Part shown: positions 1 to 64,000 of the stretch, piece after piece
Numbering within the stretch: the stretch's first letter is position 1
Layout: each line of letters starts with the position of its first letter
Assembly: GCF_963675165.1 (NCBI RefSeq)
Contig: NC_087377.1
Location: forward strand, 6,899,122-6,963,121
Direction of reading: 5' to 3'
Source of the DNA: Halichondria panicea
Taxonomy: Eukaryota; Porifera; Demospongiae; Suberitida; Halichondriidae
DNA length: 64,000 bases
Program-made: the position numbers and the translations under genes
The notes under the pieces: generated by a model
Databases searched by the model: none
What the model saw: the letters and a program-made list of their open reading frames with translations, nothing else
Told to the model about the DNA's origin: nothing

Positions 1-1146
1 CGCAGTGTGTGTTCACGATCATATAATTATGGTTAGTGCGGTAAATGGAACATGCAGTGTATTAGTCCTGGTTCTGTACAGTCAGTCCAGGTGATGAGTA
101 CTGCATGATAGTTACGTACCGTCCTGTGTGTCCAGAGGCCACTTTGATTCAATGTACCTATAATAGTCAAAACTCTTCGCCCTGCCCGGTTTTCTAGCTA
201 TAGCCAACTATGGTGCATGCGCTATTATATCAATGTAAATAACTTATAGTGTAGGTTCCTCATATTTTACCGACTATGTTAGCCATTCCTATTAGCTTGC
301 AGCACTCATGCATTTAGCTCATTAGGCCTCGTTATGTGGAACTGTTAGTCAACTGTCAGTTAATTTACTAGGTTACCATTTTTCATAGCTAAAAAGTCAA
401 GTGTGTTTGCGGTATGGTCAAACAACCAATCAAATTGCAATCACTAGCAGCCCACCAGATCTGCAGTAGTGAAGCCTTGCCCGAAATGTGCTTGAGTTTC
501 ACAGTGGCACCGTTGTACGTATGATTCATTGTACGAATAATATAATTATAATGAGGACAAATAAGGTCACCTGATGGCATGAACAGACACATTCTTTAGG
601 CTCCAAGTTGTAAACGTTCCACTGCTTGTAGCCGTTTGACCATGTATGTTTCTGTACTATTTTTTTTACTTTTTGATGATTTCGATTACATTCCAGAAAT
701 TAACAGCTGATGAATAACAGTTCTAGTCGTGTGTGTGTTTTGTGGATGCGAGTTTGTTTTGTCAGTTGCTATAAATACTTTTCATATCAGCAATGAAAAC
801 ACATTATTTTCTCTACTGAAATCCTGTTGCCACATTACTATTATTTTGAAATCAGGGTTCTCTATTAATCCTGTTGCCACGTTTCTGTTTATCCCCAAAT
901 GAAAACACTTTATTTTCCCTACTGAAATCCTGTTGCCATGCACATTTCTGTTCGTCCCCAAATCTAATGTTATCGCACCCTGTACATGCACTCACAAGAA
1001 CAATAAGGTGTATTTGTAAGTCGTGGGAAACGTTTTGCATTTGCTGTATAATTTCCGTGAAAGTATAATTATAATTATACCATAATCACCATGGGGTGTA
1101 CTCACAGATGAATTCACAAGTAATTATTTTCATAATGCACTTGCAG
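1..1146. other. No exon recognised; probably intron or 5' flank of the scaffold gene
   Basis: I see no exon here that would supply the first half of the PDZ domain encoded from 1147. The missing N-terminal exon(s), including the start codon, most likely lie upstream of the window. Short direct repeats around a phrase meaning 'aaatcctgttgccac' occur at about 822-940. Otherwise the stretch is AT-rich and unremarkable. Confidence 0.5.
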
Positions 1147-3379
1147 GTTACCCCAGGAGGGCGGGCACATAAGAGCGGGCTGGTTACCGGGGACTACATT
1201 ACAGCCATTAACGGCCAAGAGACAAAGCCCCTGAAGCACATGCAAGCAATGCAGCTCATCAAGAAATCAACACAGAAAGTGGAGCTAACTTGGTGAGTAT
1301 ACATAACAGTCATCAAAATCGGTGCAAGTGATGCCCTAGCTATAGTAAAAAAATCAGTGAAACCCGGAGCACATACACATGCATAATTTTATGTGTAATT
1401 TTACATGTCGATCTGCATAGTGTGCTACATTAATTTTTGTGAACAAGATTTTTGGTGGGAGAGTAGTTAAATGTATGTGCACTTATTCTTACTGCCCACT
1501 TATTCTTGGCTCCCGGCGTAAGAGCAGATTGCTTCCTTATCGTGATGTATTGTGATCAGACATTTTGGAACTCTGCAACATTCAATTTCCCTGTTACTCG
1601 ACGAGACTCTGTTTGGACTGTGATAGGTTTTGTTGACAATTCCTGTGGTTTAGTGTGTATAGGTGACTTGTTATATCATTACTCGTTGGAATGTCCTAAT
1701 GCTAGCTTCTGTGTATAGTCTGGTGGTGGGTGGTGTTTTGATGCAGGCTTCAACCTAACTATAGGGCTTGCTTAAAGTGCCTTGTTGAAATAGCCATAAT
1801 TATTGCATTATGCTAATATAAATTAAGTCACGTGCATGCATGGGTGAGCACTATTAACATTACAGTCATTGTTCATGGCGTATGATTTTAACCTTGTTAC
1901 GTCGTAATTAGCAATTAATTGTTTCCAAATTGGTGGTTAGATTCTAAGAATTTATCAGTATACCATTATCAATGTGCTTATGTTTGGCTTGTTAATAGTC
2001 AGCAGAATAGATCGGTCTGTTGACAAGTGGTGGGAGGGAGACGATGAGTTGTTTAGTATTGGGTTGTGTGCTACACAGGGTATGGTGCCAATTGTCTGTG
2101 TGTTGTCACGGACACACCCTGGCTTACTTGATTGGTGTGTATGCATGTACATGTGCTTGTATTGTATGCGAAGTACTGCAACCCATTATTATTAGTTAAG
2201 ACTTTACTATCAATTTAGTGTAGAGGATCAGCTCGGAATGTTTTAAAGAGCATACAAAAATTCCAATTTTTACACCCTAACAAAAAACAATAAGCTTAAT
2301 TAACTTAATTGTAACAACGCTGGCATGCCTTCTCAAAATAGCCTATGCATAGACTGATATAATTAGCACAGCTGCATGCCTGCATACGTATCCATGGTAT
2401 GCGTCCTATAATTAGGGTTGTTTGGGTCATTCTGTAATTAATATGAGATTGTTTTCTGTGTCCAGTGAAATTTACCCACCATTGATTATTGTAACCTGGC
2501 AGCAAATGTTTGTGCTCTAGAATGTTCTCAAAACAAGGTTCAGTGTGGTATCTACTAATCCTTCATCGTGGATAGTACGTGACATTGATATGAATCAAGA
2601 ATGCCGCCTAATGACTTCATTTTTCATAATTTAGAATCATTGCAGATTACAGCATCAATTTTGTTACACACACATTTCCAAAATAAATGTCTCTTCCTTT
2701 TTCCATGAAAAGAGTTGGTGTTCGTTTAATGCGTATCATATACGTATAGGTGGTCAATGAAGAAGCTTGCTTATTTGGGGGTAGTGCATGTATAAATTAA
2801 GTACGTGACCAGTAGCGGTTAAGTGCCCCGGTAGTCTCTATACTATGACATGCAAGAGGTGGGTGGTAGTATACTCAAGCTGATCGCTGAATGGTCGAGC
2901 TATGTGCGGAACGTATGAGCACGCTCACGCACACTCGGAATTTATGTTATGTAAACAATGGAAGCTCTGATTTCACCTCTAATTATTTAGCGTAACGCAC
3001 CGGCTGCTGTCGCGAGTAAAATGAAACCTCGTTAAAGCAGGCACATGTACCGGGGAACAAGGTCTTGTCCGTTATGTACAGAGGTGACCTTTGTTGAGAG
3101 GTTGTTTTGTACGTAAACTGTTCATATGGGACCTAAGTGCCTGGCCATTGCTATTAAAGAACGGTTCCTGGCTTTATGACGTCACTGTAGGAGCTACTAA
3201 AATAGCATTTTCCTGCTGGTTCTCGGATTTTATGTCTTAGTTAGTAACTGAGATTATTATCTTCATTGTTTTGGTGGGAAAGTGGCGTTATGTGTTTCAG
3301 ATCGATGTAAGAGTGGTTTGCAATACGTAAAACAAAGACGCAAATATATCGCTGTACCATTCACATTCATAATTATGTA

Positions 3380-3454
<75 letters not shown>

Positions 3455-6400
3455 AAAGATGCGGCCGGGCCTCATTTCCCCAGCCACCAACTCATCGTTT
3501 AGCTTTCCCAGCCGGGTTGCCAATGGCAGCGTCCCTAAACCACCGGTCTCGCGGAGCCCGGTGATCAGTAGCAAGACACTCACACGACCTGCCCCTCCCC
3601 CCGTGAGTTACTATACATATAGCTGTTAGACTGTATCTATCCAAATACTGCCCAGTTAAGGAGTGTTACCATGCACTCTTAATAGCCACCCCGATGAACA
3701 AAGCCACCTCTGTTATACTCTATATTATGGCCAAAGCTTTGTCCCCCAACGAAGTCTGTTATAACGGGGTTCAGGCCTGTTTTGTTCATGTTTTGTTCAG
3801 AGTAGCTAGACCAAACCACTAGCAGAGGCTGCCAACAATTAATGCAGTGTCTTAGCAGGAAACTATAGGATGTTGTGAATTAACATACTGTACATGTAGC
3901 TATATAGTCAGTGCTGTGTCATACCATAACATACGTATGATAATCATATTGCTTTAGACTGTGAGAATTAAGCCATGCATGTACTACATGTACATACAAT
4001 GTGCTTGTACGTATTCCATCCCTGTAGGCAATCGATACAATTAGTGTTTCAGTTCCAAACTGCATGCACAGTCAGTGTGTACGAGATGATCACTATTTAA
4101 TAGTGCACATCATTATTATTCTCAGGTTGTTGTCAATGGTCACAATCGCCAGTCCAGTCTGGGCACGCCCAGTGAGTCCACGGCAAGCTCCTCCCCCCAC
4201 AGCTGTGGCGGTGAGAGCTACGAGGCTAAATTCCTCGGCATGGACACATATTGCATTGACAAGTCACATCCTAGTGAGATAATGTGTGGGTGGTTCGAGT
4301 CTTGGCTCTGTTAGACTAAGAGCGCATAAAACATGTGATATAGTTGTGTGCACTCTTGCATGGTTAGGTGTTATGTTGAGAATTAATTCCCGGAATATCG
4401 AGCAAAGCGATACACTGTTGTAGCTCACTTTAATTTTGTATGTCACTGTGTCTAGTATAATTACGGTGCACAATTAGTATTTTGTGCTTGTCTGTATTGC
4501 AGTGCCAGATGTTGCAGTGCCAGACGTTGCAGTACCGGACGTTGCAGTGCCAGACGTTGAGGTGCCAGACGTTGCAGTGCCGAAACTTGAGGTGCAGGAG
4601 TCTGTGGATGTGGTCCAAGTCGAGGAGGAACCTCTCGTCACTTACGACCTTGGGAAAGAGGAATCCCTACCACAGGAAGTGATAGAAGAAATGGCTGTAA
4701 TGGTGGAAGTGAAGGATGAACTACATGCAGCGTACAGCCTGGAGTCGTTGGACGAGCCGTCCGAACCTGATCAGCAAGACGCCCCTGTTGAACAAACGGA
4801 GGAAGTAATTAATGATGAGTCTGCAGTTTCTGAAACGGTTGAAGCCATAGTAATGACCCCACAGGATATAGACATTACATGCGATGTACATAATGGGGAA
4901 GCCCCCGTTCCTATTGTGGAGGCAGCAGAAGCTGTTGTTATGGAAGAGACCCCAATTGAGCTCAACTGTGACGAGACAGCTGGGGAGGTTGAAGTGAAGA
5001 AGCCATCTCGCAAAGCCAGTCCTTCCATGAACAAGATGGACCTGGTCAACATCATCGCTCATGCTGCTGAGAGGAAGAAACGGGAGAGCAGAGAGAGCAG
5101 CGTAGACTCTCAAGGTGGGTTAGTTAGCTTACTTGAAGGTCTGGGAGGCAGGGATGGCCTAGCCGATCAAATGCTGGAACTTTTTATTTCTTATGTTTCA
5201 AGTAATGAACGATTTTGTATTTCGTACATACGTACGGCATTAATTCTTCGGCTCTGAAGAAGAAAGTTGCTAGCTAGTGGTGGCTTGCTATTTCGTGGGT
5301 TGACCCACTCAGGTTCTCAGCTTTTACATTCATACATGTGTGCAGATCCCACCAAAGGCCAGAGCTCACCTGAGAAGTCCCCTCAAGTCCCAAAGAAGCA
5401 ATCTCCCAAACACTCTCCCAAGGAGACCTCCCCAAAACCAGCCGGTGGCAAATCGGTCATGTCAGCTTCTAAACCACCTAAACCAGTGAGGGCATTGTCT
5501 ATCGAGGCCAAGGAAGACATCTTGCCTGTTGCCAAGCAACCACTCAAGCAGACAGAGAACCCCGTTGCCGCAGGAATTAAGGAACCGGGATGGTACAAGC
5601 AGATGTTCCAGGATTTCCAGCACACAGTGGAAGAGACCTACCCTGGATGTACGTTGCTAGTAAACTACATACATAGGTCCCAGCTTTACTGTGTGTATGC
5701 ATTTATAATTATGGTGGTACGTACGTCTTAATTTAGTGTGTGTATTTGCTCACTTACGAAACCTCACTGCCCCGATGGGTCTGAACGAACCTGTAGCTTT
5801 TATTGTTGTACTGGCAATCATATTCTTTGTTAGACGTATGGCTGCGTGTCTGATACCCTCTCTCCTCTTTGCAGCATCTTCAGGTCCTGAGACAGAGTAC
5901 GTGTACGACGAGAGAGGACTGAAGGTGAGGAGAGACTCTCTGCCCAGGAACACTAAACCACTGCAACCGGAGAGGGAGAAAGCTCCAAGTACGTGCCTAC
6001 AGGGGTTGTATCTATAGGGATCCCGGACTGGCTAGTATGAGATTGTACTTTGATAGGCTGTCATTCAGGTTCAGGGTGACTCCCTTTCGTGCTGCCTTGC
6101 TGCTAAGTTGCTTATAATAACCTGTCTCAACCCTCCAATAACGGCAATGAATACGTTTACTGCCACAGTTATGTTGACACTCCCTCTATCATAGGTCCTG
6201 ATGATCCGGTGTATGTGTACGATGAGCGTGCGCACTGTCTGTTTACTGAAGCTAGTACACATACAGTATGCAGTGTACATAAGTACACGTAGATGAGCAA
6301 CATTAATTGCAACTCTGTTAGAGTCCTATAATGACAAGTTGTTCCCTCTTTGCAGATCCTGGAGTGACGACTGACGATGTGCTGTCAGCCAACAAGAGAC

Positions 6401-9113
6401 AGACCGGCTTGAAGGCCAATCAGTTCAGCACTGATGGATCTAGAGACTGTGAGTGCTGCATGAGGAGCTATGTAGCTGCTAACATTTAGGATGAGGAGCT
6501 AGCTATACTTACATCTAATTGTGTTAGTACCTTACAGCCAGGCTAGATTTTGGCGAGTTAAGCAGATTTGTGCCCTTTCTTTTGGGATTTATGGGTTGAC
6601 GTGAAGATTATTACCACTCAATCAGCTTTCCGCTTTCCTCTTTACCAGCTCTAATTGTGTGGGTGGGTTCGTAGTTCTGTGTGCACACCTAAATGCTGTT
6701 CATCTAAATGCTGTTCATTTTTGTGTTTTGGGTTTACCCACGTACATTTTTGCCAATTAGCATCCTAGCAACTAATGATCTTGTCCAAATTAGGAGATCA
6801 CTTATAGGCACTCAGTTCACTTTATTAGACATGAATTATAAAAATTGAAAAGATAGCCAGTGCAGCTATGAGGTAAGAGAGACTAACACTGTGAAAATGA
6901 GGCAGTAAAACTCTGTTTCTTTATTATTGTATATTAGCTCAGTGTGAGGTCCCCACATACATGACTTGTACATGTTTGGATATTGCTCACAGTTTGGCTT
7001 GGCTGTGTTTTCAGATTTCTTACTCTTTTAATACGTTTACTGCCAATACACTATAATTATAGTACATGTCCTGTACTAACCCCCCCCCCCCACACTCTCA
7101 GACTGGAATCAGAAGGACCAAGACCATAAAGAGTTTGAAGAAAACAAGAGGAACTCACAGGAGGTACTTACTGGGAAGTACGGGACATAGTTTACAATGG
7201 CGTGAAGCAGCGTAATCTTAACTTATAATTATAAGTCAGCAAAATAAATACGTACAGTATAAATTTATACGTAGTGTGTTTTACTGCATAATACTTCGTA
7301 GGTAATAATTATGTATACCGAAGTTGTTGCGGGGCTTACTTAGTACCAGCTTTTTTCATGCAAGCGAGCAAAAGCTCACTATACTCTTGTGTACACAGCT
7401 CCACGTTCGTCAGAGCTCCAGTTCCAGCGACTACTCAACCAAGATGACCTCCATGCACCCTCTGCTGCAGGCTGCCGCGCAAGAGAACAAGTTAGTCGGA
7501 GTCACTTATATTATAGGATTAGTATCTATGTGTATTTCTCATGTGTGTGCTGTGTGTGAGAATACACCGACACTTATTGTGACAACAAAACTGTTTAGCG
7601 TGTCATTTTTAGTATTAATTATGTGTGTTTGGTTGTTACATTAATGTCTGTCTCTCCAGGGAGACGCCAGCAGCTGCTGATGGAGAAGAATGTGAGTAAT
7701 AAATTAAGGCAAATGTGTTATTCTACCACATATATATTTCTTGAGAAAGCAACAATTTATACAAACAAGCCTGGTGAATAAACGTGTTGTCCCAAAGCTG
7801 GCTCAATCTTATACTCCCTCGTGCAGCTGAGAGAGTGTTCAACCGCATCGATGCGTCCAAGTTGCAGGGGGCACTGGAGAACGCCTCAATGCTAAAAAAG
7901 CTGGAGAAGGAAGGCGTGGCACCCGAGTTGTTGCCAGGAGTTGCTAAAGGCATGCAGGAAGAGAAAAACAAGCCAAAGGAGAAACAGCTCAAGGTAAGGT
8001 CTATGCTGCTATCCTACTTAATATAATACACACGTACATGTACCAGTGTGTAACAGCTGTGAAGTACAGTCTACATGTACGTAGCTGTTACAAAGGATGT
8101 TCAGTGTGATCATGTCTATCAAATTTCGTTTGTATATATTTAGCCTCCACCTGGAAGGAAAGGAAAGGCTCTCTACGCTTTCGATGGACAAACTGCAAAG
8201 TGAGAGTGCCTGTATACATGAACATGTACATATGCACATACATTCAATGTAACCCCTCTGCACCCTCTCCTGAAAATCAATCGTCATTATTAATTATTTT
8301 TATACTGTTGCCGGCGTACCAGGCCATCCATGTAGGCATAAATCTCATACCTCCCCCCCCCCACACACACACACTTGTAGGGAGCTGTCGTTCCAGAAGG
8401 GAGACATTGTTGACCTCCTACACACTGTTGACGCCAACTGGCTGCAAGGATCACTGGGCGGAGCAAAAGGCATCTTTCCAGCCTCATACATACAGGTGTG
8501 TGGACCTGTTGTGTTGTGCTTTAAACTATATAGCCATGTGGTAATTACTGTTAATCACAGTCTGTTAATATAATTGCTTGGCAATGTCTAAATTAGCCTT
8601 GTTCCCAGGCCGTGTTAGTACCTTTGCTGACATTAACAGTGAGTTATTGATGTATTAAGCACTCTTCATATGATACACCCCTCCCCTCACAGGTGCTCAG
8701 TCTTGATGAGTATCGTCAACTCATCTCGCCAGAGCCCAAGGCACGTATAGAGGTTGGCAAAGCCCAGGCACTCTACGACTTTCAGGGACAGAGTCTCAGA
8801 GAACTTTCCTTCAGCAAAGTGAGTAAACTGTAATATTGTTCTACACTATAAACTAGCAGGTTACTGTTACTGTAGTAGTTACGTAAAACCTTACTCACAA
8901 ACATTGAAATTGATGTTGCAGACTGAAGAACAACTATAATTATATTATCTGAGCTCCTTTCAATGCTGTAGCATGTACAGTACAGATACTCTCTTATTTT
9001 TCTCATAGGATGACGAATTGATTATTAAGAAGAAGATCGATGACAACTGGTACGAGGGTTACCATGGAGACAAGGAAGGAATATTTCCAGTACTCTATGT
9101 GAAAGAGCTTTAA
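1147..9113 (+). CDS. PDZ-SoHo-SH3-SH3 scaffold protein (sorbin/vinexin family-like), 5' partial
   Basis: Sixteen phase-consistent exons are seen: 1147-1292, 3452-3602, 4126-4273, 4503-5114, 5346-5648, 5875-5988, 6195-6227, 6356-6448, 7102-7163, 7399-7490, 7660-7691, 7827-7993, 8144-8199, 8381-8495, 8693-8818 and 9009-9113 (TAA at 9111). Together they give about 784 residues. The first exon is the C-terminal half of an Enigma/ZASP-like PDZ domain (VTPGGRAHKSGL, GDYITAINGQ). A Pro/Ser linker and a VPDVA repeat follow. A SoHo-like motif (PGWYKQMFQDFQH) spans exons 5-6. Two SH3 domains end the protein: GKALYAFDGQ...NWLQG...GIFPASY and QALYDFQGQ...DNWYEG...GIFPVLY. SORBS and CAP proteins link actin, vinculin and adhesion receptors, so a cytoskeletal adaptor role is likely. 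Vertebrate SORBS proteins have three SH3 domains and no PDZ, so this is a different architecture. The small exons at 6195 and 7660 are the least certain. Confidence 0.85.
3382..3450 (+). repeat. (CA)n microsatellite abutting a splice acceptor
   Basis: About 34 uninterrupted AC dinucleotides run straight into the AG that opens the second scaffold exon at 3452. The repeat takes the place of a normal polypyrimidine tract. Open frames reading through it are artefacts of the repeat. Confidence 0.9.
4503..4580 (+). repeat. Coding 15 bp minisatellite, VPDVA repeat
   Basis: Five to six copies of a 15 bp unit at the start of the fourth scaffold exon encode tandem VPDVA/VPDVE pentapeptides, ending in a degenerate VPKLEV. 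The unit length is a multiple of three, so copy-number change would preserve the frame. Confidence 0.85.
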
Positions 9114-9231
9114 AAGGTACTACATAACTAGGATATACCACACCTAAGAGGAGGATATGCACTAAACAAGCTCGAGGATGCTTTTTTGTAGCCTGAAATT
9201 CTGAGCTCTTATTTTGCTCTCAAGCAAGACG

Positions 9232-9237
9232 ATTAAA
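9232..9237 (+). promoter_or_regulatory. Possible polyadenylation signal (ATTAAA) of the scaffold gene
   Basis: ATTAAA lies about 120 nt after the stop codon at 9111. No better AATAAA is seen nearby. Position alone supports it. Confidence 0.3.
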
Positions 9238-9391
9238 ATGCGTATACCGTATAAACTTATGTTCTAATTTATCGGACAGCAAAAAACGATTATTTTGGAA
9301 ATTGTCCAGGTAAAATTAGAAAGAACACGCGAAGTTTCCGGAATAATTAGAATAAGCATGCAGCTGAGCTAGCTAAGTTAATAGAATAGTG

Positions 9392-9584
9392 CCAGAGGAG
9401 GATTGTCAGTGCCGAAAGGTCTTAATTATAAAGCTGCTTCCGGAGGACTTTAATTAAATTCCAATCAGTTAGCTCTACGTGAATTGGAGATACCAAAGGA
9501 AGAGTAGATGAGTGGAATTCAATTAAAGTCCTCTGGTAGCAGCTTTTTGATTAAAACCTTTTGACCCTGACGATCCTCCTCTGG
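9392..9584. mobile_element. Short foldback MITE with CCAGAGGAGG ends
   Basis: The ends are inverted copies about 70 bp long, from CCAGAGGAGGATTGTCAG to its complement at 9567-9584. They leave a loop of roughly 50 bp. No ORF is present. Other elements in the window share the CCAGAGGAGG terminus but have unrelated interiors (61118-61893, 62625-62739). Confidence 0.75.
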
Positions 9585-10490
9585 AACAGTGCATGTGCGA
9601 TAGTTGCATAGCTATCTAAAACTAGCTAATCCTCAAAGCTATCTAATGTTGGCTTGGAATGTATCTCATTAGGTATTGTCCGGATATTTTTCTGTTCTAT
9701 CAGTATGTATAGAGATCTCAATTTTTTTAGATCAACCCAAGTGGTCCCTTTTCTCAGATTACACCACTAAAATTTAAGTATATACCAGAGTGTCTGCTGT
9801 ATTAGAACAACGAAAATTGCCCAGAAAAATGTCCAGGATAATTTTCGCTATTTGGCTACAGAGCCCTCAGCAGAAATTTTCGTGGGTTCTAATATTCGCA
9901 GTTCAATGCCAGGAAACCACACCCACCAATAGCTTGCATGTGAAATTACCAGTGTATGGGAGTTTGTCCCGGTTTAAATTTTCGCATTACTACTCTGCCC
10001 TCGAAAAACGTGAAATTTTGCACCCCACGAACATTTCCCGCTATACGGTATATGAAACACATTTTGCTTGAGGGAATGCAAGCATTTGGAGATCAGTTAT
10101 AATTATAATTGGATGCACAATTTATCTGATAGGTACACGTACAATGAGGTGGCTAATTGTATTCAACAGGATTGGCTTTTTTTTACTTAAAATGACAACC
10201 ATTACAACACACACACCGTACAGGTTCATGGCAGTCATTTTCAATTTCAAGGAACAATCATTGTTATCCATGTATACTTATGTTGAAACTTATGACTGTG
10301 TAGTTGCAGCTCAATCTTTTAATTGTTTTTTGTACCCCCGTATGCATTGCTTGTGTTTGTCGAATTATTTTTGATATACGATATCATATATCGACCATGG
10401 ACTGGAACATCTCGACTAACGTGTATTATAATTATGGTGGGTGTATGTGGATACATAATGTTTATGTCCATCAATAAAGGTATACAGCTG
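9585..10490. other. Intergenic, repeat-derived, no gene recognised
   Basis: The stretch lies between the scaffold gene and the 3' end of receptor A. It contains phrases rich in 'ttttcgtgggt' and 'cgaaaatt' that recur near 18990-19090 and 41000-41270, so it includes decayed dispersed repeat. Short open frames here have no recognisable features. Confidence 0.5.
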
Positions 10491-10494
10491 CAGA

Positions 10495-10590
10495 CTCAAA
10501 CTTCAGTAGCGTCAAGAAATTCCAGAGTGTCAGTAGGCAGAGCCTGTATTTTTATCACTAAATTGGACATTTTCTCGTCTGAACAACTAG
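10495..10590 (+). pseudogene. Protein-kinase activation-segment relic
   Basis: About 95 bp align by eye with the kinase pseudogene at about 47829-47925. Both contain a block encoding NFSSV and a block encoding TKLDIFS. The part between them, including the conserved MPPE motif, is partly deleted here. The relic is on the + strand, opposite to receptor A, whose 3' end is 130 bp away. It is too short to function. Confidence 0.6.
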
Positions 10591-10604
10591 ATGTCACTCT
10601 CTCT

Positions 10605-10610
10605 TTTATT
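10605..10610 (-). promoter_or_regulatory. Polyadenylation signal of receptor A
   Basis: AATAAA on the minus strand lies about 107 nt after the receptor A stop codon at 10717-10719. Confidence 0.5.
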
Positions 10611-10716
10611 ATGGACTCTTGATATTACTCAGTTTGTATAAATTGATAGAGTATATAATTAACACATGTAAAAATCGTTGAATCTGGTGGAGTGCCACAT
10701 TTTTCAGTTGATTCAC

Positions 10717-13700
10717 TTAGTTTGCACGACTTGTTTTTCCCTGAGGCAACACATCCTCATACTCATGAACTGGCTCAATGCTCTCATATTCTCCCTCTGT
10801 TGTTTCCGGGGCTTGTGAGTCATCGATCCTCTGTCTCCATGGTTTCTTGGTTTGCTCATAGGCAATGTTCCTCTTGAGTACTGGAGCATAAGCTTCATTG
10901 GGCTGCTCAATTCCTGCAAATGTTGACGACCAATCCACTCTTCCATCTGACTCTGGAACCTCAACTGTTGGAGAAAAAAGTGACATTAACAAATTTTAGC
11001 AGGATTTCACCTCACATGTATAAGAGCTTTGTTTTCTCTTCACAATAACCACAGCTACAACGATAGTTACGATGACTACAAGTACCATGGCCACAATGGT
11101 GATACCTTTATAAAAAAAATAAAAAGATACAAACAGCCATGAATTGCCATCATTACCTGCTATTAGTACTATGGGTGATGGAGCTGGAGATTGTGTAGGA
11201 GGAGGACCTGCAAGAGGAAGAATAGAACGCATACAATTCTGAAACTAAGACTAACTCTTGGCTTACTCTCCAATTGACTAATGAAGGATACCTTCCCATC
11301 AAAGATGGTCTCGCCAGAATCACTATTCCAAGTGTAAACTACCACATAAATATCGGAAGTAGCATTAAGAGTGACAACAGTTCTGTCATTAGGTGGTTCA
11401 ATAAAACCAATCATCACCATCGGATCAAGAGAGGTTGGAGAGGTTTTAGACAGAAACAATGCCAGACAACTCTGACCAGAGGTAGTGCAGGTTACTTCAG
11501 CACTTCCATTTGATAGTTTAGCGACAGTAATGCCCTCAGAATTAGGTGGAGAATTTGGTTCAGTGGAAGATTCTGAGGAAATGGGAACCCAATAACATTT
11601 TGAGTTTAAAACAGTTTTGAGCTCATACTATAAAAAACGCACACCACAAAAGAAAGTACATGTACAACACTGACACACTAGTTGACTCACTATTGCTCAA
11701 AAACATAGTTTCATTGTCGGCCGCCACAGATATGGGCATTCTTGGTACACTCATATTGTTGTTCTCAAGATCAAATGCAATCACACTGTAATTTCCACTA
11801 ACAGCCACCGGGATGGTAAAATTTTCACTCATACTCCGTCGAATTGGCACTAGTCTCATGCTTAGAAAATCCAACTCTCCAGCAGTGAAACGTATCACAC
11901 AGACAAGAGCTCCGGGAGAGAGGGTACCTTCAACATACTCAATTCTTGCACAGTTTCCTTCAGGGCAAACGTCCACAATCAAATTTTGAACATCAGTTGT
12001 TCCTGTGCAAAACGTTAAAATCAGTATGTAATACTTCTACTAAATGAAAGCACCGCGGGTGCTGATGCCTCGGTGGAGGTACCAAAGCTACATAACATAA
12101 AGCTACTATAGCTAGCTTTTATACACACATTGATTATATAATTATCATGATGAACATTTTTACATGCAGAATCCAGAATCACAGGGAAACTCAAAGAGTG
12201 GGTCGATGATTGTTGTTAATAACGATCGACGCCAAAAGTTCAAGTCTATTATGGCTGCAAGTCAGCAGAGCCTTGCAGCTCTCTTCTCACTCTTGCAGCT
12301 ATCAATAGCTAGCGTTCTAGTGCAGAGCTAACTACTAAGTGGAGTAGCAACACTCGGTGAACAAGTTTTGCTAGGGACTCTTCTGAAAAGGCTGCAATGG
12401 CATTCCAAGTAAGCAAAACTAGGCATAACTCGAGAACGAAGCTTTATTTTGCAAATCCACAAATACCAAGCCAAGAAAACATGACTAGAAGCCTATAGAA
12501 ACTCTTACTTGCACTTCATTGATCCTTGAGCAGCTGAAACAGTCTACACACGCACACACACACACACAAACACACTACCGTATACCTCGCTTGCGCATGC
12601 GCACCGAGGCATAATACACGACTTACTGATTAGCATGTCCTTGAATATGAGGTGCACCCCCGTGATCGAAGTAAGTGTCACGGAAATGTTGATTATCTGG
12701 TCAGTTGGAAGAGAGAAATTTATCATTTGGGGGTCTCTGATGGTCTTATTGATGGGTGCCAATACGTCAGTGTTCACTTGGTAGGAGGTGAAGTTGGTAC
12801 AGTTGGGTACCTAAGAGGTGCGCTGAATAAACGGTTTTTACAGTCACTACGTATATATATCTTACCATACCACCGAGATGTACTATTTTCCTCAACACAT
12901 TTCCTCCCTGACTGATGAGGGGAGCGACATTGTTATTATCTGTGGTAATTTTCAAGTATAAAACGTTCAATAAAACATTTACAGTACCTGTTACTCGTGT
13001 AAAGAACCCAGTGACAGGTTCACTGGATCTTCCTTCCATTCCTGACTCACTAATTGGAGTCACAGTGAAGGTGAATATATCACAGACAGTGTGGTTATCA
13101 GTTTGTCTGTAATTAAACTGCACTTGATTTTGTACACCATTTAGAGGAGGAAGTGTAACCATCTCATTAGTGCCCAGAGTAGTGAGAGAGATGTCAACAC
13201 GGAAGGTAAGCTTATTCAGAGTGAAGTTATTGATCACAGAGATGGCAAGGTTGGTTTTACCATTAACCACTTCAATAGATACACGCTCTGAGAAAAAAGG
13301 CCTCATTAAAAGCAACCGTGTCAAGGTGTACGCTCTACAAATAATTAAACCACTCACCAACTATCAATGTTGCATTCCTTGATAAGATTCCACCAGTCAC
13401 TGAAACGGCTGCACACTGAATGACACTGTTGTTGAACTGTGAGCTAGCTGGGATGGTCAGCACTGAGGGATGACCTGAAGTGCCTCCAGCTACTCTGATT
13501 TCAGATGAAAAGTTAGGGCTAGTAGACGCTGTGCCATTCACAAACCAAGGATGAGATATTCCTCCAGGAGACAGGCACTCAAACTCTGCCAACAATCCCT
13601 CGGCTTGTACCACTGACTCGGGCTCAATTGAAAAGTTCTGGGCTGTGTACGAAATAAATTTATAAGGGTACTAGGCAGACGGGAAGGCCAATTGAATACA

Positions 13701-16029
13701 CATTTTACTGTATACCACAACCACAAAATTAACAGTAGATGTAAAAATGACATAAAAATTTTAAATGTGCATTATATAGACACGGTCTTTTGCTAGAGGA
13801 TGATGTGTATGTTTTCAGTGTATATTCATGTAAAGTATGTACAATGCTGCATTGCACAATACACCAGTTACAGTTAATTGTTCACATGCATCATATAGAT
13901 TGAAGAGTTAAAGAGATTGGCAACGAAGTAGAGTGGTGCACTTGATGCTTTTTTACATTGAATCTGCGATAGAGCCTTGAAAACTATCTGCGTTACGCTC
14001 TACAAACGAGGCTATTAAGCAAAATGTTGGCCGGGTAACTCCCTAAGTTGAGACATCATCTCTTTCAGCAATTTATAACACGCCTAGTCTGTGAGCCACG
14101 TGTAGTATACTTGCTAATGACTGGCCACATCCAGTAGTTCCTAAGGCTCTAATGGAAATGTGTAAGCGTGCTGTTATAACCGCTACTGTCACAATAGGTA
14201 TATATACCTTAATAGACTGGAAACCACTCCCCTTCTCTCGGGAGAAAGGGACTGGCAAGCTGCCGTGTTGAGAGTTGTCCCAGTGCATGAAGAATGTCAC
14301 GCTCCCACAAGAATCAAATAGTCATGTGCCACCGCCCATGCGCTAACTATTACCGCACAAATGAAAGCACCGCGGGTGCTGATGCCTCGGTGGAGGTGCC
14401 AAAGCTACATAACATAAAGCTACTAATAGCTAGCTTTTATACACACATTGATTATAATTATCATGATGAACATTTTTAATTTTGCTGCAACCAGAATCAC
14501 AGGGAAACTCAAAGAGTGAGCAATGATCGACGATGATCGTTGTTAATAACGATCGATGCCAACAGTTCAAGTCTAAAATTAATGGCTGCAAGTCAGCAGA
14601 GCCTTGCAGCTCTCTTCTCACTCTTGCAGCTACCAATAGCTAGCGTTCTAGTGCAGAGTTAACTACTAAGTAGAGTAGCAACACTCGGTGAACAAGTTTT
14701 GCTACGGACTCTTCTGAAAAGGCTGCAATGGCATTCCAAGTAAGCAAAACTAGACATAACTCGAGAACGAAGCTTTATTTTGCAAATCCACAAATACCAA
14801 GCCAAGAAAACATGACTAGAAGCCTATAGAAACTCTTATTTGCACTTCATTGATCCTTGAGCAGCTGAAACAGTCTACACACACACACACAGACAGACAC
14901 ACACACAAACACACTACCGTATACCTCGCTTGCGCATGCGCACCGAGGCATAAATATTATCAGCCTTGAGTATAAGCAGGAGCCCATAAATATGAGAAGG
15001 AGCGGCTAACTTCAACGTACACTCGAGGATCACATCTCGTAATTGCCGGTGAAACCACACTTCCTTGTATGGAAGTGACTAAGTGCTTGCAAACCGCATC
15101 CCTGCATTGCGTATAACACGTGTAGGGATTCAACCACTTAGTGACTCTGCATGCATATATGGAAATGCGGTCATAACCAATTACGAGATGTGATCCTCGT
15201 AGTTAGCCGCTCCTTCTCATATATTTTATGGGCTCCTGGTATAAGTACATCACTGGCGGTCTGTTATCGAGGCTAAAGTGATACACCCACGCATTACGTA
15301 TTTTGTGGTTTGTTCTAATTGCATTCCAACGGGACAACTCTCAACACGGCAGCTTGCCAGTCCCCAGAGCCCAGAGCGAAGGGAGTGGTTTCCAAATATA
15401 AGTGAGTTGCACGGACTGAGCATGTAGTTTATTATGCACTGTGTGTAAAAATATGTATTGTTGTGATGGCATCGATTAAACCGAAGCATAGCGTGGATGT
15501 TACTCGAGGGTACCACTTTCGTTTCCAATCCCTCTAACTCTTCAATTAATTTATGCATGCATCTAACTATCATCTTCTTCTAATTACAGTACCACACACA
15601 TTTTACAGTGGCGCACAATATTCGAGTTTGGCGCTTAGAACATGCATAGTGATAGTAACCGTTCCATGAGGCTATAATGGATTAATTGTACCTGATTGCA
15701 CATGTAGCATTAATCGATTTTCTTACTGCTCAATTGGAGCGCTTCTATATAATAGGGTTGCCAATCTCCGGATAATGTGGTAACATTACATTGAAGGCGT
15801 GGTCGATACGCCCTTGATAGTATGTATTTTATATTTTATTATAACATAACACTATAACCATAAATATACAGAGCAGAAGTACCACCACCATGTGTTTCTG
15901 GACCTGATTGCAAATAGGGACAGCAAGATAATACCTATAGACTATGCATAGCTAACACGTACCTTTTACAGCTATGGTGAATGTTGTCCCCGCAAGCAAA
16001 AGGAATATCAAACTAGTGTAATCATCCAT
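10717..16029 (-). CDS. Receptor A: Ig/FN3-like transmembrane receptor with tyrosine-motif tail
   Basis: Ten exons on the minus strand (5' to 3'): 16029-15963, 13642-13358, 13287-12988, 12939-12866, 12810-12627, 12002-11691, 11572-11267, 11207-11157, 11105-11016 and 10964-10717, giving about 638 residues with consistent phases. Exon 1 encodes a signal peptide (MDDYTSLIFLLLAG). Exon 2 is an Ig domain with the C-W-C pattern (FECLSP, WFVNG, VIQCAA). Exon 3 is FN3-like, ending SSEPVTGFF. Exons 4-7 form further extracellular modules with many N-glycosylation sites and paired cysteines (CTTSGQSC). Exon 8 is a Pro-rich stalk. Exon 9 is a membrane helix ending in VKRKQ. The tail has YAPV, YESI and YEDV motifs. 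Compared with receptor D it ends early: a TAA replaces the TAC of the last YVDI motif. The gene lies head-to-tail with relic B. Ligand and signalling are unknown; the Ig/FN3 assignment is from pattern only. Confidence 0.85.
12046..12613 (+). mobile_element. Dispersed repeat DR1, copy 1, filling intron 5 of receptor A
   Basis: This is a 568 bp non-coding element that starts with GAAAGCACCGCGGGTGCTG and ends with GCACCGAGGCATAA. Its short inverted ends are ATGCCTCGGTG and CACCGAGGCAT. A (CA)n-rich tract lies near the right end. It is almost identical to 14363-14953. The same intron is about 50 bp in receptors D and E, so the element is a later insertion. Confidence 0.85.
14363..14953 (+). mobile_element. 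Dispersed repeat DR1, copy 2
   Basis: A near-identical copy of 12046-12613, with the same GAAAGCACCGCGGG start and GCACCGAGGCATAA end. Small indels separate the copies, mainly in the CA-rich tract. It sits in intron 1 of receptor A. The high similarity suggests recent mobility or gene conversion. Confidence 0.85.
14977..15238. mobile_element. 262 bp MITE with CAGGAGCCCATAAA ends and GTATAAG target duplication
   Basis: The left end CAGGAGCCCATAAA and the right end TTTATGGGCTCCTG are exact inverted repeats. Inverted similarity continues for about 35 bp on each side. The flanks carry an identical 7 bp GTATAAG (14970-14976 and 15239-15245). Long inverted ends with a 7-8 bp duplication fit a hAT- or P-like non-autonomous element. 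There is no ORF. Confidence 0.85.
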
Positions 16030-16339
16030 CAAAGCATAGGTGTGCCAAGCTAGTGTAGTAGATTAATTAATAGCTAGTATGACTGTATATTATATTTAGT
16101 ACAGCTACAATGCACTCACCTATAAATCAGATATAATTACTGAGAATTGTGAGAATGAGTTTCAATATCTAGCTAGGGATGAGGTAAAGATCATAATAAT
16201 AAATCACCAATTTTACAGAATCAATGTTCTATAATTATATATAAATTGTAACTTTCATTTTCAGTTTTGTACAATCAGTTTTGTGCAATCACACAACTGT
16301 GGACAAAATTAGCGTAAAGCGGTATAATAACATAATTAT

Positions 16340-17415
16340 TTTGCACGACTTGTTTTCCCCAAAGCAACACATCCTCGTACTCATGAACTGGCTCAATGCT
16401 CTCATACTGTACCTCTGTTGTTGCCGGGGCTTGTGAGTCATCGATTCTCTGTCTCTGTGGTTTGTTTGTTCGCTCATAGGCAATGTAGTACTGAAGCATA
16501 AGCTTTGTTGGGCTGTCAATTCCTGTAAATGTTGACGATCAATCCATCTAACTCTGGAACCTCACAACTGCATGTCAATTGTTCAAGACCAGTTAACGAA
16601 TGATTTAGGTACCTTTATTTTGTCTCCGTTTTCTTAAAATCACAACAACAGTTCCAACAGCGGTGACTACAAGCAGTAGCAGAATCACCAAACTTAAAAG
16701 ATGTGCATTTTAGCCATACTTTTAGAGGTACCTTAACCAGAATCCTTAACCCAAATCCATTCAATAAACGGTATAAGCTGCTGCTGTGACAGTGGATGGA
16801 GAGACTGATACATCAAGAAACCTAGCTACCAGCAATAATTGATGTTGTTAGGGACTCCATATTAGGAGGAGGTGGGTCTGTTTGTGGATCAGACGTTTGA
16901 GATGTAGTGGGAGCAGCTGCAACAAGAAAAACATTGAATGATGTTAGCTCTGATAATCAATGGAGGCTTACTGGGTAGATCCAGTTGCATAATGAGCGAT
17001 ACCTCCCCTTCAAAGATGGACTTCAAACTATTCCAAGAGTACACCACCACATAGCCATCAATAAAAGTTGAAAGGTGTCATTTAAAGTGATGACAGTTAA
17101 CGTCGACAACGCGTTGATGAAACCAACTACATGTAGTACTCTATCCAAGATGGGAACAAGACTAGACAATTCCGGGCAGAGTCAGAGCAGGTCACTTCAA
17201 CCTCTTTATTTAGTAACTTTCATTCCAAACAACGACAGAGCTTTCAGATGTGTTAGCTCATTTGCCAAATATAATACCTAAAAAATATTTGCTCTCCAGA
17301 TCAAAAGCAATCACTCGGTATATTCTCCACTTAAAACAGGTATGGTGAAATTCTCACTTGAATTCAGAGGGATGGTGATAAGTTTCATGTTACCAAAATC
17401 AAACACTCCATCAAT
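16340..17415 (-). pseudogene. Receptor B: truncated, frameshifted receptor paralogue
   Basis: Read on the minus strand, this holds in order: part of the exon-6 module (about 17415-17290), the exon-7 module (about 17235-16975), a Pro/Thr-rich stalk, a membrane helix ending in ILRKRR (about 16690-16615) and the cytoplasmic tail (about 16560-16340). The tail motifs YESI and YEDV remain, but it is frameshifted near its start. The ectodomain also has frame breaks. The Ig and FN3 exons are missing; homology stops exactly where DR1 copy 3 begins. It is more diverged from A, C, D and E than they are from each other. It lies upstream of receptor A in the same orientation, as expected of an old tandem duplicate. 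Confidence 0.75.
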
Positions 17416-17753
17416 GAAAGCACCGTGGGTGCTAATGCCTCGGTGGAGATGCCAAAGCTATACATAACATTAAAGCTACTAATAGTTTTTATACACACAT
17501 TATATCATCAGGGTTTCATCTGGTGGGGGGGGGGGGGCGGGGGGGGAAGTTTCTCCCCCATAACTCGAGAACAAAGCATTATTTTGCAAATCCACGAATT
17601 AAGATCCAAGAAAACATGACTAGAAGCCAATAAAAACTCTTACTTGCACTTCATTGATCCCCTTGAGCAGCTGTAGCAGTCCACCCACCCACCCACACAC
17701 CCACCCACCCACACACCCACACACACACTCTACCGCATGCGCATTGCGGCATA
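17416..17753 (+). mobile_element. Dispersed repeat DR1, copy 3 (internally deleted)
   Basis: The left end GAAAGCACCGTGGGTGCTAA and the right end (GCGCATTGCGGCATAA) are recognisable. The middle is deleted and replaced by a poly-G stretch near 17525-17545. The insertion cuts the exon-6 module of receptor B. Confidence 0.75.
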
Positions 17754-19920
17754 ATGATACGAACTGCACAGCACCAAATTGATCTTATGTTTCATGGACC
17801 AAAACAGATCAGGGTGGCAGGCAAAAAAAGAAAAAAAATTGATGACGGTCATTATAAAACCACAAACAGAGTCACAACACACCACAAAAAGTCACTTTAG
17901 TAAAACATTACAACGTTTGCCAGATCACATGGCTATTCTGACCTGGACCACTAATTTTTGGGCATTCTGCAAAAATATGACCTGGAAAATTCGTGAAACA
18001 ATGTGCGGCCTAACTTGGGGTCTGTATCATAGCAATTGGAATCAGTTTTCAAAGTGGCCCGTGAGACGTACGAGTACCACTTGAATTGAGTTGCCACAAC
18101 TATTTAGTTGGGTGGAGCCCAAACTCCGCCCAACTAACAAATATCTGGCAAACCTTGGACGAGTCTCTACACGGAGTTTGACCAGTCTACTGTTCACTGT
18201 GCAACAGTGAGTCTATGTACCATGTGCCAGTTGATAACAATAATTTATAGGTATCTTTTTTAGTAACTTTCCCCCCTCTATTTTAAAATCCTGCTAGATC
18301 TATGGTAGGTAGCTTACCTTGGTCATAGATCTTGGTCTAGTAGTGAATTCTTAGCCTCAGCTCTTAGCCTATCAACAGATATATATAGATATATGTATCT
18401 GATCACATGTCACTCAATATTCTTGTTCAGTTTTTGAATCGTCAAGATGATTAATTTTGCCCCCGAGATAGATCAGGTTGGCCGGCGGCCCCAGACTCAG
18501 GACTGCCCCTTTACCACTGATTTCTTGTAGGTAGGTGCAGGTAAGCCTATATTAATATAGACTTAACATGAGACATCTTACACTCAAGTAGATCTACAGG
18601 GTGTCTTAAAAATTGGTTGTGTTCATTCTCACTAGACCAGATCAGGTCAGGTGTTTTAAAATTCAGCATTTTCTGATCAATAGAAGTATTATAATGGTCT
18701 ATCAAAGAATTGGGTGGTTGTATGTTTGTTTTTCCTGCAGCAGGTTCAAAGGCTACGGACTGGAGACAGTGATTAACTACCTCCTTTAGGCACAACCGAT
18801 AAATTATAACACCATGGTGGCATGGTTATCACTGATGCTGAAACGCTATATTGAATGTGGAGAGCTGTGTGGACAGTAATAGGACATGCAGTTGAGAAAA
18901 ATTATCGTGCAGGCCGATTGCCGTCGGCCAGTCATTGTTTTTCCATTTTCCTTGATTCGTGGTATATTCACAACAACTCTAAGGCCCCAAGCTGTATACC
19001 GTATATATAGCGCGACATTTTTGAGGGAATTAATGTTCGTGGAATGGCCTCTAAAAGCATTTCGCTGAATAAATTAAATTTCGTGGGTTGACTAGCAATT
19101 ATAATTGACCAATGTCTCGTGAGACATTGGTCAAATTACACACGTACCCTTTGTCACGCGTTATAGATCTGTATTTGTGAGTATCGAGCTAGCTACAAGC
19201 CAGAGATATCATACAATAATTCATAAGGTATTCTATGTGCATCGGCAAGCTTACCTAGTTGTATGAGTGTATAGTACGTGTAGTTAGTTAATATAATAAT
19301 TATAGGGTCATTTAACCTAGATATGTCCTGCATATAATTAAGGCTACATGTAAACAACATGTGCTTCTAGTATGTATAATGTCTGTCAACTACTCTTGTG
19401 TCTGTCTATACCTGGTTCAATTTATGTTTCATAATTATGTATACTCACTTACAGGCAGAGATGAATTATAATTATGATATCTCATTCGATCTCATTCTTG
19501 GAAATGGAGGGAATACTTCGGTCAAGATTGAGATTGAGAAGAGTTCTTTTTTGTTGTGATGAGGTGTGTTTATAACTCTTTGGTACCAGTACATGTATAA
19601 TTTATTATGCATAGTCAGCTCATTGGATTACGTGTTTTTCAACGGCATAATAGCAGTACCATGATGACTAATTGGAAGCTGTAGCTGTAACAAGATATAC
19701 TCCCCCTGTCTCAGAAAAGCATTCATATCACAGGTGAGCTGTAATAGTATACTCTATATAGAGCTATGGTTAGAAATTCATTACTAGATCTATAAATTAA
19801 CTTGCCGTCTGATCGGCTATATATTGATTCACGAGTTCAGCTATAACGCGCTAAATGTATAATTATTAGCTATTCATAAACTTTTATCAAATGGAGTATA
19901 TAATAGTCTACTCAGTTATT
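17754..19920. other. No gene recognised; repeat-rich intergenic DNA
   Basis: I find no recognisable domain and no phase-consistent exon chain here. Short open frames such as 17779-18084 lack any motif. A decayed 'ttcgtggg' repeat lies near 18990-19090, and an inverted pair 'gaccaatgtctcgtgagacattggtc' sits at about 19110-19135. Confidence 0.5.
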
Positions 19921-20673
19921 AGCCTCGACCCCAGGCCGATCCGTCTCCAATTGAACGCTAGGTCGCCTACTAGGCCTGGTATTGATTGTATTTGGGCGTG
20001 ATCTGGGCGTGGTTTTTAATACATAAAACAAATTGACTCGTGGTACAACAAAAAATGAATCCTCCAACAGTGAAGACACTTCTTTGGCAGTGGCAACCAA
20101 ATCTTTGTCGATTCCTTTATTGCTACTGAGGATGGCAGCAGAAACACCTCTATTGTTTAGACTCCTGATCTGGTCAATCATGAGTCTCATGATGAGAGAT
20201 ACAAGGGGAGAGACAATTAACAAGAACAACACTTTTGTCAACAGGAGGAGCCTTGGTCCTACCTAGCTTGTAGTCCATTAAAAAGGGTAGCAACTGATAT
20301 AGCAGAGAGACTTGCCATACCCCGTTGGGAACCAGATAAACACGTCCCTTCCCTCAAACAGGAGCTTGAGAGCCTGGGCCTGTTCTGCCATGAGAGTGAG
20401 GCCATCTTGCTTCAAACAAGACAACGCGTTGCATGCCATAGCTAGCTAGCTAGCTATAAATTGAGAACATGACACGGAGCTAAATTACTGTAACTTTTAC
20501 GGGAGTAAAATGCCTCTACGTACACCTTTAGTATTACAGAAAAAAAGCAGGAAACAAAATGTAAAGAATCTCTGCTTTTGTTTCCTGTTCCTGCCACGCC
20601 CAGATACAATCAATACCAGGCCGTATTTTTCAACTTCGTTCTATTAAAAAAAAATCGGCCTGGGACCGAGGCT
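19921..20673. mobile_element. RecQ-family TIR element 1 (about 10-11 bp target duplication)
   Basis: The ends are inverted: AGCCTCGACCCCAGGCC at left and its near-complement ending GAGGCT at 20673. A second inner inverted block ('aggcctggtattgattgta') lies at 19972-19992 and 20607-20627. Flanks are ACTCAGTTATT (19910-19920) and ACTCAGTTATA (20674-20684), a 10-of-11 match. A target duplication of this length is typical of Mutator-like elements. Inside is a minus-strand RecQ-like helicase fragment. Confidence 0.8.
20030..20439 (-). pseudogene. RecQ-like helicase N-terminal fragment inside the TIR element
   Basis: Starting at an ATG at 20439, the minus strand encodes a Q-motif-like stretch (LMAEQAQALKLLFEGRD), a Walker A loop (PTGYGKS), a frame break, then motif Ia (SPLVSLIMRLMIDQIRS). 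It continues with GVSAAILSSN, as in RecQ helicases. The DExH box and the helicase C-terminal lobe are absent, so it cannot be an active helicase. The fragment ends near the left terminus of the element. It looks like a captured or internally deleted helicase ORF. Confidence 0.75.
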
Positions 20674-20936
20674 ACTCAGTTATAGGCATGCCCAATAACA
20701 CAGATCATATCTTGAGATGATTGCGATGCAATTTGTAGGAATATACATGTAGTCTCCTAAACAGGTACATGTACATGCTGAACAGGTGGGGAGGTCATGT
20801 GACCTTTGAGGGTGGAGTTACATAATTTGCTCGGGATACTACAGCAGGCCTTTGGGCTTATAATTCCCATAGATACCTCCTAAACAGTATCTAACGAGTT
20901 TAGTTGCTAGGTTCATTTCAAAAACTAACCGAAAGA

Positions 20937-21966
20937 ATGGACGCGGACGAAGACCTAGGCCTAGACAAGCTCTTTTCTGAAGAAGTACTCGGCATAATAA
21001 TGACCGAGCCCATAGACCCCGCCCTCTACGACATAAATGTGGAGGCAGAGCTGGCTACTCTTTCTACAGAACAAAGAAAGGAGGAGGAGCTGGACGAGCC
21101 AACAGAACCTGCACAATCTTCTCTACCTAACTCAAAGCGAATGAAGCTTTCTTCAAGCAGTGCCTCTACCTCCAAGCAAGTAAAGGTCACATGGAAATAT
21201 TATTCCTAATAGCACAACTTCAGATACAAAGTACTGCTTCAAGCTATGGAATGACTGGTGTGAGTACCGATTAAAGTGCCATGGGGATGTTATTCCACTA
21301 TTGAGTGACCTGAAATCCGAGGAACTATCCGAGAACCTGAAATGCTTCATTTTTCAGATTCGGAAGAACAATGGCTCAGAATTTCCCCCTGATACACTGC
21401 ACCACATTGTGAGTGGCATACAGAGGTATTTGTGATGGAATGGAAATCCCGGGATTGACCTGTTCAAGGATGCTTGTTTTGCTGACTTTCGAATGTGCCT
21501 AGACTCCGAAATGAAGCGCTTGCAGAGAGCTGGACTAGGGTCACAAAAGAAGAAGGCTGAACCTCTAACAGAAGAAGAAGAAGAAGTTCTATGGAACAAA
21601 GGTAATCTTGGATGCAAAACTCCACAAGCACTGGTTGATACAGTACTTTTTATGAATGGTGTCTACTTTGCTCTACGAAGTGGTAGCGAACATCGTCAAT
21701 TGAGGTCAGAACCATGCCAAATTGAAGTTGAAGGACAGCGGTCGTATTTGAAATACACAGAAGACATATCTAAAAATCGATCAGGAGGCTTGAAAGGCAG
21801 GAAACTCAAGCCAAAAGTAGTGTCTCACTACAACAATCCACAAACTCACAAACCAACTGCTGTCAATTTATGCCTCCAAACTTTAACCTTTAACTTTAGT
21901 ACCTGCAACGTTACCATCAATCTCTCTATACCTACATCCAACAACCAACGTATTAACAGCGACTGA
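20937..21966 (+). pseudogene. Crypton-type tyrosine recombinase, left-arm copy (C-terminal catalytic region deleted)
   Basis: The ATG at 20937 opens an acidic N terminus (MDADEDLGLDKLF). After a possible short intron or frameshift near 21180-21210 comes a helical DNA-binding-like region (FKLWNDWCEYRLKCHGD, GIQRYL). A TGA at about 21433 then interrupts it. The frame continues with FKDACFADFR, EMKRLQRAGLGSQKKKAEPL and the conserved NGVYFALRSGSEHRQLR block of the Crypton/DUF3504 family. At about 21840 the sequence jumps to the element's 3' region, so the part holding the catalytic Arg-His-Tyr is missing. It is a dead copy. Confidence 0.75.
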
Positions 21967-22539
21967 ACATTATAATTTTATGTCATTACCAAAAACAGAA
22001 CAGTTACTTCTCATTGTTTATAATACAATCTACAAAAAAATGTTTGAAAAACACAAAATAATGAATGGGTTGTTGTGAACATAAAAATTACAGGTTTATA
22101 TGAGAATTTACAGGTTAATATGGGAAATATAAACCCTGTACTGACCAATCAGATTGCTGGATTCTGGGCTACCAGTAACTAAAGTGTATTAGTTACTAGT
22201 AGCCCAGAATCCAGCAATCTGATTGGTCAGTACAGGGTTTATATTTCCCATATTAACCTGTAAATTCTCATATAAACCTGTAATTTTTATGTTCACAACA
22301 ACCATTCATTATCAATTTTTGTGTTTTTCAAACATGTTTTTTGTATATTGTATTATAAAAAACAATGAGAAGTAACTGTTTTGTTTTGGTAATGACAAAA
22401 AATTATAATGTTCAGTCGCTGTTAATACGTTGGTTGTTGGATGTAGGCATAATTATAGAGAGATTGATGGTATAACGTTGCAGGCACTAAAGTTAAAGTT
22501 TGGAGGCATAAATTGACAGCAGTTGGTTTGTGAGTTTTG

Positions 22540-23158
22540 TTGCACTGCCATCTGTGAGTGATCAGTGTGTGCCAGTATGTTAATTGGCTTTACGTTGAGG
22601 ATGTCTGAAACTGACTTCTTTTGACACTCAGAAGTTCTCTTGTAGCTGCGAACTCCTTCCAAGCTTCGGTGTCCAGTTGTTTCCATTATCATTTGTTCGT
22701 CCACTCCAGCGTTGTAGAGTCTAGTAGCAGCAGTTGCACGGAGTATGTATTAGAGGTTCAGCCTTCTTTTGTGACCCTAGTCCAGCTCTCTGCAAGCGCT
22801 TCATTTCGGAGTCTAGGCACACTCGAAAGTCAGCAAAACAAGCATCCTTGAACAGGTAAATCCCGGGATTTCCATTCTAATTATTCACCTTATGCAGATA
22901 TCACTATCCAAACTGTACACTGCACCTGCCGTGATAAGAGGCCTGCAGACACTTTGCTTCATTCGCTTTGAGTTATAGGTAGAGATTGTGCAGGTTCTGT
23001 TGGCTTGTCCAGCTCCTCCTCCTTTCTTTGTTCTGTAGAAAGAGTAGCCAGCTCCGCCTCCACATTTAGAGGGCGGGGTCTATGGGCTCGGTCATTATTA
23101 TACCGAGTACTTCTTCAGAAAAGAGCTTGTCTAGGCCTAGGTCTTTGTCCGCGTCCAT
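22540..23158 (-). pseudogene. Crypton-type tyrosine recombinase, right-arm copy (central region deleted)
   Basis: The minus strand starts with the same N terminus (MDADKDLGLDKLF, ATG near 23158), then loses the central part. It resumes at about 22745 with the C-terminal catalytic region: LRATAATRLYNAG, TTGHRSLEGVRSY, then KRTSECQKKS. The LRATAATRL, GHRS and SY positions fit the second Arg, His and nucleophilic Tyr regions of tyrosine recombinases. Frame breaks show it is not functional. It complements the gap of the left arm. Confidence 0.7.
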
Positions 23159-23508
23159 TCTTTCGGTTAGTTTTTGAAATGAACCTAGCAACTAAACTCG
23201 TTAGATACTGTTTAGTCGGTATCTATGGGAATTATAAGCCCGCAGGCACTCGTAGTACCCTCGCTTCGCTCGGGATACTACAGCAGGCCTTTGGGCTTAT
23301 AATTCCCATAGATACCTCCTAAACAGTATCTAACTATTATATAACAATTGAAAATCGGAAAGCATACAAGTGCAGCCACACCCCAACATTTTTTTGAACT
23401 TTCTTGTGGTGCCTGAAACTTTGTACAGCGTTTGCAGGCATGGAGTTTAATGAAGTTAAATGGAGTTAATGGGGTGGAGTGTAGCCTTCACAATGCGCAT
23501 GCCTAGCA

Positions 23509-24548
23509 GCAAGAGTTTATGATAGAGAGAGAGTATCGAACGTAGGCGCTAGGCATACTGTACAGTGTGGGTGATGTAATCTATCAAGAAAGTAGATTAC
23601 ATCACCCAGGGGCGGATCCAGGGGTGATTTTGAGGGGCTGAAGCCCCCCCCTTTTGAAAAAACTACCTATGTATTGCTAGTCTGAGGTTACAACAATTTT
23701 GCCACCAACCTTGTTACTTATGCATCTGCATGTAGACTCACTGACTTAAGAGATGCTAGACAATAGCCAAGTCTAGCTACTAAGAGTATAAAGAATGTAG
23801 GCTAGCTAGCTGGACATGCATACTATACTGACTAGCTAGCTAGCTAGAACTAATAAAGTGCATAGGTCAACTTAACTATTGCTGTTGCTGAGTCAGCTCC
23901 TTGACCTTGTGCAATGTTTTGTAGCCTCGATCATATCCCAGGCCTCTTTTCCTAGGCCTTGTGAAGGAGGCTATTGTGCATGCTGTTGAGCTGCAACATG
24001 GAGACTTTTTCAGCTAGTTGCAAGGAAGCAGCCTTATCTCCTCTCACTCTCAGTGCAGTCTGGGTAGGCATTGTGATTCTTTTATGTACCAAGAGTGCAT
24101 GAATGTAGATGTAACATCTACAGTATACATCCTTTTGTTGATTAGAACGAGTTTTTTGTATTAACTTTTTCATATTCAGTATTCACTTATTAATATGACA
24201 GTTCAAAGGTAAAAGTGTGAGCAAATTGTAAAAATAAAAAAATTTCGCCTCCGGCGAGGCGGGAGGGGGATGCTCCCCCTCCCATACCCACCCCCTGGGT
24301 GGCTCCGCCACCCTCGTACGGGGCTTTGCCCCTTTCTACTAGCCCCCCCCTTTCATTTTTCCTGGATCCGCCCCTGTCACCCACACTTGGATGGTTGATA
24401 GATTACATCACCCACACTTGGATTGGTCAGTGTGCAAATTCCAAGCTTGTGACAGATACAGGAAGTCACGTTACTCTCCGCATACATCTGATACACAGTA
24501 TGCCTACGTTCGATACTCTCTCCTCTATCATAAACTCTTGCTAGCAGG
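23509..24548. repeat. Inverted repeat surrounding a nested element
   Basis: The left arm (about 23509-23590, from 'agcaagagtttatgatagag') is the reverse complement of the right arm (about 24400-24545). Both contain the 'gggtgatgtaatctatc' phrase. The hAT-like element at 23607-24376 is inserted inside. Confidence 0.6.
23607..24376. mobile_element. 770 bp non-autonomous element with CAGGGGCGGATCCAGG ends
   Basis: The exact 16 bp inverted ends are CAGGGGCGGATCCAGG and CCTGGATCCGCCCCTG. The flanks share TCACC (23602-23606 and 24377-24381). Ends of this kind are widespread among animal hAT-like non-autonomous elements. No coding frame is supported. Confidence 0.8.
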
Positions 24549-24558
24549 CATCGCCTCT

Positions 24559-25619
24559 AGCCTCGATCCCAGGCCGAGTTTTCGCTTTTATAACGGTTAG
24601 GCGAACAACTGGGCCTGGTACTAGTTGTCTGCGCATGCGTCAACCAATTAGCCCATTTCTGGCTATTAGTGTATTCTCGTTCACTTTTGTGACTTCGTGT
24701 ACTATCGTGTACGAAGTCAGTTCCCGTTTTATCATTATTGGAATCGATTGGAATGGCTCTTAGCTGAAGCTTCTGTCTTCTCTGAAGCTTAGAAAACATT
24801 ATTCTGAAGACTGAACAACAAGGGAAGAGGTATAAAGCTTTGTCAAGCTTATTAAGGTCAGCTATTTTTGTGTGCCCTATGCTATCAAGTCTTGTTCATG
24901 TTTGGCAAGATCTAGGTAGACTATATAATATAGTTTAATCATTAATATGGTGGATCAAGTGAAGAGTGTGAGCTAGAGAACTTGGTGCTGCCATCATCAG
25001 CTTGTTACAATGGCACTATAACCTGTTTAATACGAGAAATTTAATATGTATATAGATCTACACGTATTTAGAATGTCAACTTCTCTGTACAGGAGCAATG
25101 GCTACTATCCAGCTATCCCAACAGTGCTCCTCTTGGCTATACTAACGGACGAGACTGGACAGTTTGAGGTAAGGGTTTAACCGTCTTTGGTTTCTTTTAA
25201 TATTGTCCTATACTCACAGGACTGGAGTATGACCTGCTCGTTCGAGCGTTACTGGGTATCTCAGAGGCATCAAGAGAATCTACGTTTTCTCAAGCAAAAT
25301 TTAATCGAGTCACGAGTTGGCTAGAATCAGAGAAGTCCAGCAGCCTGCTAAATCTTTTTGAAACGTAATTTGAAGGCATTCAATCATCCTGAAGTTGCCC
25401 TTGGGTCACTGTAATCGTGCTGCAGCACAACTGGCAACTGGCCTTTGTGAAGCAGCTCCCTATGTGCATCTTTTGTGTACTCACTCTGTACATTTTCATT
25501 TCAAATATTTTTGCCGACCACAAATACAATGAAAATTTGACCATGCACAGACAACTAGTACCAGGTCCAGTTGTTCGCCTAACCGTTATAAAAGCGAAAA
25601 CTCGGCCTGGGATCGAGCT
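24559..25619. mobile_element. RecQ-family TIR element 2
   Basis: Long inverted ends (about 75 bp) read AGCCTCGATCCCAGGCCGAG at left and the complement at 25560-25619. Flanks share CATCGCCTC with a small offset, compatible with a 9-11 bp target duplication. No helicase motif is seen inside. There is a weak two-exon open frame (about 25093-25167 and 25220-25317) of unknown nature. It was assigned to the family by its termini. Confidence 0.7.
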
Positions 25620-25623
25620 AGCA

Positions 25624-28600
25624 CATCGCCTCGTGCGGAGATCTGCCATCTCCTCGCATTGCCTCGGGCTGAAATTTGTGTAGCTATCACAAAAGCGGGC
25701 TAGTTGTCTTTACTGACGACGACGACGCCTGTGACCTCAGCACAGTTCAGGCCTCCGACAGTCAGCGCTGTCCAACGCCATAGCACGCAGGAGTCATCAG
25801 CCTCCACTCAACAAAGCTCTCGCCGCTACCCCCCCCCCCCCAACCAGATAACACGGTATCCCAGGTCAGCCAGTACCATTTAAATTAAGTCCCCCAACCC
25901 CTTTCTAGATCCACTCCGTGGGGTGGGACTGAATGTGACATTTGCAGGATGCTGTGCTTAGTGGGTTTAGGAGTAGCCGACTCACTATTCACCCCACCCA
26001 TCTCCATTCACCCACCCCCACCAGCACAGCCCACAACGCACGCAAGGGCCATTTAGCCAAATCCCCCAAACATACAGCAGTGTAGAAGGCGGCACTATAT
26101 AGAATGTGGCACCATACTATACAAGTACATGGTGGGGTACTAAACGGTAAACCTGCAATACTGGTTACACCTCTTTCTAAGCAAGCCAATGCATCTTCAT
26201 AAGCACACCCCCCCAAGCATCCAGGGGTAGGTACAGTCCACGCGGACACCTGGTGAACGCATCACCACTAATGGTAGCTAGGGCCCACTCAGACCTTTAT
26301 CAGGAGTGCAGGCACCTACACACATTATAATTAGCATGATGAGCATTTCTTGTTTGCCACATGCATGATAGACCATCAATGGGCTAAGCCAAGGCATCTT
26401 GATACAAGAGCATGCACCCCCAAACAGCTGGGGGTAGGTACAGTCCATGCGGACACCCGGTGAATGCATCACCACTAATGATAGTTAGGGTCCACGCGGA
26501 CCCCTTCTCACTTTGTTTGCCGCAAACTCTATATAAGCGTGGGTAATGATCGGCCATGATTACTATTAAAAAATATATATAATTATATCTGCACCTCTTT
26601 CTGTCCATGGCAGCGGGCTAAGACAATACATCTTGAATATAAGAACACGCACCCCCAAGCAACTGGGGGCAGGTACAGTCCACGCGGACACCTGGTGATA
26701 CAAGAGCACGCACCCCCATGCAACTGGGGGCAGGTACAGTCCACGCGGACACCTGGTGAACGCATCATGGCAGTGGGCTAAGCCAATGCATCTTGAATAC
26801 AAGAGCACGCACCCCCAAGCAACTGGGGGAAGGTACAGTCCACACGGACACCTGGTGAACGCATCACCACTAATGGTAGCTAGGGTCCACCCAGACCCTT
26901 CTCACTTTTATCAGGACTTACACACATTATAATTATCATGATGGGCATTAAGTAATTTGCCGCATAGGGTATGTACAGTCCATGCGGACACCTGGTGAAC
27001 GCATCACCACTAATGGTAGCTAGGGTTCACGCAGACCCTTCTCACTATTATAATGATCATGATGAGCAATTTGCCGCATGGGGTAGGTACAGCCCACACG
27101 GACACCTGGTGAACGCATCACCACTAATGGTAGCTAGGGTCTACGCAGACCCTTCTCACTTTTATCAGGACTTACACACATTATAATTATTAATTATCAT
27201 GATGAGCATTTAAGTAATTAGCCGCATGGGGTAGGTACAGTCCACACGGACACCTGGTGAACGCATCACCACTAATGGTAGCTAGGGTCTACGCAGACCC
27301 TTCATACTTTTATCAGGACTTACACACATTATAATTATCATGATGAGCATTTCTTGCATTAAGTAATTTGCCGCATGGGGTCCACCCGGACACCTGGTGA
27401 ACGCATCACCACTAACGGTACTTATCATGATGAGCATTTCTTGCATTAAGTAATTTGCCGCATGGGGTAGGTACAGTCCACACGGACACCTGGTGAACAC
27501 ATCACCACTCCACACAGACCCCTTTTCACCTTTATCAGGCTTACACACATTATAATTATCATGATGAGCATTTCTTGCATTAAATAATTTGCCGCATGTG
27601 GTAGGTACAGTCCACGGGGACACCTGGTGAACGCATCACCACTAATGGTAGCTAGGGTCCACCCAGACCCTTCTCACTTTTATCAGGACTTACACACATT
27701 ATAATTATCATAAGGAGCATTAAGTAATTTGCCGCATGCAAACTCTATCTCTCAGAGGTAGAGTCTATCGCAAACTCTATCTACTCGAGTGGGTAATGAT
27801 CGATCTGCACCTCTTTCCGTCCATGGCAAGGGGCTAAGCTAATACATCTTGATACAAAAGCACGCACCGCTAGGGTTAGGTACAGTCCACGCGGACACCT
27901 GGTGACCGCATCACCACTAATGGTAGCTAGGGTCCACGCAGACCCTTCTCACTTTGTTTGCCGCATGCAAACTCTACGAGTGTGTACGGATCGACCATGA
28001 TTATTATTAACAATCCGCACTCCTTTCTGTCCATGGCAATGGGCTAGCATCTTGATACAAAAGCACGCACCCCCAAGCAGCTAGGGTTAGGTACAGTCCA
28101 CGCGGACACCTGGTGACCGCATCACCACTAATGGTAGCTAGGGTCCACGCAGACCCTTCTCACCTTATTTGCCGCATGCAAACTCTACGAGTGTGTACGG
28201 ATCGACCGTGATTATTACTAACAATCCGCACTTCTTTCTGTCCATGGCAATGGGCTAAGCCAATGCATCTTGATACAAGAGCACGCACCCCCAAGCAGCT
28301 GGGGATAGGTACAGTCCACGCGGACACCTGGTGAACGCATCACCACTAATGGTATAACTAGGGTCCTTTGTTTGCCGCATGCAAACTCCAAAAGTGGAAA
28401 ATGACGATTAAAAAAATAATAATAAATAAATAAATAAATTATATATATAATTATTATATCTGCACCTCTTTCTGTCCATGGCAATGGGCAAAGTCAGTGA
28501 TACAAAAGCACGCACCCCCCAAGCAGTTAGGGGTAGGTACAGGCCACGCGGACACCTGGTGAACGCATCACCACCCTTTTCGGAGTGCATATGCACTTAC

Positions 28601-30290
28601 ACACATTATATATTTCATGATGAGTATTTTGTTTGCCGCATGCAATCGCTAAAAGTGGGAAATGATCGACCATGATTATTATTAACAATCTGCACCTCCT
28701 TCGGTCCATGGCAATGGACAAAACCAATGCACCTTGCACGCACCTCAAGCATCGAGGGGTAGGTTCAGTCCACGCAGACACCTGGTGAACGCATCACCAC
28801 TAATTCCACGCGGACCCTCTCATTTTTATCAGGAAGGCAGGCACTTACTTACACACACTGTAATCATCACACATGGTAATTTTCATGATGAGCATTTTGC
28901 AGCTTGCAAACTCTAAGAGTGGGTAATGATTGACCACGATTATTATTTAAAAACCAAAAGCTCGAGCCCGTGACCAGTAATGGCTTCATCAGTAGAGCTC
29001 TCTTCTCACTCTTGCACCGAGCTATAAGTAGAGTAGAAACACTCCATGGACAAGTTTGCTACGCTAAGGTCCCTGGGGTGGATGCCATATCTACAAATAT
29101 TATTGGTATTAGCTGGAGTCCACGCGGACTCTTGGTGGATATCCTAAGGTCCACGCTCACTACACAATACTCCCATAACCCCCAACGCAATGCTATACCA
29201 GGAGAACATAGATTTCGCATGCTGCTTTCGACAGGCAGCCGATTTGGGCGCTGGACTACGCAAATACATTCAGCACGCAACTTCCTCATGCACTCTTGCA
29301 GCAGCTAGCGTTCTGGTGCAGAGCACTCGTTGAAAAAGTTTTGCTACGGCTCCAATTAAGCAAACTCAGGAACCAAGCATTGTTCACGAGCCAGGAAGGC
29401 GTAGCTGGAGGCGTACGTTGTTGATCCTTGAGCAGCGGTAGCAGTCTGCACAGACACACATACAGAGTACACCGTATACCTCACTTGCGCATGCTCGCCA
29501 CGGTAGTCAACCACTTTATCAGTTTGTCCACCTAAAGCTCGTTCCGACACCACCTGGTGCATTTCCACGCTACACACAACTACACGGACCCGTGGGGGTG
29601 CGCAGCACTCTGTATGGTTCCCAGCGCCACATTTCAGGCAAAGAAATGATAGCTATTCTCATCGCCGCGATACCAACAAAATAAATAATAATAATCGGCA
29701 GGGCCTGTCGATACGGTTTCATTCCGACATTGCAGTCGCACACACCATTTGACCGCAAAAGCTCTCAATCACAAATTGGAAAGGGCATAAAAACGCAATG
29801 GGCACGCTGCAAAACATCCTCCCCAGAACGGCAAATACACTCCTCAAACAGCCTCCCCCATGCGCCATCATATGCACATGCCTTGCCTTAATTCACGCTA
29901 TTGGGTAAAAGGACCATCCCGTCGGAGTCAGCATCATGATGTGTCTGTCCAGCGACAGCAGCAGGCGCGGACTGCAGGTGTTCTCTAAACGAGATTTGTG
30001 CCCCATACTGTAGACCCACTCCTAAATTCATGTGTATGCTTATGTGACTTACATCCATACTTAATCGAGTTACAATAATTTATAGTACTCCTTGGACTCA
30101 GATAAATTTATTCTGGGGCTCGTACCCAGCTACTCACCTAATTTATTCCCTCGTCCTGGGGCTAGGAATTCACAGCTAATGATATTCATTAACCCAAATT
30201 AACCGCTGGGAATTTGCAGCTAATTATATTCATTGACGGCCTCCTCCTTCGAGTTTGAGGTATTACGCTGATTGCCAATCACCGGTTCGA
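25624..30290. repeat. Duplicated segment, copy 1 (about 4.7 kb)
   Basis: It starts with 'gcctcgtgcggag...gctgaaatttgtgtagc' and ends with 'ctgattgccaatcaccggtt'. The same order of blocks recurs at 30361-33773: a GAC-rich tract, 'ctagatccactccgtgggg', the minisatellite array, a DR1-like block, and a tail with 'tactccttggactcagataa'. Copy 1 is longer because it holds more minisatellite units. All open frames inside are repeat-derived. Confidence 0.8.
26180..28830. repeat. Minisatellite array in copy 1
   Basis: More than ten units, about 130-250 bp each, centre on 'cacctggtgaacgcatcacc', 'actaatggtagctagggtc' and 'acacattataattatcatga'. Units differ by indels and by loss of the middle part. Spacing is irregular and there are no unique spacers of constant size, so it is not CRISPR-like. 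Predicted proteins from it (for example SAWTVPTP repeats) are frame artefacts. Confidence 0.85.
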
Positions 30291-30360
30291 AGCGTAACCA
30301 ACATTAAATGGAGTTTAAACGGAGTTATGGGGTGGAGCGTAGCCTTCACACTGCGCATGC

Positions 30361-33300
30361 CTAGCAGGCATCGCATCTCACTCGCATCGCCTCGAGCTGA
30401 AATTTGTCTAGCTATCAATAAAGCGGGCTAGCTGTCTTTACTGTTTACTTTACTGACGACGACGACGACGCCCGTGACCTCAGCACAGCTCAGGGCTCTA
30501 ACAGTCAGCGTGCTATAGCATGCAGGACTCAGTCGTCAGGTCAGCCTCCACTCAACAAAGCTCTCGCCGCTACCCCCCCCAACCACATAACCCGGTATCC
30601 CAGGTCAGCCAGTACCATTTAAATTAAGTCCCCAAACCCCTTTCTAGATCCACTCCGTGGGGTGTGGGAGTGAATGTGACATTTGCAGGATGTTGTGCTT
30701 AGTGCTTAGTGGGTTTAGGAGTAGCCGACTCCTATTCACCCACCCATCTCCATTCACCCACCCCCACCAGCACAGTCCATAACGCACGCAAAGGCATTAA
30801 GGGACAATCCCCCAAACATACAGCAGTGTAGAAGGCGGCACTATATAGAATGTGGCACCATACTATAGAAGTACATGATGGGGCACTAAACAGTAAACCT
30901 CAATCCTGCAATACTGGTTGCACCTCTTTCTAAGCAAGCCAATGCATCTTCATACAAAAGCACACACCCCCAAGCATCCAGGGGTAGGTACAGTCCACGC
31001 GGACACCTGGTGAACGCATCACCACTAATGGTAGCTAGGGCCCACGCAGACCCTTCTCACTTTTATCAGGACTTACACATATTATAATTATCATGATGAG
31101 CATTAAGTAATTTGCCGCATGCAAACTCTAAGAGTGGGTAATGATCGATCTGCACCTCTTTCCGTCCACGGCAAGGGCCTAAGCTAATACATCTTGATAC
31201 AAAAGCACGCACCCCCAAGCAGCTATATATAGGGTTAGGTACAGTCCACGCGGACACCTGGTGAATGTATCACCACTAATGGTAGCTAGGGTCCACCCAG
31301 ACCCTTCTCACTTTGTTTGCCGCATGCAAACTCTACGAGTGGGTACTGATCGACCGTGATTATTATTAACAATCCGCACTTCTTTCTGTCCATGGCATCT
31401 TGATACAAGAGCACGCACCCCCAAGCAGCTGGGGGTAGGTACAGTCCACGCGGACACCTGGTGAATGCATCACCACTAATGGTATAGCTAGGGTCCTTCT
31501 TATTTTTGTTTACCGCATGCAAACTCCAAAAGTGGGAAATGACCGGCCATGATTATTATAAAATAAAATAAAAAATAAAATAAAATAAATAAAAATAAAT
31601 AAATAAAATAAAATAAAGATGCACCTCTTTCTCATTGATACAAAAGCACGCACCCCCAAGCAGTTAGGGGTAGGTACAGGCCACATGGACACCTGGTGAT
31701 AACGCATCACCACTAATAGCTAGGGTCCGCGTCGACCCTTCTCGGAGTGCATATGCACTTACACACATTATATTTTTCATGATGAGTATTTTGTTTGCCA
31801 CTCTAAAAGTGGGAAATGATCGACCGTGATTATTATTAACAATCCGCACCTCGTTCGGTCCATGGCAATGGACGAAACCAACGCACCTCAATCATCGAGG
31901 GGTAGGTTCAGTCCACGCAGACACCTGGTGAACGCATCACCACTAATGGTAGCTAGGGTCCACGCGGACCCTCTCATTTTTATCGGGAAGGCAGGCACCT
32001 ACTTACACACATTGTAATTATCACACATGGTAACTTTCATGATGAGCATTTTGCAGCATGCAAACTCTAAGAGTAGGTAATGATTGACCACGATTATTAT
32101 TTAAAAACCAAAAGCTCGAGCCCGTGATCAGTAATGGCTTCGTCAGCAGAGCTCTCTTCTCACTCTTGCACCTAGTACAGAGCTAAGTAGAGTAGAAACA
32201 CTCCATGGACAAGTTTGCTACGCGGGTGGATGCCATATCTACAGATATTATTGGTGTTAGCTGGAGTCCACGCGGACTCTTGGTGGATATCCTAAGGTCC
32301 ACGCCCACTACACAATACTCACTTCTAACCCATAACCCCCAACGCAATGCTATACCAGGAGAACAGAGATTTCGCAGGCCAACCTAGCTGCTTTCGACAG
32401 GCAGCCGACTTGGGTAAAACTAGACGCTGGACTACGCAAATACATTCACCACGCAACTTCCTCATGCACTCTAGCATTCTGGTGCAGAGCTAACCGGCTG
32501 CTAATTAGAGTAGCAACACTCGTTGAACAAGTTTTGCTACGGCAATGGCACTCCAATTAAGCAAACTCGGGAACCAAGCATTGTTCACGAGCCAGGAAGG
32601 CGTGACTGGAGGCGTACTTTGTTGATCCTTGAGCAGTCTGCACAGACACACATATACAGAGTACACCGTATACCTCACTTGCGCATGCTCGCCACGGTAG
32701 TCAACGACTTTATCAGTTTGTCCACCTAAACATTGAAGCTCGTTCCGACACCACCTGGTGCATTTCCATACTATACACAACTACACGGACCCGTGGGGGT
32801 GCGCAGCACCCCATCCGCAGGGGGACGCCACATTTCAGGCAAAGAAATGATAGCTATTCTCATCGCCGCAATACCAACAAAATAAATAATTATAATAATC
32901 GATAGGGCCTGTCGATACGGTTTCACTCCGACATTACCATTACAGCAGTCGTAGCGTTGCTGGCTCTGTGTGTGATGACTCAACACATCTCTGCCGCTGG
33001 CCGGCAAACAACAAAACGCACACACCATTTGACCGCAAATAGCTCTCAATCACAAATTGGAAAGGGCATAAAAAACGCAATGGGCACGCTGCAAAACATC
33101 CTCCCCAAAACGGCAAATACACTCCTCAAACAGGGCACTCCCTCATGCGCCATCATATGCACATGCCTTGCCTTAATTCACGCGATTGGGTGAAATGACC
33201 ATCCCGTCGGAGTCAGCATCCTCTCTCCTCGGTTTTAACGATGTGTCTGTCGACTGGGTCAGTTAAATGCTTCCTCAGAGTTTGTGTCTGTCCAGCGACA

Positions 33301-33773
33301 GCAGCAGTGCTGCTTCTATTTCTACTCGCGGACAGGCGTCCTCTCTCCAAACGAGATTTGTGCCCCATACTGTAGACTCACAGCTAGCTATTCAGCAGTA
33401 GGAACCCACACCTAAATTCATTTGTATACTTAGGTGACTTACATCCATACTTAATCGAGTTACTATAATTTTATAGTACTCCTTGGACTCAGATAAATTT
33501 ATTCTCATTGGAGGGGGCTCGTACCCAGCTACTCACCTAATTTATTCCCTCGCCCTGGGGCTAATGATATTCATTGACCCAAATTAACCGCATGAATTCA
33601 CAGCTATAATGGTATTTATTGACCCAAATTAACCGCCGCAGGGAATTTGCAGCTAATTATAATTTTATTTATTGACGTCCTCCTCCTACGCTGCTCCACC
33701 CCTCCATGCAACTCCCCATATAAAGCTGATGGGTAGTTTGAGGTATTATCGCTGATTGCCAATCACCGGTTTG
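30361..33773. repeat. Duplicated segment, copy 2 (about 3.4 kb)
   Basis: Direct repeat of 25624-30290 with fewer minisatellite units (about 30960-32010). It keeps the same DR1-like block (about 32100-32750) and tail. The unit-by-unit similarity implies a tandem segmental duplication followed by unit loss or gain. Confidence 0.8.
31556..31617. repeat. A/T-rich (AAATA)n-like microsatellite
   Basis: About 60 bp of aaaat/aaata units lie within the second duplicated segment. A related AAAT tract is at 28410-28440 in the first. Confidence 0.85.
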
Positions 33774-33959
33774 TATTTTCTATTTAAAGCCCCCTTATTA
33801 TATATTCGTATTTAAAGTATCCACTAAACTAAAAATGCTGGACAAAGTTTTCAGGCACCACAAGACATATAAAATAAAGTTCTTCAGTCTTAAAAAAAAT
33901 GTGGGGGTGTGGCTGCACTTGTATGTTTTTCGGATTTTCGGTTATTCACTGTAACTTCA

Positions 33960-34590
33960 CCCCCAAAGGTCACATATGACAAATTTCTTCAGCATGTAGC
34001 TTGTTTATAAGACAACATTCCTACGAAACTATCGATCATGCACTTGTACAAAAAATCAACGTAAAATCACAGAAACAGTCCTTAATTATCGACAATGGAG
34101 TACCGGTGAATAAAAAAAAAATGTGTCCAGTTGAAATCTATATATTAACTTGTCGTCTGATCGAAGTTTTGCTATTCATAATTAACCCTTATCAGAAAAC
34201 CCTTATCAGAAAATTATAAACAGTTTATTGACTATAGAGTGCCTGTGTGTTTTAAATAAACAAATAAAAATGTGTCTAGTTGACGTTTTTGGTGATGGAG
34301 TTGCTGAAAAGAAAAAAAGAAAAAGCTAGGAGCTCTTTCTAGACACATTGAATTTATATCTTGGGCTGGCCCATATTTCTAAAGTGGAAGTTTCTTTATA
34401 CTGTAAAAACGTCTATAATGCATGGTGCCAGTCCAAATTTTCTTGGCTCTACTCCAACCTGCAATTTGAACGTGGCCGCCACTCTAATGAAACACCGTCT
34501 AAATCTCATTTTCTTTTGTTGTACCTTTGTTAGACTTTACGGTACCCTACAGCATTATTCATGACCCGATCATTATTGTAGTTCTTGTGG
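33960..34590. other. Intergenic, no gene recognised
   Basis: AT-rich. From about 34340 the sequence resembles the 5' flank of receptor C at about 36455-36560 (shared 'tcttgggctggcc'). This indicates a duplicated promoter region upstream of the orphan signal exon at 34591. Confidence 0.45.
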
Positions 34591-34646
34591 ATGGAGTCAG
34601 TGGCAACTATAGCCAGTCTAACAACTGCTTGTCTTGTGCATTGTAG
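34591..34646 (+). pseudogene. Orphan receptor signal-peptide exon
   Basis: An ATG at 34591 encodes MESVATIASLTTACLVHCR before a stop. The DNA is clearly related to exon 1 of receptor C (36575, MESVATTTSW). No Ig exon follows within 2 kb, so it is a remnant of another receptor copy. Confidence 0.6.
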
Positions 34647-35284
34647 ATACGGTATTATAATTAAACGAGCATGTTGGCTTTAATTACCGGATTAGCAACT
34701 TCCAGAACTCGGAGCGAGTTTTGAGTATAAAAAGAGCTGCCGTGGGCGCGACCTTTGACCCCTAAATTTTCATTCAAGCCTTAGTAACGAGCTGTTTTTT
34801 CTCTTGCGCAAAATCGCTCAGAACCCACTCACTACACACTGTGAACACTAAAAAATATACACAAAGGAAAGGGAAATACATTCTTGGTAGTTTTTCTTTT
34901 TTACCAGAAGCAGAAACAAAAAACAAAAAAATAAAATAAATGGCTGACAAATACTTTATGTATATACAGCAAAAGGCAATGCACAATAAAGGAATCTTTT
35001 CAGCTCCAAGTCAGCTACAGTGAGCATACTCCAGGGCACGTTGTGGAAGAGTTAGGAAGCTTGCTTTCTTGCATAATAGACGGCATTGAAACTGTGCCAT
35101 TGTGGAAATTCACCGAAAGTTTGATTCTGAAAAGGATTTATATGAATATCAGTACATCTATATCAAACAAATTCTTTACTACCATTTTAATAGGGCAAGT
35201 GGAGTGCATGCCACCAGATAGTGAGGCTCTCCTCCCTCCAGCAAAGAGCTAGGGATATATGCTTGATACAGAAGTAATACTTAC

Positions 35285-36207
35285 ATTTTATACATAGGTT
35301 GATGATGTATCCAGGGAGACTGTCAACAAGCAAAGGCAGTCGCAGTCCTTCAAAGCGTCCTTCAACGCGACCTGAGAAAAAAATGAATGTTACTGAAAGG
35401 GTGATGATGCCTCAGTGTAGGCAATGAAGCTACATGCAGTACCATTATTAATGAACACACTGTACATATAATTTACAACATTTTAGATGGATTCATCGGC
35501 CCTGGTGGATAATGCTTAATTCTTTTTATTTTACTTTATTCTCTCGTTATTCCCCTATTTGCTACACACAAGTTGTACTAGCTTTCAAAGTAAGCAAACA
35601 TAATCATAAGCATTATTTTGCAAACCCAACTAATTGCAATTCAAGAAATAATTATGATTAGCAGCCTACAATAATTATACAGAAACTCTTCGAGCTTCAT
35701 TTATCATCGAGCAGCTGTAACAGTCGATCTACACACACACAGACACACTACCGTATACCTTGCGCATGCCCAACTGAGGCATGACCGTATATATGAACGA
35801 ACAAACTGCAAATAGATATTATACAAAGGTCTTTCCCTACAGACTTTCAACTCTCCTCTTCGTTACTTTATCCATGAAAATGAACAACAAGCGAAAAAGT
35901 GAAAAAGCGTTCGCAGGTTGATGAAGTCACATTACTTTATACTAGACTAGTACTTTTACTATAGACCTATGGACTACTTACTTGAGTTATTTATGTCCAC
36001 ATCTTCAACAACAGCATCAGTTTGTCAGATCCTTATGTTGGGCCAATGCATCTCTGGCAGCAAGATAACGCTTAGCACTGTCAATTATACCTACAAAGAC
36101 TTGCTTGGTATCTTCAGTCTCGAACTTTAGCTCCTGTGGAACCCCCAGTTGGCTTCTTTTGAGGTTGAGAACAGACTTCAGTCTTGAAATAAACTTTGAC
36201 AGCCATT
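35285..36207 (-). pseudogene. Unidentified two-exon gene fragment (frameshifted)
   Basis: On the minus strand an open stretch from about 36207 encodes WLSKFISRLKSVLNLKRSQL, GVPQELKFETEDTK, QVFVGIIDSAKRYLAARDAL and AQHKDLTN. A one-base shift near 36025 leads into DAVVEDVDINNS and a donor at 35982/35981. A phase-matched exon at 35371-35285 then encodes RVEGRFEGLRLPLLVDSLPG, YIINLCIK and ends at a GTAAGT donor. I do not recognise the family. Phase agreement and residue composition suggest real ancestry as a gene; the shift suggests decay. The next exon was not found. Confidence 0.45.
35398..35785 (+). mobile_element. Degenerate DR1 copy
   Basis: It is recognisable by 'gatgatgcctcagtg' at the left, the central 'gcattattttgcaaa' and 'gagcagctgtaacagtc' blocks, a CA-rich tract, and a 'ccaactgaggcat' right end. 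It lies in the intron of the minus-strand gene fragment. Confidence 0.6.
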
Positions 36208-36574
36208 TTTTGTTTTTAGTTTGTGTCTACTATCTCGTGAGAGAGCGGAAGAAGGCGTATCAAAAGAAGAATGTAAAAATGTAAAGAATGTGCATTATAA
36301 CTGTCAAGGGCGTCTTTTTCAAGACTCAAGAATATTCAGCCATTTTGTCATTTTTTGGTTGCTTCTGGTCGGAGCTGCCCACGGTACGCCCTTTTATAGT
36401 CAGCGTGCTCGTTTAATAGATCAACATACATGTAGATATAAATCTAGATCTCTACAGCTATTGAATTTTGTCTTGGGCTGGCCTACACATGTATTTTTGA
36501 CTTTAGTGGGTGGTATCCTAAAACATTAATTCATGAATCCTTATTCTTTTAGATTGTAATTGTAACTCTTGGGG

Positions 36575-39435
36575 ATGGAGTCAGTGGCAACTACAACCAG
36601 CTGGACAATCGTCTTGTATGTTTCAGTTGGGCAGCTTCTTATAGCCACACCTATTGAAGGTATGATACACCTGTGTCATTTTACATATCATGCGATGTAT
36701 GTCGTAATTTATACAGCCCTGAAGTTTTCAATTGAGCCCGAGTCAGTGGTACAAGCCGAGGGATTATTGGCAAAGTTTGAGTGCTTGTCTCCTGATGCAA
36801 TATCTCATGCTTGGTTTGTGAATGACAGACCGTCTACTAGCTCTGACTTCTCATCGGAAATCGAAGTAGTTAGAGGCACTTCAGGTCGTCCCTCAGTGCT
36901 GACCATCCCAGCCAGCTCACAGTTCAACAACAGTGTCGTTCAGTGTGCAGCATTTTTACTGAGTGGTGGAGTCTTATCAAGGAGTGCAACCTTGATAGTT
37001 GGTGAGTGCACGGTATATTTGTAGACTGTATACTATGCTTACTTACTATGCTTCTTTTCTCAGAGCGTGTATCTATTGAGGTGGTGAATAATGAAACCAG
37101 CATTACCATCTCTGTGACGAATAACTTCACTATGAAAACCCTCACCTTCCGTGTGCACATCTCTCTCACTACTCTGGGCACTAATGAGATGGTTGCACTC
37201 CCTCCTCTAAATGGTGGACAAAATCAAGTGCAGTTTAATTACAGACAACCTGACAACCACACTGTCTGTGATATATTCACCTTCATTGTGACTCCATTTA
37301 GTGAGTCAGGAATGGAAGGAAGATCCAGTGAACCAGTCACTGGGTTCTTTACAACAGTAACAGGTACTGTCAATGTTTTATTAATCGTACTTGACAATTA
37401 CCACAGATAATAACAATGTCGCTCCCCTCATCAGTCAGGGAGGAAATGTGTTGAGGAAAATAGTACATCTCGGTGATATGGTAAGATAATACGTAGTGAC
37501 TGTAAAAACCGTTTATTCAGCGCACCTCTTAGGTACCCAACTGTACCAACTTCACCTCCTACCAAGTGAACACTGACGTATTGGAACCCATCAGAGACCC
37601 CCAAGTGATATATTTATCTCTTCCCACTGACCAGATAATCAACATTTCTGTGACACTTACTTCGATCACAGGGGTGCGTCTCATATTCAAGGACATGCTA
37701 ATCAGTAAGTTGTGTTATTCAGGAATAGTATAAAGCCCTGTTTACACGACACCTACATGTAATCTGGGTCAGATTTTTCTAAGTAGTGGGCATAGTAAAA
37801 CAACCACTAATTGCATTTGCGCAAACATTGGCTGATGGAAGCTACAGCACAAACATGTACAACACCTCAGAATTAGCCCTTTGTGTTTACTCACAACTAC
37901 ATGTAAGAGGTACGACAGCATCTCGTGATCTCTTTTCATTGCATTCTATATGTTTGACTTTAGTTTTCAATGTAGTGTATTCCCCATAATAATTCTGTTA
38001 TTCTGTGACTAATGCTCAAAGTCAAGGGTCAAACGGTTTTCGTTGCTAAACCCCAGTGAACCCCTATTCAGTCACGAGATATACTTGCTACAAGAGGTGA
38101 GAGCACTGCACCATAAATATCGACGAGTTCCAACCAGGACCTCAGCTGAAGAAACACTATAGCTATAATTATAGCCATAGAGATCTTGAGCAATACATCA
38201 AGCTAGCTAAACAGTCAGTTAAAAACGTTTTACCAGCCTAGAGTTTGTCGTGGCAAGGTCGCGGTAAGCTGCCGGCTAAGCAAATGTCATCACAAAGGAA
38301 TTAAATTTTAAAAAGTGTCGTATCTCTCTGCTCTAGAGGTAGGTTGGCTAATCCGGAGCCTGTTTACACAAATGCAGATAGGTTTAATCTCGATGCTTTA
38401 CATGCTGATTTTGATTTACAATGATTTCCACAGGAACAACTGATGTTCAAAATTTGAGTGTGGACGTTTGCCCTAAAGGAAACTGTGCAAGAATTGAGTA
38501 TGTTGAAGGTACCCTCTCTCCCGGAGCTCTCGTCTGTGTGATACGTATCACTGATGGAGAGTTGGATTTTCAAAGCATGAGACTAGTGCCAATTCGACGG
38601 AATATGAGTAACAATTTTACCATCCCGGTGGCTGTTAGTGGAAATTACAGTGTGGTTGCATTTGACCTTGAGAACAACAGTATGAGTGTACCAAGAATGC
38701 CCATATCTGTGGCGGCCGACAATGAAACTATGTTTTTGAGCGATAGTGAGTCAACTAGTGTGTCAGTGTTGTACATGTACATTCGTTTGTGGTGTGCGTT
38801 TTATAGTATGAGCTCGAACTATTTTACTTGTTGTTGAGTTCCCATTTCCTCAGAATCTTCAACTGAACCAAGTTTTCCACCTAATTCTGAGGGCATTACT
38901 GTCACTAAACTATCAAATGAAAGTACTGAAGTGACCTGTACTACCTCTGGCCAGAGTTGTCTAGCGTTGTTTCAATCTAAAACCTCTCCAACCTCTCTTA
39001 ATCCGATGGTGATGATTAGTCTTAATGAACCACCTAATGACAGAACCACTGTCACTCTTAATACCACTTCTGATGTTTATGTGGTAGTGTACACTTGGAA
39101 CAGTGATTCTGGTGAGACCATCTTTGATGGGAAGGTATCCTTCATTAGTCAATTGGAGCTACCAACTAGTAAGCCAAGAGTTAGTTTCAGTTTCAGGATT
39201 GTATGCGTTCCATTCCTTCCATTCCTGTTGCAGGTCCTCCCCCTGCACAATCACCTCCTGATAGTACGGAATCTCCATCATCATCATCGTCTTCACCTCA
39301 ACCTCCACTGCTCATAGGTAAGCAAGTACTGTTGATTGCGTTTCATAATTATTGCCCATTTTAGTCGTGACCTCTCTCTCTGCAGTCATTGTTGCTATTG
39401 TGATCCTGGTCATAGCCTCGACTCCAGCCCCTTGA
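36575..39435 (+). CDS. Receptor C: Ig/FN3-like receptor, membrane exon cut by a transposon
   Basis: Exons: 36575-36659, 36717-37001, 37064-37363, 37407-37480, 37533-37704, 38434-38745, 38854-39168, 39234-39317 and the start of the membrane exon at 39386. Signal peptide MESVATTTSW plus a hydrophobic run. The Ig domain has FECLSP, HAWFVND and VVQCAA; the FN3-like domain follows, then the shared modules and a Ser/Pro stalk. At 39414 a RecQ-family element enters the membrane exon. Reading into it gives a TGA at 39433, so the predicted product is about 558 residues with only about 15 hydrophobic residues at its C terminus. The remaining part of the exon (40689-40796) encodes the rest of the helix and a basic KKGKRGRG segment. 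It lacks 12 bp in exon 5 relative to A. The original tail type is short and basic, like receptor E. Confidence 0.75.
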
Positions 39436-40688
39436 ATAGAGGGCCTGGTATTTACTGTTGGCGCGTGGGTGGACAATTAATTTATTATTTACCGTATTTT
39501 ATCTCATTTAACGTTAAAACAGTATTTTATCTTATTGTGATAAAGAACAGAAAAGAAAAAGGAGAGGCTACCTCTCTGTATACAGCGAAGTAAAATCTGT
39601 AGATTTATTCATTAACTTGAGGCTCGGATCGGATACACACTCAGGCGACAAGTTAATCTCATAAGAAATTAGTTAAACCTGTGGGTAAAAAATAAATGTG
39701 GATAAGTACAGTGGCTGTGACGTAACATAATGTGAGGACTACTTATTGATTTACACAATAGATTTACCATTGAAAGCACTATCCATTAATACACACTCCA
39801 GCAGCAAGTCCGGATACACACTCAAGCAACAAGTCCCTTGGATCGGATACACACAAGTCCCTCGGATTGTAAACACATTCAGGCCACACAGTTCTCAGAT
39901 CAGATACCATGTACTTAATACTCTGTGACCAATTTTTGGCAAATGTCACAACAATACTTCCTTCCAGAGAGAATGGCACTGAACGTCGAACAGACACACC
40001 AACACTTTGAAGATGGCTTCACTCAGAGAAACAAGAGGAGAAATCACCATCACAACACTTCTTTCAGAGAGAGGTGCACTGGTCCTGTCAAGCTTCACAT
40101 CAATCAAGAAAGGGAGTGTCTGGAAAGCAGATGGACTTGCTCTGGGACTTGCCATAGCCGGCCGGTACGGTACCCACATGTTTACCACCGTACAGACACT
40201 TCAACGCCTCCAGCTGCTTGTCTTTCAAGACTAGACCTGGTTTTCCAACACAGGATAACGCGTACGCGAGAGCAGAAGAGAAGGTAGCAGCCATTACACA
40301 ACTTGGACTAGATTTCTTTTTTCCATGACATCATTATAAATGAAACGGATATCAATGTTTTACAACTAAATGCGGAATAAAAATACTGATAAATATACTA
40401 CAATTTACGATTACCAAGATTCTTGGTAATTCTGGCGCATGCGTAAAAACTTAAACACCTCTTTGGGAGAGTCAGCATAGCCCTTTGGCGAGGGAACGCT
40501 CATTCACAGGTCACCAACTCTATCACCTGTGCTTGATGGGCATACCTAAACTTACTATAATAATGCTAGTTTGTTCTTCACATCTTTACCTTACTTAGAT
40601 TTCGATTTATATCTGTCTACCCGTTTGTACTTACCTTACCTACTCGTTTCGCCATAAAGGCTTAAAAAAAAAAAAAAAAATCGAGGCT
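39414..40688. mobile_element. RecQ-family TIR element 3 inserted in receptor C, perfect 11 bp target duplication
   Basis: Short inverted ends are AGCCTCGA (39414) and TCGAGGCT (40681-40688). The identical flanks ATCCTGGTCAT (39403-39413 and 40689-40699) are host receptor sequence, so both the insertion point and the duplication are clear. Inside are a minus-strand RecQ-like fragment and short direct repeats ('ggatacacactcaagcaac' type, 39780-39890). Confidence 0.9.
39946..40294 (-). pseudogene. RecQ-like helicase N-terminal fragment in element 3
   Basis: The minus strand encodes ALSCVGKPGLVLKDKQLEAL, a GGKHVGTVPAGYGKS Walker A region, a frame change, AFQTLPFLIDVKL and VVMVISPLVSL (motif Ia). 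The order matches RecQ-like helicases and the fragment in element 1. The usual TGYGKS threonine is alanine here. Motif II and the C-terminal lobe are absent, so it is not catalytically competent. Confidence 0.75.
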
Positions 40689-40796
40689 ATCCTGGTCATT
40701 GCGATAATTGTCATCATTGTTATTCTGCATCAAGTGAAGAAAGGCAAACGAGGCAGAGGTGTCGCATTCCAGCTACAATCATTGTCAATTAGAAAG
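40689..40796 (+). pseudogene. Severed 3' part of the receptor C membrane exon
   Basis: It starts with the second copy of the 11 bp duplication and encodes the distal half of the membrane helix, then basic residues (QVKKGKRGRG) and a tail like that of receptor E. It ends at an AAAG/GT donor at the same place as in receptor E. Confidence 0.75.
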
Positions 40797-41335
40797 GTGA
40801 TGAAATGTGCTGCTCCCATGATTAGGTCACCACGTACGTGTAGTGTAGCTTAAATGGCTTAAAAGCAGCTATGATTATAATTATACCAAAGTGCTAAAAA
40901 CGTACAAAAGTGCTGCCAATCCTAGTTAAAGCCTACTGGTTTTTAACAATAGTGTGAACATTTCGTGCTATTTGGTCAAATGACGTTGTGTCTTCTGTTA
41001 GCTAAGCATTTAATTTTCATGGAGGATTGCGAACCCACGAAAACAGTGAAAATTAAGCCCCTCGATTTCGTGCTATCGAATTAGTAAAATATTTTGCTGG
41101 TGAATAACCTTTGCGAATGAGCCAAATCGATCAGTAGAAAAATTGACCCTTTGCGATCTAACTATTGCGTTCTGGTACAAATTTAGGTTTTGCGATTTTA
41201 TTGGTGCGAATTGTTCCCTTGCTAAGTTTGCATATGTTTGATGCTCGCAAAACATTCTAGTAATACGGTACACGATACATACATGTATAACTTGAACTCT
41301 CTTACCGGCTGACTATATAATTCTTGCTATTTGTT

Positions 41336-42463
41336 AGCCTCGATTCCAGGCCACTCTCAATTGAGAAAGACGGCCTGGTATACACTGTCTGCGCATGCGT
41401 TAATCTTGGGGATCGAGATATCTTAGTAAATTAGTCAGTATAATTATTGTGTATATTTTATAATGATGTCATTGCACAAATCACAGCAGTTTTAATAAGC
41501 TACTTACAACATTTATGGCCTAGACTAGTGACTATTTTTGTTGTGATGGCTTCTACTTTTGTTTTGCTCCTGCTCAAGCTCTCTCCAGTGTTGAAAAGTA
41601 AGGTTATGTCTTCTTTTGTACTGTGGTTGAGTGGTGGGCATTTTTCTTTCAGTACTGACCGGCTCTGGTAAGTCTACTTGCTTCCAGACGCTTGTTTGAT
41701 GCCATCTCAGTAAGATCCGTGCTCTTTGTATGAGCCTAGAGTTGTGATGGCGATTTCTCTCCCTTGACACTAATAGTTAATCATAGATAGAAGAGTAAGA
41801 GGGATCGATTGGAAACGGAAGTAGTGCACGTAATGATTTTACTTTGAATCTGCAGTAAAACCTCGAAAACTATCCGCGTTACGCCCTATAATCGAGGCTA
41901 TTTTGCCGGGTAACTCGCTCAAAATAAGAAAGTTGTGTTTCCTCGAGACATCATCTCTTTCAGCACTTTATAACATGCCCAGTCTGTGAACCACGTGTAG
42001 TACTTGCTAATGACTGACCACACCCAGTAAACAGGGGCATTCCTGTAAAGTTATAAGCGAACAGCTGCTAGTCTTGTATTGCTAAAACGTGGAAACGTGC
42101 TACTGCGGTATAAACCTTTAAATATGAGTGAGTTGCACTGGCTGAGCACATTTGCTTGTCGTTTATTATGCACAGTGTGTAGGAATAGGCCATCAGCTTT
42201 GGCTAGCCGGACCACGCTCATCTACAGCTTTGGCTTAATTGTTGACACAGCCTCGATTAAACCACGGGTAAAGCGGATGTTACAAGAGGGTACTTCCGTT
42301 TCCAATCCCTCTTCCTCTTCTATCTATGGTTTAATCAACCACGTGGGTGACCATATATAGTACTAAAGTAAATTACAAAGATAACAAATTTACTATTGAA
42401 TCCACCCACGTGCAAACGGTGGTTATACCAGGCCCTCTGGTGAGAGGGGCTGGGATCGAGGCT
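41336..42463. mobile_element. RecQ-family TIR element 4, with a nested foldback element
   Basis: The left end AGCCTCGATTCCAGGCC and the right end (GGGATCGAGGCT at 42463) are inverted, with inner 'ggcctggtata' blocks. Flanks TGCTATTTGTT and AGCTATTTGTG share 9 bp in register. No helicase motif is visible; it was assigned by termini. It contains the 41776-42336 element. Confidence 0.7.
41776..42336. mobile_element. Foldback element, about 560 bp, GAAGAGTAAGAGGGAT-type ends
   Basis: The left end ('catagatagaagagtaagag', followed by a 'ggaaacggaagta' block) is inverted at 42285-42336. Interior blocks match the interrupted copy in receptor A intron 1 and partial copies near 45480 and 49870-50000. 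No coding capacity was recognised. Confidence 0.75.
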
Positions 42464-43342
42464 AGCTATTTGTGTGTCTTTAGGTAACCTATATAATTAT
42501 GACTGCATGAGCATTAATTACATAACGAGTGATCAAGCTGGCGCTTTGCTAATGCCTCTCGCCATGTTTGCTTTCGCTCAAAAAGTGTTAATAGACTAGA
42601 AGAAAGTACCTTAACTGACTTAAAGACTTGTGCATCCACTGTAATTATATCTATTGTATTATAACTGAGAAGAAAAGACTTGTGTACATGCATCTATTGT
42701 ATATGTAGTGTTTGTAGCTTACCAGGACCTCAAGAAAAAGAAGTATTCTGCCAGGATCTCTCTGGGTTAAAATGGATTATCTCACTTCTTTTTTATCTTT
42801 CTTGCCTCCAGTTTTGGAGAGTAGCCCCAAAGTTCAGAATTAATAATTATTGTCACGAGATGAGCTCCACCCTCAGGTGGAGTTCAGAGGAGGTTTGACA
42901 CGATCATGTGTACCACTTTTTTTGCTGAGCTGGCACAAAAATGGACAATGAGTTCTATGTAAACTTCTAGCTGGTGTTGCACGGTCATTAGAGACTGAAG
43001 GAAAACTTTATGTACCTCTCTGGCTTCTTTTGATATAAAACTTTGATTAACCAACCCGATCCCCTCTATTCTGGCGAGTTATCAGTGCATACAGTGTTTA
43101 CTAGATTCTTGAGTGACAGCCAGTACAATGCAAGCTGCATACAGCACTGCTAAACTATACTCTACCCTATAGTCTAGCTAATCTTGGTCCAGCCAGACAA
43201 CAGACACAGCTAGTCAGGTGTTACAAGTCAGCAAAGCAAGAGTATCCATAACTTTTTTATTACAGTTATTCGGTATCTATGGTAACGTGAGCTTAACGCA
43301 AGCTGTGGATATAGTGTAGGATCCATTCCTGCACATGGGCAT
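42464..43342. other. No gene recognised
   Basis: It contains phrases repeated elsewhere: 'gctaatgcctctcgccatgt' (also near 46741) and 'ctgagaagaaaagacttgtg' (also near 47142). It is probably duplicated or repeat-derived DNA. Confidence 0.45.
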
Positions 43343-44250
43343 CTAAAGGCCAAACGAGACCAAGCAGCAGACCGCAGAGGTCCTTATAGTGATGTGAGCT
43401 CTCACGCTAATCGGAGTAACAGCTATGAGAGCCTCTCTGGGTGAGGAGAGAGTTGGGCAGGTTGACAAGAAGTGGGAGGGTGATTCATCTTCTAGGTTGC
43501 AGAGTTTGCAAATTGCATCACCCGGTGCGGCATTTGTTGTCCTGTATCTAAACCTTAATGCATCTAGTTCTAGGCCATCACAGCCTGTAAGAAGTCTAAT
43601 TCTGAAGTTAGAGGGGCCATAAAGTGATCTATCTTTCAGTGAGCACGACCACAACTGGGAGGGCTTCCCAAGATGAGCAGGCAGAGATGATATCTGGAGG
43701 TGAGAGCAGGAGTCCACCAGATTGACATGCTGTCCAATGAGCAATGACTTTTTCGCTGTTGCTTTGAAAGAGTCTTTATTTTTCCCATACAAAACCATGG
43801 TGGAAATTGGCGGGAAAGAATGGGTTGAGTCTAGGGAGGACCAAGTCTTGAGTAGGCCAGAGGCAGTGTCCAGGAGCAGCCTTTCCATGCACCCATCAGT
43901 ATTTGCTTAGGAAGGTCTTCTGTTGACATGCATACAATAGAGTTGACAAAGCAAAGCTGCCTGCAGTCTACCAGAGAGGAATCGGATAAGACTTGTGAGT
44001 GCTAGCGAGGGACATCTGGTAGGGAGGCCCTGAATCGTATGTAGGATTTTTCTATGGATTCTTTCCAACATTGTTAGGTCAGTTTTTGTGAGGGACCAAA
44101 GCTCTGACCCGTAGAGCGTAACTGGGAGGCAGAGAGATGAGTACAATTTGTGAGATGTGATGGGGTGAAGATAGTTGGGCGGAGTCCAACCACTGGCGCA
44201 GTGGTTGGGTATCACGACAATATACGTTTTTGTTCCACTGGTACTTGACT
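43343..44250 (-). pseudogene. LINE-type retrotransposon ORF2 C-terminal fragment
   Basis: The minus strand encodes the end of a reverse transcriptase (LPVTLYGSELWSLTKTDL, MLERIHRKILHTIQGLP), then after a frame change (about 43905) a C-terminal region. That region has a cysteine/histidine cluster (CKLCNLEDESPSHFLSTCP). This order is typical of non-LTR elements. The catalytic YxDD part is absent, so it is a 5'-truncated dead copy. Confidence 0.75.
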
Positions 44251-44615
44251 CTACTTGAGGCAGAGTATAAATATCGTAAGTGGCTGACAACCGCATCGCT
44301 CAGGGGTGCGATATAAAGAAATTAATAATTATTTGTCTATAGCTTGACTACATCTAGCTATAGCTGTTTTAGGTTGCAAGAAAGACCCCAGAGTTCTTTA
44401 GAGAAAGTAGAAGGATACTGCAGCCTGTAATACAACATGTACAAGATTTAGCAGAGGCAGAAATAATTATTGCCTTGTCAGCAAAATTGAGCTGTAAGGT
44501 TTCCCACTTGAACGCTGCAATCTGATTGGGCTGCAAGTTGTCTGCAGTTGGAACAAAAACGTATATTGTTGTGATACCCAACTATTGCGCCAGTGGTTGG
44601 ACTCTGCCCAACTAG
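44175..44615. repeat. Inverted repeat at the end of the LINE fragment
   Basis: About 70 bp around 'gttgggtatcacgacaatat' (44175-44245) recur inverted at 44540-44615. The repeated DNA includes a 'ttggactccgcccaact' phrase, also seen degenerate at about 18100-18140. Confidence 0.6.
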
Positions 44616-44704
44616 GGTGAAGGCGGCCAAACCTTGCACCAACCGAATTATAAGTTGAATAGAAACTTTGTGCGAACAGATGATGCTACAAAAGATTCTA
44701 AAGT

Positions 44705-44925
44705 GGCCTAAAGTGTGAGTGAAACTAGCCGTAACTCAAGAAAGTAGCTAATCCACGAATCAAAATCCAAGAGATTGTGGCTAGAAGCCTATAGAAGTTG
44801 TTAGTTTTCATCGCATTGCAACAGTTGAGCAGTTACAGCTGGAACAGACACACAGACAGACAGACACTGTCAGTTTTACCGTATTCCTCGTGCACGTGCG
44901 GCTATGCCTCGAGGCATAAGTAGGG
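44705..44925 (+). mobile_element. DR1 right-half fragment
   Basis: It shares with DR1 the order 'aactcaagaaag', 'gctagaagcctatagaa', a 'gcagttac' block, a CA-rich tract and a 'gaggcataa' end. It is diverged. Confidence 0.55.
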
Positions 44926-45619
44926 GGTGCTGGAAGCATTGTGTGGGGCAAGCCTAGTCTTAGCGAAAAGAAGATGTAGACTGGCGGCGACAGCCCCTGG
45001 CGTGCGTATATAGCGCGAGGGACTGGCAAACTGCCTATCAGTAACTCGTCTCAGCTGCAACGAGCATTGCAGCCTATCAGATTGCTCAACATCATATTAG
45101 CCCTGTAATTGTAACCACACTTACACTTCAGGGGATTCAATAGTAACTAAATTTTAACCACATTATCTATAATGATATTCATGTTTGGTAGTGTCATATG
45201 ATCTATACACTTCCGCTGAGACGAGTGACATATAGGCAGTTGGCCATGCAGTCGCTCACGCAGAGAAGATGTTCCCCTCGTCTGTGCCTTTCCCTTGCCA
45301 GCCTCTGTTGTCTGTCGTTTCATTAGCGCGTGCTTCTTGACGACGTTCCCTGGCCTGGTATTGCTAGCCTCTCGTTTAATTATGTCGTGCCTCTTCTAAT
45401 CCAATGGTGTTGCCAGCCTCTCGTTTCATTATGTCGTGCCTCTTGTCGACACTCCCTAGCCCTGGCCTGGTCTGTTGGATTATAGATAGAAGAGTAATGG
45501 TTGGAGAATGCTGTTGTTGACCTGTATCACTTTCATCCATAGTACCAGTTTACTTGTCGCTGGTTTACTATATAAAGAGTTTGCTTTACTTGCTTGTACA
45601 AAATCAGGAGTGTATCTAA

Positions 45620-45800
45620 CAACAAGCGATCGTCACGCTAAAAAGCTTCGCTCTGCTTCGTTGCAAAAGTAATGCAAATGCAGCGATCGTCACACTAAAG
45701 AGCTACAGACGGATATAAAGCAGACGGATATCCGGTCGCTGAGCTCTCTCTGCAGTACTCGAACCTATGGGACTCGTCTCAGGGCTCACTCCAATTATTC
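45620..45800 (+). mobile_element. 3' tail fragment of a retroelement
   Basis: Blocks 'cgtcacgctaaaaagcttc', 'cagacggatatccggtcgct' and 'tatgggactcgtctcagggc' recur in the same order at 55240-55380, directly behind the retroelement ORF. This is therefore another 3' end of that family. Confidence 0.55.
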
Positions 45801-46885
45801 ACAATGGTACAAATACTACTCCCGTAGTGCATTTTAGAGAGGTGATACCTTAAGGTGACATATTTCCCACCTACTACACTTTTGCTATATAGCCTCGTTC
45901 CCAGGCCTTACTTTTTCTTGCTGTTGTCACTGTTCATCCATAAATCACAAGAAAGACATAGTGAGGCAGCAAAGAAAGAAATGGGCGTACAGTTAAGGCC
46001 TGGTTTGGGAAATCGCGTGATCCACAAGGATTTTTATGAACGTGGGCGAAATGTAGCCCACAATCGTGACGTAAGGTATTCTCCCACGCATTCAGAGTTA
46101 ATAAAACTGTACTGAGACAACCACCCAAGCTGTGCTGCAAGTCAGATCAGAGAACCAGCGTGGCCAGCTCTGCATGGTGGCAGTAGCTACCTGCTATATG
46201 ATAATGATGACTAAGCTATTCTTGATCTATACTAGCATGTATAAAGACACAAGAAAAGGTAATAGTCTGATAGAATCTGAACACACAATCTAGACTAGTA
46301 GATCATCTAGCTAAGCCTAAGGTATATAGCTAGCTATAGTGCTTGCAAACTTCCAGTTCCAAGTCCATGTCCAGCTTGCTGCAGGCAAAGTTTTATTAGT
46401 CATAGATATCTGCGTGGGCAGTCCAACATCTCTAGCTCAACATCTCTAGCTCATTGTCACCCTTCTACCACCCTTCTACCCTCACACGACTTCCCGATAC
46501 AGGCTCTCCTTTTTCCTAACTCTATGTCTATTTCTTTCTTTATTCCTCCAATTAATACCGTATTTTATCTCATTGAAAGATTAAGACAGTATTTTATCTT
46601 ATTGAACGATTGTGATAAAGAACAGAAAAAGGAGAGCCTGTGTAGAGGCTACACTTTTGCTATGTAGTCTAGTGGGGTTTAACTGTCATAAATTGGCACC
46701 TCAGGGCTACAAGGGAAACGAGTGTTGCAAGCGTGCGCTTGCTAATGCCTCTCGCCATGTTTTTGCTTTCGCTCAAAAGTATTAGAGTGTTATAGAAGAG
46801 GTAAATAATTTGCAATGTGCTTTGATTGTTTCACAAGAAAGGGGTGTTCACAGTTACTAGTGTATACTGATCGTCTTAAAATAAT
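45801..46885. other. No gene recognised; repeat fragments
   Basis: It includes a possible RecQ-family end ('tagcctcgttcccaggcc' at 45890) and a block at 46554-46660 that recurs inside element 3 at 39490-39590 ('ccgtattttatctcatt'). No supported exon is present. Confidence 0.45.
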
Positions 46886-47070
46886 GGCCTGTAGCCAAAC
46901 AGTGGGAGCAAACCTTTGTCAAAGGCATAATTATAGTCAGTATATAATAGTCCAGTACAATTCAACCACAGAATTAAATCAACGATACTGAAGTAACTGC
47001 ATGTTATTTAAATGGCCTGTAGCCAAACAGTGGGAGCAAACCTTTGTCAAAGGCACAGACTAAGAGAGAA
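46885..47070. repeat. Two direct copies of a 46 bp sequence
   Basis: The phrase 'atggcctgtagccaaacagt' followed by 'gggagcaaacctttgtcaaa' occurs at about 46885 and 47010. The copies are separated by about 80 bp of unique sequence. Confidence 0.75.
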
Positions 47071-47286
47071 TTTACAGTAGTATAGCACAGACAGTATAGT
47101 ATATAAACAAGCAGAAAGTGTGTATCTATCTATACTAATACTGAGAAGAAAAGACTTGTGTATACATGTATCTATTGTTACCAGTTATTGGTATAGGTGT
47201 AGAGATTTCTAATTATAGTATAGTAAATGCAACCTAATACTTAGAATGCATGGAAGGTCAACATTCCCAGCTCTTTGCAACTGTAG

Positions 47287-48484
47287 GCCCTCGATCCCCC
47301 TAATCTCGACCACCTGCTGCTACAAGAGGAGATAATAGGGCTGGGGCTGAAGAATAACAGAATAGCTTCTGGAGCATTCGGGATAATCTACAGAGTGAAT
47401 CAGCAAGACGTACGCTGCAAAGAAACCTCGTCCTCCTGCAAATTCACGTAAACTTACGAATAAAAAAAGACAAATTTCGGACGGTTTTCAACAAGAATGT
47501 TTGGTTTCGAGCACATTAATTGAACCATCCTAACATTGTGAACTTTGTTGGAGTGCATTATGGATGCCATAGAAACGACGTTAGCCTAATCACAGAGCTG
47601 CATGTTGTATTTAGATTTGGCATCGTACATTCAAACACCCTGAAAACATGATGGAACTATTTGCTCAAGTGCGCGTCTTACATGATGTCTCGAATGGTCT
47701 ACAGTATCTTCATAACCCGGCTGACACCAGGAATCATTCATGGGGACCTAACAGCTTCAAACATTATGCTCACAAAACAGCTGACAGCCAAAATCGGAGA
47801 CTTTGGCTTGTTTGGGTACACAGACCCAAACTTCAGTAGCGTCAGAACAATGACGCAAGGGTACCACGAGTATATGCCACCAGAGTGTCAGCCTGTTTTC
47901 ACCACTAAATTGGACATTTTCTCATTTGGTGTTCTCACGATACACACTGTGATTCATGAAATACCTTGGCTGATCTGGGCTGAAGGCTGCTCATGGTCAG
48001 ATGAGAGGAGGAGGGAAGGAAAGATGGAGCTTACGAAACGAGCTGAGCCTATATATAGTATCATGGGTGATGATCACAGTTTTTATCCTCTTGTTGTTCG
48101 CTGTCTCCATGACAGCTATGATCAGAGACCAACAGCAATAGAGTTGATTGACTTCATGTCACAATTGAAGGTATTATTATTGTCTCAGTCATTATCATCT
48201 ATAATCAACAGTAGCTCTACTGTAATTATAAATACCATTGTATACATATAATTTGCATGCAGGTTTGTGAAAGAACAGAACCGAAGATTCCGATCAAGTT
48301 TCGAGTGAGACATCATCAGCTAGGGGATCACAGGATGAATTTAATGCTTCAAGTGAACCAGAGATTGCTGTTCTACCAATATACATCAGTCTGCCAGGAC
48401 GAATTTTGAGAGAAGTACTCAGTTTGTTTACTAGTTTGGGTGGTTTATTTAACTCAACGGAGACCAATGTCGATGAACAATGAT
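47287..48484 (+). pseudogene. Broken protein kinase (tyrosine or tyrosine-kinase-like type)
   Basis: An acceptor at 47286 opens an N-lobe exon: glycine loop IASGAFGIIYRV, then QQDVRCKE with a stop soon after. Further blocks give LNHPNIVNFVGVHYGCHRND and VSLITELHV, with interrupting stops. After a one-base shift near 47705 the C-lobe is open to 48170: GIIHGDLTASNIMLT (catalytic loop, HGD in place of HRD), KIGDFGLFG (DFG), GYHEYMPPE, TKLDIFSFGVL and RCLHDSYDQRPTAIEL. A donor at 48171 and a following Ser/Glu-rich segment ending VDEQ (about 48483) complete it. The aspartates of the catalytic loop and DFG remain, but several breaks make it non-functional as read. It lies between receptors C and D and may be the lost kinase part of a receptor. 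Confidence 0.8.
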
Positions 48485-48964
48485 GTTATAGACATTGAAG
48501 TGCAGAGCTAAAACATTATGACACCATTCGTAAAAGTTACAGTTCCAAGCGTAGCGTTTTGTGCAATCGCAAGGTGAGAAGACAACATGCATACTTCAGT
48601 TTTGCATTAAACTTCCGGTGCAGTTTTTAGTCGCTCTTTTCATCTTGTAATACGTAACATGCAGTTCTTGACCTATATATAAATATTAGCACGTCGCATG
48701 GCTTGCAATCGTTGCATGCATGGTCGATCATGTGTGTAGCAAACACTTTCCAAATCCAGGTTCTAACCCTGGCTCGGGCATTATTATAAAGAGCACTAAA
48801 CACCGAAGCCATCATCAGGCACTGTCTCTATAAGCTACCATTGGCAAGTGGAATGACCTGTAAGCAACCCTGCATGGCATAAACTGTTTTTTCATAATCA
48901 GTTGTAATTAAGAAGTACGTTGAATCCACAAACAACAGATGTGTTGTCTTTTTTAATACGTCTA

Positions 48965-49225
48965 TGTGGTACTGTATACTTGCATGGAACAATACATGGA
49001 GAGTCCATCATCTTTGATGGCCAGGGGGGGTCTTTCATTATTCGACTGCAACTATAGATTCTAGTAAGGTTTTTTTATTTCAAAATTGTCACTTGCTTCT
49101 TTTACTATACCCATAGGAGCTGTCACATTTAGTGGCATGCGCAATCAAATGGAGAGCATTGAGCCAGTTCAGGGAAAAGCAGGTCGTGCAGATTATGTCA
49201 ACACAACTGAAGTTTATGTACCCTA
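48965..49225 (+). pseudogene. Relic of receptor exon 7 and cytoplasmic tail
   Basis: At 48965-49075 a degenerate copy of the end of exon 7 ('catctttgatgg', 'ttcattattcgac', 'agtaagg') is visible. At 49139-49205 a tail fragment encodes MESIEPVQ and GRADYVNTT, related to ESIEPVHQ and RANYVDIN of receptor D. Stalk and membrane exons are missing. It is upstream of receptor D in the same orientation. Confidence 0.6.
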
Positions 49226-49478
49226 TATACCATGCAGATTAATGTTATGCGTGTGTTGCATAGGGACTATTTATCTATACACAGTTGTATATTATAGTAT
49301 TAAAACTGAAACTCAAATTACAGACACTAGGGAGTTAGGTTGCAAACTTATATCTTTAGATCTATACCAGTTCCTAGTCAATATTTAAGATAGCCAACAT
49401 GCCTATATAGCCTTCTGATTAGGTGAGTGTATATTATCTATGCAGCAGCAACCAAGTATTTCACTTCTATATGCTTTG

Positions 49479-52400
49479 ATGGGTGATTACACGAGTTTGA
49501 CATTTTCTTTCTTGTTGCTTGGGACATTCACCAAAGCTGTAACAGGTAAATTACAAGTACTATAATATATAATATAGAGCTATGCACAGTCTACAAAATA
49601 TTTTCTTAAGTTGTATATATATACTACTTGAATGGACACACACAATAATTATGTTGACATGCCACTCACTGTCAGAGTGATACCCCTGATTATTGTCACA
49701 ATTTTTCTCCATATCAAAAGTATAGTGCATGATGTACATGCAGGAAAATGGTGTGTATCCTTTCCACTCATTTTTAAGTAGATCATATACATGTACATGA
49801 CAGTAGGTACAGGAAAAGGAATCTAATCGGTGCACGTAACCATTTTATATTTCATGCATTTTATATTTCATGCAGAAGCCTTGACGGCTTAATTTTTGCC
49901 GGGTAACTCGCTTGAAATAAAGTTTTCTCAAGACATTTATCTCGTGCTCTTCTGTGAGCCACGCGTGTGTAGCACTATACTAATGACTGAAAACATACAG
50001 TGAAAGGAGATTATGTTTTAAGATGTATAAGAGTACACTGGCTATACAACTACTATTATTATATACACAAAATCCTGACAATAGTTATTATACGTTAGTT
50101 TGCGCCCGAGGGAATACATACAACTGCACGAGGTAGTACCAAGGGAGTATAAAAGAAGAGAGAGCATGCAACTCCACTATCAGTGCACGTAGCTAGCAGA
50201 GTTCAAACGTGGGCGGAGGAATGTGTGCATTTGCATGAAGTGCTAAAAATAGAAATTTCTATTTTTAGCATTTCATGCACAGTCATGCACATTCATCCGC
50301 CCACGTTTGAACTCTGCTCATATAGGAGTTGCATGCCCTCTCTTCTTTTTTACGCCCTCGGTAGTACAATAACGATACACACACAGATATCCATGGTACA
50401 GGTAATAGTTGTACCATGGATATCAAGGGTGTATTGGATTTGTACTATCGAGGGCAATTCTATGTATTCCCCGAGGGGATACATACAACTGCACGAGGTA
50501 ATACAGTATCCAGTTTGCTTGTAGTTTCTTTTGAAACTTTTATCACCTTTGTACTGTGACGCCCTTGGTATACTGTATAATATTATATAGGTCTATCATG
50601 CACACATGCACAGCCCAGCAGTTTGCAATTGAGCCTGAGTCAGTGGTACAATCCGAGGGATTGTTGGCAGAGTTTGAGTGCCTGTCTCCTGGAATACTAG
50701 CTCATGCTTGGTTTGTGAATGGCATAGCGTCTACAAGTCTTACATCTGAAATCAGAGTAGTTGCAGGAAGTGAAGGTCGTCCCTCAGTGCTGACCATTCC
50801 AGCTAGCTCACAGTACAACAATAGTGTCCTACAGTGTGCAGCAATTTCAGTGAGTGGTGGAGTCTTTTCAAGGAATGCAACATTGATAGTTGGTGAGTGG
50901 TAAATGTACAACGAGTATACCTTGAGTTGCTATGCTTGTTTTCTCAGAGCGTGTATCTATAGAGGTGGTAAATAGTCCAACCAACATTGCGGTTACCGTG
51001 ACGAATAACTTCACTATGAAAACCCTCACCTTCCGTGTGCACATCTCTCTCACTACTCTGGGCACTAATGAGATGGTTGCACTCCCTCCTCTAAATGGTG
51101 GACAAAATCAAGCACGATTTAATTATAGACAACCTGATAACCACACCATCTGTGATATATTCACCTTCACTGTGATTCCATTTAGTGAGTCAGGAATAGA
51201 AGGAAGATCCAGTGAACCAGTCACTGGGTTCTTTACAACAGTATCAGGTACTGTGAATGTTTTTGTTTATTTGCTACAATAACCATGCAAAGGTGGTAAT
51301 GTCACTCCCCTCATCAGTCAGGGAGAAAATGTGTTGAGAAAAATTGTATATATTGGTGGCATGGTAAGATATTGACTGTAAAGAAGCAACTATATTCAGC
51401 ACCTCTCAGGTACCCAACTGTACCAGTTTCACTTCCTACCAAGTTATCTCAGAAATTTTATCAGCACCCATCCGTAAGACCATTGAAGACCCTCTAATGA
51501 TAAATTTCTCTCTTCCCACTGACCAAAGAACCAACATCTGTGTGACACTCACTTCGATTATGGGTGTACATCTCATATTCCAGAACATACCAATTAGTAA
51601 GTCGTGTAGATAAAGTTTATATAGCTAACATGATTTCGATTTCTTTAGTTACAACTGATATTCAAGATTTGATTGTAAACGTTTGCCCTCAAGAAAACTG
51701 TGTTAGTGTGAGCATTGTGTATGTTGAACATACCCTCTCTCCCGGAGCTATGGTTTGTGTGATACGTCTATTATCTGATGTCTCACTGGACTTTACAAGC
51801 ATTAAAATAGAGACGATTCGACGAAATACGAATAACAATTTTACCATCCCTGTGGCTCGCAGTGGATTATACAGAGTGATTGCCTTTGACCTCGAGAACA
51901 ACAACAATATACATGTACCAAGAATACCCATCTCCATAGCAGCCGACAGTGAAACTACGTTTGTAAGCAATAGTAAGTATACTATACTAGACCATGCAGA
52001 GTTGGATTTCATGTGAAAATGTATATATATAGTTACATGCATAACAATATTAGGGTTTACTCAATTTCTCAGAATCTTCCACTGAACCAAATTCTCCACC
52101 TAATTCTGAGGACATCACTGTCACCAGACTACCAAATGGAAGTGCTGAAGTGACTTGCACTATTTCTGACCAGAGTAATTGTCTAGTGTTGGTTCTGTCT
52201 ACAAAATCTCCTACTTCTCTTGATCCGATGGTGGTGATTGGTTTTATTGAACCACCTAATGACAGAACCACTGTCACTCTTAATGCCACTTCCGATGTTT
52301 ATGTTGTAGTATACACCTGGAATAGTGATTCTGATGAGACCATCTTTGATGGACAAGTATCTTTCATTAGCCGACTAGAACAACCAACTAGTAAGGCAGT

Positions 52401-52968
52401 TTCAGAATTGTATATATGCGCTCTATTCTTGCTGTTGCAGGTCCTCCACTTTCACTATCACCTCCAGTTCCAATGCAAAATTTAATAGTACTAACAATAG
52501 CAGGTGAATGATGGCAATTCATGGCTGTTTGTGTATTTTGTCTGTTATAAAGGTATCATAACTGTGGTCGTGGTGCTGCTTCTCCTGGTAGTCACCGTAA
52601 CTATCGTTGTAGCCATGGTTATTGTGAAGAGGAAACAAAGCTGTTCTACATGTAGAGGTGAAATTATTAATAAAAATGGTCATGTTACTTCTTCCATGCA
52701 TGCAGATGAGGTTCCAGAATCAGATGGACGAGTGGATTGGTCATCAACATTTGCAGGAATTGAGCAGCCCAACGAAGCTTATGCTACAGTACTCATGAAA
52801 AACATTGCCTATGAGCAAATAAAGAAACCACGGGGACAGAGGATCGATGACTCACAAGCCCCGGTAGCTGCAGAGGGAGAGTATGAAAGCATTGAGCCAG
52901 TTCATCAGTACGAGGAAGTGTTGCCTCAGGGGAAAGCAAGTCGTGCAAACTACGTGGACATCAACTGA
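49479..52968 (+). CDS. Receptor D: Ig/FN3-like transmembrane receptor with five-tyrosine tail
   Basis: Ten exons: 49479-49545, 50614-50892, 50948-51247, 51293-51363, 51410-51596, 51649-51972, 52073-52390, 52441-52503, 52553-52657 and 52706-52968 (TGA), about 658 residues. Signal peptide MGDYTSLTFSFLLLG, like A. Ig domain with FECLSPG, HAWFVNG and VLQCAA, two residues shorter than in A. FN3-like domain, then modules with CPQENC and SDQSNC cysteine pairs, a Pro stalk, a helix of about 25 residues and VKRKQ. Tail motifs: YATV, IAYEQI (fits the ITIM consensus), YESI, YEEV and a final YVDI. The exon 9 donor could also be at 52651/52652, dropping two codons without changing phase. A hairpin MITE lies in intron 1 and a sister copy lies 330 bp behind the stop. 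No frame breaks, so it is likely functional. Ligand unknown. Confidence 0.88.
50140..50360. mobile_element. Hairpin MITE copy 1 with GTAGTAC target duplication
   Basis: A nearly perfect palindrome centred at about 50255 ('aaaatagaaatttctatttt'). Ends are CAAGGGAGTATAAAAG and CTTTTTTACGCCCTCG. Flanks are identical, GTAGTAC (50133-50139 and 50361-50367). It sits inside another inverted repeat with 'catacaactgcacgaggta' at about 50115 and 50480. It lies in intron 1 of receptor D. Confidence 0.85.
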
Positions 52969-53299
52969 CAAATGTATGGTACCCCACCAAATTCAAAAAT
53001 GTTTACGTGTGTCGCATAATTATAATATTAATTTTATCTGCAGTTATAATTATGTGTGAAACTATTGTACAACAGGAACTCAAAGTTTACATGAGGCGTA
53101 CCACAATTATAGTCTGGAGCACTGCATGTGCCACACAAGCCGGTGTCACAGGACACGGCCTCTCCCGTCCTAAGGATATTTCCTCCTTTGGGAGTTGTCC
53201 TAGGACAAAAGCTCCTACTCCAGGATAAGAGTTTCCCCATGCTGCGGTGGAAGTCCATGCAGTGCATGTCAGAGAGACTATATAGCTACGAAGTAATAA

Positions 53300-53520
53300 C
53301 AAGGGCGTATAAAAGAAGAGAGGGCATGCAACTCCACTATCAGTACACGTAGCTAGCAGAGTTCAAACGTGGGCGGAGGAATGTGTGCATTTGCATGAAG
53401 TGCTAAAAATAGAAATTTCTATTTTTAGCATTTCATGCACAGTCATGCACATTCATCCGCCCACGTTTGAACTTTGCTCATATAGAAGTTGCATGCCCTC
53501 TCTTCTTTTATACGCCCTTG
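53300..53520. mobile_element. Hairpin MITE copy 2 with GTAATAA target duplication
   Basis: Almost identical to 50140-50360, with symmetric CAAGGGCGTATAAAAG ends. Flanks are GTAATAA (53293-53299 and 53521-53527), extendable to GTAATAAC. Separate duplications show an independent insertion. Ends and duplication length suggest a hAT-like origin. Confidence 0.88.
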
Positions 53521-53528
53521 GTAATAAC

Positions 53529-54468
53529 CTATAGCTTGCTGAAGTTCTTATAAGTTATGCGGATAGAACAGATGACTCTCACTCTTGTATCTATATGCAC
53601 ATGGAACGAATTGCATGGTGTGCAGCACTATACCCTATATATAGGCCCTATGTAAAACCATAGATAAAGGAAGATATCTATGGTGAATTAAACCAAGGTG
53701 CACAAATCAAAGAATTAATAGAGGAACAAAACCAATCGCCTTCGAGTTCAAGTTCTGTGTACGGATTTTGGCACACGATACCACTCACACATTACCATAT
53801 CCTCTGATGATGTGTGTATGTGCTGATTGCTTGATTGTCATGCAATGTTTACAGTTTAAACGGTCATACCGTATTACGTGTTACTTAGTTCCACTCCTTT
53901 GTTGTGCGCAGGACCCCTTCTCCCTGCATGTGTAAAAGCCATGCAGTATATAACCATGGTAATGGCAATGCTCCTATAGCTGTGGAGTGTACAGTATCTA
54001 TGTTGTCACGAATAGATTCCGTTTTTGACCTTGTGTTTATGATACCATTACCGTAATCGTTCGAACCATGCAGTAATTATTTTTCTAGAAACAATGTCCG
54101 AAAAAAATTGATTGTAATTATGGGCGGCGTCCTAACCGAGACTGGTTAGAACGCTTACGGTATGATGATACCAGAGGAGGTTGGACATGCATCATCATGA
54201 CGCACGCGTTCAGTCATGTGGTAATTTATAGAATTCCTTTAAGGTCAAAGGTAAGAATGTAAAAGTGCAAGTAAGAGCTAGAGAACGCTAAAAAGATAAT
54301 GGTGCTTTAGTCTGCTCATAATTATAGATCATAATCCTGTTAGACAAAATTGTAAAAGTATCAAAAAATATAAATACTATCTCTAGATCCATCTTGGAAT
54401 CTTTTCAGTGGTGTAGGGAAGGTGAGAGGGCGGTACCGCGGTGGGAGTGCTCCTATACACTGTAAAAA
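53529..54468. other. No gene recognised
   Basis: Intergenic between receptor D and the retroelement. It has one CCAGAGGAGG terminus at 54171 without a recognised partner. No exon chain was seen. Confidence 0.45.
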
Positions 54469-55245
54469 ATGATGTGTGGTTTTCACACAGAGTGCGTGGC
54501 TATTGTGGCAAACGTGCGTTTTTTTCCTGATAGTTGCCACAATAGTAGTGTCTCTGTAAAAGCCTACAGAACAGTGGATCGAGCATCGAGGTGCCTAATG
54601 GTGCCTAATCGTAGTCTCACGAGCAGCCGTCGAAGGGGGAAGGACAAAATTCGACGGCTGCTCCGGGTCATGCTACACAAGGGAGCTTTCAGAGATGCTC
54701 TTTGCCTCAGGTACGGCTGGCGGCCTCAGAACCCATCCTCTCACTGTGTCTGTGGACAGCACTTCACAGTATAGAGCATGCACTCAGCTGTTCTAGGGGA
54801 GGATTTCCAACAATAAGACATTATGAATTATGCAACATCACAGGCAAATCTTATGAGCAAAGTATGTCCAGATGTGGCCGTATTGAACCAACCTTACAGC
54901 CTGTGACGGAAGAGCAGTTCCAACTTAGGACAACCAACCGCGAGGATGGGGTTCGCCTTGATGTTGTGGCCCAGAGCTTCTGGAGCAACGATAGACAGAG
55001 TGTATTTTTTGATGTCAGGGTCTTCAACCCGTACGCACCTACCTATCGCTGCTCCACCATGGCCTAGAGCTACAGGAGAAACGAGATGGAGAAGAAGAGA
55101 GCTTACGAACAGCGTGTAAGAGAAATAGAACATGGATCGTTTACACCTTCGGTTTTCTCTGCTGCTGGAGGTATGGGTCCGGCTGCAGCTATTCTCTACA
55201 AGAAACTAGCTTTAATGCTGCATGGCAGAGAAACATCGTCATGCT
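54469..55245 (+). pseudogene. Retroelement ORF C-terminal fragment (Cys-rich plus nuclease-like region)
   Basis: Two overlapping frames join near 54770: LRYGWRPQNPSSHCVCGQHF then EHALSCSRGGFPTIRHYEL, a Cys/His cluster. After it come IEPTLQPVTEEQ, GVRLDVVAQSFW and FFDVRVFNPYAP. A TAG at 55066 precedes RRNEMEKKRAYEQRVREIEH and FTPSVFSAAGGMGPAAAILY. This block order is common in repetitive ORFs of sponges and cnidarians. The spaced aspartates resemble the restriction-like endonuclease end of some non-LTR elements; that assignment is tentative. The frameshift and internal stop show it is dead. A 3' tail follows to about 55390. Confidence 0.65.
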
Positions 55246-55489
55246 AAAAAGCTTCAAGCGACAGACAAACAAACAGATGACAAACAGACAGACAGACAGA
55301 CATTCATTCAGACGGATATCCGGTCGCTGAGCTTTTCTCTACAGTACTCAAAACTATGGGACTTGCCTCAGGGCTCGCCCCAATCATAGCTTATGAATGC
55401 TTCTTCTTCTTCTTTGTAGCCTCCTTGCTAGGAGAGTAGCCCAATTATTATGGGAGGTGGTTACCGCCAAAATTAGCAGTAAAAAATAT

Positions 55490-55700
55490 AGGTGTGTTTA
55501 AAAAAATAATGGTGTTTTTTTTCCAGAGATGTTTTAAAAAATGGTGCTGTTTTTTTTACGGAGGGTTTTAAAAATGGTGCTGTTTTTTACAGAGGTGTGT
55601 TTAAATGGTGCTGTTTTTTTTTACAGAGGTGAATTTTTTCAGAGAGGTGCGTTTTGTAGAGAGGTGCAATTTTTGGAGAGGTGCGTTTTATGAGGTGCCA
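55490..55700 (+). repeat. Degenerate tandem repeat
   Basis: Four to five imperfect units of about 35-50 bp contain 'atggtgctgttttt' and 'acagaggtg'. A copy of the CCAGAGGAGGCTGGAACCAC element end follows at 55721. Confidence 0.7.
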
Positions 55701-55849
55701 TTTTGTCCAACTCCACCCCAGAGGAGGCTGGAACCACTTGACCTTAGGTCACTAATTGGATTTATCCAAACTTCTCTTGCAAGCCTAGATTTTAGTGTCT
55801 GTCAGTTTAAAACGTTATTTTTCAGGGGGGGGGTCAAATTTAGGAATTA

Positions 55850-56850
55850 TTAAGCCACTATATTCACACATCAACAGCTCAGATCAAACAAAGGCAGAAG
55901 AAAATTCCCGCGGTATTTTAGATGCTACCTATCACATTGCAGGTACGTATGTTTACATAATTATAGATCTATTCTACACTTTTTACCTTATTATACATGT
56001 ATACATGTACAATAATTATAGAAAAGAAAAGGTGTCGTTGTGGTGATTGTGAGGGATGGACTACTGATGACTGCGGACAGTGCCGCTTTTGTAAGGATAA
56101 GCCAAAAAATGGAGGGAAAGGGACTTTAAAACAAAGCTGTTCAAAGAGGAAATGTCTGCTATTGAAATCCATTGGTAAAGCAAATTCAATTGCCATGCTA
56201 CAATGTATCTATCGCCACTAATATTGTTTACAGCATACGTTCACGAACAGTTCCCTGGAAAGGTATGAATAATTAATTATGTCTGGGATAGAATACTGAC
56301 TGTAAATATGTCATTCACATGCAGGTCACTCAAACCAGAGGCATTACCCCTCAAGCTGATGATTTCACTCAACTAAACATGGTGCTTTCAAAACAGGTCA
56401 CTCAAACCAAAGGCATTACCCCTCAAGCTGATGATTTCACTCATCTAAACATGGTGCTTTCAAAACAGGGACGTAAGCTTTATCATGTCGCAGGGGATGG
56501 AAACTGTTTTTTTAGGGCTCTATCTTATATTATACACAAAACTGAGGGTCATCATGCTTCTATTCGAGCAAGTCTTGTACTTTTCACTGAACTAAACACA
56601 TTCGAACAGTACTGCACCACTGAAAGTATGAAGGATCATATCCAGCGCATGAGGCATGAACGGGTGTGGGCTACATAATTAGAAGCATACGTTGCTGCGC
56701 ATCTTGTTTTTGAAGAACAGTGTACATAATATACAGCCAAAAGAGTGGAAATGGTGAACGTTATTGGCAAAAAATCGACCCCCTTCCACCACACACACTA
56801 ACGTCACTTCCAATAGAATACAAGATAGAATTACACCCTTTTATGGCTCA
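55850..56850 (+). pseudogene. CXXC zinc finger plus OTU protease-like gene, broken
   Basis: A possible first exon ends at 55942 (ILDATYHIA). The exon 56022-56174 encodes a CXXC zinc finger: CRCGDCEGWTTDDCGQCRFC, KDKPKNGGKG, SCSKRKC. CXXC fingers bind CpG DNA. A small exon 56234-56262 follows. The exon from 56325 holds a 24-residue segment encoded twice, then the OTU start GRKLYHVAGDGNCFFRALSY with the catalytic Asp-Cys pair, and continues to RHERVWAT. A TAA at 56676 then stops it. Beyond the stop the family resemblance continues (LEAYVAAHL; HLELCDMPY near 56855, where the catalytic His region is expected) in shifted frames. It may be a transposon-borne or lineage-specific gene; as read it is a pseudogene. 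Confidence 0.7.
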
Positions 56851-57858
56851 CCTTGAGCTATGCGATATGCCATATCAACTGGTGCCACTATGATGTTATA
56901 TATTACACCTATGGAGAGTATCCACCTATGGAGAGTATCCTGAGCCACCACACATACCAAGCAATGTTTCACATTTTGAGCTTGACTAAACTTACATGTA
57001 CGTCTACGTCTAAACTTACTACCAATTATTATTGTTTGCTACGGTTTGCCACTTTTTGTTTACTATGCATGCTGTACGTATTACACATCTAGGTAGGGAG
57101 ATCATTTCAAGTCTGATCCTCATGTACCTATATTCCCATATCCCAGCAGGGAGGGGGGAATTATAGAAACAGGTTTTGCATGGCACTTTTAGATTCTATT
57201 GAGGCTATTTGAAGGGCTCCTGTAAAGAAGGGCTATTAAACAATATTCAGAAAAAATCAAGATTACTGCACTAACTTACTCTGCATAGATCAAAGAAGCT
57301 CCAGCTGCAATATGGATGGACAGTCAAGCTAGAAAGTTATGATTAGTTTTTAATAAAGGTCAAAGGTCGCACTCAATAATTATTTTGATCGCGAACTTTG
57401 ACCTTCGTTTTCTCGAAATATACGGAATGCGTTTTATCACCGTTTTTGACCGGAGGCCTTCGAGCTTCATTTAAAGTTAAGTTATGGTTAAAAGATTAGA
57501 GGCAGTGCAAAGATCTATACAACATTTGCTAACTGCAAAGTTTAAAGGTCAGGAACTACCAACTGCCAACTGCCAACTACCAACTGGAGTAGCACTCAGG
57601 GCAGGGCCACCGTATATATACCATGTACCATACCAGAGAGTACTTGTGACACTGAGTTCAAAGTACTTATTTATTATTATTATTATCTTGTGACGTGACG
57701 TCATTGACATGGATCGAGTGAACACCTTATTAGGACTGTACTGTGCAGCGTTTGTTGTTGTGCAAAACTACTTTGAGACAGTGAGTTGGAGTGGACCTGT
57801 GGACATCATTACATGATTATAATGATGCAAGATCCTCATCATCTGTGATTATTCTTGG
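56851..57858. other. No gene recognised
   Basis: Intergenic before receptor E. A short tandem repeat 'caactgccaactgccaacta' lies at 57555-57580, with an inverted pair around 'aaaggtcaaaggtcgc' at 57355-57410. No supported exon is present. Confidence 0.45.
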
Positions 57859-60544
57859 ATGGAGTCGGCAGTAAGGACAACCGTCTTTTGCCTGCTGGTG
57901 CTCACATCTACTGAAGGTATAGATATATAGATCTATATAAATAGTAGTACTAGATCTAATGACTAGTATAGTGTAGGCTACGTATAGATTTAATGTTCAA
58001 GTTGGTCTATGGAGTTGTAAAGTACAAAGTGTGATTACTGTTACCGAGAAAAATGAGAATAGGTGCTCTCTGCTAGATAATCTTCAAGCTGTTCTGTACT
58101 GTTGCTCAGTTTCTTTCCTTGATTCAGATCTCTAGAAGTGTTTCAACCACTTCTTTTATTAATTTTCCAGTATCTGCACTTAGAAAAGAGGGGTGACACT
58201 TTACTTTGGCAGGGATTAACTTATCTATCAATTATGAGTATGTAATTATATCATGATAATTACTCATAATTGATGCACAGCCCAGCAGTTTTCCATTGAG
58301 CCCGAGTCAGTGGTACAAGCTGAGGGATTATTGGCAGAGTTTGAGTGCCTGTCTCCTGGAGCACTAGCTCATGCTTGGTTTGTGAATGGCACAGTGTCTA
58401 CAAGCCTTACGTCTGAAATCAGAGTAGTCACAGTTGAAGCAAGCAAATGTTGTCCTTCAGTGCTGACCATCCCAGCTAGTTCACAGTTCAACAACAGTAT
58501 CGTTCAGTGTGCACCAGTTTCACTGAGTGATGGAGTCTTCTCAAGGAATGCAACATTGATAGTTGGTGAGTGGTATATTTGTAGAGAGTATACCTTGAGT
58601 TGCTAGATTTATTCCGGCTTTTCTCAGAGCGTGTATCTATAGAGGTGGTAAATAGTCCAACCAACATTGCTGTTACTGTGACAAATAACTTCACTACAAA
58701 TAACCTCGCCTTCCGTGTGGACATCTCTCTCACTACCCTGGGAACTAATGAGATGGTTACACTTCCTCCTCTGAATGGTCAGAGTCAAGTGCAATTTAAT
58801 TACAGACAACCTGATAACCACACTGTGTGTGACACATTCACCTTCACTGTAACTCCAATTAGTGAGTCAGGAATGGAAGGCAGATCCAGTGAACCAGTCA
58901 CTTCGTTCTTTACAACAGTAACAGGTACTGTGTAATATTATATTTAACCGCATGTGGTTATTAATTTATGCACAGGTGGTAACGTCACTCCCCTCATCAG
59001 CCAGGGAGGAAATGTGTTGAGAAAAATAGTAAATCTCGGTGGTTTGGTAAGAGACGTATTGACTACAATATTTATTCAGCTCACCTCTTAGGTACCAAAC
59101 TGTACCAACTTCATCTCCTACCAAGTGACCTCTGAAATTTTATCGACACCCATCAATATGACCATGGATGACTCCCAGATGATAAATTTCTCTCTTCTCA
59201 CTGACCAGTTAATCAACATGTCCGTGACACTCCGTTCAATCATGGGTGTACGTCTCATATTCAAAAATATACAAATCAGTAAGTCATGTAATAGTTACGC
59301 TGGTTTTGATTTACAATGTTTCCACAGGAACAACTGATGTTCAAAATTTGATTGTGGACGTTTGCCCTAATAACTGTGCAAGAATTGAATATGTTGAAGG
59401 TACCCTCTCTCCCGGGGCTCTTCTCTGTGTGATACGTATCATTGATGGAGAGTTGGATTTTCCAAGTATGAGATTAGTGCCAATTCGACGGAATATGAGT
59501 GACAATTTTACCATCCCGGTGGCTGTTAGTGGAACTTATAGTGTGGTTGCATTTGACCTTGAGAACAACAATATGAGTGTACCAAGAATGCCCATGTCTG
59601 TGGCGGCTGACGATAAAACTATGTTTTTGAGCAATGGTGAGTCGACCAGTGTGTCAGTCTTGTACATACACATGTATACATGTAACTTTTGATGTGATGT
59701 TGTTATAGTAAGAGCTCGAACTGCATGTGTTAACTAGTTTTTAGGTGTTTTTTTTGTCAGTGTTGTACACGTACCTTCTTTTGTTGTGTGTGTTTTATAG
59801 TATGAGCTCGAACTGTGATAATTAATTGTTGTTGGGTTCCCATTTCCTCAGAATTTTCCACTGAACCAAATTTTCCACTTAATTCTGAGGACATCACTGT
59901 CGCTAAACTATCAAATGGAAGTGCTGAAGTGACCTGCACTACCACTGGCCAGAGTTGTCTGGCGTTGTTTCTATCTAAAACCTCTTCAACCTCTCTTGAT
60001 CCGATGGTGGTGGTTAGTTTTATTGAACCACCTAATGGCAGAACCACTGTCACTCTTAATGCCACTTCCGATGTTTATGTGGTAGTGTACACTTGGAATA
60101 GTGATTCTGGTGAGACTATCTTTGATGGGAAGGTATCCTTCATTAGTCAATTGGAGCTACCAACTAGTAAGCCAAGAGTTAGTTTCAGTTTCAGAATTGT
60201 ATGCCACTCTGTTGCAGGTCCTCCCCCTACACAATCACCTCCTGATACTACTGGATCTCCAGCTCCATCGCCCATACTCATGATAGTACTAATAATAATA
60301 GGAGCAGGTATACGTACGTGTATACGTGTAGTATGATTGCGTTCCATTGCCTATTTGCATGCTAGCTAGCATTATGATAGTTGTGACCTCTCTCTCTGCA
60401 GTCATTGTTCTGGTCATTGCAATTTTCATTGTTGTCGGTATTCTGTATCTGGTGAAGAGATGCAAACGACGAAACTACAAGGTGGTGCATTCCAGCTCCA
60501 ATCATCGTCAATTTGAAAGGTACATGTATATTGGAATGTGCTGA
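57859..60544 (+). CDS. Receptor E: Ig/FN3-like transmembrane receptor with short basic tail
   Basis: Nine exons: 57859-57916, 58281-58565, 58628-58924, 58976-59046, 59092-59278, 59328-59636, 59852-60166, 60218-60307 and 60402-60544 (TGA 60542), about 584 residues. Signal peptide MESAVRTTVFCLLVL, like C. Ig domain with FECLSPG, HAWFVNG and IVQCAP, plus two adjacent cysteines (SKCC) in a loop where the other copies have none. The FN3-like domain is one codon shorter than in C and D. The membrane-proximal module has CTTTGQSC. Pro stalk, then a helix (IFIVVGILYLV) and KRCKRRNYKVV. The tail has no YxxI/V cluster. An AAAG/GT donor at 60519, also present in receptor C, could splice to a further exon (phase 2) that I did not find. 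So the 584-residue form is only one possibility. Confidence 0.82.
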
Positions 60545-60829
60545 TCGCATGATTCGACTATGTTCACCACTTAGTAGCTTAACTTTATGTGACCATGCAG
60601 CAAGCATTAATTACCAAAATAATGGTACTCTCTTTTTGAGAGGTGGTGGATTGTAGTGCACTTGCAACAGAGAATTGTCAATGCTTGCAATAATTCGACC
60701 GCATGTACATGAATCTCAATTACTGTTTACGGTTTGGCAATTAAATCCATGCCATAATAATTGTAGGTTCGAATAAGGTTATTATTTCAGTTTGGGCATA
60801 ATTATACTTTCTAGGTGTAACAAAAGTAA

Positions 60830-60995
60830 TGTTTAGGGGGGGCAAAACATTCGTGGTTGAGTCACTTCGTGTGGTTGAGTCACTTCGTGGATAATATTTT
60901 TGTGGTTGCTGCTTGCACTGCAGGCAAGGTTGCTTCATGTAGATAAAATATTCGTGAGCTTCAACCACAAAAACCACGAATATTTTACCCCCCCC
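60830..60995. repeat. Short tandem and inverted repeat
   Basis: 'gtggttgagtcacttcgtg' occurs twice in tandem, and 'cacgaatattttacccc' at the right is the inverse of the left edge. It is flanked by poly-G and poly-C, so it may be a small foldback element. Confidence 0.5.
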
Positions 60996-61117
60996 CCCCC
61001 GGAAATTTACCAGCTATATACGGTCTATAGAATAAACTATTTTTTGCAAGTGCACTGCAACCCACTGTAATGTATGTGTTGGAATGTGGCTGATCCCATG
61101 ATTCGATTACTTCACCA

Positions 61118-61893
61118 CCAGAGGAGGCTGGAACCACTTGACATTAGTTAATTAATTAAGGCCACTAATTGGATTCCTCCAAACGACTACAATCCTAGTT
61201 TTTGTGCCTGTTAGCTTCAGGGGGGGTCAAATTTTATTTTGCTCAGAAGCAAAAATACAAGTCTAAAGGCTAGCTGTGCGTTGACTCTCGATAAAAAGCC
61301 GCTCATTTTATCGAGACTAGTGCAAGAGCACTGACTTGTACTTTATCTTTAAGCTTACAGGCACAAAAAACTAGGATTGACATAGTCTGCAGGAGACGTT
61401 TGAGGAAATCCAATTAGTGACCTTGTTGCCCAGTGAGTGGGCAGATCAAAGCAATCCAGTGCTCAGTATATGGCATGTTGCATCACTGCCATATATTGCA
61501 TCTATAAGAGATATCCATTTGGGACTTATGCCCCACCATTCCACCCAATAGTCAATTGGTCCCTTTTATAGGCTACTACCTTTACAACTACTAGTGGGAA
61601 GAAAACCTAAAAAATTTACTATGGAATTCAGCACAACTAATGAATACACTAAATTCCTTCAAAACACATGTCTTTTATTACGATTTATATGACCAGTCAG
61701 ACGAGTTTAACGTCATTGGGCAACAAGTTAGTTATTGCCGGCGCCCTCGTGCAACATGCCATATATTGCACTGGATGACATAATGCCCTCAGACATTATA
61801 TTGCTCCAGTGCAATATATGGCATGTTGCACTCTGGCTGGGCAATAACTAATAACTTAATTAGCTAAGGTCAAGTGGTTCCAGCCTCCTCTGG
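61118..61893. mobile_element. Foldback element with CCAGAGGAGG ends, about 776 bp, with a nested insertion
   Basis: The left end (CCAGAGGAGGCTGGAACCAC then TTGAC) is inverted at 61866-61893. Flanks TTCACCA and TTCACTA differ at one base. The nested part has its own inverted blocks around 'gcaatatatggcatgttgca' (about 61470, 61750, 61810). A partial copy of the same left end is at 55721. Confidence 0.75.
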
Positions 61894-62383
61894 TTCACTA
61901 CTATGTGACAGAGATGGTACTCCTCAGAGGAGGTACAACATTTCATTCATTCATTTAATTCGTGGATTTGCTTCGTTCTCGCGATATGCCTATAGTTTTG
62001 CTTACTTGGAATATATTGCAGCCTTTTCAGAAGAGTTCGTAGCAAAACTTGTCTATGGAGTGTTCCTACTCTACTTAATAGTTATTGGTAGCTGTATAGA
62101 TGAGAGTGAGAAGAGAGCTGCAAGATATAGACTCTACTGATGTATATAATATATATATATATATAGCAGCGATTAATTTTAGCTTTTAGACTTTATACTT
62201 TTGACATCCTTTTTAGATCAATCATGGTTGATCCATTTCCCACTCTTTATAAGTTTACCTACGATCACCCTTGCAGTAAAATTACTGTAAGAAATTATAA
62301 TATCTATGCAGATATATATAATTTTTGTATTATATAGCAATAGCTATAACTTTATACAATGTATGTTATGTAGCTTGGACACG

Positions 62384-62436
62384 TCCACCGAGGCATCAGC
62401 ACCCATCGAGGCATCAGCACCTGCGGTGCTTTAATT
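62384..62436 (-). mobile_element. DR1 end fragment
   Basis: On the minus strand it reads like the DR1 start (AAAGCACCGCAGGTGCTGAT, then GCCTCG), with the GATGCCTCG phrase duplicated. Confidence 0.5.
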
Positions 62437-62624
62437 ACTATAGAAGTCATGTTCACTCTTTGTAGAACACACAATTTGAAGATTTTACAACACTTAGCTT
62501 TTCTCTTTAATTTCTAGGGTAAAATCTGACTTATGAATTGCATCTATTGTAATGAATGATCACAGTAGTACATTGTCATCTTGTAAAGCATTCAAGTCAC
62601 GAGCCCTGGCAGCATCGTGTATGT

Positions 62625-62739
62625 CCAGAGGAGGTACGACATCCGCGTGTCAAAGGAAATGTTTTACACACACATTCCTTAGGTCAAAGTTCAATAGAAT
62701 GTGGGTGTTTAAGACACGCGGATGTCGTACCTCCTCTGG
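62625..62739. mobile_element. 115 bp MITE with CCAGAGGAGG ends
   Basis: The first 30 bp (CCAGAGGAGGTACGACATCC then GCGTGT) are inverted exactly or nearly so at 62710-62739. The interior is unrelated to other CCAGAGGAGG elements. Confidence 0.75.
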
Positions 62740-64000
62740 GTACTCTTGCACTAGTAGTGCATTAGAGAGATGGTATAATTATTGTAAACTTGTTAATTTT
62801 AGCAAGAATCTAGGTTCATGCATGGTTGAACTTCTCTTTATACAGCAATTCTCAGGGCAGATCAACAAACAGAGCTTCCCCAGAATTGGTGAGTGATTGC
62901 ATCACCTGTATGTGTGGGTTATTCATGAATGTGCGCACTGTGTGCTTTGCCGAGTTAAGCATAATTATGCTCTGGTGGTTTGTTGATGCTATAATCTACC
63001 TGTGTTTGTGTAGGCTGTTTCTGTATATTATTTTCCCAAGAACCCAAATTAATGTGATCAAAACTGTTAGTTTCTTGTGAAATTAACAACAAAAGAGCTT
63101 GCTATCAACTTTTGTCAATGAACACGGCAAAGCTGTCTGTGTGTGTGTCTATTGCAGCTGTAACGTACTGCTCAACAGTTCTAATGCCACGAAAACTAAC
63201 AGCTTCTATATATAGGCTTCTAGCTTTAACTCGTGGATTTGCAAACTAAAGCTTCTTTCTCGGGTTGTGGCTAATTTTACTCACAGTTAAGGCTGTTGCA
63301 GTCTCTTTAGAATCTTTCGTAGCATCATCTGTTCACACAAACTTTGTATTTGAGTTATTAACTTTGCACTAAAGCGCAAGCTATAGCTTCTTGTTCGCTA
63401 CAATAGTTAGAAAAGAGCTGCAAAGCTGTACGTACTGCCAGAAGCTGCAGCCATAAACTGCTTATAGGTCACTGTTTAGTTCTTGTTAGAGTTTTTTATC
63501 GAGGCAGTAGCAAGGCATAATCTACTGATAATAGTGTGTATACGGCCACTTTTGCGGGGGCGGCAATAAATCAAGGTATTATTTTGATGGGCGGGCTATA
63601 AAATGACCTCACAAATACGAACTTGTCTGCACTTTTCCAGATTAAATTGTGTGACCAGGCAAGGATTATATAGACACATCCTGTATGTGTGTCGCTTATG
63701 TCAATCTTACTAGGCATAGTGTGGCATAGTGACAGTTTCTTGCTGGCCCTGATTGTATTTACAGTAATCTTAATTGCCACTTGTGTGAGTAAATTGGGAC
63801 TTTCAATGCTGTAAGGGCTTGTAAAAAGATAACAAGGTGAAACAAAAGTTTCCCACTTTTGCATAGTTATACCGTTTATGAATCAAGTCAGATTTTTCAT
63901 CCTTTTCTCATAATTAATGTACACCCTTGTGCATATCCTCCCCATTCCCTATGGTACGTACACATACAGTGTAGTGTACTTTGCGCAGGTTAAAAGTTGG
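62740..64000. other. No gene recognised; DR1-like remnant
   Basis: Between about 63115 and 63500 the minus strand resembles the DR1-related fragment near 44640-44900 ('acagatgatgctac', 'aatccacgag', 'agcctatata'). The remainder shows no motif, and open frames here are short. Confidence 0.45.

Follow-up and report, generated by a model that had tools for sequence, protein, structure and literature searches.

A clustered family of Ig/FN3-like membrane receptor genes with two shared tails: candidate recognition genes in the sponge Halichondria panicea

The Alr complex of Hydractinia contains pseudogenes and recombining copies. Vertebrate paired receptors (KIR, LILR and SIRP) lie in one cluster with gene conversion, and their ectodomains are homogenised between tail classes; to our knowledge, they do not use death domains. 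In sponges, Ig-bearing receptor tyrosine kinases (Geodia and others) carry an Ig ectodomain on a single-pass receptor, and aggregation factors (AFs) are secreted proteoglycan core proteins. AFs are described as earlier candidates for self/non-self recognition (PMC5450542, PMC12065747). For Hydractinia, 41 Alr genes have been reported (PMC11999971), and the Alr proteins are described as having tyrosine-motif tails (PMC12065747). According to the same 2025 review, sponges, cnidarians and ascidians have unrelated candidate proteins for allorecognition, and the mechanisms are a mystery (PMC12065747).

We analysed a window of 64,000 nucleotides on contig C1 of H. panicea, which proved to be the edge of a much larger receptor cluster. 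With moderate confidence, we read this cluster as ~0.8 Mb of recombining genes for type I membrane recognition receptors, built like paired receptors. Judged from their sequences, these are good candidates for self/non-self recognition genes of H. panicea.

Gene models and extent of the cluster

Four receptor genes of Ig/FN3-like type (A, C, D and E) and intervening relics lie in the window (Table 1). Gene models built with GT-AG junctions share one exon order: signal, m1 (Ig), m2, m3a, m3b, m4, m5 and stalk, followed by a transmembrane (TM) exon in A, D and E and a T1 tail exon in A and D. Intron phases are 1, except between m3a and m3b (phase 0 in 4/4) and at E's last donor (phase 2). Because phase-1 introns flank most module exons, these can be exchanged without a frameshift. 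In self-BLAST the copies are ~75–92% nucleotide-identical, with E-values down to 0, far beyond chance. An earlier note on this DNA had proposed four copies with one exon plan, lying on both strands among decayed copies; the gene models and self-BLAST bear this out, with A on the minus strand, the other three on the plus strand, and all three relics recovered. Relic B belongs to the second ectodomain lineage (type II TM, m4 and m5 remnants), the signal-exon relic at 34591 has no other family exon near it, and the T1 end in the relic at 48965 lies at 49146–49202 (E 2.9e-4).

Table 1 Exons and relics of the receptor family in the window
Feature	Position	Strand	Basis
Gene A exon 1, signal peptide (MDDYTS...)	15963..16029	-	GT donor model; resembles start of NCBI model P0002
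Gene A m1, membrane-distal Ig-like domain	13358..13642	-	gene model
Gene A m2	12988..13287	-	gene model
Gene A m3a	12866..12939	-	gene model
Gene A m3b	12627..12810	-	gene model
Gene A m4	11691..12002	-	gene model
Gene A m5	11267..11572	-	gene model
Gene A stalk	11157..11207	-	gene model
Gene A TM	11016..11105	-	gene model
Gene A T1 tail	10717..10964	-	gene model
Relic B, decayed type II gene (m4, m5, TM, T1 remnants)	16323..17470	-	
Signal-exon relic like C's (matched bases only)	34591..34609	+	19/19 bases, E 1.5e-5
Gene C exon 1, signal peptide (MESVAT...)	36575..36659	+	gene model
Gene C m1 (Ig-like)	36717..37001	+	gene model
Gene C m2	37064..37363	+	gene model
Gene C m3a + m3b	37407..37704 (37407-37480, 37533-37704)	+	gene model
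Gene C m4	38434..38745	+	gene model
Gene C m5	38854..39168	+	gene model
Gene C stalk	39234..39317	+	gene model
Gene C TM/tail remnant	40692..40800	+	40692-40823 vs E 60410-60554, 73% match
Relic with m5 end (by eye) and T1 tail end	48965..49215	+	
Gene D exon 1, signal peptide (MGDYTS...)	49479..49545	+	gene model
Gene D m1 (Ig-like; C45, W55, C97)	50614..50892	+	gene model
Gene D m2	50948..51247	+	gene model
Gene D m3a + m3b	51293..51596 (51293-51363, 51410-51596)	+	gene model
Gene D m4	51649..51972	+	gene model
Gene D m5	52073..52390	+	gene model
Gene D stalk (52441-52503) + TM (52553-52651)	52441..52651	+	gene model
Gene D T1 tail: YATV, YEQI, YESI, YEEV, YVDI	52706..52968	+	gene model
Gene E exon 1, signal peptide (MESAVR...)	57859..57916	+	gene model
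Gene E m1 (Ig-like)	58281..58565	+	gene model
Gene E m2	58628..58924	+	gene model
Gene E m3a + m3b	58976..59278 (58976-59046, 59092-59278)	+	gene model
Gene E m4	59328..59636	+	gene model
Gene E m5	59852..60166	+	gene model
Gene E stalk (60218-60307) + TM/juxtamembrane (60402-60519, then GT donor)	60218..60519	+	gene model

Gene D corresponds to the NCBI prediction LOC135339015, made independently, with 97% identity over 97% of the model. NCBI isoform P0001 of this gene begins just upstream of m1 rather than at exon 1, and reads through the intron at the end of the TM exon, a boundary that we set by comparison with A. The m4 exon of D is divergent, with ≤81% nucleotide identity to any other compared copy. 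In gene A, a premature TAA in the T1 tail removes the last conserved tyrosine. Gene C had been taken for a copy with an intact ectodomain; its ectodomain exons are indeed present, but its TM/tail region is apparently split by ~1.3 kb of inserted sequence (about 39405–40690, by eye), and C is therefore likely to be a pseudogene or to code for a truncated protein.

Gene E probably does not stop at 60544 but continues beyond the window. A T2 exon lies downstream at window-equivalent position 64281, 281 bases past the window end, followed on the same strand by a death-domain-like exon at 66957; from their order and strand, gene E probably runs on into both. The T2 exon does not directly fit the phase-2 donor at 60519 in frame, and an in-frame exon joining this donor to T2 was looked for and not found. 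We presume that there is a small joining exon, because NCBI models P0007, P0016 and P0018 carry extra residues at the TM–T2 junction.

A census of module hits over C1:6.9–7.95 Mb, for which the underlying searches give lower bounds, placed ~72 loci or fragments in C1:6.91–7.94 Mb; this figure is approximate, since the chaining rule joins at least one lone tail to its neighbour. An ectodomain and a tail occur together in 45 of them, the tail being T1 in 38 and T2 in 7. Three word-based protein searches, which draw query words only from residues 1–500 and in two cases were capped at 8000 candidates, gave 17, 16 and 12 hits; among the matches listed, three are unnamed and every named one is from H. 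panicea, with no named Alr protein. Two protein fragments from other public contigs had best identities per module of 80–86% to the reference exons, none of them close. Searches of prokaryote genome contigs and viral contigs for relatives gave 31 and 35 pattern matches, with 0 confirmed, and the family is undescribed in the open-licence literature searched.

The window also includes a kinase exon at 47652–48251 (PF07714 match). It is most closely related to kinases elsewhere, those on C17 leading, followed by C10, C12, C3, C16 and others. Because these relatives sit in kinase clusters elsewhere, we took the exon to belong to another gene rather than to a receptor tail, and dropped a receptor tyrosine kinase reading.

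Tails shared by two ectodomain lineages

Between ectodomain lineages I and II, synonymous differences are near saturation (pS 0.53–0.70; five modules, 30–60 pairs each), and T1 and T2 tails each occur on ectodomains of both types. T1 usually has five tyrosines; T2 is proline- and tyrosine-rich and is followed in some genes by the death-domain-like exon. Between types I and II, T1 has a pN of 0.043 and a pS of 0.112 (14 pairs); within type I its pS is 0.150 (21 pairs). Compared with the first T2 copy in each of two type II genes, the T2 exon of gene E gives pS 0.108 and 0.129 (one copy pair each), and the death-domain-like exon of E differs from that of one type II gene at pS 0.182; for the ectodomains of E against type II genes, pS is 0.46–0.72. 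Note that T2 exons occur as tandem copies within genes: pS is 0.292 when E is set against the second such copy in one type II gene, and spans 0.043–0.571 over all 28 T2 pairs, copies with <60% coverage being omitted. The low between-lineage pS of the tails (T1 ~0.11; T2 0.11–0.13) indicates that they have recently been exchanged or homogenised between the two lineages.

We rejected purifying selection alone as the explanation for the likeness of T1, since synonymous sites are also similar, as are ≥190 bases of the 3′ flank in 9/20 pairs. It is also contradicted by the mean T1 pS of 0.43 against the 3.5-Mb cluster (57 pairs); T1 is not mutationally cold. In 20/20 pairs the between-lineage similarity sets in no more than ~10 bases from the T1 exon (9 regions compared, K7223 and O_C2 being left out of 11). 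Multiple independent exchanges of T1 were not demonstrated, type II monophyly in a tree of 15 T1 tails not being rejected (AU p 0.117). Exon trees of lineage I modules reject one another in 12/12 AU tests; the more conservative SH test retains 4/12 conflicting module trees at 0.05. On these sequence comparisons, ectodomain modules and tails have moved between paralogues.

Domains, constraint and possible roles

YxxPhi motifs number 4.0 per T1 tail, versus 0.82 in shuffled tails (11 tails). Strict ITAM and hemITAM were each found in 0/11 full T1 tails, which rules out a canonical ITAM/hemITAM tail for T1, and ITIM in 1/11. T2 tails contain ITIM-pattern matches, two each in P0016 and P0018 and one in P0007. 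The C-terminus of P0018 resembles a death domain (PF00531, 21.6 bits, E 2.4e-4), below the 22.6 cut-off; the module has four PDB sequence hits, none a death domain. The earlier note had likened the locus to Alr recognition clusters: the clustering, Ig ectodomains and relics agree with this likeness, but the absence of strict ITAM and hemITAM from T1 tails does not.

The ectodomain had been described as Ig/FN3-like. On sequence and model evidence, the receptors comprise a signal peptide, a distal Ig domain, several FN3-like beta modules and a TM helix. The receptor model is weak (mean pLDDT 54.8), and a second model, of the type II protein P0014, is weaker (44.7). A PDB sequence search with m1 and m2 of D gave no match, and a PDB profile search a weak MLCK/titin Ig match (E 0.014). 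Top Foldseek hits were the ectodomains of RPTP-sigma, leptin receptor (E 2.4e-11), OSMR and gp130 (E 8.5e-10). These hits, together with pooled pN/pS below 1, speak for a cytokine- or adhesion-type expansion, in which an Ig + FN3 stack like that of gp130, leptin receptor or LAR would act in development or adhesion, with tandem copies and converted tails. However, TM-scores by query length are only 0.11–0.20 (0.13–0.17 for leptin receptor and gp130), WSXWS occurs in none of the four window genes and in 0/25 database proteins, and neither a kinase nor a phosphatase domain was matched when 12 receptors (3 modelled in the window, 9 by NCBI) were scanned with Pfam. Many copies with relics, and named relatives all from H. 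panicea, would also be unusual for a developmental receptor, and we consider this expansion improbable.

Pooled pN/pS within lineages is 0.36–0.79 for ectodomain modules and 0.35–0.38 for T1 (0.67 in the single II–II pair). The comparison omits copies with <85% module coverage and those with an internal stop (X7084 and L7357 in m1; F7016 and O_C2 in m2; F7016 and d7026 in m5; d7026 and A in T1), and assigns the mosaic genes X7084 and X7110 to neither group I nor group II. Within type I, m1 has the highest value, 0.71 versus 0.35 in T1. Since pooled pN/pS is <1 in every module (upper bootstrap bound 1.05 for m1), the values show weaker constraint in m1 but do not demonstrate positive selection. 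This constraint also bears on a mostly neutral birth-and-death process, in which the array would grow by duplication, undergo conversion and decay, with little of its diversity selected and many copies unexpressed. Such a process is consistent with the window's relics and broken copies, with 27/72 loci being incomplete by module hits, and with repeated blocks of identical match score. Nevertheless, 92/100 compared module copies are free of stops and NCBI predicts several isoforms for many loci, and with the pN/pS values these make it very improbable.

Clustered, recombining families arise in host–microbe conflict too. The receptors might thus recognise microbes or symbionts, the distal Ig domain binding microbial ligands and the tails setting tolerance or attack, with no sponge–sponge role. 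The expressed immune-receptor repertoire of H. panicea is described as large and variable between individuals (PMC8242945), which fits such a role. However, no microbe-binding domain was matched by Pfam in the scanned receptor proteins, and the pooled pN/pS, <1 in every module, also weighs against it; the present data do not tell it apart from allorecognition, and we regard this explanation as unlikely. For the putative functions themselves, allorecognition is tentative, somewhat short of an even chance in our judgement, and microbial recognition possible but doubtful.

For recombining recognition receptors, a mechanism can be outlined. The distal Ig domain would bind a variable ligand on a neighbouring (allogeneic sponge) cell or on a microbe; T1 tails, once phosphorylated, would recruit SH2 adaptors; receptors with T2 and the death-domain-like module could drive killing or NF-kB-type signalling; and the balance of the T1 and T2 sets would decide between fusion or tolerance and rejection. 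In its fullest form, the ~0.8 Mb would be a sponge histocompatibility complex, with two old Ig/FN3 lineages that each take the same two cassettes, a phosphotyrosine tail for tolerance and a death-domain tail for killing, and with individual-specific haplotypes arising by exon-bounded recombination. This full scheme is distinctly unlikely; if true, it would mean an independent origin in Porifera of a tyrosine-tail allorecognition locus, coupled directly to a death module.

Comparison with known systems

Like the Hydractinia Alr complex, the sponge cluster combines IgSF genes for single-pass membrane proteins with relics in one complex; both belong to non-bilaterians, number dozens of genes and encode tyrosine-motif tails. 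It differs in that the ectodomain consists of one Ig domain and FN3-like modules, that T1 tails are without strict ITAM and hemITAM, and that the second tail class, T2, may end in a death-domain-like module. The Botryllus fuhc fester/FcoR region is likewise described as a large locus (~800 kb) with a receptor family bearing tyrosine-motif tails (PMC12065747). However, canonical ITIM/hemITAM and an Ig/Sushi region are described there, whereas the sponge T1 tails lack hemITAM and carry ITIM in 1/11. Unlike AFs, the cluster products are TM receptors with Ig/FN3-like modules, and neither Calx-beta nor any other AF domain was matched by Pfam, at E up to 1, in the 12 scanned proteins. Unlike sponge receptor tyrosine kinases, these scanned proteins show no kinase domain. 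A receptor cluster located and bounded in a chromosome-scale sponge assembly makes the search for sponge histocompatibility genes a linkage test of C1:6.9–7.9 Mb.

Vertebrate paired receptors resemble the sponge cluster in joining related ectodomains to alternative tails. In the sponge, however, the tails are common to two old ectodomain lineages, and this sharing shows clearly how the frame-neutral exchange of exons builds receptor repertoires outside Bilateria.

Receptor genes of the window and extent of the family

We made splice models for gene A on the minus strand and for genes C, D and E on the plus strand, and all junctions were GT-AG. These models bear out the earlier note's view of four receptor copies with one exon plan: a signal exon is followed by the distal Ig-like module m1, the further ectodomain modules m2, m3a, m3b, m4 and m5, and a stalk. 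In A, D and E the stalk is followed by a TM exon, and in A and D the tyrosine tail T1 comes next; an early TAA in the tail of A removes its last tyrosine, and in C the TM and tail appear to be separated by ~1.3 kb of inserted sequence. Apart from m3a/m3b (phase 0) and the last donor of E (phase 2), the introns lie in phase 1 throughout, so most modules are frame-neutral cassettes. Gene D has an uninterrupted reading frame of 656 residues from signal peptide to stop, and is matched by LOC135339015, an NCBI ‘uncharacterized protein’, at 97% identity over 97% of D's length. The proposed relics (B, the 34591 signal exon and the 48965 tail) are all real, although B is a remnant of a second ectodomain lineage, type II, and not a copy of A. 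Past the end of the window, gene E probably continues into two exons on the same strand, one encoding the proline-/tyrosine-rich tail T2 and the other death-domain-like; a small exon linking E's last donor to T2 in frame was looked for at E and not found.

Features of the window and of related regions (C1, contig of the window; C8 and others, further contigs of the same genome)
Feature	Location	Observation
Repeat pair	window 12042-12614 and 14359-14953	92% identical; both inside gene A introns
Inverted repeat	window 20848-23322	arms 93-96% identical, with DUF3504 reading frame at 21436-21966; possibly a transposon
Minisatellite-rich block	window 25647-33690	internal duplication, 27836-29731 vs 30936-32935, 80% identical
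TKL-like kinase exons	window 47287-48251 (+)	separate gene, PF07714, HGD replaces HRD; many relatives clustered on C17, C10, C3, C16 (150 of 579 candidates scored)
MITE-like palindromic element, 239 bp	window 50128-50366 and 53288-53526	copies 95% identical, bracketing gene D m1-to-tail exons; present across numerous contigs (scored: 40 of 285 candidates)
Reading frame	window 56292-56678	weak, sub-threshold otubain match; in-frame 72-bp tandem repeat
Gene E TM/juxtamembrane exon	closes at donor 60519 (+)	
T2 exon downstream of E	window-equivalent 64281 (+)	83% identical to T2 query
Death-domain-like exon downstream of E	window-equivalent 66957-67220 (+)	86% identical to that of P0018, an NCBI protein model
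Chained module matches	C1:6.91-7.94 Mb	about 72 loci or fragments
Complete loci	C1:6.910-7.702 Mb	45 loci
Second cluster (L028, L029)	C1:3.43-3.70 Mb	shorter genes, Ig-like m1 modules, T1-type tail at 53-67% identity
Third, smaller cluster (L030)	C8:4.48-4.54 Mb	related ectodomain modules, T2, death-domain-like exons; ~35-54% identity
Adjacent genes repeated three times	C1 near 7.356/7.494/7.679 and 7.365/7.503/7.688 Mb	constant spacing; match scores near-equal, identical for two copies

The window, at C1:6,899,122-6,963,121, is only the edge of the receptor system. A genome-wide search with the modules of D and E, in which fragments of one exon may count as several places, found m1+m2 at 146 places, m4+m5 at 122, T2 at 26 and the death-domain-like exon at 11. 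The T1 tail was found at 73 places: 52 in C1:6.9-7.75 Mb, 18 in the second cluster, two on contig C2 and one at C1:8.72 Mb. Among the roughly 72 chained loci, 38 combine an ectodomain with T1, 7 combine one with T2 and 27 are incomplete; three of the seven T2 loci, E included, carry the death-domain-like exon. Given the T1-type tail in the second cluster, the tail family is wider than the receptor family of the window. The genes repeated three times stem either from the recent triplication of a segment or from haplotypes left uncollapsed.

Tail exons shared between old ectodomain lineages

The system's most telling feature, invisible inside the window, is that old ectodomain lineages share their tails. 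Modules of type I (which includes A, C, D and E) and type II (which includes the NCBI protein model P0010) have a mean identity of 36-56% and are near synonymous saturation (pooled pS 0.53-0.70; 30-60 pairs per module), whereas T1 tails compared between the lineages have a pN of 0.043 and a pS of 0.112 (14 pairs), not above T1 inside type I (pS 0.150, 21 pairs). Against the second cluster, T1 has a mean pS of 0.43 (57 pairs), which shows that its synonymous sites are not cold. T2 was compared between E and two type II genes: pS is 0.108 and 0.129 for the first T2 copy and 0.182 for the death-domain-like exon of one of them, as against 0.46-0.72 for the ectodomains. T2 exons are also present as older tandem copies inside genes (E versus one second copy, pS 0.292), and pS among eight T2 copies ranges from 0.043 to 0.571 (28 pairs).

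In a comparison of T1 flanks covering 9 of 11 regions, all 20 inter-lineage pairs become similar in DNA sequence within ~10 bases of the T1 exon, and in nine of them the similarity continues into the 3′ flank for 190 bases or more. Our reading of these sequence comparisons is that tail exons have recently been exchanged or converted between old ectodomain lineages. We do not claim many independent exchange events, because a T1 tree forced to type II monophyly was not rejected (AU p 0.117, 15 tails).

Mosaic ectodomains and sequence variation

Trees of m1, m2, m3 and m4 from ten type I genes are mutually contradictory. When each module's data were confronted with the trees of the other three, the AU test rejected all 12 combinations (p < 0.05), whereas the more conservative SH test keeps four of the 12 conflicting trees. 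In the two genes that lie at 7.084 and 7.110 Mb on C1, type I m1 and m2 are followed by m3-m5 modules close to neither lineage, and m4 of D reaches no more than 81% identity with the other copies compared, whereas its m1, m2 and m5 have neighbours at 89-92%.

Within type I, pN/pS is highest for m1 (0.71; codon bootstrap 0.49-1.05), followed by m4 (0.64), m2, m3 and m5 (0.42-0.48) and T1 (0.35). The value for m1 exceeds that of m2, m3 and m5 pooled, with m4 outside the pool (one-sided bootstrap frequency 0.02), and dN is greater than dS in 16 of 66 m1 pairs. As judged from these substitution patterns, m1 is under relaxed or locally diversifying evolution, which falls short of proving positive selection.

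Protein searches gave 17, 16 and 12 matches and, among the named matches listed, none was from outside H. panicea. They included three fragments from other contigs, and the two public fragments searched against the reference genome, P0020 and P0019, have no close copy in it (best 86% each, for P0020 m2 with gene C and for P0019 m4). Their divergence hints at variation between individuals or species.

Proposed working and candidate role

The 11 full T1 tails have a mean of 4.0 YxxPhi motifs, compared to 0.82 in shuffles, and carry five tyrosines (nine tails) or four (two tails). Strict ITAM and hemITAM motifs were found in none of the 11 and an ITIM in one (gene D). YxN, the motif preferred by Grb2-SH2, is present in nine. 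T2 carries PPxY and YxxPhi motifs. The T2 C-terminal region of P0018 scored 21.6 bits against the Death domain, under the cut-off of 22.6, and a PDB sequence search with the death-domain-like region returned four matches, none a death domain.

We propose that the distal Ig domains would engage a variable partner, carried either by another cell or by a microbe, with T1 receptors signalling via phosphotyrosine docking and T2 receptors via the death-domain-like module. Recombination at phase-1 cassettes would reshuffle the binding modules, while both tail types stay in supply. As to the role, we modestly prefer allorecognition, with microbial recognition as the second candidate. The cell-adhesion-type architecture makes allorecognition the first choice, as does the parallel that we draw between the H. 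panicea receptor cluster and Alr and fuhc; the earlier note's likening to known recognition clusters was a sensible one.
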